DNA of 34,016 bases, taken from Phycisphaerae bacterium. Its GTDB lineage: Bacteria > Planctomycetota > Phycisphaerae > Sedimentisphaerales > Anaerohalosphaeraceae. Under the pieces are notes generated by a model, which was given only the letters and a program-made list of their open reading frames with translations, did no database searches and was not told where the DNA came from. The position numbers and the translations under genes were made by a program. The stretch lies in the NCBI GenBank assembly GCA_012729675.1, contig JAAYCR010000063.1, positions 1 through 34,016 on the forward strand. The letters run 5' to 3'. Below are positions 1-34,016 of this stretch, one piece after another. Within the stretch, counting starts at the first letter, position 1; every line of letters starts with the position of its first letter.

Positions 1-2
1 AA

Positions 3-119
3 GCAAAACTGGCTACCAGAAAAGCGTATGGCTTTAAGAGCTTCAAAACGCTGGAATTGGCCTTGTATCACAATCTTGGTGCATTACCGGAACCGGTTGA
101 AACCCACAAATTTTTTTGA
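3..119 (+). pseudogene. C-terminal end of a transposase, probably ISL3-like (cut by window edge)
   Basis: An open frame enters from the left edge and stops at 117-119. It encodes about 38 residues ending in RKAYGFKSFKTLELALYHN, then LPEPVETHKFF. This charged stretch with a Y-G-F-x-S-F core resembles the last residues of ISL3-type DDE transposases as I remember them; I cannot align it. Only the C-terminus is visible, so activity cannot be judged. Its last 36 bases overlap, on the opposite strand, the end of the methyltransferase reading frame. The insertion sequence boundary should therefore lie shortly after the stop, around 120-145. Confidence 0.55.
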
Positions 120-2582
120 AGAGGCGTGATATTTTTCTCTTGCCGCTTCAACCTGCAAAGAAATGAAATCTTTGATAATCTTCCATACGGTATTCGGACT
201 TTCTTGAATCGTCAGATCATCGCGTGCAGTTACAACTCCTGCTGAGTTTACTGGGAGAATAGCATTGACAATCACATATTGGTCAAATTCTGATTGAAGA
301 GTTGCATCCTGCGGGCACAAAAGATACATGCTCGAAGCCGGCTTAAGCGGTAGTAAAGATTTCATTGTCAGCAAGTCATTATTTCTGGAATAATCAAATT
401 TTGCCTTTCTCGTACCCCACATATGGCAGTAGGCGTAATCTGGTGTGCAGTCAGTGATTTTTGCGGCGATATTAATCGCAACGCCTTGCTGAATCTCAAA
501 AACGTTCTCGTCCTTTGAGCCGTCCGGTGATTTTTCTTTTTTCTTGGCGTTGCCATGTAAATCAATGAGGCACATTTTAGAAAATGTATCCATCAGAGAT
601 TGCCGCATGCCCCTGAATGTCGGATTGTCAATATACGAATGATTGGTGATAAAGCCCAAAACCCCAGTTCCCGCGACAGCAACACGGTACTGGCTGTAGC
701 GAATAAACTTGACATAGTCATCGTTGAGCCACTTGGGGTTGCGCTCACCTAAATCAGCCCCATCGACATTAAAATAACTGTCCGCACCGTCTTTGAGTTT
801 TGTTCGCAAAAGGTTGGCAACCCACGCTCCGTTGTTGAAAGAATGTCCCGCATACGGCGGATTGCCGATAACGACGGTGACGGCGTTTTTCTGTTTGATT
901 TCATTTGCTTCGCGTGTTTCCTCAGCCATGGCCGGGTCGAGTGTAGCCAGATAGCTGGAAACATCGACGGGTTCTTCGAGCGTGTTGGTCAGATAGACCT
1001 GTACCCGTTTGGATGTGTCGGCAAAGCGATAGCCGGTTTCATAGAGTTTGACGCCGATTTTCATGTGGGCGATGGCATAGGGGGCCATCATCAGTTCAAA
1101 GCCGTACAGGCGCGGCAGGAGTTTATCGGGGACGTAGCGGTTCCAGTGCTGCTGAATCTGCCGGTCGCTGAGGCCGTGTTGTTGCCATTCGGCTGTCATG
1201 GTCGTATAGATCAGGTCGATGGTCTCGACCAGAAATGTGCCGGTGCCGGTGGCGGGGTCGAGTATCTGGACGAAGAAGTCGTCTTTGGACACCCCGTCGG
1301 GCAGTGTGATGTCGGGGTTCTTGGCGATCATCTGGCCCCAGGTGGACGTGTCGGCCAGGCCGAAGGCCAGACCAAAGTCGCGTTTGAGTACTTCGTGGAC
1401 GCTGCGGCCGATAAAGCTGACGACCGGCTGGGGAGTGTAATAGACGCCGCGGCTCTTGCGCTTGAGGGCGTCGTATTCCTTGAGGAACAGCTCGTAAAAG
1501 TGGATGACGGGGTCTTCGTTGGGGTTTTTGTTGCCGAAGTCGCGCAGGATGGCGTCAAAGTCGGTCTTTTCGTCTTTGAGGGCGGTGATGATCTCGTTGA
1601 TGCCCAGTTCGTCAAAGTCGATGCCGGTGATCTTTTCTGTGTTGGCGTCCCACTTGCGGCTGCCGATGTTGAAAAAGCCCTCCATCACTTCTTTGAGGAA
1701 GGGGTTGGTCGGCAGGACAAGCTGCTGGACCTGTTCGGACGAGAGGCGCGACGCTTCGCCGGAGACGTGGCTGCGGATGGCGGTGTAGAGCAGGCCGTAG
1801 GCGATGGTCTGGGCGTACATATCGGAAAAGTCGTCCTCGGACAGGTCGTGGATGAGGGCTTGCTTGAATTTGGCCATCATCGTGTGGAACGGGCCGTCGG
1901 ATTTTTCGTAGCTGAGAATCTGGCAGGCGTTGCGGCGGATGTGCTGGGCCAGTTGGGCCAGTGTGGTGGCCAGCAGCTTGGAGGTTCTGATGGAGTGATA
2001 GAGGCCGGTGCGAAAGGCACGCGACCATTGATCGCGCCATTGGCTGCCGTCTAAGTCGGGGTCGAAGCGCAGGTGCGACAGTTCGCCCAGACAGCGATCC
2101 AGATGCAGCGGGGTGTCCTGGCCGTCCCAGCCGATGACCTTGAGCGTGGGCAGTGTGTCGGGGTCGGGCTGGTTGAAGTGGGCAAAGGTGATGGCGCGGT
2201 CGTCTTCGAGGCCGAAGGCATTGATAAACAGCAGGTCGCTCATCCGCCACATGCGGCTTTCGGGGTCGTTGGCGGAGGCGCGTTTTTTGATGACGAGCTT
2301 TTGCAGGATGCGGCGCAGGACGACGACGGGAAGCGTTTTGGGTTCAAAGTCGATGTAGAAGATGCCCCACGGCTGGTTGTCTTTGAGCGGGCGAAGCTGC
2401 TTGATAAAGTTGATTTTGACGGCCACATCACCGGTCAGGCCGAGTTCTTCCGGCTCGTAGTCAAAGGACAGATCGTCGATGTCTTCGGCCTCCAGCGGCC
2501 AGTCGAGTTCGTCACGCAAGAACTCAATCAGGGCGGGGTAGTCTTTGATCTGTCGTAACTGGTCAGCGGTCAGCGGGGTCAT
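84..2582 (-). CDS. N6-adenine DNA methyltransferase of the type ISP kind, C-terminally truncated
   Basis: This is the modification subunit of a restriction-like system and should methylate adenine using S-adenosylmethionine. Residues 361-392 carry the FYELFLKEYD...RGVYYTP block typical of type I/ISP methylases. Motif I is DPATGTGTF at about 442-450 and catalytic motif IV is NPPY at about 574-577. The N-terminal 350 residues are an uncharacterised helical region. ATG 2582 follows the upstream helicase stop by one base (TGATATG), so translation is probably coupled. The frame runs through ...VNSAGVVTARDD, a conserved block after which homologues continue for roughly 250-300 residues with the target-recognition part. 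Here it ends in about 45 residues, the last ten inside transposase sequence. Inference: the insertion removed the recognition domain, so the enzyme is probably inactive or altered in specificity. Confidence 0.85.
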   Translation of the reverse strand: MTPLTADQLRQIKDYPALIEFLRDELDWPLEAEDIDDLSFDYEPEELGLTGDVAVKINFIKQLRPLKDNQPWGIFYIDFEPKTLPVVVLRRILQKLVIKKRASANDPESRMWRMSDLLFINAFGLEDDRAITFAHFNQPDPDTLPTLKVIGWDGQDTPLHLDRCLGELSHLRFDPDLDGSQWRDQWSRAFRTGLYHSIRTSKLLATTLAQLAQHIRRNACQILSYEKSDGPFHTMMAKFKQALIHDLSEDDFSDMYAQTIAYGLLYTAIRSHVSGEASRLSSEQVQQLVLPTNPFLKEVMEGFFNIGSRKWDANTEKITGIDFDELGINEIITALKDEKTDFDAILRDFGNKNPNEDPVIHFYELFLKEYDALKRKSRGVYYTPQPVVSFIGRSVHEVLKRDFGLAFGLADTSTWGQMIAKNPDITLPDGVSKDDFFVQILDPATGTGTFLVETIDLIYTTMTAEWQQHGLSDRQIQQHWNRYVPDKLLPRLYGFELMMAPYAIAHMKIGVKLYETGYRFADTSKRVQVYLTNTLEEPVDVSSYLATLDPAMAEETREANEIKQKNAVTVVIGNPPYAGHSFNNGAWVANLLRTKLKDGADSYFNVDGADLGERNPKWLNDDYVKFIRYSQYRVAVAGTGVLGFITNHSYIDNPTFRGMRQSLMDTFSKMCLIDLHGNAKKKEKSPDGSKDENVFEIQQGVAINIAAKITDCTPDYAYCHMWGTRKAKFDYSRNNDLLTMKSLLPLKPASSMYLLCPQDATLQSEFDQYVIVNAILPVNSAGVVTARDDLTIQESPNTVWKIIKDFISLQVEAAREKYHASSKKFVGFNRFR

Positions 2583-2583
2583 A

Positions 2584-5500
2584 TCAATTGATCTCCATCC
2601 ATGCCAGAAGGGTCGGTTTGGCCCCGATGGGGGCCTGGGTCTTTTTCAGGTAGGTATTTTTAATGTGTTTTTCGAGTGTTTTTCGGATGTCGCCGAGGGT
2701 TTTGACCCCGGACTGGACGGCGCGTTGGGTGTCGGGCTGACAACGCACGGCGGCCCAGGTATTTTCGAGTTGTTCGGTAATATCACCGGTTTCGGCGTCG
2801 CAGAAGTACCATCGCACTTCGCCGAGGCCGTGCTTTTGCGGGTCGTAAGCCTCCTGTTTGACATCCATCAGGGTTTCAGCGGCCTTGCCGATGACCGGCG
2901 GCATTCGATAGCAGGCAAATACGCCGGGACGCTTGAATGGAGCAATGCGTTTGACTTCCTGCCCCCGCTGGTTATAGACGGGGCCGAATCCGTCGCCTGC
3001 GGGCTTGCCGCTGAATAGACGTCGCGGCAGGTCGGGCAGCGATTGCCAGAGTTCGGGAAATTGACTGGCAAACCGGTTTCGTTCCAGCCGCATCAGTTCT
3101 TCGACAGACTCCTTACCCTCATAGCGTTCGTTAAAGAGCTTCATCGCCATCTCCGGGTCGTCCGGGCTGAGCAATGCGCCTTCGATGCCGAGGGTTTTGT
3201 TGATACGCATGATTTTACCGTCGAGTTTTTGTTTGAGGTGAAGGATTTCTTCCAGTTCGTCCGGCGGCAGGAAGTTCCAGAAATACACTTTTTGCATCAA
3301 CTGCGGCGGCCGATCCAGTTGCGCTTCAATCTCCGGGTTGAGACGGCGATCCACACGACCGATGCGCTGCATCAGGCGCACCGGGTTCCAGTGCAGGTCG
3401 TAATTGATAATCAGGCAGGCGTCCTGAAGGTTCAGTCCTTCGCTCAACACGTCGGTGGAGATAAGAATATCAATCGGGTTGTCAAGGCAATACGATAATT
3501 CCGATTGGCCGAAAAGGTCCTGGGTTTCGCTGGCCTGATTATACAGGGGCGAAAAGCGTTTAATGATCAGTTCGCGGTTCTTGACGTTGCGCCCGCTGTC
3601 CACCTGTTCGACGTTGTCAAAGCCTGCCTTGCGAAGCTGGTCGGCCAGATAACGGGCGGTGTTGCGGAATTCGCTGAAGATCAGGACTTTTTGATTTTGC
3701 AGCAAGGGTTCGTTGGTCAGCGTATCAATCAGTTTCTGGAGCTTGGTGTCCTTTTCGGGGTCTTCGACGCGACCCTCTTTGTCCTTTTGATAAAAGCGGC
3801 GATATATCTTGCTCAGTGTACTGGTCAGGTGCCCCATGTCTTCGAGGATATCCTCACAGAGCCTGTTCAGGTCGTATTCTTTGTCACAGAGCATCGCTTC
3901 TTTGATGTCCAGCAACCCTTCGTCTTCTTCGTTCTCGGTGTCCGGTTCGTCTTTTTCAAGACGCTCGGCGATATGGGCCTGAACCAGCTTCCACCAGCGG
4001 GTGTTGGTCTGCGTCCAGGCGGCGTATTTGTCCGGGTCATGGCGGCGAAGGAAATCGGCCATCTTGGCCAGCAGGTCTTCAACGCTGGCCTCAAAAGCCT
4101 TATATGAGCTTTCCAGCCGCTTCAACAGCAAGGTGCGAATCAGTCCTACTAATAACTGCTGATACTGTTGTTCTTCCTGATCCTTCTGTTTTTTATAGTT
4201 CGACTTGTTGTAGATGGCCAGATTCAAAAAGGGATTTTTTTTGTCAAATGCCTCTTTGAGGTCAGAGTAGATGTTTTCATAGACCGTTTTCAGAGAATAA
4301 TTGACGACCTTCGGCGGCTGCCGTGCAGGGAATAGCGGCGCATTGTCACCATTGCCGGTCTCGGATTCCTGGACGTATTTGCGGCTGCGCTGGATGACAA
4401 CTTTGTTGAGCAACGTATCGGTTCGGATGAGGTCTTCTTCTTCGACGGCTTCGCTGGTTTCGATGTCGGGCTTTTCGTTTTCCAGACGCTTGTTGATTTC
4501 GAGGAAGTGCTTACGGAAATGATTTATTCCGGCACGAAGAAAATGTTCCTGATTATTTTGAGCAAAGTAGTTGACCAGATGATACAAGTCGTCAATCGAA
4601 TTGTTGATCGGCGTTGCCGTGAGCATGTACAGCTTTTTGCCCTTGGCGATGTCCATAAACAATTCGCCGCGATTGGCCCGCGGGTTGCGGAAATGATGCG
4701 CCTCGTCCATAATGATGACGTCCATTTCTTTGCGATAGAAGTCAAGGTCTGCGTCGGTAATTCCATTGGTGCGGCCAAAGTCGGTATGTCGGCGAATTTC
4801 GACATAGTGCCTGACCTGTCGCGGATAGTGCGATGTCAGATAACGTTCAATGTTTGCTCTCCACACACTCTCTTCAGCCGATTTCGGAACGATCATCAAA
4901 ACCTGCTTGCCTTCGTGGATGCAGCGTTCGAGAATCATCAGGCCAATAAAGGTTTTGCCCAGGCCGACTCCGTCACATATCATCGCTCCATTCCACTCGT
5001 CCGCGATTTGAAGGGCTTGATGATAGCCGTCTCGCTGGTATTGAGAGAGCATCGAATAAATGGCTGATTCCTGGAGTTCCCATTCGTCTTGTGTCTTTTC
5101 TTTTCCTGCGAAATACTCATATAACGCCCGGCAGTAGGCCGTGAAGGGGTCATACTCTTTCAAATGCGGCTCAATGATTCTGAGCAATTCCGGACTGATG
5201 TCTTCGGCCTGTTTCCATATCTCCTCAAACCATTGTCGCAGAGCTTCGATGTGATTCTGATCGGTGCTGAACAGGTTCAGTTCGATATTTTCCGTTAGGC
5301 CGGGGCGTGTAAAGTTAGAACTGCCGACAATCGCAAAATCCACCGGACTGGGATCTCTGGATTCCATGAGGTAAGATTTGGCATGGAATTTGGCTGCGGT
5401 AAACGCCTTCAACTGTACTTTTTTACCGGCGATGGCGTCTTTTAACGCCTCTAACCCGGTCAAGGCGTCATCCCGCTCTTTTTGTTGCTCGATGCTGTTG

Positions 5501-5739
5501 TTGGAATGGGCCAAGGCGCTTTCGATGATGACTTTTTTGGTGGTCTTAGACGTTTCATCGCCCATCAGAATGCGAATCTGCTCGGGCGTGTGCCAGTTGG
5601 GTTCAATCTGTAAAAATGAGCCAACTTCAAAAAAACCCGTTGCGATGTCCAGTTTTTTGAGATTCAGCAATAGCTGATTCAGCGCATTTAAAACCGTGTT
5701 GCCATTCCTGTTGTCAATAATCGTCGGTATTTTGGCCAT
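2584..5739 (-). CDS. PLD-family nuclease fused to SNF2-type helicase
   Basis: The protein has 1051 residues. An N-terminal phospholipase D-like module carries the H-x-K motif (FHAKSYLM, H119 and K121) followed by VGSSNF (N142). A superfamily 2 helicase of the SNF2/RapA type follows: Walker A GVGLGKT at about 257-263, DEAH at 345-348, LTATP at 373-377, STDVLSEGLNLQ at 761-772 and QRIGRVDR at 791-798. A long charged segment (about 400-660) separates the two helicase halves. Such PLD-helicase proteins occur beside DNA methylases in restriction and phage-defence loci. The neighbouring methyltransferase, one base downstream, supports a role as restriction or translocation subunit. ATG 5739 is preceded by GGGAGA at good spacing and by a near-consensus promoter. 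It could also be described as DISARM-like, but no other drm gene is visible. Confidence 0.85.
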   Translation of the reverse strand: MAKIPTIIDNRNGNTVLNALNQLLLNLKKLDIATGFFEVGSFLQIEPNWHTPEQIRILMGDETSKTTKKVIIESALAHSNNSIEQQKERDDALTGLEALKDAIAGKKVQLKAFTAAKFHAKSYLMESRDPSPVDFAIVGSSNFTRPGLTENIELNLFSTDQNHIEALRQWFEEIWKQAEDISPELLRIIEPHLKEYDPFTAYCRALYEYFAGKEKTQDEWELQESAIYSMLSQYQRDGYHQALQIADEWNGAMICDGVGLGKTFIGLMILERCIHEGKQVLMIVPKSAEESVWRANIERYLTSHYPRQVRHYVEIRRHTDFGRTNGITDADLDFYRKEMDVIIMDEAHHFRNPRANRGELFMDIAKGKKLYMLTATPINNSIDDLYHLVNYFAQNNQEHFLRAGINHFRKHFLEINKRLENEKPDIETSEAVEEEDLIRTDTLLNKVVIQRSRKYVQESETGNGDNAPLFPARQPPKVVNYSLKTVYENIYSDLKEAFDKKNPFLNLAIYNKSNYKKQKDQEEQQYQQLLVGLIRTLLLKRLESSYKAFEASVEDLLAKMADFLRRHDPDKYAAWTQTNTRWWKLVQAHIAERLEKDEPDTENEEDEGLLDIKEAMLCDKEYDLNRLCEDILEDMGHLTSTLSKIYRRFYQKDKEGRVEDPEKDTKLQKLIDTLTNEPLLQNQKVLIFSEFRNTARYLADQLRKAGFDNVEQVDSGRNVKNRELIIKRFSPLYNQASETQDLFGQSELSYCLDNPIDILISTDVLSEGLNLQDACLIINYDLHWNPVRLMQRIGRVDRRLNPEIEAQLDRPPQLMQKVYFWNFLPPDELEEILHLKQKLDGKIMRINKTLGIEGALLSPDDPEMAMKLFNERYEGKESVEELMRLERNRFASQFPELWQSLPDLPRRLFSGKPAGDGFGPVYNQRGQEVKRIAPFKRPGVFACYRMPPVIGKAAETLMDVKQEAYDPQKHGLGEVRWYFCDAETGDITEQLENTWAAVRCQPDTQRAVQSGVKTLGDIRKTLEKHIKNTYLKKTQAPIGAKPTLLAWMEIN

Positions 5740-5780
5740 CTTGTCTCCCGTAAGTTCTCAAAAACCCTTATTTTGCCACG

Positions 5781-5809
5781 ATAATACCGTTATTTTAGCG
5801 ACTTGGCAA
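5781..5809 (-). promoter_or_regulatory. Sigma-70-type promoter of the helicase/methylase pair
   Basis: On the minus strand TTGCCA (5809-5804) and TATTAT (5786-5781) are separated by exactly 17 bases, each matching the consensus at five of six positions. The predicted start near 5774 gives a leader of about 35 bases before ATG 5739. Confidence 0.6.
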
Positions 5810-6115
5810 CATCCAATCCAATCTCTTTTCCCATCTGCCACCAGCACACAAATCTGGACATAAAAATCCCGAATTTCTTTCGTATTGCAGACACTTAAAC
5901 CTGCTTTTTCAATACTGACGGTGCGGGGGGCGTGAAGGGGGGTATATTGGCTCCAACCCTTCTGCCGCATCTCCCCTCGAGCTCTTGGCTGCCCGTCCGC
6001 ATCCGCCATTTGCCTCTCAAAATTCCTCTGTCAATATTTCAGGGTCCCATCCATGAGTCCCATTATTAAGGTACCATATTCGCAAACGCATACCCCCACG
6101 GGCGGCACTACCCCT

Positions 6116-6148
6116 AAAAGCAGCGAAATAATTTCGCTTTGCTTTTTT
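6116..6148. terminator. Palindrome with T-run, terminator-like or operator
   Basis: A perfect 15-base palindrome GCGAAATAATTTCGC (6123-6137) is flanked by AAAAGC and GCTTTT arms and followed by six T residues. It could be a rho-independent terminator. No rightward gene lies just upstream, so an operator site between the two divergent promoters is the alternative. Confidence 0.4.
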
Positions 6149-6198
6149 CTTCTGCTCAATTTTTTTTCGGGGAAAAATATAACTTCATCTCAATATTC

Positions 6199-6227
6199 TT
6201 GAAAAGTGAAAATATTTTTTGTATAAT
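6199..6227 (+). promoter_or_regulatory. Near-consensus promoter of excisionase/integrase
   Basis: TTGAAA (6199-6204), a 17-base spacer and TATAAT (6222-6227) form a strong sigma-70-type promoter. Transcription from about 6234 gives a leader of about 170 bases before the start at 6406. The leader contains two consecutive hairpins, TTGTCC/GGACAA and CCTGT/ACAGG. Confidence 0.6.
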
Positions 6228-6405
6228 CGACTTCAGTAGAATAATCAGAATTGTTGTCGTAATACTATGTGTTGTCCTCGTTGGACAATACAGCCTGTTT
6301 GAATACAGGTTCTGGTGTATTTAGTCAGCAGAGCACCATCTTCAAGCACTTCATGACTAAAACATCTCGAAGCAGAACAATCACAGTATGCTCATGAGGT
6401 GTTTT

Positions 6406-6651
6406 ATGTCAGAGACTTGCCCCGTCTCCTACTTTGCAGACGGCAGACCTGTGCCAGATTTATTAACAGAGCAGGAGACTATCCAGTTCTTACGCCTGGA
6501 TATCGACGGACCCAAATCCCCGCAGGCAACGCTCAAATATTACCGGGACAAGGGACTGTTAAAACCTACTCCCGTAGGCAAGATGAACCGATACCAGAAA
6601 AAAGAACTTCTCCGATTTTTGGATGCTCTAACCCGGAATAACCCGTTATAG
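6406..6651 (+). CDS. Small helix-turn-helix protein, excisionase-like
   Basis: The protein has 81 residues from ATG 6406. This start is preferred over 6388 because AGGTG lies six bases upstream of it. The segment LLTEQETIQFLRLD...TLKYYRDKGLLKPTPVG...RYQKKELLRFL matches the winged-helix layout of MerR/Xis-type DNA-binding domains: a helix pair, then R-x-x-x-L-L and a basic turn. It lies 117 bp upstream of the integrase on the same strand. That position supports a role as excisionase or directionality factor that binds near the attachment site. It could also be a repressor of the island promoters. Confidence 0.65.
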   Translation: MSETCPVSYFADGRPVPDLLTEQETIQFLRLDIDGPKSPQATLKYYRDKGLLKPTPVGKMNRYQKKELLRFLDALTRNNPL

Positions 6652-6768
6652 GTGCCCAATTCTTATGCACTTTGTAGATTATCAAAATAGTCTCTATATA
6701 TCGCTTGCCTTTGAACGGGTGCAGCGGTATACACGGGCCCATTCAAAAATTGACATAGGGAAACCCGT

Positions 6769-7971
6769 ATGAATGCACCGCAACTCAGTTTATCCAGAGA
6801 TTCACGCTCCATTCGCAAAAAGCCTTGGTTGGTCAGGTGGAAAGGAGAGTATAATCCCATCACTGACAAACAAAAACGATACTCCAAATCCTTTGCCAAG
6901 CGAAAGGATGCTGAGGCGTTTATGGCACTGAAAAGTCAGGAATTCGATGAGGGACTGCCCAGAGACCAGGTCAATCTGACCCTTGAACGGTTTTGGGAGA
7001 AGTTTGAGCGCAGCCAAAAAGGCACGATGAGGGCAGGCTCTTTTTTCAGTTATGAAGAGACCTATGGGCGATTAAAGACTTTCTTTGGGGCACAGACCTG
7101 TATTCGACATATTCGACTGGAACATGCTGAAGAGTTCTTAGCTCAATTGCACTATATCTCTCCCACCTATAAACATGTGAAAAAGTCCTTATCGGATTCC
7201 ACTCGAAACAGGGTCTTAAGGGGCTGTAAACGGCTGTTTAACAAGGCACTTGAATGGCAGTATATCAGAGTCAATCCCTTTGACAAGGTAAAGCAGGTCA
7301 AGCCGCGCACACAGCCTTGGCACAGGATGAGCCCAGAGGAATTTGAATCACTGTTAAACGTCACAGAGACGATTCAGAAAAAGGCGTTCTATGCAATTAT
7401 TTACGGTTGTGGACTCAGGGAAGGAGAAGCGATTAATCTTTTATGGGATGGCATTAATATCGATTTTGATAAGAATAAGATTACTCTCATCAATCGACCG
7501 GGAAATATAGACCTGCCTCCCTTCCATCTCAAAGACCATGAGAGTCGTTCGATACCGATGCCGGGGTATGTTGTCAATTACCTTTTACAGGTTCAAGAGC
7601 AGGCAGAGCAGGACTGTCCCTTTGTCTTTTTGGATAAGGCAAGGTGGGACAGGGTAAAGGCAAAATGGAGGCGGTTTCAGCAGGAAGGCATCGAACGCAA
7701 GTGGGACAGTAAGCAGCTCCACGGCAGACTGCTGGCTCAGTTTAAACGGCATTGCAGGATGGCAGGGATCAAGACGACAGAAAAACTTACGGTGCACAGT
7801 CTCAGGAAAAGTTGGGCGTGTAATCTGGCGGATAATGCCGTGCCGATTCATACGCTGATGAAGCTGGGCGGCTGGAGCAGCATCGAGACCTGTCAGCAGT
7901 ATTACCTACAGAGCACGGATGAAAATGAAAAAAAGGCGATAGAGGGACTGGAGAAAATGATGAGGATGTAG
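6769..7971 (+). CDS. Tyrosine recombinase / site-specific integrase
   Basis: The protein has 400 residues. The C-terminal catalytic domain shows the full active-site set: Arg in GCGLREGEAINLLW, Lys in LKDHESRSIPM, H-S-L-R in the box II helix, Trp in KLGGWSS (replacing the second His) and the nucleophile Tyr in CQQYYLQ. The N-terminal part (residues 10-60) resembles Arm-type DNA-binding domains, followed by a SAM-like core-binding domain at about 70-160. It should catalyse strand exchange between the island and its chromosomal target. The gene ends 285 bp from the 3' end of tRNA-Gly(CCC), the classic target position. The left-hand attachment repeat is not in this window. Confidence 0.93.
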   Translation: MNAPQLSLSRDSRSIRKKPWLVRWKGEYNPITDKQKRYSKSFAKRKDAEAFMALKSQEFDEGLPRDQVNLTLERFWEKFERSQKGTMRAGSFFSYEETYGRLKTFFGAQTCIRHIRLEHAEEFLAQLHYISPTYKHVKKSLSDSTRNRVLRGCKRLFNKALEWQYIRVNPFDKVKQVKPRTQPWHRMSPEEFESLLNVTETIQKKAFYAIIYGCGLREGEAINLLWDGINIDFDKNKITLINRPGNIDLPPFHLKDHESRSIPMPGYVVNYLLQVQEQAEQDCPFVFLDKARWDRVKAKWRRFQQEGIERKWDSKQLHGRLLAQFKRHCRMAGIKTTEKLTVHSLRKSWACNLADNAVPIHTLMKLGGWSSIETCQQYYLQSTDENEKKAIEGLEKMMRM

Positions 7972-8256
7972 GGAATAGAGTTCCAATTGAGAGATTGTTA
8001 TATTTTTTCAGTAGAATATTATCGACTTCATTTGTACATCCACCTGTCAACTCCTTTACACCTTACCTTTCCCTATCTTATTTTCCAGATTTGAGCATAC
8101 CTTTTTCCCGACACTTGGTCAAAGTGCTCTTGCAATAGACTCACAACCCGCTGGCAGTAGACTCAAAAGTGGAATGTCGCGGACGCTGGATTGACGCCGG
8201 GAAAAAAGTGGGGTGGAAAAAACTTGAAAAATCGTTGTTTTTGGACTGAAAATCAA

Positions 8257-8327
8257 TGCGGGCGACCAGAATCGAACTGGCGTATCAAGCTTGGGAAGCT
8301 TGCATTCTACCACTGAATTACGCCCGC
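8257..8327 (-). tRNA. tRNA-Gly (anticodon CCC)
   Basis: Read on the minus strand, a seven-pair acceptor stem (GCGGGCG with CGCCCGC) encloses a D-arm with ATTCAGTGGTAGAAT, an anticodon loop TTCCCAA on a CAAGC/GCTTG stem, and a T-arm GCCAG-TTCGATT-CTGGT. The discriminator base is A and CCA is not encoded. The anticodon CCC reads GGG. The 3' end faces the integrase at 7971, so its last 15-20 bases are the likely attachment core of the island. The gene itself is intact. Confidence 0.93.
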
Positions 8328-8357
8328 GTCGGCGATGCTTCGTATCGAACAGGCCAT

Positions 8358-8386
8358 TCTATACCCGGCGGCGACGGATTTGTCAA
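8358..8386 (-). promoter_or_regulatory. Promoter of tRNA-Gly
   Basis: On the minus strand a perfect TTGACA (8386-8381) is followed after 17 bases by TATAGA (8363-8358), about 30 bases before the mature tRNA 5' end. Confidence 0.6.
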
Positions 8387-8469
8387 GCAAGAAAAGGGCA
8401 GATTTGGCGGTCATAAATCCGGGGGCAACGGATTGGTTTTAGCGTTTTCGGCGTTTTTTGAAAAATATC

Positions 8470-8498
8470 GTGCCAAAATGCGCCAAACGGGCTAAAAT
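8470..8498 (+). promoter_or_regulatory. Possible promoter of the aroK-aroC fusion
   Basis: GTGCCA (8470-8475), a 17-base spacer and TAAAAT (8493-8498) lie 45 bases before ATG 8544. The -35 box is weak. No clear Shine-Dalgarno sequence precedes the start. Confidence 0.35.
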
Positions 8499-8543
8499 CA
8501 ATGTCAAAATGCAACTGAATTCATATACAAAAAGACCCTGACT

Positions 8544-10142
8544 ATGAAAATTGTAATTGCAGGCGCCAAAGGCGCCGGAAAAAGCACCGTGGCCGAACAT
8601 CTGGAGCAGCTCACGGGGCTAAAACGCATCGAAACCGATCAGTTGATCGAAGACCGCTTCGCGAATAACGGGCAGCGTAAGACCTGCCGCCAGTTGTATA
8701 TCGAATACGGCAGCGAGGTCTTTCGGGCGGCGGAACGGCAAGTGGTCGAGCAACTCGAAGGGGCAGACTGGCAGTTGATCGTCTGCGGCGGCTCCAGCTT
8801 GGTCGATCCGGCCAGTCGGCGGACGCTGCGTAAAAACGCGATTGTGGTCTATCTGAAGGCCGACGCCGAGACGCTGTGGACGCGGATGGTCAAGGACGGC
8901 CTGCCGCCGTGGCTCCAGGGACCGGATGCCCGCCAGCAGCACGAGGAAAACGTCGCCCGACGTGAAGAGCTGCTTTCGCCCTTTGCCGACCTGGTCATCG
9001 ATACGGCCGATAAGGCCCCTGCCCAAATCGCCGAGGAAATTTACGAAAGACTCGGTCAGGAACTGGCGGTTCGAATGGTCGCAGCCAACACCTTCGGCGA
9101 CATTATCCGCGTCACGACCTTCGGCGAAAGCCACGGGCCGGCCATCGGGGCGGTGCTGGACGGCGTGCGGCCGGGCGTCGAAATCTCGGAGGCGGATATC
9201 CAGCAGGAACTGAACCGCCGTCGTCCCGGCCAAAGCGACGTGACGACGCCGCGCGACGAGAAAGACCAGGTCGAGGTACTCTCCGGCGTGTTTGAGGGCA
9301 AGACCACCGGGGCGCCGATTGCGATGGTCATCTATAACCGCGACCACGACTCCTCAAGATACGAAGGCATCAAAGACCTGTTTCGTCCCGGCCACGCGGA
9401 CTTTACCTTCTATAAAAAATACGGCATCCGCGACCATCGCGGCGGCGGACGGTCGTCGGGACGCGAAACGGCCGGTCGGGTAATGGGCGGCGCGATAGCC
9501 CGCAAGCTGCTGGCCGAGCAAGGCATCCGCATCGTCGCCCATTCGGTGGAGATTGCGGGCATCGCGGCCGATACCTGCGACCACAGCGTCATTGAAAGCA
9601 ACCCCGTCCGCTGCGCCGACGCCGAGGCCGCAAAGAAAATGGAACAGGCCATCGTCGCGGCCAAAGATGACAACGACTCCGTCGGCGGCGTGGTCAAGCT
9701 GGAAATCTTTGGCCTGCCGGCGGGGCTGGGCGATCCGGTGTTCGGCAAGCTGGATGCGCGGCTGTGCGGGGCGATTATGACACTCGGCGCAGTCAAGGGC
9801 ATCGAAATCGGCAAAGGGTTTGCGCTGACCCGTATGCGCGGCAGCCAATCCAACGACAATATGGCCGACGGCGCATTTGTGTCCAACAACGCCGGCGGCA
9901 TTACCGGCGGCATCTCCACCGGACAAACGGTTGAACTGCGGATTGGTGTCAAGCCCACGTCCTCGATTGCCAAGCCGCAAAGGACCATTGACCTCCACGG
10001 CGAAACGCGACCGATTGAGACACACGGCCGGCACGACCCCTGCATTGTGCCGCGCATTATCCCCGTAATTGAGGCGATGACGGCGCTGGTGCTGCTGGAC
10101 TGTCTGGAAATTCAAACGAAAATAAAACCGGAAAATACATAA
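8544..10142 (+). CDS. aroC: Shikimate kinase-like / chorismate synthase fusion
   Basis: This is one 532-residue frame with two enzymes. Residues 1-177 form a P-loop kinase like shikimate kinase: Walker A GAKGAGKS (7-14), ETDQLIE, EVFRAAE with Arg61, and CGGSS at 81-85. Residues 178-532 are a full-length chorismate synthase: FGESHG, GRSSGRETAGRV, RGSQSNDN, GGISTGQ and GRHDP. It converts EPSP to chorismate with reduced FMN in the cytoplasm. M178 (base 9075) is placed where free-standing chorismate synthases begin, so it looks like a relict start. The kinase lid has PPWL where classical enzymes have RPLL, and the first Asp of the DxD is Glu, so kinase specificity is less certain. No stop or frameshift separates the halves. 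rtcB follows 11 bp downstream. Confidence 0.92.
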   Translation: MKIVIAGAKGAGKSTVAEHLEQLTGLKRIETDQLIEDRFANNGQRKTCRQLYIEYGSEVFRAAERQVVEQLEGADWQLIVCGGSSLVDPASRRTLRKNAIVVYLKADAETLWTRMVKDGLPPWLQGPDARQQHEENVARREELLSPFADLVIDTADKAPAQIAEEIYERLGQELAVRMVAANTFGDIIRVTTFGESHGPAIGAVLDGVRPGVEISEADIQQELNRRRPGQSDVTTPRDEKDQVEVLSGVFEGKTTGAPIAMVIYNRDHDSSRYEGIKDLFRPGHADFTFYKKYGIRDHRGGGRSSGRETAGRVMGGAIARKLLAEQGIRIVAHSVEIAGIAADTCDHSVIESNPVRCADAEAAKKMEQAIVAAKDDNDSVGGVVKLEIFGLPAGLGDPVFGKLDARLCGAIMTLGAVKGIEIGKGFALTRMRGSQSNDNMADGAFVSNNAGGITGGISTGQTVELRIGVKPTSSIAKPQRTIDLHGETRPIETHGRHDPCIVPRIIPVIEAMTALVLLDCLEIQTKIKPENT

Positions 10143-10153
10143 TTCGATTTCCT

Positions 10154-11584
10154 ATGGATCGGAAATTAGTCAAACGAAAAGGCGACTACAAATGGGTCGT
10201 CGAGCGCGTCGGCGCGATGCGGGTCGAGGGGACGATCTTCGCGTCGGAGGCGCTGATTGCCGAGATGGACGATATGGTCGTTCAGCAGTTGCGCAATGTC
10301 GCGGCGCTGCCGGGGATCGTGGCCGGGTCGTTCGCCATGCCGGACGCACACTGGGGCTATGGCTTCTGCATCGGAGGCGTAGCGGCGTTTGACGCCGCGC
10401 AGGGCGGAGTCGTCAGCGCCGGCGGCGTGGGCTTTGACATCGCCTGCGGCGTGCGGACACTGCATACGGGTCTGAAAGCCGACGCTATGGATGCCCTGCG
10501 CGAGCCGCTTGCCGAGGCGCTGTTTCGAACAATTCCCGCCGGCGTCGGCAGCACCGGCAAGCTCAAACTGTCCGTCAGCCGGCTTGACGATGTGCTGGCC
10601 GGCGGCGCACGCTGGGCGGTCGAGAACGGCTTCGGCCGTGCCGACGACCTGAGGTTCATCGAAGCCAATGGCTGTATCCGCGGCGCCGACCCGACACAGG
10701 TATCCGATCAGGCCAAAAAACGCCAGCTCGACCAGATGGGCACACTGGGTTCGGGCAACCATTATCTGGAGATTCAGCGAGTGGCGGAGATTTGCGACCC
10801 CCCTGCCGCGGCGGCATACGGCATCGAAGAAGGCGATATCATGGTGAGCATTCACTGCGGCTCGCGCGGCCTCGGCCATCAGATCGGTACCGATTATCTC
10901 AAGACCATGACGACCGCGGCCAAACACCACGGCCTCGACCTGCCGGAACGCGAGCTGGCCTGTGCACCGCTTGAGTCATCCGTGGGCAAAAGCTATTTGG
11001 GAGCGATGCGAGCGGGCATCAATTGTGCATTGGCCAACCGGCAGATTTTGACACATCTGGTGCGAGAGGTCTTTGCCGAGGTCGCGCCGAAAGCGAACGT
11101 TCGCCTGCTGTATGACGTTTCGCACAACACCTGCCAGGAAGAAGAGCACACCGTGGACGGCAAGCGGCGGCGGCTGTTTGTCCATCGCAAGGGAGCGACG
11201 CGGGCGTGGGGGCCAGGGCGGGCGGAACTGCCGGCCGAGTACCGCAGCGTCGGCCAGCCGGTCTTAATCGGCGGCACGATGGGTACAGCGTCCTACATTC
11301 TGGCCGGAACCGAGCAGAGCGAGCGGCTGGCCTTCGGCTCGGCCTGCCACGGCGCCGGACGGACAATGAGCCGAAACGCCGCCACCAAGCAGTTTCACGG
11401 CAAAGAGGTCGTCGGACGACTGGCGGCTCAGGGCATTCTCATCCGCAGCCGGTCGATGCGCGGCATCGCCGAAGAAGCGCCGGGGGCGTATAAAGACGTT
11501 AGCGAGGTCGTCGAGGTCGCACATCAAGTGGGGCTCGCTCGAAAAGTCGCCCGGCTCGTTCCCCTGGCCTGCATCAAGGGATAA
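10154..11584 (+). CDS. rtcB: RNA-splicing ligase RtcB
   Basis: RtcB joins RNA 2',3'-cyclic phosphate or 3'-phosphate ends to 5'-hydroxyl ends using GTP and Mn2+, in tRNA splicing or RNA repair. Family motifs appear in order over 476 residues: PDAHWGYGFCIGG, GVGFDIACGVR (metal-binding Cys), LGSGNHYLEI, IHCGSRGLGHQ, DVSHNT, IGGTMGTASYIL and SACHGAGR with the guanylylated His. The length is normal for the bacterial form. It starts 11 bp after the aroK-aroC fusion and is probably co-transcribed, though no functional link is obvious. No archease gene is nearby. It ends two bases from the convergent carbonic anhydrase remnant. Confidence 0.95.
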   Translation: MDRKLVKRKGDYKWVVERVGAMRVEGTIFASEALIAEMDDMVVQQLRNVAALPGIVAGSFAMPDAHWGYGFCIGGVAAFDAAQGGVVSAGGVGFDIACGVRTLHTGLKADAMDALREPLAEALFRTIPAGVGSTGKLKLSVSRLDDVLAGGARWAVENGFGRADDLRFIEANGCIRGADPTQVSDQAKKRQLDQMGTLGSGNHYLEIQRVAEICDPPAAAAYGIEEGDIMVSIHCGSRGLGHQIGTDYLKTMTTAAKHHGLDLPERELACAPLESSVGKSYLGAMRAGINCALANRQILTHLVREVFAEVAPKANVRLLYDVSHNTCQEEEHTVDGKRRRLFVHRKGATRAWGPGRAELPAEYRSVGQPVLIGGTMGTASYILAGTEQSERLAFGSACHGAGRTMSRNAATKQFHGKEVVGRLAAQGILIRSRSMRGIAEEAPGAYKDVSEVVEVAHQVGLARKVARLVPLACIKG

Positions 11585-11586
11585 CG

Positions 11587-12218
11587 CTACGCCAGTGTTT
11601 CAAATTGGCCGTTATCGGGGTTGTAACTCAGCAATTTTCCCATGTCGAGATCAAAGTACCAGCCGTGGAGGACCAATGTCCCCGCCTCGACGCGCCGGGC
11701 GAGCCAGGGAAATGTCAGGAGATTTTCCAGCGAGATAAGAATGGACGCTTCTTCGCAGGCTTTTTGCTGAAGCCGGGGCGGTTTGTGCCCTAAATCGCGA
11801 AGAACAGCCTCGCGCGCCGGTTTTGCAATTGCCACCCACTGGTCGATGAACTCGCCGACGAGGGCGTCGTCGCTGCCGCGGAGGAGGGCATCGATGCCGC
11901 CGCAATTGGAATGACCTAAAACAATGACATGCTCAACCTTCAAAAACGCACGGCATATTCGACCGCCGTACTGACGCCGTGATAGTGCCCGTCCGGCTCA
12001 TAGGGCGGGACGAGGTTGGCCACATTCCGCACCACAAACAGCTCCCCCGACCGACTGTCGGTAATAATGGCTGGATCGACCCGCGAATCGCAGCAGCCGA
12101 TCACGAGCACCTTGGGCCGCTGTCCTTTGGACAGTTCCTCATACAGCATAACGTCGGATTTGAAGTAGTTTTTCTGGAACCGCTTAAAGCCGGCGATAAG
12201 TTTTCGCAGATCCTGCAT
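11587..12218 (-). pseudogene. Beta-carbonic anhydrase interrupted by a one-base frameshift
   Basis: Two adjacent frames make one beta-carbonic anhydrase, the zinc enzyme that interconverts CO2 and bicarbonate. The upstream part (12218-11940, 92 residues) has the first zinc ligand in GCCDSRVDP and ends ...EYAVRF-stop. The downstream part (from about 11943) continues with KVEHVIVLGHSNCGGID, carrying the other two ligands (His, Cys). Adding one T to the five-T run at the junction restores YAVRF-LKVEHV and gives 210 residues, the normal family length. The cause may be a true deletion in a homopolymer, a sequencing error, or -1 slippage on TTT-TGA. ATG 12218 is preceded by AGAGAA and by a good promoter. 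Confidence 0.8.
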
Positions 12219-12276
12219 CTATTTTCTCTGGATATCTGTACCATTGGGATGCCCCGGCCGATCCAAGGCGGCCAAA

Positions 12277-12304
12277 GCATACCGTCTGTTTGAAATTTGT
12301 CAAG
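12277..12304 (-). promoter_or_regulatory. Promoter of the carbonic anhydrase
   Basis: On the minus strand a perfect TTGACA (12304-12299) is followed after 16 bases by TATGCT (12282-12277), about 60 bases before ATG 12218. Confidence 0.5.
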
Positions 12305-12406
12305 AATTTAGGAAGTATCAAAAAGGCAAATATAGTGCACTATCCCCTGAGTGACTTTGTGGATTTGCTGCGACAGAATACGAGGAATGAAAGCAGAATC
12401 CCATCC

Positions 12407-12433
12407 CTCCGGAATGTTGGAAGCATTACGGAG
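12407..12433 (-). terminator. Hairpin downstream of csrA
   Basis: CTCCGGAATG (12407-12416) and CATTACGGAG (12424-12433) can pair at nine of ten positions with a seven-base loop, 18 bp after the csrA stop. There is no T-run, so factor-independent termination is uncertain. Confidence 0.3.
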
Positions 12434-12450
12434 TCCGGAAACAAATCAGG

Positions 12451-12645
12451 TCAACGATTATTGGCGATTTCATTGCCGCTTTTTTCTTTCTGAATCGCTA
12501 TAAAGATTTCTTTGCGATGCACAGCCACGTTACGGGGGGCGTTGATGCCCAGCCGTACTTTATCGCCGCGTACATCGACTATGACGATTTCCACATCGTC
12601 GCCGATCATGATCGACTCATCCTTTTGTCTACTCAAAACCAACAT
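12451..12645 (-). CDS. csrA: Carbon storage regulator CsrA
   Basis: CsrA is a small dimeric RNA-binding protein that represses or stabilises mRNAs by covering GGA motifs near ribosome-binding sites. The 64 residues begin [15 protein letters not shown] and continue [19 protein letters not shown], then [12 protein letters not shown] with the RNA-contacting Arg. ATG 12645 is chosen over an upstream in-frame ATG because AGGAG precedes it at ideal spacing and all CsrA proteins begin with ML-x-L. No fliW or flagellar gene is adjacent, so the partner system is not shown. The basic/polar C-terminal tail ([16 protein letters not shown]) is the variable part of the family. Confidence 0.93.
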
Positions 12646-12970
12646 CCGATAACTCCTTTTTGTTTGTCGGTCGGTTTTGTGAGCCAGTTTACAAATACTG
12701 TACCACAAAACCCTCTGTATGTTATTTTATACGTCTGTTCTCTGAAAACGGGCGGACTTTTTCGCAACTTCCGATAAAAGTTCCTCTTTACAGGACGCCT
12801 TTTTTTCGGCGATTCAAGGGGGGCAACGTAATGAAAAAACAAAATTGCAGCAAAAAAAACAGTGGGAATCCGCTATGTTTTACCTAAGTTCTTGTATTTA
12901 ATAAGCTTAGATAAATCTTACCGCAAATGATATAGCCTATTTTCGGTTCTACGTAATCTTTTATTGGACG
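12646..12970. other. 325-bp intergenic region before csrA
   Basis: It contains the csrA ribosome-binding site (AGGAG) and an AT-rich leader. A CGCC/GGCG hairpin with a run of seven T or A bases lies near 12791-12806. I cannot identify a convincing csrA promoter; TATAAA near 12730 is the best -10 candidate. An 18-codon frame at 12831-12887 on the plus strand has an SD-like GGGGGG but no recognisable product. Confidence 0.4.
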
Positions 12971-13951
12971 TTAATGGCTTTCCCAAGTTCCATGGTGGAA
13001 TTTGACGGCCATCCAATAGCCGGTGATGGCTCCGAGCCAGGCAAAAGCGACCATTTGGAGCGGTGTAATCGCATTGACGGCGTGATTGAAGTAGGCGATG
13101 GGCCAATTCCCGGCCAAATGGGCCAAGGTGTCGCCTCGGAGAAGTTGGGTTTCCCCAAAAAAGGTCAGCAGTGCCGAAGCGGCGGCCACGGGCAAAAAGC
13201 CTATTTTAAGTGCATATTTAACCAGATAAGCTGCCAGACAGAACGCGGCAAAGACACCAAAGGCAATTTGGCGGTTGCCGGGCTGGCCGACAACGGAACC
13301 GAGCGCCGGGTCGGGTTGGTGGACATCCTGGACAAAAAATCCGACGGCAAACCAGGTCACCGCAAGGGTGACAACCACGGCCAGTACGACATTGATCAGG
13401 ACATTAACCCCTTGAGGTTTTTCGCTGTCATATTGCCCGAGGATAACGATTTTTGCCCCGGCCGCTTTCGAGGCGACTATGACGCCCAGATAGCCGACGG
13501 CACAAATCAGCAACCAAAGCAAGCCCTCCCAGCGTAGGGCGGCATAGAGTGTCTGCCGTCCGGCGGCGTCGGGATACTCCAGCAAAAGACGGTGCATCGT
13601 CCCGCTCTGCATCGCCCAGACCGCCAGACCAGTCGGGACAGCGTAAGGAGCGAAGATTCTGCCCGCCGGCCAAGCGACAAACCACGCGCAGAACCCGGCG
13701 GCAAACGCCAGCAGCAGGCAAAGAATTACGCCGGGGATGGTGATACCGCTACTGATAAGAGTAATCGCCGCGGTCGGCAGTTCCGGACGCACCACCGGCC
13801 AGGCAAAACCACCCACCAGCAAGGCCCCCACCGCCAGCGCCCCGATGGCACGAACGCGCATCAGCCATGTGACATTGAACAGCCCCAACCCAAAATAGAT
13901 CAGGGCCACCGCCGTAATCACCCGCAACGCTGCCGGTAACAACCATTCCAT
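12971..13951 (-). CDS. Multi-spanning membrane protein of unknown function
   Basis: The protein has 326 residues from ATG 13951, chosen for the AGGA upstream; a longer frame to 14008 overlaps the promoter. I count about eight or nine hydrophobic segments, such as ALRVITAVALIYFGLGLF, GALAVGALLVGGFAW, VILCLLLAFAAGFCAWFV, LLWLLICAVGYLGVIVA and NVLINVVLAVVVTLAV, ending MVAFAWLGAITGYWMAV. It is therefore an inner-membrane protein. No transporter or enzyme motif is recognisable. It has its own promoter and no functional link to the flanking reductase or csrA. I do not know its function. Confidence 0.7.
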   Translation of the reverse strand: MEWLLPAALRVITAVALIYFGLGLFNVTWLMRVRAIGALAVGALLVGGFAWPVVRPELPTAAITLISSGITIPGVILCLLLAFAAGFCAWFVAWPAGRIFAPYAVPTGLAVWAMQSGTMHRLLLEYPDAAGRQTLYAALRWEGLLWLLICAVGYLGVIVASKAAGAKIVILGQYDSEKPQGVNVLINVVLAVVVTLAVTWFAVGFFVQDVHQPDPALGSVVGQPGNRQIAFGVFAAFCLAAYLVKYALKIGFLPVAAASALLTFFGETQLLRGDTLAHLAGNWPIAYFNHAVNAITPLQMVAFAWLGAITGYWMAVKFHHGTWESH

Positions 13952-13979
13952 TCTCAAAATCCTTTCAATTGGTCGGGGC

Positions 13980-14008
13980 AGAATAACACTGCGATAGCCA
14001 AGGGTCAA
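13980..14008 (-). promoter_or_regulatory. Promoter of the membrane protein gene
   Basis: On the minus strand TTGACC (14008-14003), 17 bases, then TATTCT (13985-13980), about 30 bases before ATG 13951. Confidence 0.5.
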
Positions 14009-14041
14009 GAGAAAAAACGTTCAAGACAGGACACAACAGGT

Positions 14042-15028
14042 CTATTTCAGCGTCTCCAGTTCAGCATCCGTGAAATCGAGATTCTTCACGGCGGCCAGAT
14101 TTTCGAGGATTTGCTGCGGGCCGCTGGCCCCGATCAGGACGCTGGTAACAGCGGGGTGGCGGAGCACCCACGCCAGCGCCATTTGGGCCAGCGACTGTCC
14201 GCGTTTGGCGGCCAAAGCATTAAACGCACTAAGTTTGGTCACCAGTTCGGGCGTAATGACCTCTTTTTTGAGGAAGCCGTGGGCTTTGGCTGCACGGGAG
14301 TCGGCGGGGATATCGCGGAGGTATTTGTCGGTGAGCAGCCCCTGCGCCAGCGGACTAAAGCAGATGCACCCAACGCCCAGTTCACCCAGCATGTCCAGCA
14401 AGCCGTTGTTTTCGATGTCAGGCTGGAGGATCGAAAAACGGGGTTGGTGAATGAGCAGTTGTACGCCTCTTTCCTTGAGCAGTGCCGCGGCCTGTCGCGT
14501 CTGTTCGGGCGGATAGTTCGAGATGCCGACGTAGAGGGCTTTGCCCTGCCGCACGGCCTGCGCAAGGGCGGCGGTGGTTTCCTCCAGCGGCGTATGGGGA
14601 TCGAAGCGATGCGAGTAAAAGATATCGACATATTCCAGACCCATCCGCCGAAGGGACTGGTCGAGGCTGGCCAGCAGGTATTTGCGCGAGCCGCCGTCGC
14701 CGTAAGGGCCGGGCCACATCAGATAACCCGCCTTGCTGCTGATAATCAGTTCGTCACGATAGGCCGCCAGATCGGATTTGAGAATGCGGCCAAAGGTCTC
14801 TTCGGCGCTGCCGGGCGGCGGGCCGTAGTTGTTGGCCAAGTCGAAATGCGTGATGCCGTTGTCAAATGCGACATGAATCATCCGCCTCGCGTTGTCGAAG
14901 TCATCGACGCCGCCAAAATTGTGCCACAACCCCAGCGACACGGCAGGCAGTTGAAGCCCGCTCCACCCGCAGCGGCGAAAGACCGCGTTGGCATACCGTT
15001 CAGCGGAAGGTGTATAAACATTTGCCAT
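14042..15028 (-). CDS. Aldo/keto reductase, L-glyceraldehyde 3-phosphate reductase type (YghZ-like)
   Basis: This is an NADPH-dependent TIM-barrel oxidoreductase of 328 residues. The start MANVYTPSAERY...FRRCGWSGLQLP is typical of the YghZ subfamily. Catalytic residues are visible: Asp and Tyr in DLANNYGPP, Lys in SSKAGYLMWPG and His in FYSHRFD. The subfamily reduces L-glyceraldehyde 3-phosphate and methylglyoxal-like aldehydes. ATG 15028 is chosen over 15061 because AGGAAG lies eight bases upstream. It follows the fmdB-like gene by 47 bp on the same strand and may be read through from the chaperone operon, which would fit a stress detoxification role (inference). Confidence 0.9.
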   Translation of the reverse strand: MANVYTPSAERYANAVFRRCGWSGLQLPAVSLGLWHNFGGVDDFDNARRMIHVAFDNGITHFDLANNYGPPPGSAEETFGRILKSDLAAYRDELIISSKAGYLMWPGPYGDGGSRKYLLASLDQSLRRMGLEYVDIFYSHRFDPHTPLEETTAALAQAVRQGKALYVGISNYPPEQTRQAAALLKERGVQLLIHQPRFSILQPDIENNGLLDMLGELGVGCICFSPLAQGLLTDKYLRDIPADSRAAKAHGFLKKEVITPELVTKLSAFNALAAKRGQSLAQMALAWVLRHPAVTSVLIGASGPQQILENLAAVKNLDFTDAELETLK

Positions 15029-15075
15029 CGGTATTTCTTCCTGAAAAAAAAGATGGGCCATAGCCCATCCTGCGA

Positions 15076-15399
15076 TTAACCCTTTGTCTTTTTGACCGGT
15101 TTGGGTTCTGTTTTGGCCGGTGCGGCGGATTCTTTTTTTTCCGCAGGCTTCGCGTCGGTGGTCGATTTTGTCTCGGATGCGGGCTTGTCGCCTTGGGCGG
15201 CCTTTTTGTAGCTTTCGGAGCGGTAGTCGGTTTCATAGAAACCGGACCCTTTAAAGATCAGTCCGGCGCCGACGCCAAACAGGCGTTTGAGTTTGAGCTT
15301 GCCGCAGCCGGGACATTTTTTCATCGGCGAAGCGGTGATGGACTGGAACTGCTCAAACGTGTGGCCGCAGGCGTCGCATCGGTAATCATACGTCGGCAT
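15076..15399 (-). CDS. FmdB-family zinc-ribbon protein
   Basis: The protein has 107 residues. The N-terminus MPTYDYRCDACGHTFE with C8/C11 and the later CPGCG (C29/C32) form the small zinc ribbon of the FmdB/CxxC_CxxC_SSSS family. The family name comes from a regulator in methylotrophs; its general function is unknown. The C-terminal 45 residues are a low-complexity tail rich in Lys, Ala, Pro and Glu. Its ATG overlaps the grpE stop by one base (TAATG), so it is translationally coupled to the chaperone operon. Confidence 0.85.
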   Translation of the reverse strand: MPTYDYRCDACGHTFEQFQSITASPMKKCPGCGKLKLKRLFGVGAGLIFKGSGFYETDYRSESYKKAAQGDKPASETKSTTDAKPAEKKESAAPAKTEPKPVKKTKG

Positions 15400-15998
15400 T
15401 ACTGCACCTCCGGTTCGATATCAGTGGTTTCGTCGATGTCTTCGCTCGCGTCGGCGTCAGGGGTTTGCGGTTCTTCGGCGGCCGCCGCATCGGGCAGTTT
15501 GTTGACGATGACCCTGGCAGGACGCACCACCTCGCCGCCGAGCAGATAGCAGGGCTGGAACTCTTCCAGGACGACGCCGTTTTCCTGATCCGGCTCGGTG
15601 CGCTGCAGCATCGCTTCGTGGCGCGACGGGTCAAAGGGCTGTCCGACCGAGACGGCCTTTTCGACGCCGACTGCCTTGAGCGCGTCCAGTATATGGTCAA
15701 AAATCAACTGCACGCCCTTGATGATGTTCTGAGACGTTTCATCCTGCGGTGCGGCCTTAAACCCGCTCAATGCGTGTTCAAAATTATCCAGCGACGGCAG
15801 CAGGGAACGAACGATATTCTTCTTTTCATACGCGACCGACTCGGCGACCTGCCGCGGGACGCGCTTCTGGTAGTTGGCATAATCGGCGCCGAGCCGCTGG
15901 AGCTTGTCGAGCAAGTCCTGATTCTCGGCGGTCAGCTTGTTGAGCTGCTCTTCCAGTTCGTGGATATGTTTTTCAGCTTTTTTATCTTTTGTGCTCAT
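15399..15998 (-). CDS. grpE: GrpE, nucleotide exchange factor for DnaK
   Basis: GrpE releases ADP from the Hsp70 chaperone DnaK. The 199 residues have a long N-terminal coiled coil (IHELEEQLNKLTAENQDLLDKLQRL), the conserved ADYANYQKR and SLLPSLDNFEHAL helices, and the C-terminal beta-domain GQPFDPSRHEAM...GYVLGG-like block (here CYLLGGEVVRPARVIV). A non-conserved acidic tail of about 28 residues follows. It lies 14 bp after dnaJ, and fmdB overlaps its stop. dnaK itself is not in this cluster. Confidence 0.95.
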   Translation of the reverse strand: MSTKDKKAEKHIHELEEQLNKLTAENQDLLDKLQRLGADYANYQKRVPRQVAESVAYEKKNIVRSLLPSLDNFEHALSGFKAAPQDETSQNIIKGVQLIFDHILDALKAVGVEKAVSVGQPFDPSRHEAMLQRTEPDQENGVVLEEFQPCYLLGGEVVRPARVIVNKLPDAAAAEEPQTPDADASEDIDETTDIEPEVQ

Positions 15999-16012
15999 AA
16001 TGAACCTTGCTG

Positions 16013-17167
16013 TTACTTACTGTTGCCGAAATGCTGTTTGATGCGTTCAAAAAAACTTTTGCTTTCGGAACCGACCTCAAGCTCTTCGGTTTTGGCGTAT
16101 TCCTGCAGTAGGTTTTGCTGCTGCGAGGACAGACGCTTGGGAATCTCAACGGCCACCTGCACCAGCAGGTCGCCTTTGTGACCGGAGCGCAGGTCGGGCA
16201 GGCCCTGTCCGCGAATACGCAGCACACTGCCGTGCTGCGTGCCCTGCGGGATGCGTAACTGCCGCGTGCCGTCCAGCGTAGGTACATCAATCGTTGCCCC
16301 CAGCGCCAACTGCGTAAAGCTCAGCGGCACGGTCACGACCAGATTGGCCCCGTCGCGCATCAGGAACGGATGAGCCTTGATGCGGACGTAGCAGTACAGG
16401 TCGCCGCGCGGCCCGCCATGCCGTCCGGGTTCGCCCTCGCCGCTCACGCGGACGCCTTGGCCTTCGTGAACACCGGCGGGGATTTTAACCGTCAGCGTGC
16501 GTTTCTTCGGCACGGATCCCTTGCCCCGGCACTTGCGGCAGGGGTCGGTGATGATCTGGCCGGCCCCCTGACACTGCGGGCAGGTCGAGACCATCTGAAA
16601 AAAGCCCCCCAGCCCGGCACGCTGCACCTGGCCGCTGCCGCCGCAGGTGTTGCAGCGAACGGGCGATTTGCCTTTCGCCACGCCTGAGCCGGAACAGTCC
16701 TGACAGGTATCCTGCCGGGTAAACTCAATGGTTTTATCCGCCCCTTTGGCCACATCTTCAAGCGTCAGCTCGACGGCGGTTTCAAGGTCGTATCCGCGGG
16801 CCGCACCGCGCCCCCCGCCGCGTGCGCTGCGCGAAGAACGCCGTCCGCCAAAAATATCGCCGAAGATGTCGCCGAACATATCCCCGAAGATATCGCCGAT
16901 GTCGTTGACGTTCATGTGCGCATAATCGTGCACACCTGCGCCGCGCAGACCCTCGTGGCCGAACTGGTCATAGCGTTTGCGCTTGTCGGCGTCGCTGAGG
17001 ACTTCGTAGGCCTCGGCACACTCTTTAAATTTGGCCTCGGCCTCTTTATCGCCGGGGTTTTTGTCCGGGTGGTACTTGATGGCCAACCGGCGATACGCCC
17101 GCTTGATGTCGTCGGCGGAGGCCTTCTTGTCCACTCCGAGCACTTCGTAGTAATCGCGTTTGGCCAT
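16013..17167 (-). CDS. dnaJ: Co-chaperone DnaJ (Hsp40)
   Basis: DnaJ is a full-length class A J-protein of 384 residues that delivers unfolded clients to DnaK and stimulates its ATPase. The J-domain carries HPD at 33-35. The following linker repeats D-I/M-F-G four times (residues 92-107). Four zinc-binding CxxCxGxG repeats begin at C155, C172, C196 and C210, followed by the peptide-binding C-terminal domains. The start codon lies only six bases from a 7-bp tandem repeat array. The bases before ATG 17167 (AATAGTCAATCATT) show no Shine-Dalgarno motif, unlike the other genes of the operon. Confidence 0.96.
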
Positions 17168-17173
17168 AATGAT

Positions 17174-17201
17174 TGACTATTGACTATTGGCTATTGATTA
17201 T
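17174..17201. repeat. Four tandem 7-bp units immediately upstream of dnaJ
   Basis: TGACTAT, TGACTAT, TGGCTAT and TGATTAT follow each other without gaps. The array ends six bases before the dnaJ start codon and adjoins the inverted 7-bp arms at 17209-17284. Confidence 0.85.
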
Positions 17202-17208
17202 TAAAAGA

Positions 17209-17284
17209 AGGTAGAGGTTAGAAGTTAGAGACAAGTTCTGCTTCCAGCCTCTGCGATCTAACCTCTACCCTCTATCATCTATCA
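17209..17284. repeat. Inverted arms of 7-bp tandem units between groEL and dnaJ (empty element)
   Basis: The left arm is AGGTAGA, GGTTAGA, AGTTAGA (17209-17229). The right arm is TCTAACC, TCTACCC, TCTATCA, TCTATCA (17257-17284), the reverse complement type. The core GGTAGAGGTTAGA (17210-17222) pairs perfectly with 17257-17269. The spacer is 27 bp with no gene. The right arm begins eight bases after the groEL stop. Confidence 0.85.
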
Positions 17285-17292
17285 TCCGATCT

Positions 17293-18909
17293 TTAGCACA
17301 CTGCGCCGTGAACGACGTTTTTCTTGCTGTCGTCTTTGATGCCGGTGATAACCACGTTGGTCGTCAGCATCAGCCCGGCGACCGAGGCGGCATTCTGCAG
17401 TGCGATACGGGCAACCTTGGCGGGGTCGATAATTCCGGCCTTAACCATGTCTTCGTATTCGCCGGTGTTGGCGTTGAAGCCGATATTGCCGCTCTTTTCG
17501 AGCAATTCGGCCACTACAACGTCGCCGTGCCCGCCGCCGTTTTCGACGATCTGACGAGTGGGCGCTTTCAACGCGCCGATGAGAATGTCAAACCCGATCT
17601 TCTCGTCGCCTTTGGCTTTGGCCTTGGCCTTTTCGACCTCGGCAATCGCCCGCAGATAAATCACGCCGCCGCCGGGGATGATGCCTTCCTGTGCGGCCGC
17701 CTTGGTGGCGTGCAGGGCGTCATCCAGCAGGTCTTTGCGTTCTTTCATTTCCGACTCGGTCGCCGCGCCGGCCTTGATCACGGCCACGCCGCCGGTCAGC
17801 TTGGCCAGCCGTTCCTGCAGCTTTTCGCGGTCGTAGTCGCTGGTGGTCTTTTCGATTTGGCCGCGAATCTGTTCGCAGCGGGCCTTGATGTCTTTCTTTT
17901 TGCCCGCGCCTTCGATGATCGTGGTGGTTTCTTTGCCGACGACGATCTTCTTGGCCTGCCCCAGTTGCGACAGCTCGATCTTTTCGAGTTTGACGCCGAG
18001 GTCTTCGGTGATGACCGTCCCGCCGGTCAAAACGGCGATATCCTGAAGCATCGACTTGCGGCGGTCGCCAAAGCCGGGCGCCTTAACGGCACAGACCTTC
18101 AGCACGCCCTGAAGCCGGTTGATGACCAGCGCCGCCAGCGCCTCGCCTTCGACTTCTTCGGACACGATCACCAACTGTGCCCCCATCTGGGCGACTTTTT
18201 CCAGCAGCGGCAGCATCTCGCGCAGATTGCTGATCTTCTTTTCGTGCAGCAGAATATAGGCGTCTTCCAGAACCGCTTCCAGCGTGTCCGGATTGGTCAT
18301 AAAGTAAGGCGACTGATAGCCCTTGTCAAACTGCATGCCTTCGACGACCGTCAGCTCGGTTTCCATGCCCTTGCCTTCTTCGACCTCGATGACGCCTTCC
18401 TTGCCGACTTTGTCCATCGCATCGGCCAGAATCTGTCCGACCTCGGCGTTGTTGTTGGCGCTGATGGCGGCAACCTTGGCGATGTCCTCATGGCCTTTGA
18501 CGGGCTTGGCCGAGGCGTTGACGAACTCGGTGACTACGTCCGCGGCCTTGGTGATGCCGCGCTGCAGCGCGACGGGATTGACGCCGGCGGTTACGAACTT
18601 AAGGCCTTCGTTGTAAATTGCCTCGGCCAGTACCGTCGCGGTGGTCGTACCGTCGCCGACCAGATCGCTGGTCTTGCTGGCGACCTGATTGACCATCTTG
18701 GCGCCGATATTCTTAAACGGTTCCGGCAGTTCGATCTCTTTGCTGACCGACACGCCGTCTTTGGTAATCTTGGGCGAGCCGTAGCTCTTGTGCAGCAGCA
18801 CATTACGCCCCGTCGGCCCCATCGTAACCTTCACGGCGTCGGCCAATTGTGCCAGTCCGTCCTTAAGGTGTACCCGGGCCGTATCCTGAAACATCATTTG
18901 TTTTGCCAT
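17293..18909 (-). CDS. groEL: Chaperonin GroEL, second copy, without GGM tail
   Basis: This is a 60-kDa chaperonin subunit of 538 residues that forms the folding cage capped by GroES. The ATP-binding motif [15 protein letters not shown], the hinge/apical region and the DALHATKAA block with catalytic Asp are intact. The C-terminus is ...[16 protein letters not shown] and lacks the Gly-Gly-Met repeat tail. It is the copy next to groES (about 50 bp downstream of it) and is preceded by GGGAGGAC. dnaJ follows. Loss of the flexible tail and a terminal Cys suggest a specialised paralogue relative to the copy at 19315-20952. Confidence 0.96.
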
Positions 18910-18959
18910 TTGTATTGTCCTCCCGACTGTTCAGTCGTTGGCTGTTGTTGTAAAACCGG

Positions 18960-19250
18960 TTACTTTTCGACGATGCCGAGCACTTCGCTTTCGCGCAGAA
19001 TCTTGTAGTCTTCGCCGTCGATTTCGATGTCGCTTCCGCTGTATTTGCCGTACAGAACAACATCGTTCTTCTTGACGTTCATCGCGGCGCGGCTGCCGTT
19101 ATCCAGCAGCTTGCCGGCGCCAACGGCGATGACCTTGCCCATCAGCGGTTTTTCGCGGGCAGTGTCGGGCAGCACAATACCACCGGCGGTCTTTTCTTCT
19201 GCGTCCTGCGGCTTGACAACAATGCGATCTTCAAGGGGTAACAGCTTCAT
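18960..19250 (-). CDS. groES: Co-chaperonin GroES
   Basis: The 96-residue lid of the GroEL cage. It has the starting block LLPLEDRIVVKP and the mobile loop EEKTAGGIVLPDTAREKP that docks on GroEL. The G-KVIAVGAGK strand, YGKYSG and the ending ESEVLGIVEK are typical. It sits between the two groEL genes, so it may serve either. Confidence 0.96.
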   Translation of the reverse strand: MKLLPLEDRIVVKPQDAEEKTAGGIVLPDTAREKPLMGKVIAVGAGKLLDNGSRAAMNVKKNDVVLYGKYSGSDIEIDGEDYKILRESEVLGIVEK

Positions 19251-19299
19251 CGTTTATTCTCCTGTCGATATTATTTATTCGTTGTTTTTCTATTTCGGG

Positions 19300-19314
19300 T
19301 CGCACCGCGTGCGA
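19300..19314 (-). other. Hairpin directly after the first groEL stop
   Basis: TCGCAC-CGC-GTGCGA forms a six-pair stem with a three-base loop adjoining the groEL stop codon at 19315-19317. With no T-run it is more likely an mRNA processing or 3'-end stabilising structure than a terminator. Confidence 0.35.
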
Positions 19315-20952
19315 TTACATCATATCCATATCGTCCATCTCGCCGCCCATGCCGGCAGGGGTCTTGTCGTCCTTGGGCATTTCGGTAACCACGCAGTCGG
19401 TCGTCAGCAGCAGGCCCGCCACGGAAGCGGCGTTCTGCAGGGCGATGCGCGTCACCTTGACCGGGTCGATTACGCCGACCTCGACGAGGTCTTCGTACTT
19501 ATCCTTGTCGGCGTTGTAGCCAAAGCCGCCCTTACCCTGTGCGACTTTGTTAACGACCAGATTGCCCACCGCGCCGGCGTTCTCGGCGATGCAGTGACAC
19601 GGCATACGCAAAGCATTGGCGACAATGGCCGCACCGGTCTTTTCGTCGCCGGTCAGCTTCAGTGCCTTGACCGCCTCGATGCAGCGGATCAACGCGACGC
19701 CGCCGCCGGGGACGATGCCTTCTTCGATGGCCGCACGGGTCGCGTGCAGAGCGTCTTCGATGCGGGCCTTCTTTTCTTTCATCTCCGCTTCGCTGGCGGC
19801 CCCGACATTGATACGGGCCACGCCGCCGGTCAGCTTGGCCAGCCGTTCCTGCAGCTTTTCGCGGTCATAATCGCTGGTGGTACCCTCAATCTCGGCCTGA
19901 ATCTGGGCGATACGCCCCTGAATAGCGCCGTGAGCGCCGGCGCCTTCGACGATGACGGTATTGTCGTTGTCGATGTTGACCTTCTTGGCCTGACCGAGCT
20001 GGGTCAGTTGCACTTTGTCCAGTTCGATACCGAGGTCTTTGAAGATGGGTTCGGCGCCGGTGAGGATGGCGATATCTTCGAGCATAGCCTTGCGGCGGTC
20101 GCCGTAGCCGGGCGCCTTGACGGCGGCCACATGCAGAATGCCGCGGAGCTTGTTAACGACCAGCGTCGCCAGGGCCTCGCCTTCCACATCCTCGGCAATA
20201 ATCAGCAGCGGCCGTTTGCTCTTGGCAACCGCTTCCAACAGCGGCACGAGCTTGGCAACATTGCTGATCTTCTCTTCAAACACAAGAATAAACGGCTTTT
20301 CGAGTTCGCAGACCATCGAATCCGGGTCGGTCACAAAATGCGGCGACAGATACCCGCGGTCAAACTGCATCCCCTCGACATAATCCACATCGGTATCGAG
20401 GCTCTTGCCTTCTTCGATGGTGATGACGCCGTCTTTGCCGACCCGCATAAAGGCCTCGGCCATCTTCTTGCCGATTTCCTGGTCATTGTTGGCGCTGATG
20501 GCGGCGACATTGACGATGCTGTCCTTTTTGGCGATATCGACCGGCACGGCCAGCGTGGCCAGCTTATCGACGGCCGCGGACACGGCCTTCTGGATGCCGC
20601 GGTTGAGGCTCATCGCGTCGGCCCCGGCGGCCAGATTCTTGTAGGCGTCGCGGAACAGGGCCTCGGCCAGCACCGTCGCGGTGGTCGTGCCGTCGCCGGC
20701 GACCTTCGAGGTCTTGCTGGCGGCCTCGCGGACGAGCTTGGCGCCCATATTCTCGGCCTTGTCCAACAGTTCAATCTCCTCGGCCACCGTCACGCCGTCT
20801 TTGGTAACCGTCGGGCCGCCCCAGCCCTTGTCGATGATCGCACAGCGGCCGCGCGGGCCAAGGGTCGATTTCACCGCACTGGCCAGTTTTTCCACACCGA
20901 CCAGCAGGGCGCTGCGGGCGTCACTTTCAAACGCTAAGTCTTTTGTTGCCAT
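19315..20952 (-). CDS. groEL: Chaperonin GroEL, first copy, with Met/Asp/Gly tail
   Basis: This is a 545-residue chaperonin subunit and the first gene of the chaperone operon. It has [16 protein letters not shown], the [20 protein letters not shown] block and [10 protein letters not shown] with the catalytic Asp. The tail [21 protein letters not shown] is a variant of the usual flexible GGM tail. It differs clearly from the second copy, for example in [16 protein letters not shown] against [16 protein letters not shown]. The start is ATG 20952, preceded by AGGAGAGG. A perfect TATAAT lies upstream. No CIRCE element (TTAGCACTC-N9-GAGTGCTAA) is present. Confidence 0.96.
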
Positions 20953-20982
20953 AAGTGTTGCCTCTCCTATTGTTTAAGTTGC

Positions 20983-21018
20983 ATTATATCCAATTTAAAG
21001 AGTTCTATCTGTATAGAA
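20983..21018 (-). promoter_or_regulatory. Promoter -10 box and palindromic operator candidate of the chaperone operon
   Basis: TATAAT on the minus strand (20988-20983) lies 30 bp before ATG 20952. The -35 region has no good TTGACA. Instead it is covered by the palindrome TTCTATCTGTATAGAA (21003-21018). This layout suits repressor or activator control, but the binding protein is unknown. Confidence 0.4.
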
Positions 21019-21159
21019 ACACACTCTCTACATAAGGCTACACAGATGAGCAAATCAGATACCAGAACCACCCTCGATTTGACCGATTAAATCTTAAATA
21101 TAAAAAATATAGAGAGTTAGCGTAAAAAAAAAGTATCCCGATATATTGACTCTGCCATC

Positions 21160-21244
21160 TTCGCCCCTATGTCGAATGGGGTCATCAGCCAACTTGGCAG
21201 ACCGAGCCGAGCTTTCCCGTAGGGGCGAAACTATGTGTTCGCCC
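21160..21244. repeat. REP-like inverted repeats at the tsaB 3' end
   Basis: TTCGCCCCTA (21160-21169) is the reverse complement of TAGGGGCGAA (21220-21229). The latter also forms a tighter hairpin, GGGCGAA (21223-21229) with TTCGCCC (21238-21244). The last part overlaps the end of tsaB, supplying its final residues. Such GGGGCGAA...TTCGCCCC motifs are commonly dispersed in bacterial genomes. Confidence 0.55.
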
Positions 21245-21968
21245 TGTCCTTTTCTCGTTTTTCGACGGCGTCGGGTTTTCGGATATAGGCGGGCACCAAG
21301 GTATAGGGGTCGGCAAAGTGTCCCTGTTCGGCCATCTTTTGACCGACGGTATAGACGCCGGATGCGGTCACAGACCAGAATGCCTCATCGAGCGGGCGGG
21401 TCAGCGGGCCGGAAAATCGGTCGGCATAGTACGTCAGCCCCTCGCCCAGCAGACCGACGGGGATATTGTCCTCATTTATACGTGCCATAAGTTCTTCCGG
21501 GTAAAGCAGCGTGCTGGACAGCAGCTTTTCCCATCGGTCACCGCTGCGTTCATACAGGGCGGCAAAGAAACGGCCCTGCTTGGCATCGAGAATGCAGGCC
21601 GCACGAGTCAGCCATGAGCCGGTTTGAGTGCAATAGGCCACAGCGTTCTGAGCCAGGGCATCTAAGGTATCGACGGCGACAATCTGTGTATTTACGGCAT
21701 AAGCCATCATTATAGAAAGGGTTACAGCTATTCGGATACCGGTAAAGCTGCCGGGGCCGCTGGTGATGTATAGCCGGTCGATTTGGCCGGGCCTAATGTT
21801 AACCTTGGACAACAGCCCGTCCATAACGTCAAACAGCTCGGCATTATGACGCATAAAACCGGAAAAAGAAGATTCACTTAGAATGGTATTTCCCATGCCA
21901 AGCGCCACCGATCCCACGCGCCCGGAGGTTTCGATTGCTAATCTGTACGTCTGTTCTGAATTGGACAC
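21231..21968 (-). CDS. tsaB: tRNA threonylcarbamoyladenosine biosynthesis protein TsaB
   Basis: TsaB partners TsaD and TsaE in transferring the threonylcarbamoyl group to A37 of ANN-reading tRNAs. The 245 residues start with LAIETSGRVGSVALG, carry the family signature ITSGPGSFTGIRIAVT at about 85-100 and continue VDTLDALAQNA. They end in a basic YIRKPDAVEKREK segment. The start is GTG 21968 with GGAG upstream. The final residues (about DRANT) are encoded by REP-like sequence. tsaE lies elsewhere in this window (29764-30225); tsaD and tsaC do not. Confidence 0.93.
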   Translation of the reverse strand: MSNSEQTYRLAIETSGRVGSVALGMGNTILSESSFSGFMRHNAELFDVMDGLLSKVNIRPGQIDRLYITSGPGSFTGIRIAVTLSIMMAYAVNTQIVAVDTLDALAQNAVAYCTQTGSWLTRAACILDAKQGRFFAALYERSGDRWEKLLSSTLLYPEELMARINEDNIPVGLLGEGLTYYADRFSGPLTRPLDEAFWSVTASGVYTVGQKMAEQGHFADPYTLVPAYIRKPDAVEKREKDRANT

Positions 21969-22006
21969 ACCAAAACTCCATAGCCTCTCTAATTGCCGAT
22001 GCCGAA

Positions 22007-22035
22007 CTTATACAATTTACCAACATTAAAAACAA
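22007..22035 (-). promoter_or_regulatory. Possible tsaB promoter
   Basis: On the minus strand TTGTTT (22035-22030), 17 bases, then TATAAG (22012-22007), about 40 bases before GTG 21968. The -35 match is weak. Confidence 0.4.
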
Positions 22036-22067
22036 GCATTGTTTGGAAAAAGTTTCAGTTTTTACAC

Positions 22068-22096
22068 TTGCATTAATTTTTTCTTGGATATACACT
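22068..22096 (+). promoter_or_regulatory. Possible promoter of the secretin-like gene
   Basis: TTGCAT (22068-22073), 17 bases, then TACACT (22091-22096), divergent from tsaB. The leader to 22190 would be about 90 bases. Confidence 0.35.
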
Positions 22097-22189
22097 TAGC
22101 CGTCTGATGGCGGAGGTATCCGCTGGTGGGTGTTGGTGTAGGATTTAAATTGATAAATGACTTCGAAAAATTATTTGCGGAGGATTATT

Positions 22190-25081
22190 GTGCAGATGGT
22201 TTCAGTTTCTCACAATTATCGTACAGCGTCCCGACGCGGTGTAACCCTTTGTCTGACGACAATTATCACGGGGATGGCCATTGTCGCGTTTGCCCAGCCT
22301 GCCGAAGAACGGGCACGGCAGGCAAGGATCGACTCCTTTATCCAGATCGCTCGCGAGCAAGTCAACCGCGGATATTATCAGCACGCCGAAATCGAGTTGG
22401 ACAAGGCCGCGACTGCGGAATTTGCGCCGTTTGTAACCGAGTCGCAGAAGCGAGAAATCGCCGCGCTGCTGCAAACGATCCACACCGCCGCCAACACCGC
22501 CGCCGAGCAGCGGCAGGCCATCGAGCAAGCCCTGCGGCAAAGCGATGCCCTGGCGGCACAGGGAAACTACGCACAGGCTGCCTCGTTACTGCGCCAAATT
22601 GAGCGCAGTCCTTACCTGGCCGAACATGAAAAACAGATCGTGGCCGCGTCGCTGATAGAGTACGACGATAAAAGCAAAACCCAAGCGGTCCAATTGGCCG
22701 TCGAAGACCTGATGCCGCAGAACACCGCAACAGCTCAAACGATTGTCGTTCAAGAACCGGTTGCGCCCGCGACGTATGATCAAACGCCGCCGGCAACTGA
22801 CCTGCGATCCGAAACGGATGCCGAAGACTCCTATCTGCAAGTAATCCGGCGCGAACGGGCGGTGCGGATCGATTATACGACAGCGATTGTCAATGATGCG
22901 ATGTCGCGATCACGCGCCCTGCTGCAGGAAAACCGATTCGAGGAGGCACGGCAGGTACTGCGAAACGCGATGTCCACCGTCGAACGCAATAAACTTCTGC
23001 TGGGCGATGCGCTGTACGCCGAGTATATGGCTCAACTGAACAATGAAGAACAGACGCTTAACGAACAGCAGCACGTCTGGCAAGCCCAGCAGGATCAGCG
23101 GCGGGTCGAAGAGGCGGCGACAATAACCGACACCATTCGCGACACCATCGAGGAACAGCGGAAACAGGCCATTGAAGACTATATGGATCGCGCATACGCC
23201 TTTCAGGCCGAGGAGCGATACGAAGAGGCTTTGGGACAATTGGAACTGTTATTGGGGGTTGACCCGCTGCACCAACGTGCCCTGATGATGAAACAGTCGC
23301 TGGAGCATTGGACACGGTATCGCGAGCAGCGACGTATCCAGGACGAGATCGAGCGGGAAGAATTGGATGTGCTGATGGAAGCCACTAGCAAGCAAATCCC
23401 GTATGCCGAAGAGATCACCTATTTCCGCAACTGGAAAGAGATCGCCGCGCGCCGTGAACAAAATCTTTTAGAAACGATGAGTCCGGAAGACATCTTGGTC
23501 AATCGGCAGCTTGACGAACGGGTCGATTTGTCAATGCTGACCGAATATACCACGCTGGCCGAAGCGATCGATTTGGTGCGCCAGTCGGTGAGCCCCCCGC
23601 TGGCCATTGTGGTGCAATGGGGCGATTTGAGTATGAATGCGTTTGTCGAACGCGATACGCCGGTGAATATGTCCGGCGAAGGGTTGGTTTCGGTTGTGCT
23701 GCGAACGGCACTGAATCGCATCCTTCAGGCGGTCAGCAGTGCCGCCATGGCGGACTTGGGGTTTGTCCTTGAAGACGGCGTAATAACTATCGCGACGGTC
23801 GAGTCCTTGCCGACCAGCTTTAGGAACGAAGTGTACGACGTGGCCGACCTGCTCAATCCCCCGGCCAACGGCGGTGGCGGCATGTACGGCGGCGGCGGCA
23901 TGTACGGCGGTGGCGGCATGTACGGCGGTGGCGGCGGCATGTACGGCGGTGGCGGCATGTACGGCGGCGGTGGCGGCGTCGGGAACTGGCAGTCACAATA
24001 TCGCGGCAGTCAATTGATCTGGGTGATCCAGCAGACCATCAATCCGGAAAGTTGGTATGAAGAAGGTGGAGAAGGCCGCATCAATCAATACAGCGAAAAC
24101 AAGCTGCTCGTCTGGCAGACACCGGAAGTCCACAAACAAATCAGAGAATTCCTGGAGATGCTTCGTATCGGTCTGGGAGAGCAAGTCGCAGTCGAAGCAC
24201 GATTTCTCGTGGTGGGTGAGAACTTCCTCCAAGATATCGGGCTCGACCTGCACACTATCAATCTTAGAGTCGGCGGTCCATTCAATAAGGGAGGTACCGG
24301 CGAACCCGGCGTATTAGGGATTGCGCAATCGACACGGGATCACGTCATCCCAACGGGGACGAATGTACCCGGCTCACTGGCCGGCACCTTAACACAACCG
24401 GGTTTAAGTCTGACCTCAAACATTACATTCGATGACCTCGTTGTCGATTTTATCATTCAAGCTACACAAGCGCACAGAAACTCCCGGACGTTGAACGCTC
24501 CCAAAGCGGTGGTGATGAACGGGGAAACGGCATCGTTATCCGTCGATACTGAAACACGTATCGTATCGAACAGTTCTTTGGTTACCGAGTCGGTGGGCAC
24601 CGGAGATGTTCCATTGCTCACCACCTATTGGGATAGAGAACTCGAAAGTTTAAATACCGGCATTCAGATGTCGATTACACCGACAATCACCGCTGATAAA
24701 AAGTATGTCCTTTTGCTTATCAATGCGAATCTTACAGATTTGTTGGCTGTGTCAACGCAGCAAGTGACCGCGTTGGGTCCTAATAACGAGTTGCTAACGG
24801 ATCAATTCGCGTTGCCGACGACACAGAACAGTTCGATTAATACCCGCGTCAATGTGCCGGACCGCGGGACCGTAATGCTGGGCGGCTTGACGCTGGCGGC
24901 CGAAAACGAACGCGATTCCGGTATTCCGATCCTCAGCAAAATTCCGATTCTGAACCTGTTGTTTTCCAACCATAGCGTAGTCAGAGATAAACACATTCTG
25001 CTGATCTTGGTCAAACCGACGATTATGCTTCAGGAAGAGAACGAACAGGACGCCATCGCGGCGATGGAAAAAAGAAAGTAA
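22190..25081 (+). CDS. Secretin-like outer-membrane protein with Gly-Met-Tyr repeat
   Basis: The protein has 963 residues from GTG 22190, chosen because GCGGAGGA lies just upstream; an earlier ATG at 22157 lacks one. A signal peptide (basic RR, then LCLTTIITGMAIVAFAQ) is followed by about 380 residues of charged helical repeats resembling TPR units (AREQVNRGYYQHAEIELDKA, AYAFQAEERYEEALGQLELLL). Residues 561-598 are five G4-5-M-Y repeats. The secretin domain follows (about 660-950): VAVEARFLVVGENFLQDIG, NAPKAVVMNGETA, VPDRGTVMLGGLT and ILSKIPILNLLF...KHILLILVKPTI. Secretins form multimeric outer-membrane pores for type II/III secretion or type IV pili. No other secretion gene is adjacent, so its system is unknown. 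Confidence 0.88.
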   Translation: MQMVSVSHNYRTASRRGVTLCLTTIITGMAIVAFAQPAEERARQARIDSFIQIAREQVNRGYYQHAEIELDKAATAEFAPFVTESQKREIAALLQTIHTAANTAAEQRQAIEQALRQSDALAAQGNYAQAASLLRQIERSPYLAEHEKQIVAASLIEYDDKSKTQAVQLAVEDLMPQNTATAQTIVVQEPVAPATYDQTPPATDLRSETDAEDSYLQVIRRERAVRIDYTTAIVNDAMSRSRALLQENRFEEARQVLRNAMSTVERNKLLLGDALYAEYMAQLNNEEQTLNEQQHVWQAQQDQRRVEEAATITDTIRDTIEEQRKQAIEDYMDRAYAFQAEERYEEALGQLELLLGVDPLHQRALMMKQSLEHWTRYREQRRIQDEIEREELDVLMEATSKQIPYAEEITYFRNWKEIAARREQNLLETMSPEDILVNRQLDERVDLSMLTEYTTLAEAIDLVRQSVSPPLAIVVQWGDLSMNAFVERDTPVNMSGEGLVSVVLRTALNRILQAVSSAAMADLGFVLEDGVITIATVESLPTSFRNEVYDVADLLNPPANGGGGMYGGGGMYGGGGMYGGGGGMYGGGGMYGGGGGVGNWQSQYRGSQLIWVIQQTINPESWYEEGGEGRINQYSENKLLVWQTPEVHKQIREFLEMLRIGLGEQVAVEARFLVVGENFLQDIGLDLHTINLRVGGPFNKGGTGEPGVLGIAQSTRDHVIPTGTNVPGSLAGTLTQPGLSLTSNITFDDLVVDFIIQATQAHRNSRTLNAPKAVVMNGETASLSVDTETRIVSNSSLVTESVGTGDVPLLTTYWDRELESLNTGIQMSITPTITADKKYVLLLINANLTDLLAVSTQQVTALGPNNELLTDQFALPTTQNSSINTRVNVPDRGTVMLGGLTLAAENERDSGIPILSKIPILNLLFSNHSVVRDKHILLILVKPTIMLQEENEQDAIAAMEKRK

Positions 25082-25110
25082 TCGATTGACTTTAACGAAC
25101 AAACATAGAG

Positions 25111-25144
25111 GGACGCCGACATTTTGTCCGGCGTCCTTTTTTTT
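25111..25144 (+). terminator. Rho-independent terminator after the secretin-like gene
   Basis: GGACGCCG (25111-25118) pairs with CGGCGTCC (25129-25136), followed by eight T residues, 30 bp after the stop. Confidence 0.8.
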
Positions 25145-25163
25145 GCGCGGATCAGAAGCAGTA

Positions 25164-25188
25164 CCCCCCCCCCCCCCCAAAAAAAAAA
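25164..25188. repeat. C15-A10 homopolymer tract
   Basis: Fifteen C residues are followed directly by ten A residues between the convergent ends of the secretin gene and gatB. Nothing comparable occurs elsewhere in the window. Confidence 0.9.
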
Positions 25189-25213
25189 CACCAGAACTAA
25201 TAATCTTCTGTAT

Positions 25214-26683
25214 TTATGGCAGCGAAGCAAGTCTTTGGTTGAGGACTTGAGAGACCAGCTTCGGATTCGCTTGTCCTTTGCTTTTTTGAATGACTTGCCC
25301 AGTCAAAAAACCGAGGGCTTTTTTGGCCTTTTTCGGGTTGTCTTTGGCGTCCTGAACGGCCTGCGCGTTTTCGGCCAGAACCTGTTCGACCAGGGCTTCA
25401 ATTTCGCCGGTGTCGCTTTTCTGAATGAGATTCTTCGCTTCAGCAATCTGTGCGGGATCGCCGCCGGAGCGGGTCATTTCCTCAAAGATCACCGCCGCCG
25501 AGGTGGCACTGATCTGGCCTTCATCGGTCATTTTGGCCAATACGGCAAGGTGTTCGGGCGATACCCCGAGTGCATCCACCGTCGTCTGCCGTTCATTGGC
25601 CAGTTTCAGCCCCGTCTGGGTCAGCAGATTGCAAACGCGCTTGGGGTCACCGCCGCAGCGCACGGCCGCATCAAATAACACGCCCGTCGCCTTTTCGCCG
25701 GTCAAGACCTGGGCGTCATAATCGCTCAGGCCGTAATCGCCGACAAACCGTTTCTGAATCGCCAACGGCAGTTCGCAAAGCCGCGCCTTGATCTCCTCAA
25801 GCCACTGGTCTGAAACCACCACCGGCACCAGATCCGGGTCGGGAAAGTAGCGATAATCGTGCGCCTCTTCCTTTTCGCGCTGCAGGACGGTCTGCTGGTT
25901 CACGTCGTCCCAGCCATAGGTGCTTTTATTGCCCATCTGCATAGTTTTGCCGGTGGTCAAAAATTCATCCAACTGGCGGTTGACTTCATAGGCGATGCTG
26001 CGTTCGATGGCGCGGAAGCTGTTAAGGTTCTTGACCTCGGTGATGGGAGTCTTGAAGACCTGGCCGCCGCGGGTGATGTGCAGGTTGACATTCGGTTCAA
26101 ACCGCATATGGCCTTTCTGCATATCGGCCTCGGAGACGCCCAGATAGCGGACGATGCGCTGCAGCTCTTGGGCCGCCAGCCGCACCTCGGCGGGGCTGTT
26201 CATATCCGGCTCGGTAACAATCTCTAAAAGCGGCGTGCAGGAGCGATTCAAATCCACGCCTGAATAATTGCCGAAGGTGTGAACGTTTTTGCCCGCATCT
26301 TCTTCAAGATGCGCTCGGCGGATGCGGATCTTTTTGGTCGTGCCGTCGTCCAGCAGAATATCCAGATAACCGTTCTCGGTTATCGGCAGGTCGTATTGGC
26401 TGATCTGGTAGTTCTTCGGCAGATCGGGGTAGTAATAGCTCTTGCGGTCCCACTTGGTAAAGCGCGCGATGTCGCAGTTGAGGGCCAGCCCGGTCAGTAT
26501 GCCGAATTCGACGGCGGCCTTGTTCAGCACCGGCAGCGCGCCCGGCATCCCGATACACACCGGGCACACCCGCGTATTGGGCGCGTGGCCATACGCCAAC
26601 TCACACCCGCAGAACATCTTTGTTTTGGTCGCCAGTTGAACGTGAATTTCTAACCCAACAATAATCTTGTAGTCTAAACTCAT
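25214..26683 (-). CDS. gatB: Asp-tRNA(Asn)/Glu-tRNA(Gln) amidotransferase subunit B
   Basis: GatB is the kinase/tRNA-binding subunit of GatCAB, which converts Glu-tRNA(Gln) or Asp-tRNA(Asn) to the amide form. The 489 residues start MSLDYKIIVGLEIHVQLATKTKMFC, with the zinc-type CGCELAYGHAPNTRVCPVC region and DLPKNYQISQYDLPI. The C-terminal YqeY-like helical domain ends ...KSKGQANPKLVSQVLNQRL. ATG 26683 is chosen over 26725 because AGGAAAG precedes it and homologues start here. Unusually, about 1.1 kb of repeats and two accessory genes separate it from gatA in the same operon. Confidence 0.97.
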   Translation of the reverse strand: MSLDYKIIVGLEIHVQLATKTKMFCGCELAYGHAPNTRVCPVCIGMPGALPVLNKAAVEFGILTGLALNCDIARFTKWDRKSYYYPDLPKNYQISQYDLPITENGYLDILLDDGTTKKIRIRRAHLEEDAGKNVHTFGNYSGVDLNRSCTPLLEIVTEPDMNSPAEVRLAAQELQRIVRYLGVSEADMQKGHMRFEPNVNLHITRGGQVFKTPITEVKNLNSFRAIERSIAYEVNRQLDEFLTTGKTMQMGNKSTYGWDDVNQQTVLQREKEEAHDYRYFPDPDLVPVVVSDQWLEEIKARLCELPLAIQKRFVGDYGLSDYDAQVLTGEKATGVLFDAAVRCGGDPKRVCNLLTQTGLKLANERQTTVDALGVSPEHLAVLAKMTDEGQISATSAAVIFEEMTRSGGDPAQIAEAKNLIQKSDTGEIEALVEQVLAENAQAVQDAKDNPKKAKKALGFLTGQVIQKSKGQANPKLVSQVLNQRLASLP

Positions 26684-26702
26684 TCTTACTTTCCTTATTT
26701 TT

Positions 26703-26729
26703 GCCACAGAGGGCACAGAGGACACAGAG
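26703..26729 (+). repeat. Left arm, three 9-bp units (NNCACAGAG), before gatB
   Basis: GCCACAGAG, GGCACAGAG and GACACAGAG are contiguous, 19 bp upstream of the gatB start. They are inverted relative to the arrays at 27371-27397 and 27779-27805, so the transcript could pair across the intervening genes. Confidence 0.9.
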
Positions 26730-26772
26730 TTGTTTTATTAACTTTTTTCAGAAGAGATCACTATCCAAACAT

Positions 26773-27363
26773 CTACACATTTAAAAAAATAAACCATAAA
26801 TAAAAAGTGCTATCTGTTTTATGCCATGCGTATTGAAATATGTCATTACCAATAGAGCAGAAAGCATCTCCTCTTAGCATTTTAATATCCGGTTTCATCA
26901 ATTGTATCTCAATAGATGAAGAAGGATGAATATAAGTTCCATCTTCTTTGAAAACGATACCCCTTGCGATTTTGCTGAGTATTCTGTTGATCCGGCTTGT
27001 TTCAGCGAAGAAAACTTCGCCGTTTCCCAAGATAATTCCACCTTCTGATAATATATCTACAGAATTAATATGGTCATTTATATAACTTTTGTATTTATGG
27101 GACTCCGATCTATTGAGACTTCGTAGTATTTTTTCTTTCCATAAATCTTTCATTTCTTTGCATTCAGAAAAAGCGGCAACTGACAAGAAAAAAAGGAAAT
27201 ACTCATCATCTTTTTCATGCTCCTTATTGCACTTGATGTGCGTTGGAACCGTTAGAAGATTAGACGTTTTCTTCGGGAAGATGCTTTTGGGTGGAATGTG
27301 ATCCTTAGAGTCAGCTTTATCTTTTCCACATAAATAGCAAATTTTATCATTTTTTGATATCAA
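26773..27363 (-). CDS. HNH-endonuclease-like protein, cargo between gatA and gatB
   Basis: The protein has 196 residues from TTG 27363. The reading frame stays open upstream through the 9-bp repeat array to 27399, where it would encode the artefact-like PQRTQRAQR; no ATG exists near the N-terminus. CYLCGKDKADSKDHIPPKSIFP, then VPTHIKCNKEHEKDDEYF, fits an HNH-type zinc-finger nuclease fold: a CxxC pair, a D-H catalytic pair and a C-N ligand position. The rest of the protein is not recognised. Base composition is visibly AT-richer than the gat genes, which suggests transfer. Function is not known; a homing or element-mobilising nuclease is an inference from fold and context. Confidence 0.7.
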   Translation of the reverse strand: MISKNDKICYLCGKDKADSKDHIPPKSIFPKKTSNLLTVPTHIKCNKEHEKDDEYFLFFLSVAAFSECKEMKDLWKEKILRSLNRSESHKYKSYINDHINSVDILSEGGIILGNGEVFFAETSRINRILSKIARGIVFKEDGTYIHPSSSIEIQLMKPDIKMLRGDAFCSIGNDIFQYAWHKTDSTFYLWFIFLNV

Positions 27364-27370
27364 TGTATTT

Positions 27371-27397
27371 CTCTGTGCTCTCTGTGTCCTCTGTGGC
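27371..27397 (-). repeat. Middle array of three 9-bp units
   Basis: On the coding (minus) strand: GCCACAGAG, GACACAGAG, AGCACAGAG. It starts eight bases after the GxxExxY stop and ends seven bases before the HNH start, dividing the two cargo genes. Its AGAGGA/AGAG content can act as a ribosome-binding site. Confidence 0.9.
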
Positions 27398-27405
27398 AAA
27401 AAAAA

Positions 27406-27771
27406 CTATACAGACACCCGTTTGATACCGTTAATCAACCTATCTTCGCCGAAGTTGATAATCAAGCCGCGTTTTAGTTTTGTTGCTTTCAAATATGAGA
27501 TCGTTTGCGAGAGCGCAACGGCCGTCGGCAGCTTGACGGCTTTTAATTCCACGACGACCTCATTCTCAACGAGAAGGTCGATCTTTAGCCCCTTGATTTC
27601 ACGCCCTTTATAGACAATATCAACAGGCACTTGCCGTTGGTGCTGAATACTCTGCAATTGAAATTCATGGCAAAGCGCCTCTTCGTAAATGGACTCCAGC
27701 AATCCCGGCCCCAATTCCTTATGGACTTCAATGGCCGCCCCAATGATTCGTTCTGTAAGTTTATCTGCCAT
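27406..27771 (-). CDS. GxxExxY family protein, cargo between gatA and gatB
   Basis: The protein has 121 residues beginning MADKLTERIIGAAIEVHKELGPG. The signature G-L-L-E-S-I-Y (residues 23-29) defines the GxxExxY family. The later VDLLVENEVVVELKA-like region (here IDLLVENEVVVELKAVKL) and QTISYLKATKLKRGLIINFG complete it. The D...E-x-K arrangement resembles a restriction-nuclease-like core, but the function of the family is unknown. ATG 27771 is preceded by CACAGAGATATAAA, so the last repeat unit appears to supply the ribosome-binding site. A longer frame to 27942 overlaps gatA and is rejected. The gene is bracketed by 9-bp repeat arrays on both sides. Confidence 0.88.
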   Translation of the reverse strand: MADKLTERIIGAAIEVHKELGPGLLESIYEEALCHEFQLQSIQHQRQVPVDIVYKGREIKGLKIDLLVENEVVVELKAVKLPTAVALSQTISYLKATKLKRGLIINFGEDRLINGIKRVSV

Positions 27772-27778
27772 TTTATAT

Positions 27779-27805
27779 CTCTGTGTTCTCTGTGTCCTCT
27801 GTGGC
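27779..27805 (-). repeat. Right arm, three 9-bp units after gatA
   Basis: On the coding strand: GCCACAGAG, GACACAGAG, AACACAGAG. It starts 12 bases after the gatA stop codon and ends seven bases before the GxxExxY start. It has the same orientation as 27371-27397 and is inverted relative to 26703-26729. Confidence 0.9.
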
Positions 27806-27817
27806 AAAAAAAAGCGT

Positions 27818-29281
27818 TTACAGTAAAGGGCTTCGTTTGTGCCAGTCGGTGGCGTTTTGGTACATTTGCGCGATGCGCAGCAGTTTATCTTCCGTAAAGG
27901 CGTCGGTGATAATCTGCAAACCGATAGGCAGGTTGTTCTCATCGAAGCCGCAGGGAACGCTCATGCCCGGCAGGCCGGCCAGATTGACGGCGATGGTATA
28001 GACATCGGCCAGATACATCTTGAGCGGGTCGTCGGTCTTTTCGCCGATCTTAAAGGCGGTCGTCGGGCTGACCGGCAACATCAGACAGTCGGCCTTTTCA
28101 AAGGCGGCGATAAAATCCCGACGGATCAGCGTTCTGACTTTCAGCGCCTTGAGGTAATAAGCGTCATAATAGCCGCTGGACAGGGCAAACGTACCGAGCA
28201 TAATACGGCGTTTGACTTCGGCGCCAAAGGCCTCGCTCCGCGATTTGGTATAGACCTCGACATAATCGTCGGCTGCGCCGCTGCGATAACCGTAGTGTAC
28301 CCCGTCGAAGCGGGCCAGATTGCTGGATGCCTCGGCGGTGGCGATGACATAGTAGGTTGCGATGGCGTAAGGGTAATGCGGCATCGTAACTTCAACCGGT
28401 TCGGCGCCAAGCGAACGATAGACAGCCATACTGTCTTCGAATGCTTTTCGCACAGCCGGATCGGCGCCGGGGTGTAATTCCGGTACGTAAGCGATACGAA
28501 GGCCGTCCAGAGGCCGGTTCAGATCGGCCAGATAGTCGATTTTCGGTGCAAGAGTCTCCGCCACGCTGGTGCTGTCCCGCCGGTCATGACCGGCGATGAC
28601 GTTCATCATCAGCGCCGCGTCGGCGACGTCCCGCGTCAACGATCCGATCTGGTCAAAGCTGGAGCCGTAGGTGACCAGCCCGTAGCGGGACACCCGGCCA
28701 TAGGTGGGCTTAAGGCCGGTGATGCCGCAGAACGAAGCGGGCTGGCGGATCGAGCCGCCGGTGTCGCTGCCCAGCGCCGCCGCACACAGCCCCGCCGCAA
28801 CCGCCGCAGCCGAGCCGCCGCTGCTGCCGCCGGCGACGCGGGCGTTGTCCCAGGGATTGACCGTTTTTCGCAGGGGGGAGGTTTCGGTGCTGGAGCCCAT
28901 GGCGAACTCATCGAGATTGGTCTTGCCGATGATGACGGCGTCGGCGGCCAGCAATTGCTCGATGACGTGGGCGTCGTACGGGGCGTGAAAATGTTCGAGC
29001 ATTTTTGAGCCGCAGGTCGTCGGGCCGAAGGCGGTACACATATTATCCTTAACGGCGACGGGCACACCCGCCAGAAGGCCGACGGGCTGGCCGGCGGCGA
29101 TTTTTTTGTCGATGGCCTCGGCATCCCGCAGGGCCTTTTCGGCAAACGTCGAGATATACGCCCCCAGCGTCGGATCGTATTTTTCAATACGGCCAAGGCA
29201 GTCCCGAACCGCTTCGACACTGGATAATTTCTTTGCCGCAATCGCGTTACGAAGCTCAAGAGCTGTCAGTCGTTCACTCAT
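27818..29281 (-). CDS. gatA: Asp-tRNA(Asn)/Glu-tRNA(Gln) amidotransferase subunit A
   Basis: GatA is the glutaminase subunit of GatCAB and supplies ammonia from glutamine. The 487 residues hold the amidase Ser-cisSer-Lys triad: Lys in GVPVAVKDNMC, the serines in AGGSSGGSAAAVAAG and the block ALGSDTGGSIRQPASFCG. C-terminal NLAGLPGMSVPCGFDENNLPIGLQI is typical. The start ATG 29281 lies 27 bp after gatC and the two are surely co-transcribed. The cargo genes begin 46 bp after its stop. Confidence 0.97.
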   Translation of the reverse strand: MSERLTALELRNAIAAKKLSSVEAVRDCLGRIEKYDPTLGAYISTFAEKALRDAEAIDKKIAAGQPVGLLAGVPVAVKDNMCTAFGPTTCGSKMLEHFHAPYDAHVIEQLLAADAVIIGKTNLDEFAMGSSTETSPLRKTVNPWDNARVAGGSSGGSAAAVAAGLCAAALGSDTGGSIRQPASFCGITGLKPTYGRVSRYGLVTYGSSFDQIGSLTRDVADAALMMNVIAGHDRRDSTSVAETLAPKIDYLADLNRPLDGLRIAYVPELHPGADPAVRKAFEDSMAVYRSLGAEPVEVTMPHYPYAIATYYVIATAEASSNLARFDGVHYGYRSGAADDYVEVYTKSRSEAFGAEVKRRIMLGTFALSSGYYDAYYLKALKVRTLIRRDFIAAFEKADCLMLPVSPTTAFKIGEKTDDPLKMYLADVYTIAVNLAGLPGMSVPCGFDENNLPIGLQIITDAFTEDKLLRIAQMYQNATDWHKRSPLL

Positions 29282-29308
29282 TGATTTTACCTTTTGCCTT
29301 TTCCTTTT

Positions 29309-29617
29309 TTACGCGCCTGAGTTGTCGTCAAGTATTTTGGGGACGATAAAATAGCCGTCCGTCTGGTCGGGGGCGTTGGCCAGTGCCTGCTCGTTGCTCA
29401 GCGACGGCTGCGGCACATCCTCCCGAAACACATTTTGCACCGGCAGGCAGTGGGCCAGCGGCTCAACCTGCTCGGTGTCCAGGACGTTGATTTTTTCGAT
29501 ATAGCCGACGATGTCGCTCAACTGGGCGCTGAATTGGGCGATTTCCGACTCGCTCAATTCCAGCCGGCTCAGCACGGCGACCCGCTCAACCATTTTTCTG
29601 TCAATTTGCAGGCTCAT
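29309..29617 (-). CDS. gatC: Asp-tRNA(Asn)/Glu-tRNA(Gln) amidotransferase subunit C
   Basis: GatC is the small belt-like subunit stabilising the GatA-GatB complex. The 102 residues show the family pattern VERVAVLSRLELSESEIAQFSAQLSDIVGYIEKINVLDT and VFREDVPQPS, ending FIVPKILDDN. ATG 29617 has AGGAG upstream. It is the first of the gat genes here, followed by gatA. Confidence 0.95.
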   Translation of the reverse strand: MSLQIDRKMVERVAVLSRLELSESEIAQFSAQLSDIVGYIEKINVLDTEQVEPLAHCLPVQNVFREDVPQPSLSNEQALANAPDQTDGYFIVPKILDDNSGA

Positions 29618-29643
29618 GGCGTACTCCTGTTAAACTAACGTAG

Positions 29644-29662
29644 CACGGGCTTCCAGCCCGTG
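29644..29662. repeat. REP-like hairpin between tsaE and gatC
   Basis: CACGGGCT-TCC-AGCCCGTG is a perfect eight-pair hairpin, 26 bp upstream of gatC. The run of A lies on its plus-strand side, so it is not a terminator for the leftward operon. The motif looks like a dispersed palindromic repeat. Confidence 0.6.
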
Positions 29663-29763
29663 AAAAAAGTTCTCATAATTTTGCCACAACTATACCACTT
29701 ATGGCCGCTTCCGGCAAGGACAAATAGCGGCATTCGGACGAAGAATTGCCGGAGACGACCCGA

Positions 29764-30225
29764 TTATGCAATGCCGGACGGGGCGTTTTCAAGCGTGATC
29801 GTCCGCACATCGCCGCCTCCATGGAAAAGCCGAATCGTAAGCGGATTCAGCGACGCCATAGACTCCCACACCCGGTCGGCCCACTCGACCAGCACCACCG
29901 AGTCCGGGCGGCTGTATTCCTCAACCCCGAGGGCCTCAAACTCGGCCGCCGATTCCAGCCGGTAGGCGTCAATATGATAGACCTGCATCCCCCCGCCCCA
30001 CGCAAAATACTCATTGACCAGCACAAACGTCGGGCTGGTCACCAAGTCGTCCTGCTCGACGCCGAGGCCGTGCGCAATCCCCTTAATCAAATGCGTCTTG
30101 CCCGTCCCCAGATTGCCGATCAACGCAATCACCTCCCCACCCTTCAAGGCCTCTCCAATCCGCCGCCCCAGCGCAATCGTCTCAGCGGCACTCTGCGTTG
30201 AAATTTCAATTTTCCTGTTAGTCAT
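29764..30225 (-). CDS. tsaE: tRNA threonylcarbamoyladenosine biosynthesis ATPase TsaE
   Basis: TsaE is the P-loop ATPase that works with TsaB and TsaD in t6A37 synthesis. From ATG 30225 (MTNRKIEIST) the protein has 153 residues: Walker A GNLGTGKTHLIKG, then TSPTFVLVNEYF, VYHIDAYRL and VVLVEWADRV. The longer frame to 30288 runs into the 9-bp repeat element upstream and is rejected. No strong Shine-Dalgarno is visible, perhaps because the repeat element sits 28 bp upstream. It follows thiL in the operon. Confidence 0.93.
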   Translation of the reverse strand: MTNRKIEISTQSAAETIALGRRIGEALKGGEVIALIGNLGTGKTHLIKGIAHGLGVEQDDLVTSPTFVLVNEYFAWGGGMQVYHIDAYRLESAAEFEALGVEEYSRPDSVVLVEWADRVWESMASLNPLTIRLFHGGGDVRTITLENAPSGIA

Positions 30226-30253
30226 CGTATCAGCTTTCGCAATTTTATTTAAA

Positions 30254-30323
30254 ACCATGAAGCCCATGAAGCACACGAAGTTTTCCAATTATTTTTCTTT
30301 GTGATCTTCATGTTCTTCATGGT
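30254..30323. repeat. Inverted arms of 9-bp units between thiL and tsaE (empty element)
   Basis: The left arm is ACCATGAAG, CCCATGAAG, CACACGAAG (30254-30280). The right arm, read on the minus strand, is ACCATGAAG, AACATGAAG, ATCACAAAG (30323-30297). Each arm is exactly 27 bp. They are separated by a 16-bp AT-rich spacer and can form a long hairpin. The right arm starts 11 bases after the thiL stop codon. Confidence 0.9.
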
Positions 30324-30334
30324 TAATACTCTTT

Positions 30335-31243
30335 CTACAAATGGTCAAATCCTTTGGGTTCCAGTTTTGCTATCTTGCCATCAAGTGTTTGCAATCTCAT
30401 GCCGCATTCGGCGGTGATTTCGCCGATGCGGGTAATTGAAATACTTTTTAATCCCGCCAGCTTGCCAAATTCCGAAGGCGCGATTGCAAAGAGCAGTTCA
30501 AAATCTTCACCGTCGTTCAATGCAGCCGCAAGCGGGTCACCGCCCTGCCGTGCGGCCTCGGAGACGGGCAGCATCGCGGCCTCTACTATCGCCCCGACGT
30601 TGCTTTGCGTGCAGATGCGGTTCAGGTCAGTGCTTAACCCGTCGGTAATATCCATCATCGAATGAATACGGGCGGCCTTTGTGATGGCCAGCGCCTCGTT
30701 GACCCGCGGCACAAACGTCAAGTGTTTGTGCGCCAGCGATCCGCCCAGCGTCCCCGTCACACAAATCACATCTCCGGCCTGTGCCCCGTTTCGCCGCACG
30801 GGGGCGTGATGGCCGCTCGGAACGCTCAGCATCGTCACACAAATCGCCAGCCGGTCGCCACCCTGCCACTTCGTAATATCCCCGCCGATCAGCTCACAGT
30901 CAAACATCCGCCCGGCCCGCAGCAGCCCGGCGTGCAGTTCTTTGAGCCGCTCGCCGCCGAACCCCTGCGGCAGGCCCACCGCACACACCGCACAGATCGG
31001 CACGCTCGCCATGGCCGCACAATCGCTCAGACTGGCCGCCATCGCCTTATACCCCGCCTGTTCCAGCGAACACGACGACAGGTCAAAATGCGACCCGTCC
31101 AAAAGCATATCCGTCGTGACAAGCACCGACTCGCTCGGCGCAACGTTCACCTGCGCCATATCGTCACCGATACCAATGGGGAATCTTGCCGCGTCAATCT
31201 TGCTTTGTTGAGCAAACCAGGATGTCATTTTGTCTTCTTTCAT
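30335..31243 (-). CDS. thiL: Thiamine-monophosphate kinase
   Basis: ThiL phosphorylates thiamine monophosphate to thiamine diphosphate with ATP. The 302 residues from ATG 31243 carry the ATP/Mg block GIGDDMAQV near residue 24, [13 protein letters not shown], then [27 protein letters not shown] and [14 protein letters not shown], with [10 protein letters not shown] near the C-terminus. Two starts are possible (31243 or 31228). I prefer 31243 because [12 protein letters not shown] fits the usual spacing to GIGDD. It is flanked by repeat elements on both sides: 8-bp units upstream, 9-bp units downstream. Confidence 0.93.
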
Positions 31244-31251
31244 TGTATTAT

Positions 31252-31283
31252 GAACACAAGAACTCAAGGACTCAAGAACTCAA
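31252..31283 (+). repeat. Left arm, four 8-bp units, between the four-helix gene and thiL
   Basis: GAACACAA, GAACTCAA, GGACTCAA and GAACTCAA are contiguous, eight bases before the thiL start. They adjoin (three bases) the stop of the four-helix-bundle gene. The array is inverted relative to 31670-31717. Confidence 0.9.
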
Positions 31284-31286
31284 GAA

Positions 31287-31646
31287 TTAGTTGTTTTCGA
31301 TTTTAGAGCGATAAAGAGACAACAACTTGCTGACTTCTTCGGCCTGTTCTTTCATCTGTGCCGTCTGACAATAGGCCAAATCCTGTGCCAGAATCAGATA
31401 ATATCGAATCTCTTCAAGTGAACCGTAAGCAATCGTCAGGAAATGCGATTTTTCCGCCTTCGACTTCTTTTTGAATCCCTCAGCAATGTTTGCCGGAATT
31501 GAAACAGCCGCCCGCCTCATTTGGCTGACAAGCCCATATAATTCTGATTTGGGAAAATCCTGGGTTGATTTATACACAGAAAGCACAAGCTGATGTGCTT
31601 TTTGCCACACAAATAAATCTTCAAATTTCTTCGCCGGCTGATTCAT
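31287..31646 (-). CDS. Four-helix bundle protein (S23 / 23S rRNA intervening-sequence type)
   Basis: The protein has 119 residues. FEDLFVWQKAHQLVLSVY, then SELYGLVSQMRRAAVSIPANIAEGF and AYGSLEEIRYYLILAQDL are the hallmarks of the S23/four-helix-bundle family. These proteins were first seen encoded in intervening sequences of 23S rRNA and are related to the Avd accessory protein of diversity-generating retroelements. The molecular role is unknown; the family forms basic pentameric barrels that bind nucleic acid. ATG 31646 has GGGAG upstream. The gene is bracketed by inverted arrays of 8-bp units and inserted between argH and thiL, so it looks like cargo rather than part of the operon's metabolism. 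Confidence 0.92.
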   Translation of the reverse strand: MNQPAKKFEDLFVWQKAHQLVLSVYKSTQDFPKSELYGLVSQMRRAAVSIPANIAEGFKKKSKAEKSHFLTIAYGSLEEIRYYLILAQDLAYCQTAQMKEQAEEVSKLLSLYRSKIENN

Positions 31647-31669
31647 TCAGTTACTCCCTTCTTCTTTCA

Positions 31670-31717
31670 TTCTTGTGTTCTTGAGTTCTTGTGTTCTTGT
31701 GTTCTTGTGTTCTTGTG
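31670..31717 (-). repeat. Right arm, six 8-bp units after argH
   Basis: On the coding strand the unit is CACAAGAA (one copy CTCAAGAA), six times in a row. It starts ten bases after the argH stop and ends 23 bases before the four-helix gene start. Confidence 0.9.
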
Positions 31718-31727
31718 TCCTTCCTCC

Positions 31728-33119
31728 TCATTGTTCTTTGAGCTTTTCTTTCCAGTATTTGATCTGTGCCTTGGCCGCTGTCGGCCCGGCGGAGCCGAGT
31801 GTTTTGTACGCTTGACAGACGCCTGCCGGGTTCAGCGCAACATACACATCCTCGTGGATCTTGTCGCACGCAGCCTTAAACTGCTCGATGGATAAATCCG
31901 CAAGTTTCTGCTTACCTTCTTTCTCGCACTGCGCCACCAGCCCCCCGACGATGCCGTGGGCCTGGCGGAACGGCACGCCGCGATTGACCAGATACTCGGC
32001 CAAGGCGGTGGCGTCGAGGAAGCCCTCATCCAGCCCGGCCGCAATCTTGGACGTATTAAATGCCGTATGGCTGACAATCGCCTCGGCCATCTGCAAACAG
32101 GCCGCGGCATTGTCCGACGCCGCAAAGACGTGCAGCTTGTCCTCCTGCAGGTCGCGGTTGTACGTCGAAGGCTGGGCCTTCATAATCGTCAGCATCGCCA
32201 CCAGCGCCCCGTAGGCCGTCCCGGTTTTGCCCCGAATCAGCTCCAGCATATCCGGGTTGCGTTTCTGCGGCATCATGCTCGAACTGGTGCAGTACGCATC
32301 ATCCGTTCGGATAAACCCGAACTCTGAGGCCGTGTACAGAATCCAGTCCTCCGCCAGCCGCGACAGATGCGCCGCGATCAGCGAACAGCAAAAGATATAC
32401 TCGGCACAGAAATCCCGGTCGGAGACCGCGTCGATGCTGTTATACGTAATATCCGCAAACCCCAAAAGCTCCGCCGTCTTTGTCCGATCCAGCGGCAGTG
32501 TCGAGCCGCCCACCGCCCCGCTGCCCAAGGGGCACACGTTGAGCCGTTTGCGACAGTCCTTCAGCCGGCTCCAGTCGCGAGCCAGCATCTCGACAAAGCT
32601 GAGCAAGTACGACGCGATACTGACCGGTTGTGCCCGCTGCAAATGCGTATAAGCCGGCATCACGGCGTCGGTGTACTTCTCCGCCAGCTTGACCAGTGCC
32701 CGCTGCAAAAGCGTGATATGCGTCTGCATGATCTCGATCTCATCACGCATCCACAGCCGGATGTCCGTCGCCACCTGATCGTTGCGGCTGCGGCCGGTGT
32801 GCAGCTTGCGTCCCGCATCCCCCGTCTTGGCAATCAGTGCCGACTCCACCGCCATGTGGATATCCTCCTGCGTCACATCAAACGCAAACGTCCCAGCCGC
32901 GATCTCCTCGCCGATCTCAATCAGCCCCCGCTTGATCTCGGCCAGTTCCGCGTTGGTCATCAGCTTCTGCGCCGCCAGCATTTCCGCATGCGCAATCGAC
33001 CCGACGATATCCACCTTGTACAGCCGCCGGTCAAACGACAGCGACTCCACAAAATGCACCGCCAGCTCATCCACCGACCCGCTCAACCGCTTTTCCCAGC
33101 TCTTTTCGGCCTTTGCCAT
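31728..33119 (-). CDS. argH: Argininosuccinate lyase
   Basis: ArgH catalyses the last step of arginine synthesis, splitting argininosuccinate to arginine and fumarate. The 463 residues include HTGRSRNDQVATD, THLQRAQPVSIASYL, SGAVGGSTLPLDR and the family signature GSSMMPQKRNPD. ATG 33119 has GAGGAA upstream and a near-consensus promoter. It heads the long leftward gene cluster that ends at gatB. Confidence 0.97.
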   Translation of the reverse strand: MAKAEKSWEKRLSGSVDELAVHFVESLSFDRRLYKVDIVGSIAHAEMLAAQKLMTNAELAEIKRGLIEIGEEIAAGTFAFDVTQEDIHMAVESALIAKTGDAGRKLHTGRSRNDQVATDIRLWMRDEIEIMQTHITLLQRALVKLAEKYTDAVMPAYTHLQRAQPVSIASYLLSFVEMLARDWSRLKDCRKRLNVCPLGSGAVGGSTLPLDRTKTAELLGFADITYNSIDAVSDRDFCAEYIFCCSLIAAHLSRLAEDWILYTASEFGFIRTDDAYCTSSSMMPQKRNPDMLELIRGKTGTAYGALVAMLTIMKAQPSTYNRDLQEDKLHVFAASDNAAACLQMAEAIVSHTAFNTSKIAAGLDEGFLDATALAEYLVNRGVPFRQAHGIVGGLVAQCEKEGKQKLADLSIEQFKAACDKIHEDVYVALNPAGVCQAYKTLGSAGPTAAKAQIKYWKEKLKEQ

Positions 33120-33167
33120 CGCTTATTTCCTCACAAATGGGGTTATCTCTTCAATAAACACCCCAAA

Positions 33168-33196
33168 ATCATACGCCCCTATCCGGAATCTGTCAA
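33168..33196 (-). promoter_or_regulatory. Promoter of argH and the downstream cluster
   Basis: On the minus strand a perfect TTGACA (33196-33191), a 17-base spacer and TATGAT (33173-33168). It lies 48 bp before ATG 33119. Confidence 0.65.
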
Positions 33197-33305
33197 GAAA
33201 ACCCTTCCTTTCCCCGCCCCGCCGCAATTTTCCACAAAATACGTGAGTAATTTCGCCCCCCCGCGCATAATACTTATGAAAGCCGGCAAACGATAGGGAC
33301 AAAAA

Positions 33306-33992
33306 ATGGATCCTGAACCCAGTCAGACTGACAACAACACCTTTGAGATTGTCAACGGCAGTGCGGACGCATGGAAGCGTCTCCTGGCCGGCACAATCCC
33401 CCAGCTCTATGGCATGTTCATAAAACGCGGCGTCCATCCGGCCCTGGCCGAAGAATTGACCCAAAAAACCGTCTTCGACGCCATCCGCGGCCGGACGGGC
33501 TTTGACCCGGCCAAAGGCTCGCCCCGCCAGTGGCTCTTCGCCATCGCCTCCAACAACCTCGCCCTCGAAATGCGGCAGCGGCACACCCGCCCGCACCCCG
33601 ACAGCGACCTGCTGCACTATCTGGAGGCCCTCGACACCCGCCCCCTGCCGGACGAGATGCTCGAACACAAGGAAACGGCCCTGCTCGTTCAAAAAGCCCT
33701 GATTCAACTGGACCCCAAAGAGCAGACCGCCCTGAAGGCCAAATATCTCGACGACCTCTCCGCCCGAGACATTGCCCGGCGGCTGAATCTGACCGAAAAG
33801 GCCGTCCACAGTCTCCTGTACCGGGCACGGGCCGCGCTGCGTCACAAACTGATTCAATTGGCGCCTCACTTCAAAGAGGAGCAGACAATATGGGCTCTTC
33901 GGAATAATTTGTGGGTAAAAATAATGGGAATCGCCTTCGGCGATGCTGATTTATGCTTTTCAAACACCCCCCAACCGAAGCCAGATTTTTAA
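33306..33992 (+). CDS. ECF-type RNA polymerase sigma factor
   Basis: The frame is 228 residues. Region 2 spans about 18-95 (ADAWKRLLAG...LAEELTQKTVFDAI...SPRQWLFAIASNNLALEM). Region 4 spans about 130-180, with DPKEQTALKAKYLDDLSARDIARRLNLTEKAVHSLLYRARAALRHKL containing the -35-binding helix-turn-helix. It directs RNA polymerase to a stress or surface regulon. ATG 33306 has AGGGA upstream. Homologues end soon after region 4; here about 40 extra residues follow. A second start (AGAGGAG then ATG 33890) occurs inside this tail but stops after five codons, as if a following anti-sigma gene had been disrupted. Confidence 0.85.
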   Translation: MDPEPSQTDNNTFEIVNGSADAWKRLLAGTIPQLYGMFIKRGVHPALAEELTQKTVFDAIRGRTGFDPAKGSPRQWLFAIASNNLALEMRQRHTRPHPDSDLLHYLEALDTRPLPDEMLEHKETALLVQKALIQLDPKEQTALKAKYLDDLSARDIARRLNLTEKAVHSLLYRARAALRHKLIQLAPHFKEEQTIWALRNNLWVKIMGIAFGDADLCFSNTPQPKPDF

Positions 33993-34016
33993 AAGGGATA
34001 CGTTGCAATACAATGG

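Follow-up and report, generated by a model that had tools for sequence, protein, structure and literature searches.

The DNA analysed comprises positions 1 to 34,016 (forward strand) of contig JAAYCR010000063.1 from a Phycisphaerae bacterium (GCA_012729675.1; GTDB lineage Bacteria; Planctomycetota; Phycisphaerae; Sedimentisphaerales; Anaerohalosphaeraceae); this whole stretch of 34,016 nt is referred to as the window. Four gene junctions, groEL/dnaJ, gatA/gatB, thiL/tsaE, and argH/thiL, were checked by direct reading and with Tandem Repeats Finder, and inverted arms built of tandem short units were found at each of them, as the original prediction had stated. A fifth junction in the window, gatC/gatA, carries an array as well. 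The features are listed below, with arms given on the minus (gene) strand.

17172..17202, minus strand: solitary TTGACTA array directly before the dnaJ start (Tandem Repeats Finder, direct reading)
17206..17229, minus strand: groEL/dnaJ hairpin, second arm, 7-bp units (inverted score 14 with the first arm)
17257..17286, minus strand: groEL/dnaJ cargo-less hairpin, first arm, 7-bp units, word GATAGAG/TTAGAGG (Tandem Repeats Finder, direct reading)
26703..26729, minus strand: gatA/gatB distal arm, inverted, before gatB (inverted score 19)
26773..27363, minus strand: HNH-like gene, start uncertain (PF14279, E 6e-4, below the family cut-off)
27370..27397, minus strand: gatA/gatB second arm, oriented as the first, upstream of the HNH-like gene (Tandem Repeats Finder, direct reading)
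27406..27771, minus strand: GxxExxY gene, PD-(D/E)XK nuclease superfamily (TIGR04256, 2.6e-40; PF13366, 7e-39)
27778..27805, minus strand: gatA/gatB 9-bp arm after the gatA stop, upstream of the GxxExxY gene, GCCACAGAGGACACAGAG... (Tandem Repeats Finder, direct reading)
29283..29308, minus strand: solitary AAAAGGC array at the gatC/gatA junction (Tandem Repeats Finder)
30253..30280, minus strand: thiL/tsaE hairpin, second arm (Tandem Repeats Finder, direct reading)
30295..30324, minus strand: thiL/tsaE cargo-less hairpin, first arm, 9-bp, CATGAAG units (direct reading)
31252..31286, minus strand: argH/thiL inverted distal arm before thiL (Tandem Repeats Finder, inverted-partner score)
31287..31646, minus strand: four-helix-bundle gene (23S rRNA IVP/S23 family) in argH/thiL (PF05635, 1.1e-38; TIGR02436, 1.1e-35)
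31670..31722, minus strand: argH/thiL arm after the argH stop, 8-bp GAACACAA/GAACTCAA units (inverted score 26; the complement control likewise scores 26)

The elements at groEL/dnaJ and thiL/tsaE are empty, with spacers of about 27 and about 16 bp as predicted. The small genes expected at the other two junctions were identified as a GxxExxY and an HNH-like gene (gatA/gatB) and a four-helix-bundle gene of the 23S-IVS/S23 family (4HB; argH/thiL). The open frame of the HNH-like gene extends back into the array, and the closest solved structure to the 4HB protein by sequence is 2gsc. As the original prediction held, no transposase lies inside the elements: by profile matches, the cargo in the window is 4HB, GxxExxY, or weakly HNH. 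Of the hallmarks of a DNA transposon, terminal inverted repeats are found, but no transposase is encoded by the window cargo. The arms begin about 6, 12, 10, and 8 nt after the upstream stop by our recount; the distances given before were 8, 12, 11, and 10.

Arrays lacking cargo carried words of elements located elsewhere in the same genome. The first arm of the groEL/dnaJ hairpin matched the 4HB element L004 with a score of 17 (next locus 5), and the second arm matched it with a score of 16 (next 8). The TTGACTA array before dnaJ, with a best inverted score of only 6, has the word of the 4HB element L011 (score 20, next 10). Similarly, the thiL/tsaE arms have the word of the GxxExxY element L012 (first arm 17, next 9; second arm 16, next 7), and the AAAAGGC array resembles by eye that of the 4HB element L008. 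Words of own-genome elements were matched in 22 of 39 cargo-less arrays, compared with 5–11 for foreign arms.

In a 434-kb sample of the source genome, 46 of 53 short tandem arrays were intergenic, at a density 33-fold that of coding DNA, so that the proposed non-random placement was borne out. When the sample's intergenic DNA was simulated by Markov-1 copies, 0, 0, 1, 0, and 0 arrays arose, and chance can therefore be dismissed as their source. At a score of 14, an inverted partner within 1.5 kb was found for only 14 of the 46 intergenic arrays (controls 1 and 2; direct partner 7), and most of them are thus solitary. Two inverted arms, previously described as constant, hold for the four junctions but not for most arrays of the sample. 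Plain replication slippage, that is local microsatellite growth with chance inversion and no element, agrees with the many solitary arrays and with the variation in unit number between sibling genomes. It does not agree with the nearly array-free Markov copies, with the same words recurring across many phyla tied to a protein family, or with the insertions opposite empty sites described below. The filled/empty pairs refute slippage as the main account, for which its chances are negligible; it remains as a secondary process.

Inverted arms with a score of at least 14 surrounded 12 of 16 4HB and GxxExxY genes of the source genome, and none of 240 mismatched pairs reached this score. Among 83 control genes, four had arms; three of these are themselves 4HB or GxxExxY genes, and the fourth is a transposase fragment. 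The search was carried out on 196 4HB/GxxExxY loci from the source genome, 80 named contigs of many phyla, and 24 of their genomes. Arms were present at 129 loci (117 distinct; reversed control 1, Markov control 0), distributed over the three sets as 57/81, 47/80, and 25/35 (reversed 1/0/0, Markov 0/0/0); the other 67 loci had no arms at the threshold. In the 80-contig set, 196 of 800 mismatched arm pairs scored at least 14 vs. 52 of 80 true pairs, because these loci share words, and the mismatch control was therefore replaced by the Markov and reversed controls.

The 24 carrier genomes contain 1–23 copies of 4HB (13 in G055), and GxxExxY is present in 21 of these genomes, which were chosen for carrying 4HB. 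A tree of 80 4HB proteins, poorly resolved, required 37 phylum changes, against a minimum of 17 and a mean of 53.3 after shuffling, which suggests horizontal transfer across phyla. As to carriage by phages, one 4HB query gave no match at E 1e-5 in 50,697 phage records. The 4HB proteins have invariant Q/R/S/N/E positions, and their median net charge is only +2 (n = 157). A loose D...[EDV]xK pattern occurs in 33 of 35 GxxExxY proteins, for which no solved structure was matched by sequence up to E 0.1. At L025, the cargo between the arms is Bro-N (2e-12). To our knowledge, there is no account of the role of the S23p and GxxExxY families, and we know of no catalytic function for the 4HB family.

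Unit length depended on the cargo, with 7 bp in 4HB elements and 8–10 bp in GxxExxY elements (75/83 vs. 0/13; p 5e-11). Between genomes, the word tracked the protein subfamily (rho 0.60, 0/500 permutations), as did the GxxExxY word its protein (rho 0.23, 0/500 permutations). Within one genome, dissimilar proteins had similar words in 0 of 56 pairs. At one Anabaena junction, word and protein were swapped together (G067 vs. G047, G065, G064, and G041). A counter-example is the argH/thiL junction of G015, where a 4HB protein 61% identical is accompanied by a different 8-mer word. The description of the family as defined by architecture rather than sequence consequently stands as to the architecture, but not as the sole definition, since the unit word follows the protein subfamily and the unit length the cargo type. 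This linkage may reflect shared travel instead of recognition.

The two arms agreed more in register than when shifted by a unit (4HB 0.915 vs. 0.833, n = 65; GxxExxY 0.919 vs. 0.705, n = 10), a difference inflated because the alignment picks the register. Such agreement exceeds what independent binding sites need and counts against an array of binding sites. It favors an RNA-level account in which base pairing between the arms within the operon mRNA keeps them alike and RNase III excises the cargo, as in the 23S rRNA intervening sequence (IVS). The inverted arms, the sense-oriented cargo, the membership of 4HB in the IVS protein family (PF05635, TIGR02436), and the excision of the Coxiella IVS by RNase III, as given in the available part of the source (PMC4990558), point the same way. 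Mismatches between the arms, however, showed no G:U bias, with 94 of wobble type vs. 83 not (p 0.23; 129 loci including about 12 duplicates), and so lend no support to upkeep by an RNA stem, nor to the mRNA stems offered as an alternative in the original prediction. Furthermore, the plasmid orthologues L349 and L355 differ in unit number in one arm only, and the account leaves unexplained why the word follows the protein family. We consider it unlikely.

The arms begin a median of 4 nt past a stop codon (n = 104), and the cargo is in sense to the host genes at 81 of 84 co-directional sites. Insertion by stop-codon recognition had been proposed; the nearness to stops is confirmed, and recognition itself is inseparable from selection, because sites near stops are also those where insertion does least harm. 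At orthologous junctions, the arrays proved to be absent or replaced in relatives rather than conserved as stems, and no conserved hairpin of the kind expected for an intrinsic terminator or attenuator was found. The groEL/dnaJ arrays occur in 0 of 7 relatives, with a different A-rich 7-bp array at this place in G015. Neither cargo nor arms are present at gatA/gatB in G003, G023, and G004, and other elements are found there in G015 and G019. The argH/thiL junction is empty in G019 and G023 and filled in G015. At five junctions with empty relatives about 90–99% identical, insertions of 403–599 bp were seen, flanked by repeats of 12, 5, or 3 bp or by none. Target-site duplication as a general mark was not upheld, as repeats at the arm borders match the control and a duplication is seen at single loci only. 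Clean filled/empty pairs were found in cyanobacteria, including plasmids; relatives alignable on one flank only were left out of the count.

These sites bear directly on the idea that the arrays are part of the operons themselves, as regulatory stems or as binding sites of global regulators. Such a role is annotated for paired tandem octa- and heptamer arrays in Geobacter (available part of PMC2700814), and heptamers near start codons of Beggiatoaceae were taken as translational signals (available part of PMC4679880). Against it, arrays are missing or replaced at orthologous junctions, the same spot bears different words, and cargo genes lie inside the elements. The empty sites refute it as a general account, and we judge it very improbable.

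Two engines from known systems were weighed. Under a retroelement model, an Avd-like 4HB protein would bind the element RNA, which a reverse transcriptase would then copy into a new site through target-primed synthesis. The 4HB family is a related four-helix bundle to DGR Avd (1.6e-8) and bAvd (8.8e-6), both below the families' cut-offs; cargo orientation and variable target repeats fit, and 17 of 25 carrier genomes have a reverse transcriptase. No PF00078 match was found in the other eight, among them G047, where an insertion is fresh, and G055, where 13 copies are present, although drafts may miss genes. Reverse transcriptase was accordingly rejected as the engine, and the account appears improbable. 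MITEs and REPINs with RAYT are small, have inverted ends, and are suspected of mobilization in trans, and movement by resident Y1 (RAYT/IS200) transposases would be comparable. The source genome has four Y1 matches, with single arrays near two of these loci, and one more fragment, classed as Y1-like by eye, adjoins a TTGACTA-type array. REPIN/RAYT ends are, however, palindromic REPs and not protein-linked tandem arrays; none of the four Y1 loci has paired short-unit arms, and two have REP-like palindromic ends by eye. A Y1 engine is hence very doubtful. Group I and II introns were searched with Rfam at gathering scores at 40 4HB loci; a single group II intron was found, about 0.7 kb from the 4HB gene of L079.

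The core of the original prediction, a family of small mobile elements recognized by architecture, is supported by the array positions and the empty sites. Located at gene junctions and 3' ends in sense orientation, opposite empty sites, across phyla, and with words linked to their proteins, the elements are probably members of a class of small mobile, or "intervening", elements that is very widespread. In such an element, a short word repeated in tandem would form two inverted arms, usually enclosing one small gene, either an S23-family 4HB gene (mostly 7-bp words) or a gene for a GxxExxY protein of PD-(D/E)XK nuclease fold (8–10 bp), and sometimes HNH-like or Bro-N. Cargo-less hairpins and solitary arrays would be derivatives, many of them sharing their word with an element of their own genome. 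The repeats of an arm may serve the cargo protein as serial binding sites, through which it would bring the element ends together. Cutting and joining of strands would fall to a nuclease, GxxExxY or HNH, or else to enzymes of the host or acting in trans; this would agree with the variability of the target repeats. The cargo could be translated as an additional cistron of the host operon. A further reading, somewhat less likely than not, is that these elements form a new class of mobile element without a transposase. A 4HB (or PD-(D/E)XK) protein would set the limits of the DNA lying between inverted arrays of its word and would mobilize it; the elements would spread across bacterial phyla as sense cistrons inserted in operons, with cargo-less arrays depending on them for mobilization in trans. 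The rRNA IVS, the Geobacter paired arrays, and many "mystery" heptamers would then be included.

Within an rRNA gene, such an element may have been known for long in the form of the 23S rRNA IVS. The IVS is likewise a small selfish insertion with an S23/4HB gene, complementary borders, and horizontal spread, and in Coxiella burnetii two or three tandem heptamers (GACAGAT) lie beside the S23p gene, their count varying by strain (available part of PMC4990558). Complementary borders are present in our elements, and an S23p gene in the 4HB but not in the GxxExxY elements. Whereas the IVS sits in rRNA helices, these elements lie in operon junctions of protein genes, show a diversity of words, reach many copies in a genome, and have further kinds of cargo. 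The tie draws on the protein family and the published text, because none of the 40 4HB loci scanned (of 80) was inside rRNA.

In Geobacter metallireducens, tandem octa- and heptanucleotides (GTTGCTYN, TCTCCGTS, and MTYCTGA; classes 1–3) were described in 2009 as paired, with the members of a pair on opposite strands and a varying distance apart (PMC2700814), and arrays paired on opposite strands are also found here. The word MTYCTGA is the usual one of our 80-contig 4HB set, and CTCCGTG, cf. TCTCCGTS, was found in the GxxExxY arms of L185 and L208. In the available part of that paper, the arrays of this one genome are interpreted as regulator sites, with no S23p/GxxExxY link or mobility given. 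TAACTGA heptamers of Beggiatoaceae, Cyanobacteria, and Bacteroidetes are intergenic, tandem, and suspected of horizontal spread; unlike our elements, they are nearly always arranged as direct arrays (one inverted among 169 sets) and were taken as translational signals, with no 4HB link in the part available (PMC4679880). The word TAACTGA is present in the arms of the own-genome element L005.

Short intergenic tandem repeats have so far been reported piecemeal, as regulatory. Elhai et al. reportedly described cyanobacterial STRR tandem heptamers and small dispersed repeats in 2008, and we know of no cargo gene or paired arms for these. The link of such repeats to S23p/GxxExxY proteins may have gone unseen because 4HB was found in 0 of 14 well-known control genomes. 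It would give both a testable role, with a protein and its own word as a mobile element, and if true, the rRNA IVS, the Geobacter arrays, and many heptamer repeats would be parts of one class. The results offer a protein-word code as well as cyanobacterial plasmids on which filled and empty sites can be compared. They are also a reason to re-annotate odd hypothetical peptides whose reading frames lie in such arrays.

Contig C54, which makes up the window, belongs to a draft genome of 2.80 Mb in 96 contigs. Arrays of short tandem units were found at all four gene junctions, with the architecture of the original prediction, i.e. inverted arms following an upstream stop codon. Two of these junctions enclose cargo genes within one operon:

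Minus strand, in operon order: argH, four-helix-bundle (4HB) gene, thiL, tsaE, gatC, gatA, GxxExxY gene, HNH-like gene, gatB

The argH/thiL cargo encodes a 4HB protein (PF05635, '23S rRNA-intervening sequence protein', 1.1e-38). The first gene between gatA and gatB encodes a GxxExxY protein (PF13366/TIGR04256), and the second showed a weak HNH match (6e-4, under the family cut-off). By its repeated unit (word), the groEL/dnaJ hairpin matched L004 and a TTGACTA array matched L011, both 4HB elements of the same genome; the thiL/tsaE hairpin matched the GxxExxY element L012. A fifth, solitary array lies at the gatC/gatA junction of the same operon (29283-29308). The 18/39-bp repeats at 23868-23977 lie within a large open frame (22157-25081) and are not related to the intergenic arrays.

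The genome contains 11 PF05635 and 5 PF13366 genes, 12 of which (12/16) are spanned by inverted arms with a score of at least 14. None of 240 mismatched arm pairs reached this score (maximum 12). Among 83 control genes (90-200 aa), four had arms; three were members of the same gene families and one was a transposase-like fragment. The four genes missed were L008 (score 15 in a later scan; its start had been called too early), L015 (weak arms, score 10), L016 (two genes enclosed by the arms), and L003 (both arms upstream of the gene, by eye). Many elements were located by eye within core operons, and a GxxExxY element occupies the rpoB/rpoC junction on contig C26 (L014:1390-1920). In 25 of 29 loci from relatives this junction lacked GxxExxY and measured 33-128 bp, the remaining four not being confidently parsed; two or three of the 25 (L038, L040, L059) bear their own small arrays or hairpin. 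At L028:5930-6440, a transposase-like fragment (RAYT, by eye) with REP-like ends adjoins a TTGACTA-type array.

The search was extended to 196 loci: 11 + 5 from the own genome, 80 on named contigs (the best 80 of 520, near the query subfamily), and 30 + 40 further 4HB and 30 GxxExxY loci, a subset of the matches listed for the 24 genomes behind the 80 contigs. Some contig loci recur among the 30 further 4HB loci. Arms scoring at least 14 were present at 57/81, 47/80, and 25/35 loci of three sets, in total 129/196, corresponding to 117 distinct arm pairs and about 12 duplicates. Reversed controls gave 1, 0, and 0, Markov controls 0, 0, and 0, and direct repeats 10, 7, and 9. Among deduplicated periodic arm pairs, 7-bp units were found in 75/83 4HB versus 0/13 GxxExxY elements (p 5e-11). 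All 24 genomes, picked as 4HB carriers, contained 4HB genes (1-23 copies each), and 21 of them also GxxExxY genes.

Word similarity followed 4HB protein similarity between different genomes (rho 0.60, 93 armed loci; rho 0.27 in a diverse subset of 46; 0/500 permutations as high in each), as it did for GxxExxY (rho 0.23, n=25, 0/500). Arms were alike in 61% of 4HB pairs at protein similarity of at least 0.7 and in 0.4% at 0.1-0.2; unlike 4HB proteins within the same genome never had alike arms (0/56). These correlations ignore host kinship, and part of the signal would be expected from linkage alone. An Anabaena junction counts in favor of the word following the protein: four genomes hold a GxxExxY gene with CGCAGAG and a fifth a different GxxExxY gene with CGCAAAG (the left side of a sixth is not alignable). 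The argH/thiL junction of relative G015 counts against it, as a 61% identical 4HB protein is accompanied by TAGGAATA in place of GAACACAA, both 8-mers.

At the orthologous junctions of the window, relatives proved empty or different. By eye, G003 (a member of the same genus, ~78% identical), G023, and G004 have an empty gatA/gatB junction and G002 a longer one without cargo; in G015 it is occupied by a different, cargo-less hairpin, and in G019 by a GxxExxY-like frame that has decayed and has different arms. The argH/thiL junction holds an element in G015 and none in G019 or G023; four other loci tried do not span it. Only half of the thiL/tsaE element remains in G001, other relatives not being alignable there. 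The groEL/dnaJ arrays were not found in 7/7 relatives, G015 having another A-rich 7-bp array. In G003 and G002, both of the same genus, groEL-dnaJ holds a ~265-aa SGNH-like lipoprotein gene (L336 and L337, respectively, by eye).

Close cyanobacterial pairs resolved the insertions at base level. An Anabaena catenula 4HB element is a 464-bp insertion relative to a sibling (flank 99% identical) with a 12-bp repeat, CATTAAAAGTCA. On large cyanobacterial plasmids, compared with empty relatives (~90-98% identical), the insertions comprised 428 bp with GTAAT as a 5-bp repeat at the stop (A), 417-599 bp at a TAG stop without clear repeat (B), 506 bp with a 3-bp repeat, ATG, where an overlapping stop/start is split (B2), and 403 bp, leaving ~16 bp of the closest empty sequence unmatched (C). 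In the A. catenula case and C, the insertion lies by eye ~10-12 codons ahead of the upstream stop, and the element provides a new one. Direct repeats showed no excess at the borders of 129 loci; thus, target-site duplication is not a rule. Three further observations concern single loci: ~40 CTGACTC copies without cargo at the siblings' 4HB-element position (L332, G067; only one flank alignable), a ~45-bp palindromic stretch inserted within a GxxExxY arm (L318, G066), and a 4HB gene on Nostoc plasmid pNPM1 split by a small element also ending in CTGACTC-type units (L364:530-1094).

Considering upstream neighbors of at least 80 aa (the 129 armed loci include ~12 duplicates), the neighbor lay on the cargo's strand in 104/115 cases, and the cargo was in sense at 81/84 co-directional sites. 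The distance from the upstream stop to the start of the arms had a median of 4 nt (quartiles -1 and 11, n=104). Selection against harmful insertions could produce this pattern as well.

Arm mismatches were wobble-type in 94 cases versus 83 other transitions (p 0.23), giving no sign of RNA stem upkeep. Between orthologous copies, one arm varies in its number of units, 33/35 GxxExxY proteins contain a loose D...[EDV]xK pattern, and reverse transcriptase (PF00078) was not found in 8 of 25 carrier genomes. Together, these results favor a model in which a protein would recognize the arms, with cutting and joining presumably performed by GxxExxY, an HNH nuclease, or host enzymes. With cores set by the search pattern, linkers between matched cores varied (13 dinucleotides among 182, AC making up half; 1-3 nt in GxxExxY arms). 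Arms agreed better in register than after a one-unit shift, which counts against pure binding-site arrays. The genome paper on Geobacter metallireducens (PMC2700814) describes array pairs on opposite strands in three classes (GTTGCTYN, TCTCCGTS, MTYCTGA), interpreted as predicted regulator sites; MacGregor 2015 (PMC4679880) reports TAACTGA arrays. In the open-access literature searched, judged mainly from titles, abstract openings, and passages, no paper connected S23p or GxxExxY genes with arms of tandem units except for the Coxiella IVS, which, according to passages of PMC4990558, encodes S23p, is excised by RNase III, and carries two to three tandem GACAGAT heptamers ahead of the S23p start.

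Arrays with 6-12 bp units were sampled in 434 kb (the window and 20 segments of 20 kb each). They were mostly intergenic (46 intergenic versus 7 coding; 0.645/kb versus 0.019/kb), with intergenic periods of 7-10 only and 0, 0, 1, 0, and 0 arrays in Markov-1 copies of the intergenic DNA. For 14/46, a partner in inverted orientation no more than 1.5 kb away scored at least 14 (control counts: reversed 1, complement 2; direct-orientation partners: 7), leaving the majority solitary. Among cargo-less arrays, 22/39 matched the word of some element of the own genome, compared to 5-11 for equal numbers of foreign arms (15 draws). One pair flanks a Bro-N gene (PF02498, 2e-12) and a second a gene without Pfam match. 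The Bro-N pair lies in a hot spot of 15 arrays with many words on contig C26 (L025:5434-12674, ~45.4-52.7 kb).

Follow-up and report, generated by a model that had tools for sequence, protein, structure and literature searches.

The S23 proteins first became known from inserts in ribosomal RNA. To our knowledge, S23 is a widespread family, named after these inserts, for which two structures have been solved and no function has been assigned, and the mechanism by which the rRNA intervening sequences (IVS) spread has been an open question since the 1990s. In Coxiella, the complementary ends of the IVS form a 28-bp stem that is cut by RNase III (PMC4990558). Short tandem arrays have been described elsewhere: the TAACTGA repeats of the Beggiatoaceae are intergenic 7-bp arrays organized as direct repeats, and S23 is not mentioned in that report (PMC4679880). 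No link between S23 genes and tandem arrays was found in the open-access (PMC) literature searched.

The window analysed here is a stretch of 34,016 nucleotides, contig C54 of the 2.8-Mb genome of a Phycisphaerae bacterium. Between its argH and thiL genes lies an S23 gene with inverted 8-bp arrays on both sides (Table 1), as the initial annotation had described from the sequence; the matches to the S23 profiles, which lie far above the curated cut-offs (33.8 bits for PF05635 and 24 bits for TIGR02436), the tandem-repeat analysis and the inverted pairing all bear out this observation. The gene order is argH, S23, thiL, with all three genes co-directional. The best inverted pairing between the arms (31670–31722 against 31252–31287) spans 36 nt with 92% complementarity and a spacing of 381 nt. 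Its score of 55–57 compares with at most 29 both for 1164 control ORFs of this genome and for 2000 shuffles; when the unit was permuted with its tandemness retained, 0.3% of the permutations reached the window score. The arms are also paired in the predicted RNA fold of the cassette (z = −4.4). The S23 gene is the sole ORF of the cassette, and neither a transposase nor a recombinase was detected there in the ORF list or by profile search.

Table 1. Positions of the S23 cassette, its neighbours and other arrays and array-associated genes in the window.
Feature	Position	Strand	Basis and remarks
S23/IVP four-helix-bundle gene, 119 aa	31287..31646	-	PF05635, 132 bits, E=1.2e-38; TIGR02436, 122 bits
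5′ arm, upstream of S23; 6.6 copies of the 8-bp unit GAACACAA (gene sense)	31670..31722		TRF score 92
3′ arm, downstream of S23; 4.4 copies of the complementary unit TTCTTGAG (gene sense)	31252..31286		TRF, inverted repeat, predicted fold
Whole cassette (arm, S23, arm), roughly 470 nt	31248..31724	-	Ends inferred, +/- few bases
argH, upstream of the cassette	31728..33119	-	ORF; conserved neighbour in relatives
thiL, downstream of the cassette	30335..31228	-	tblastn match in 37/40 relatives
S23-less inverted 7-mer arrays, GGTAGAGGTTAGAAGTTAGAGA ... TCTAACCTCTACCCTCTATCATCTATCATC	17197..17290		Between dnaJ-like and groEL-like genes (names by eye)
Solo ATTGACT heptamer array	17172..17196		Shares its unit with the arms of S23 cassette L011 (same genome)
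gatB-gatA interval	26705..27803		
HNH-like ORF	26773..27399	-	By eye
GxxExxY gene	27415..27762	-	PF13366
9-bp CACAGAGGA-type arrays, inverted pair	26705..26729 and 27370..27395		
9-bp CACAGAGGA-type array	27778..27803		

The S23 protein is under strong purifying selection, with dN/dS of 0.02–0.22 between related copies. A cluster of polar residues (Q34, R37, S41, N45, E48 and E71) is conserved at 92–99% over 158 homologues. The S23 relatives of solved structure, 2rld and 2gsc, each contain five chains in the entry. Profile searches of S23 against nuclease and recombinase models gave no match, and those against the bAvd and Avd models gave weak scores of 26.6 and 34.8 bits that do not reach the cut-offs (80 for Avd).

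Beyond what the initial annotation covered, the window copy turns out to be one of 11 PF05635 genes in its genome. Ten of the 11 lie between inverted 7–8-bp arrays whose unit differs from locus to locus (GAACACAA, GTAGTTC, GATAGAGGT, CAGTTAA, AAATGTA, AAATTTC, AAAAGGC, GACGATG, ATTGATT and others). Arm scores average 37 over 81 loci from this genome and its relatives and 17 for pairs mismatched across loci; 46 of the 81 exceed the 99th percentile of the mismatched pairs. The array-flanked layout extends to distant phyla and to isolates, including finished cyanobacterial plasmids; 28 of 80 loci from other phyla lie above a stricter arm threshold, and many more carry shorter versions. The design of complementary ends plus an S23 gene, which had been noted at this one site outside rRNA, is thus real and widespread in the genome, its relatives and distant phyla. 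Related S23 genes without inverted flanks had been named as evidence that would speak against the earlier proposal, and most related S23 genes do have inverted flanks.

The arms have a median length of 32 nt and a periodicity of 7 or 14 in 74 of 99 cases and of 8, the period of the window copy, in 10 of 99. The sense strand of the 5′ arm contains 10.5% C, and all S23 cassettes read in gene sense have a C-poor 5′ arm and a G-poor 3′ arm. Unit variants follow a mirror order between the two arms weakly better than in shuffled arms. A function of the arms as three-frame stop-codon insulators was considered and set aside; stops in all frames occur in 34% of 5′ arms and in 16% of shuffled ones, a weak effect. 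Detectable arms are absent from a sizeable minority of S23 genes, notably a tRNA-linked subgroup (L003, L026, L027, L033, L079, L080 and L087), which is mostly without array arms. In several of these loci the upstream flank is common between genomes and resembles the 3′ end of a tRNA gene. A scan of 20 array-less loci for S23 genes inside rRNA gave no Rfam match, and no S23 genes were found in phages.

Comparison of filled and empty sites shows that the gene and both arrays are either all present or all missing. In most relatives argH and thiL are adjacent, with neither S23 nor arrays between them; the site is occupied by the cassette in genomes G000 and G015 and in JANQGW010000220.1. The nearest named relative in the scan, a Sedimentisphaerales MAG (L135), also carries its S23, 79% identical to the window copy, at argH-thiL. 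Within the genus, G000 and G003 carry a cassette at a site in a permease operon where G001 and G002 have none, and another site of G000 retains one arm and the first S23 codons of a decaying copy. The cassettes on cyanobacterial plasmids have AGTCAGG or AGTAGGG arrays, which in several cases abut start and stop codons. A search with the cassette flanks of plasmid site 1 recovered three plasmids of ∼97% identity that lack the gene and both arms. The sequence is aaaaaGTAATtaacaaataa without the cassette and aaaaaGTAAT-[cassette]-GTAATtaacaaataa with it, which makes GTAAT a clean duplication of 5 bp. The duplication at site 2 (TTCTA) is nearly clean, with one base off, and among sites 1–5 only site 1 is clean and only site 2 nearly so. 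Flanking direct repeats of any length show no excess over 92 loci, and target duplication is therefore not established as a rule. The nrdB and nrdA genes of Nostoc edaphicum flank a full-armed cassette in antisense orientation. On a plasmid of Picosynechococcus PCC 7003 (L260), an S23 cassette separates cas10 from cmr3 in a type III-B CRISPR operon, and PCC 7002 is without it; such insertions may be the source of the listing of S23 as a CRISPR-associated gene.

Between cassettes at unrelated sites, homology spans from arm to arm and ends there. Among cassettes at non-orthologous sites, the more alike two S23 copies are, the more alike are their arms (Mantel r=0.24, p=0.001), an effect confined to comparisons in the same sense; the mean arm score rises from 9 at S23 identities below 20% to 27 above 70%. 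The unit at argH-thiL differs by species, GAACACAA, GAATACAA or GGAATATA, with both arms changed jointly, which indicates a concerted change of the two arms. We infer that it is most simply explained by slippage together with template switching from arm to arm.

Heptamer arrays are also found away from S23 genes, and mainly where S23 is present. Five S23-bearing genomes contain 38 such period-7 arrays in 982 kb, compared with one in 964 kb of six S23-less relatives (p=1e-10), and array density follows S23 copy number over the 11 genomes (Spearman 0.96); both statistics are subject to phylogenetic non-independence, and the sample comes from one bacterial order and consists mostly of MAGs. The contrast also holds within one genus, between G015 (eight S23 genes) and G023 (none). 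Period-8 arrays show a weak effect (6 versus 0), and other periods show none. The genome of the window has 19 solo heptamer arrays in 318 kb, mostly single and without an inverted partner. The paired 7-mer arrays between the dnaJ-like and groEL-like genes are probably solo arms, with units that, judged by eye, resemble the arms of S23 cassette L004 from the same genome. Nostoc and Tolypothrix plasmids carry array-only elements, with cassette-like arms around other contents. Two S23-less elements on plasmids of these genera (L274, 1001–1185, and L275, 1001–1182) have AATTCAGGAGTCAG arms around a conserved, hairpin-rich non-coding core of ∼110 nt and are MITE-like.

A different gene family is bounded by arrays in the same window, where the gatB-gatA interval holds a GxxExxY gene and an HNH-like ORF together with 9-bp arrays. 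In relatives (L215–L241), GxxExxY (PF13366) genes likewise lie between inverted arrays of ∼3 copies of 9-bp units, with 0–8 genes per genome, and the units share a vocabulary of CACGAAGGA, CACAGAGGA, CGCGGATTA and CATGAAGCA. These array-flanked GxxExxY genes look like a parallel class of cassettes.

We propose that the feature at argH-thiL is a copy of a mobile DNA cassette without a transposase, in which a single S23 gene sits within terminal inverted arrays of 7–8-bp units and its product binds its own array as DNA and enables insertion; we assign this reading a probability of roughly 0.68. S23 likely recognizes the arrays, and more probably does so as DNA. It would bind its own array either as duplex or as an extruded hairpin, and the array-bound protein could bring both ends of the cassette together, enabling insertion, with the cutting and joining enzyme probably supplied in trans. 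Copying from arm to arm, combined with slippage, would preserve the match between the arms even as their unit changes. A cassette that inserts between the genes of an operon, at a stop codon or just behind it, could be transcribed at little cost to the host. The rRNA intervening sequences would then be rare cassettes that landed in rRNA.

The initial annotation had instead raised the possibility that the RNA is processed at the stem. The feature would then be an mRNA counterpart of an rRNA intervening sequence, with transcript arms that pair, a stem cut by RNase III to free the S23 message, and arms kept for RNA pairing. The arms are indeed able to pair (RNA fold z = −4.4), 55 of 79 insertions are scored '++' relative to their neighbours and are seemingly co-directional by a crude ORF measure, and the Coxiella IVS shares both the protein family and the complementary ends (PMC4990558). 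However, in a selected RNA stem G-U-compatible mismatches are expected to outnumber those of the A-C type, and the arms of 130 loci show no such preference (206 versus 189, p=0.42), whereas the count in acceptor stems of tRNAs from comparable DNA, a rough control, is 22 versus 8. The initial annotation had also suggested looking in the 23S rRNA for an intervening sequence with similar ends; the organism's own 23S rRNA gene is continuous, aligned end to end over 2918 nt, and has no insert. Furthermore, a stem requires neither tandemness nor a period of 7, and the unpaired heptamer arrays elsewhere depend on S23 genomes yet form no stem. Given the lack of a G-U bias, the full-arm antisense insertion between nrdB and nrdA, the uninterrupted 23S rRNA, the presence and absence of the cassette as a DNA insertion, and the S23-linked arrays genome-wide, processing at the stem and the RNA-level reading as a whole are unsupported, and we regard this reading as rather improbable.

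About as unlikely, in our judgement, is a non-autonomous, MITE-like element whose movement is due solely to a transposase from a different family that acts on the arms, S23 being cargo with a separate role. The absence of a transposase from the cassette, the existence of S23-less arms and the 5-bp duplication at one site are consistent with such an element. Among the relatives, S23 copy number also correlates with the number of Y1_Tnp genes (Spearman 0.54, p=0.0004), which could point to a partner or to the overall load of mobile elements. However, some S23-rich genomes have almost no Y1_Tnp (one weak in G030, 0 in G028), and Y1 elements do not as a rule duplicate their target. Moreover, the gene between these arms is S23 across phyla, the arm sequence tracks S23 phylogeny, and the heptamer arrays depend on S23. 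Retroelement-like movement, with S23 acting like the related Avd alongside a reverse transcriptase (RT) in trans, draws on the weak bAvd and Avd scores (below cut-off) and on three RT genes in the genome of the window. The number of RT genes is unrelated to that of S23 genes (Spearman 0.10, p=0.52); no RT was detected in the S23-rich G015, G017 and G030, whereas the S23-less G009 has three. We reject RT-driven movement on the lack of correlation and consider it very unlikely. It is hardly credible that the heptamer arrays are ordinary microsatellites serving as hotspots for S23 gene insertion. The solo arrays are frequent enough in the genome of the window to suggest it, but the arms are inverted rather than the halves of a split direct array, and S23-less relatives have hardly any period-7 arrays. 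The hotspot idea is also contradicted by the empty sites (argH-thiL, the permease operon and the plasmid sites), where no array is present.

The mobile-cassette reading may be part of a wider one, which we advance only tentatively. S23 could be the founding protein of a new mobile or array-building class, a four-helix pentamer that lacks any known nuclease or recombinase motif, recognizes 7–8-bp tandem arrays as DNA, drives cassette insertion, and creates or maintains heptamer arrays genome-wide; rRNA intervening sequences would be special cases of it, and the GxxExxY genes with 9-bp inverted arrays a parallel second class. The link between S23 and arrays, seen in the bounded cassettes and in heptamer arrays found mainly where S23 is present, suggests a genomic role for the S23 family and provides a possible origin for heptanucleotide arrays that have so far lacked an explanation in bacterial genomes.

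The cassette can be placed against several known systems. The diversity-generating retroelement (DGR) accessory protein Avd belongs, on weak model matches, to the same superfamily as S23, but the cassette has no RT, template repeat or variable repeat, and the Avd cut-offs are not reached. REPINs and their RAYT genes likewise tie short inverted repeats to a small gene; unlike them, the S23 cassette contains no tyrosine transposase and no fixed REP sequence. The cyanobacterial STRR or heptanucleotide repeats resemble the arms as intergenic 7-bp tandem arrays, a description that fits S23 arms generally (the window copy has a period of 8), although they are reported as direct repeats, unlike the inverted arms. 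With insertion sequences and MITEs the cassette shares inverted ends, presence and absence at intact sites, array-only derivatives and, at one clean site, a 5-bp duplication. Cassettes of the window type have the inverted terminal repeats and the presence or absence at intact sites of such elements but encode no transposase, and their ends are tandem arrays that vary between copies in one genome. The 23S rRNA intervening sequences of Coxiella, Leptospira and Salmonella are similarly small and sporadically distributed and have complementary ends, and those of Coxiella and Leptospira encode an S23 protein, as the cassette does. In contrast to them, the S23 cassettes lie between protein-coding genes or antisense, have tandem 7–8-bp arrays with locus-specific units and show no RNA-pairing signature, and the organism of the window has no IVS in its own 23S rRNA; the window cassette has the complementary ends of an IVS, but neither its location in rRNA nor a stem signature of G-U over A-C. 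Since the IVS elements share its design, we do not regard the S23 cassette as categorically new. The array-bounded form has the look of mobile DNA of a kind not described before, and on this evidence the cassette, though IVS-related in design, acts at the DNA level.
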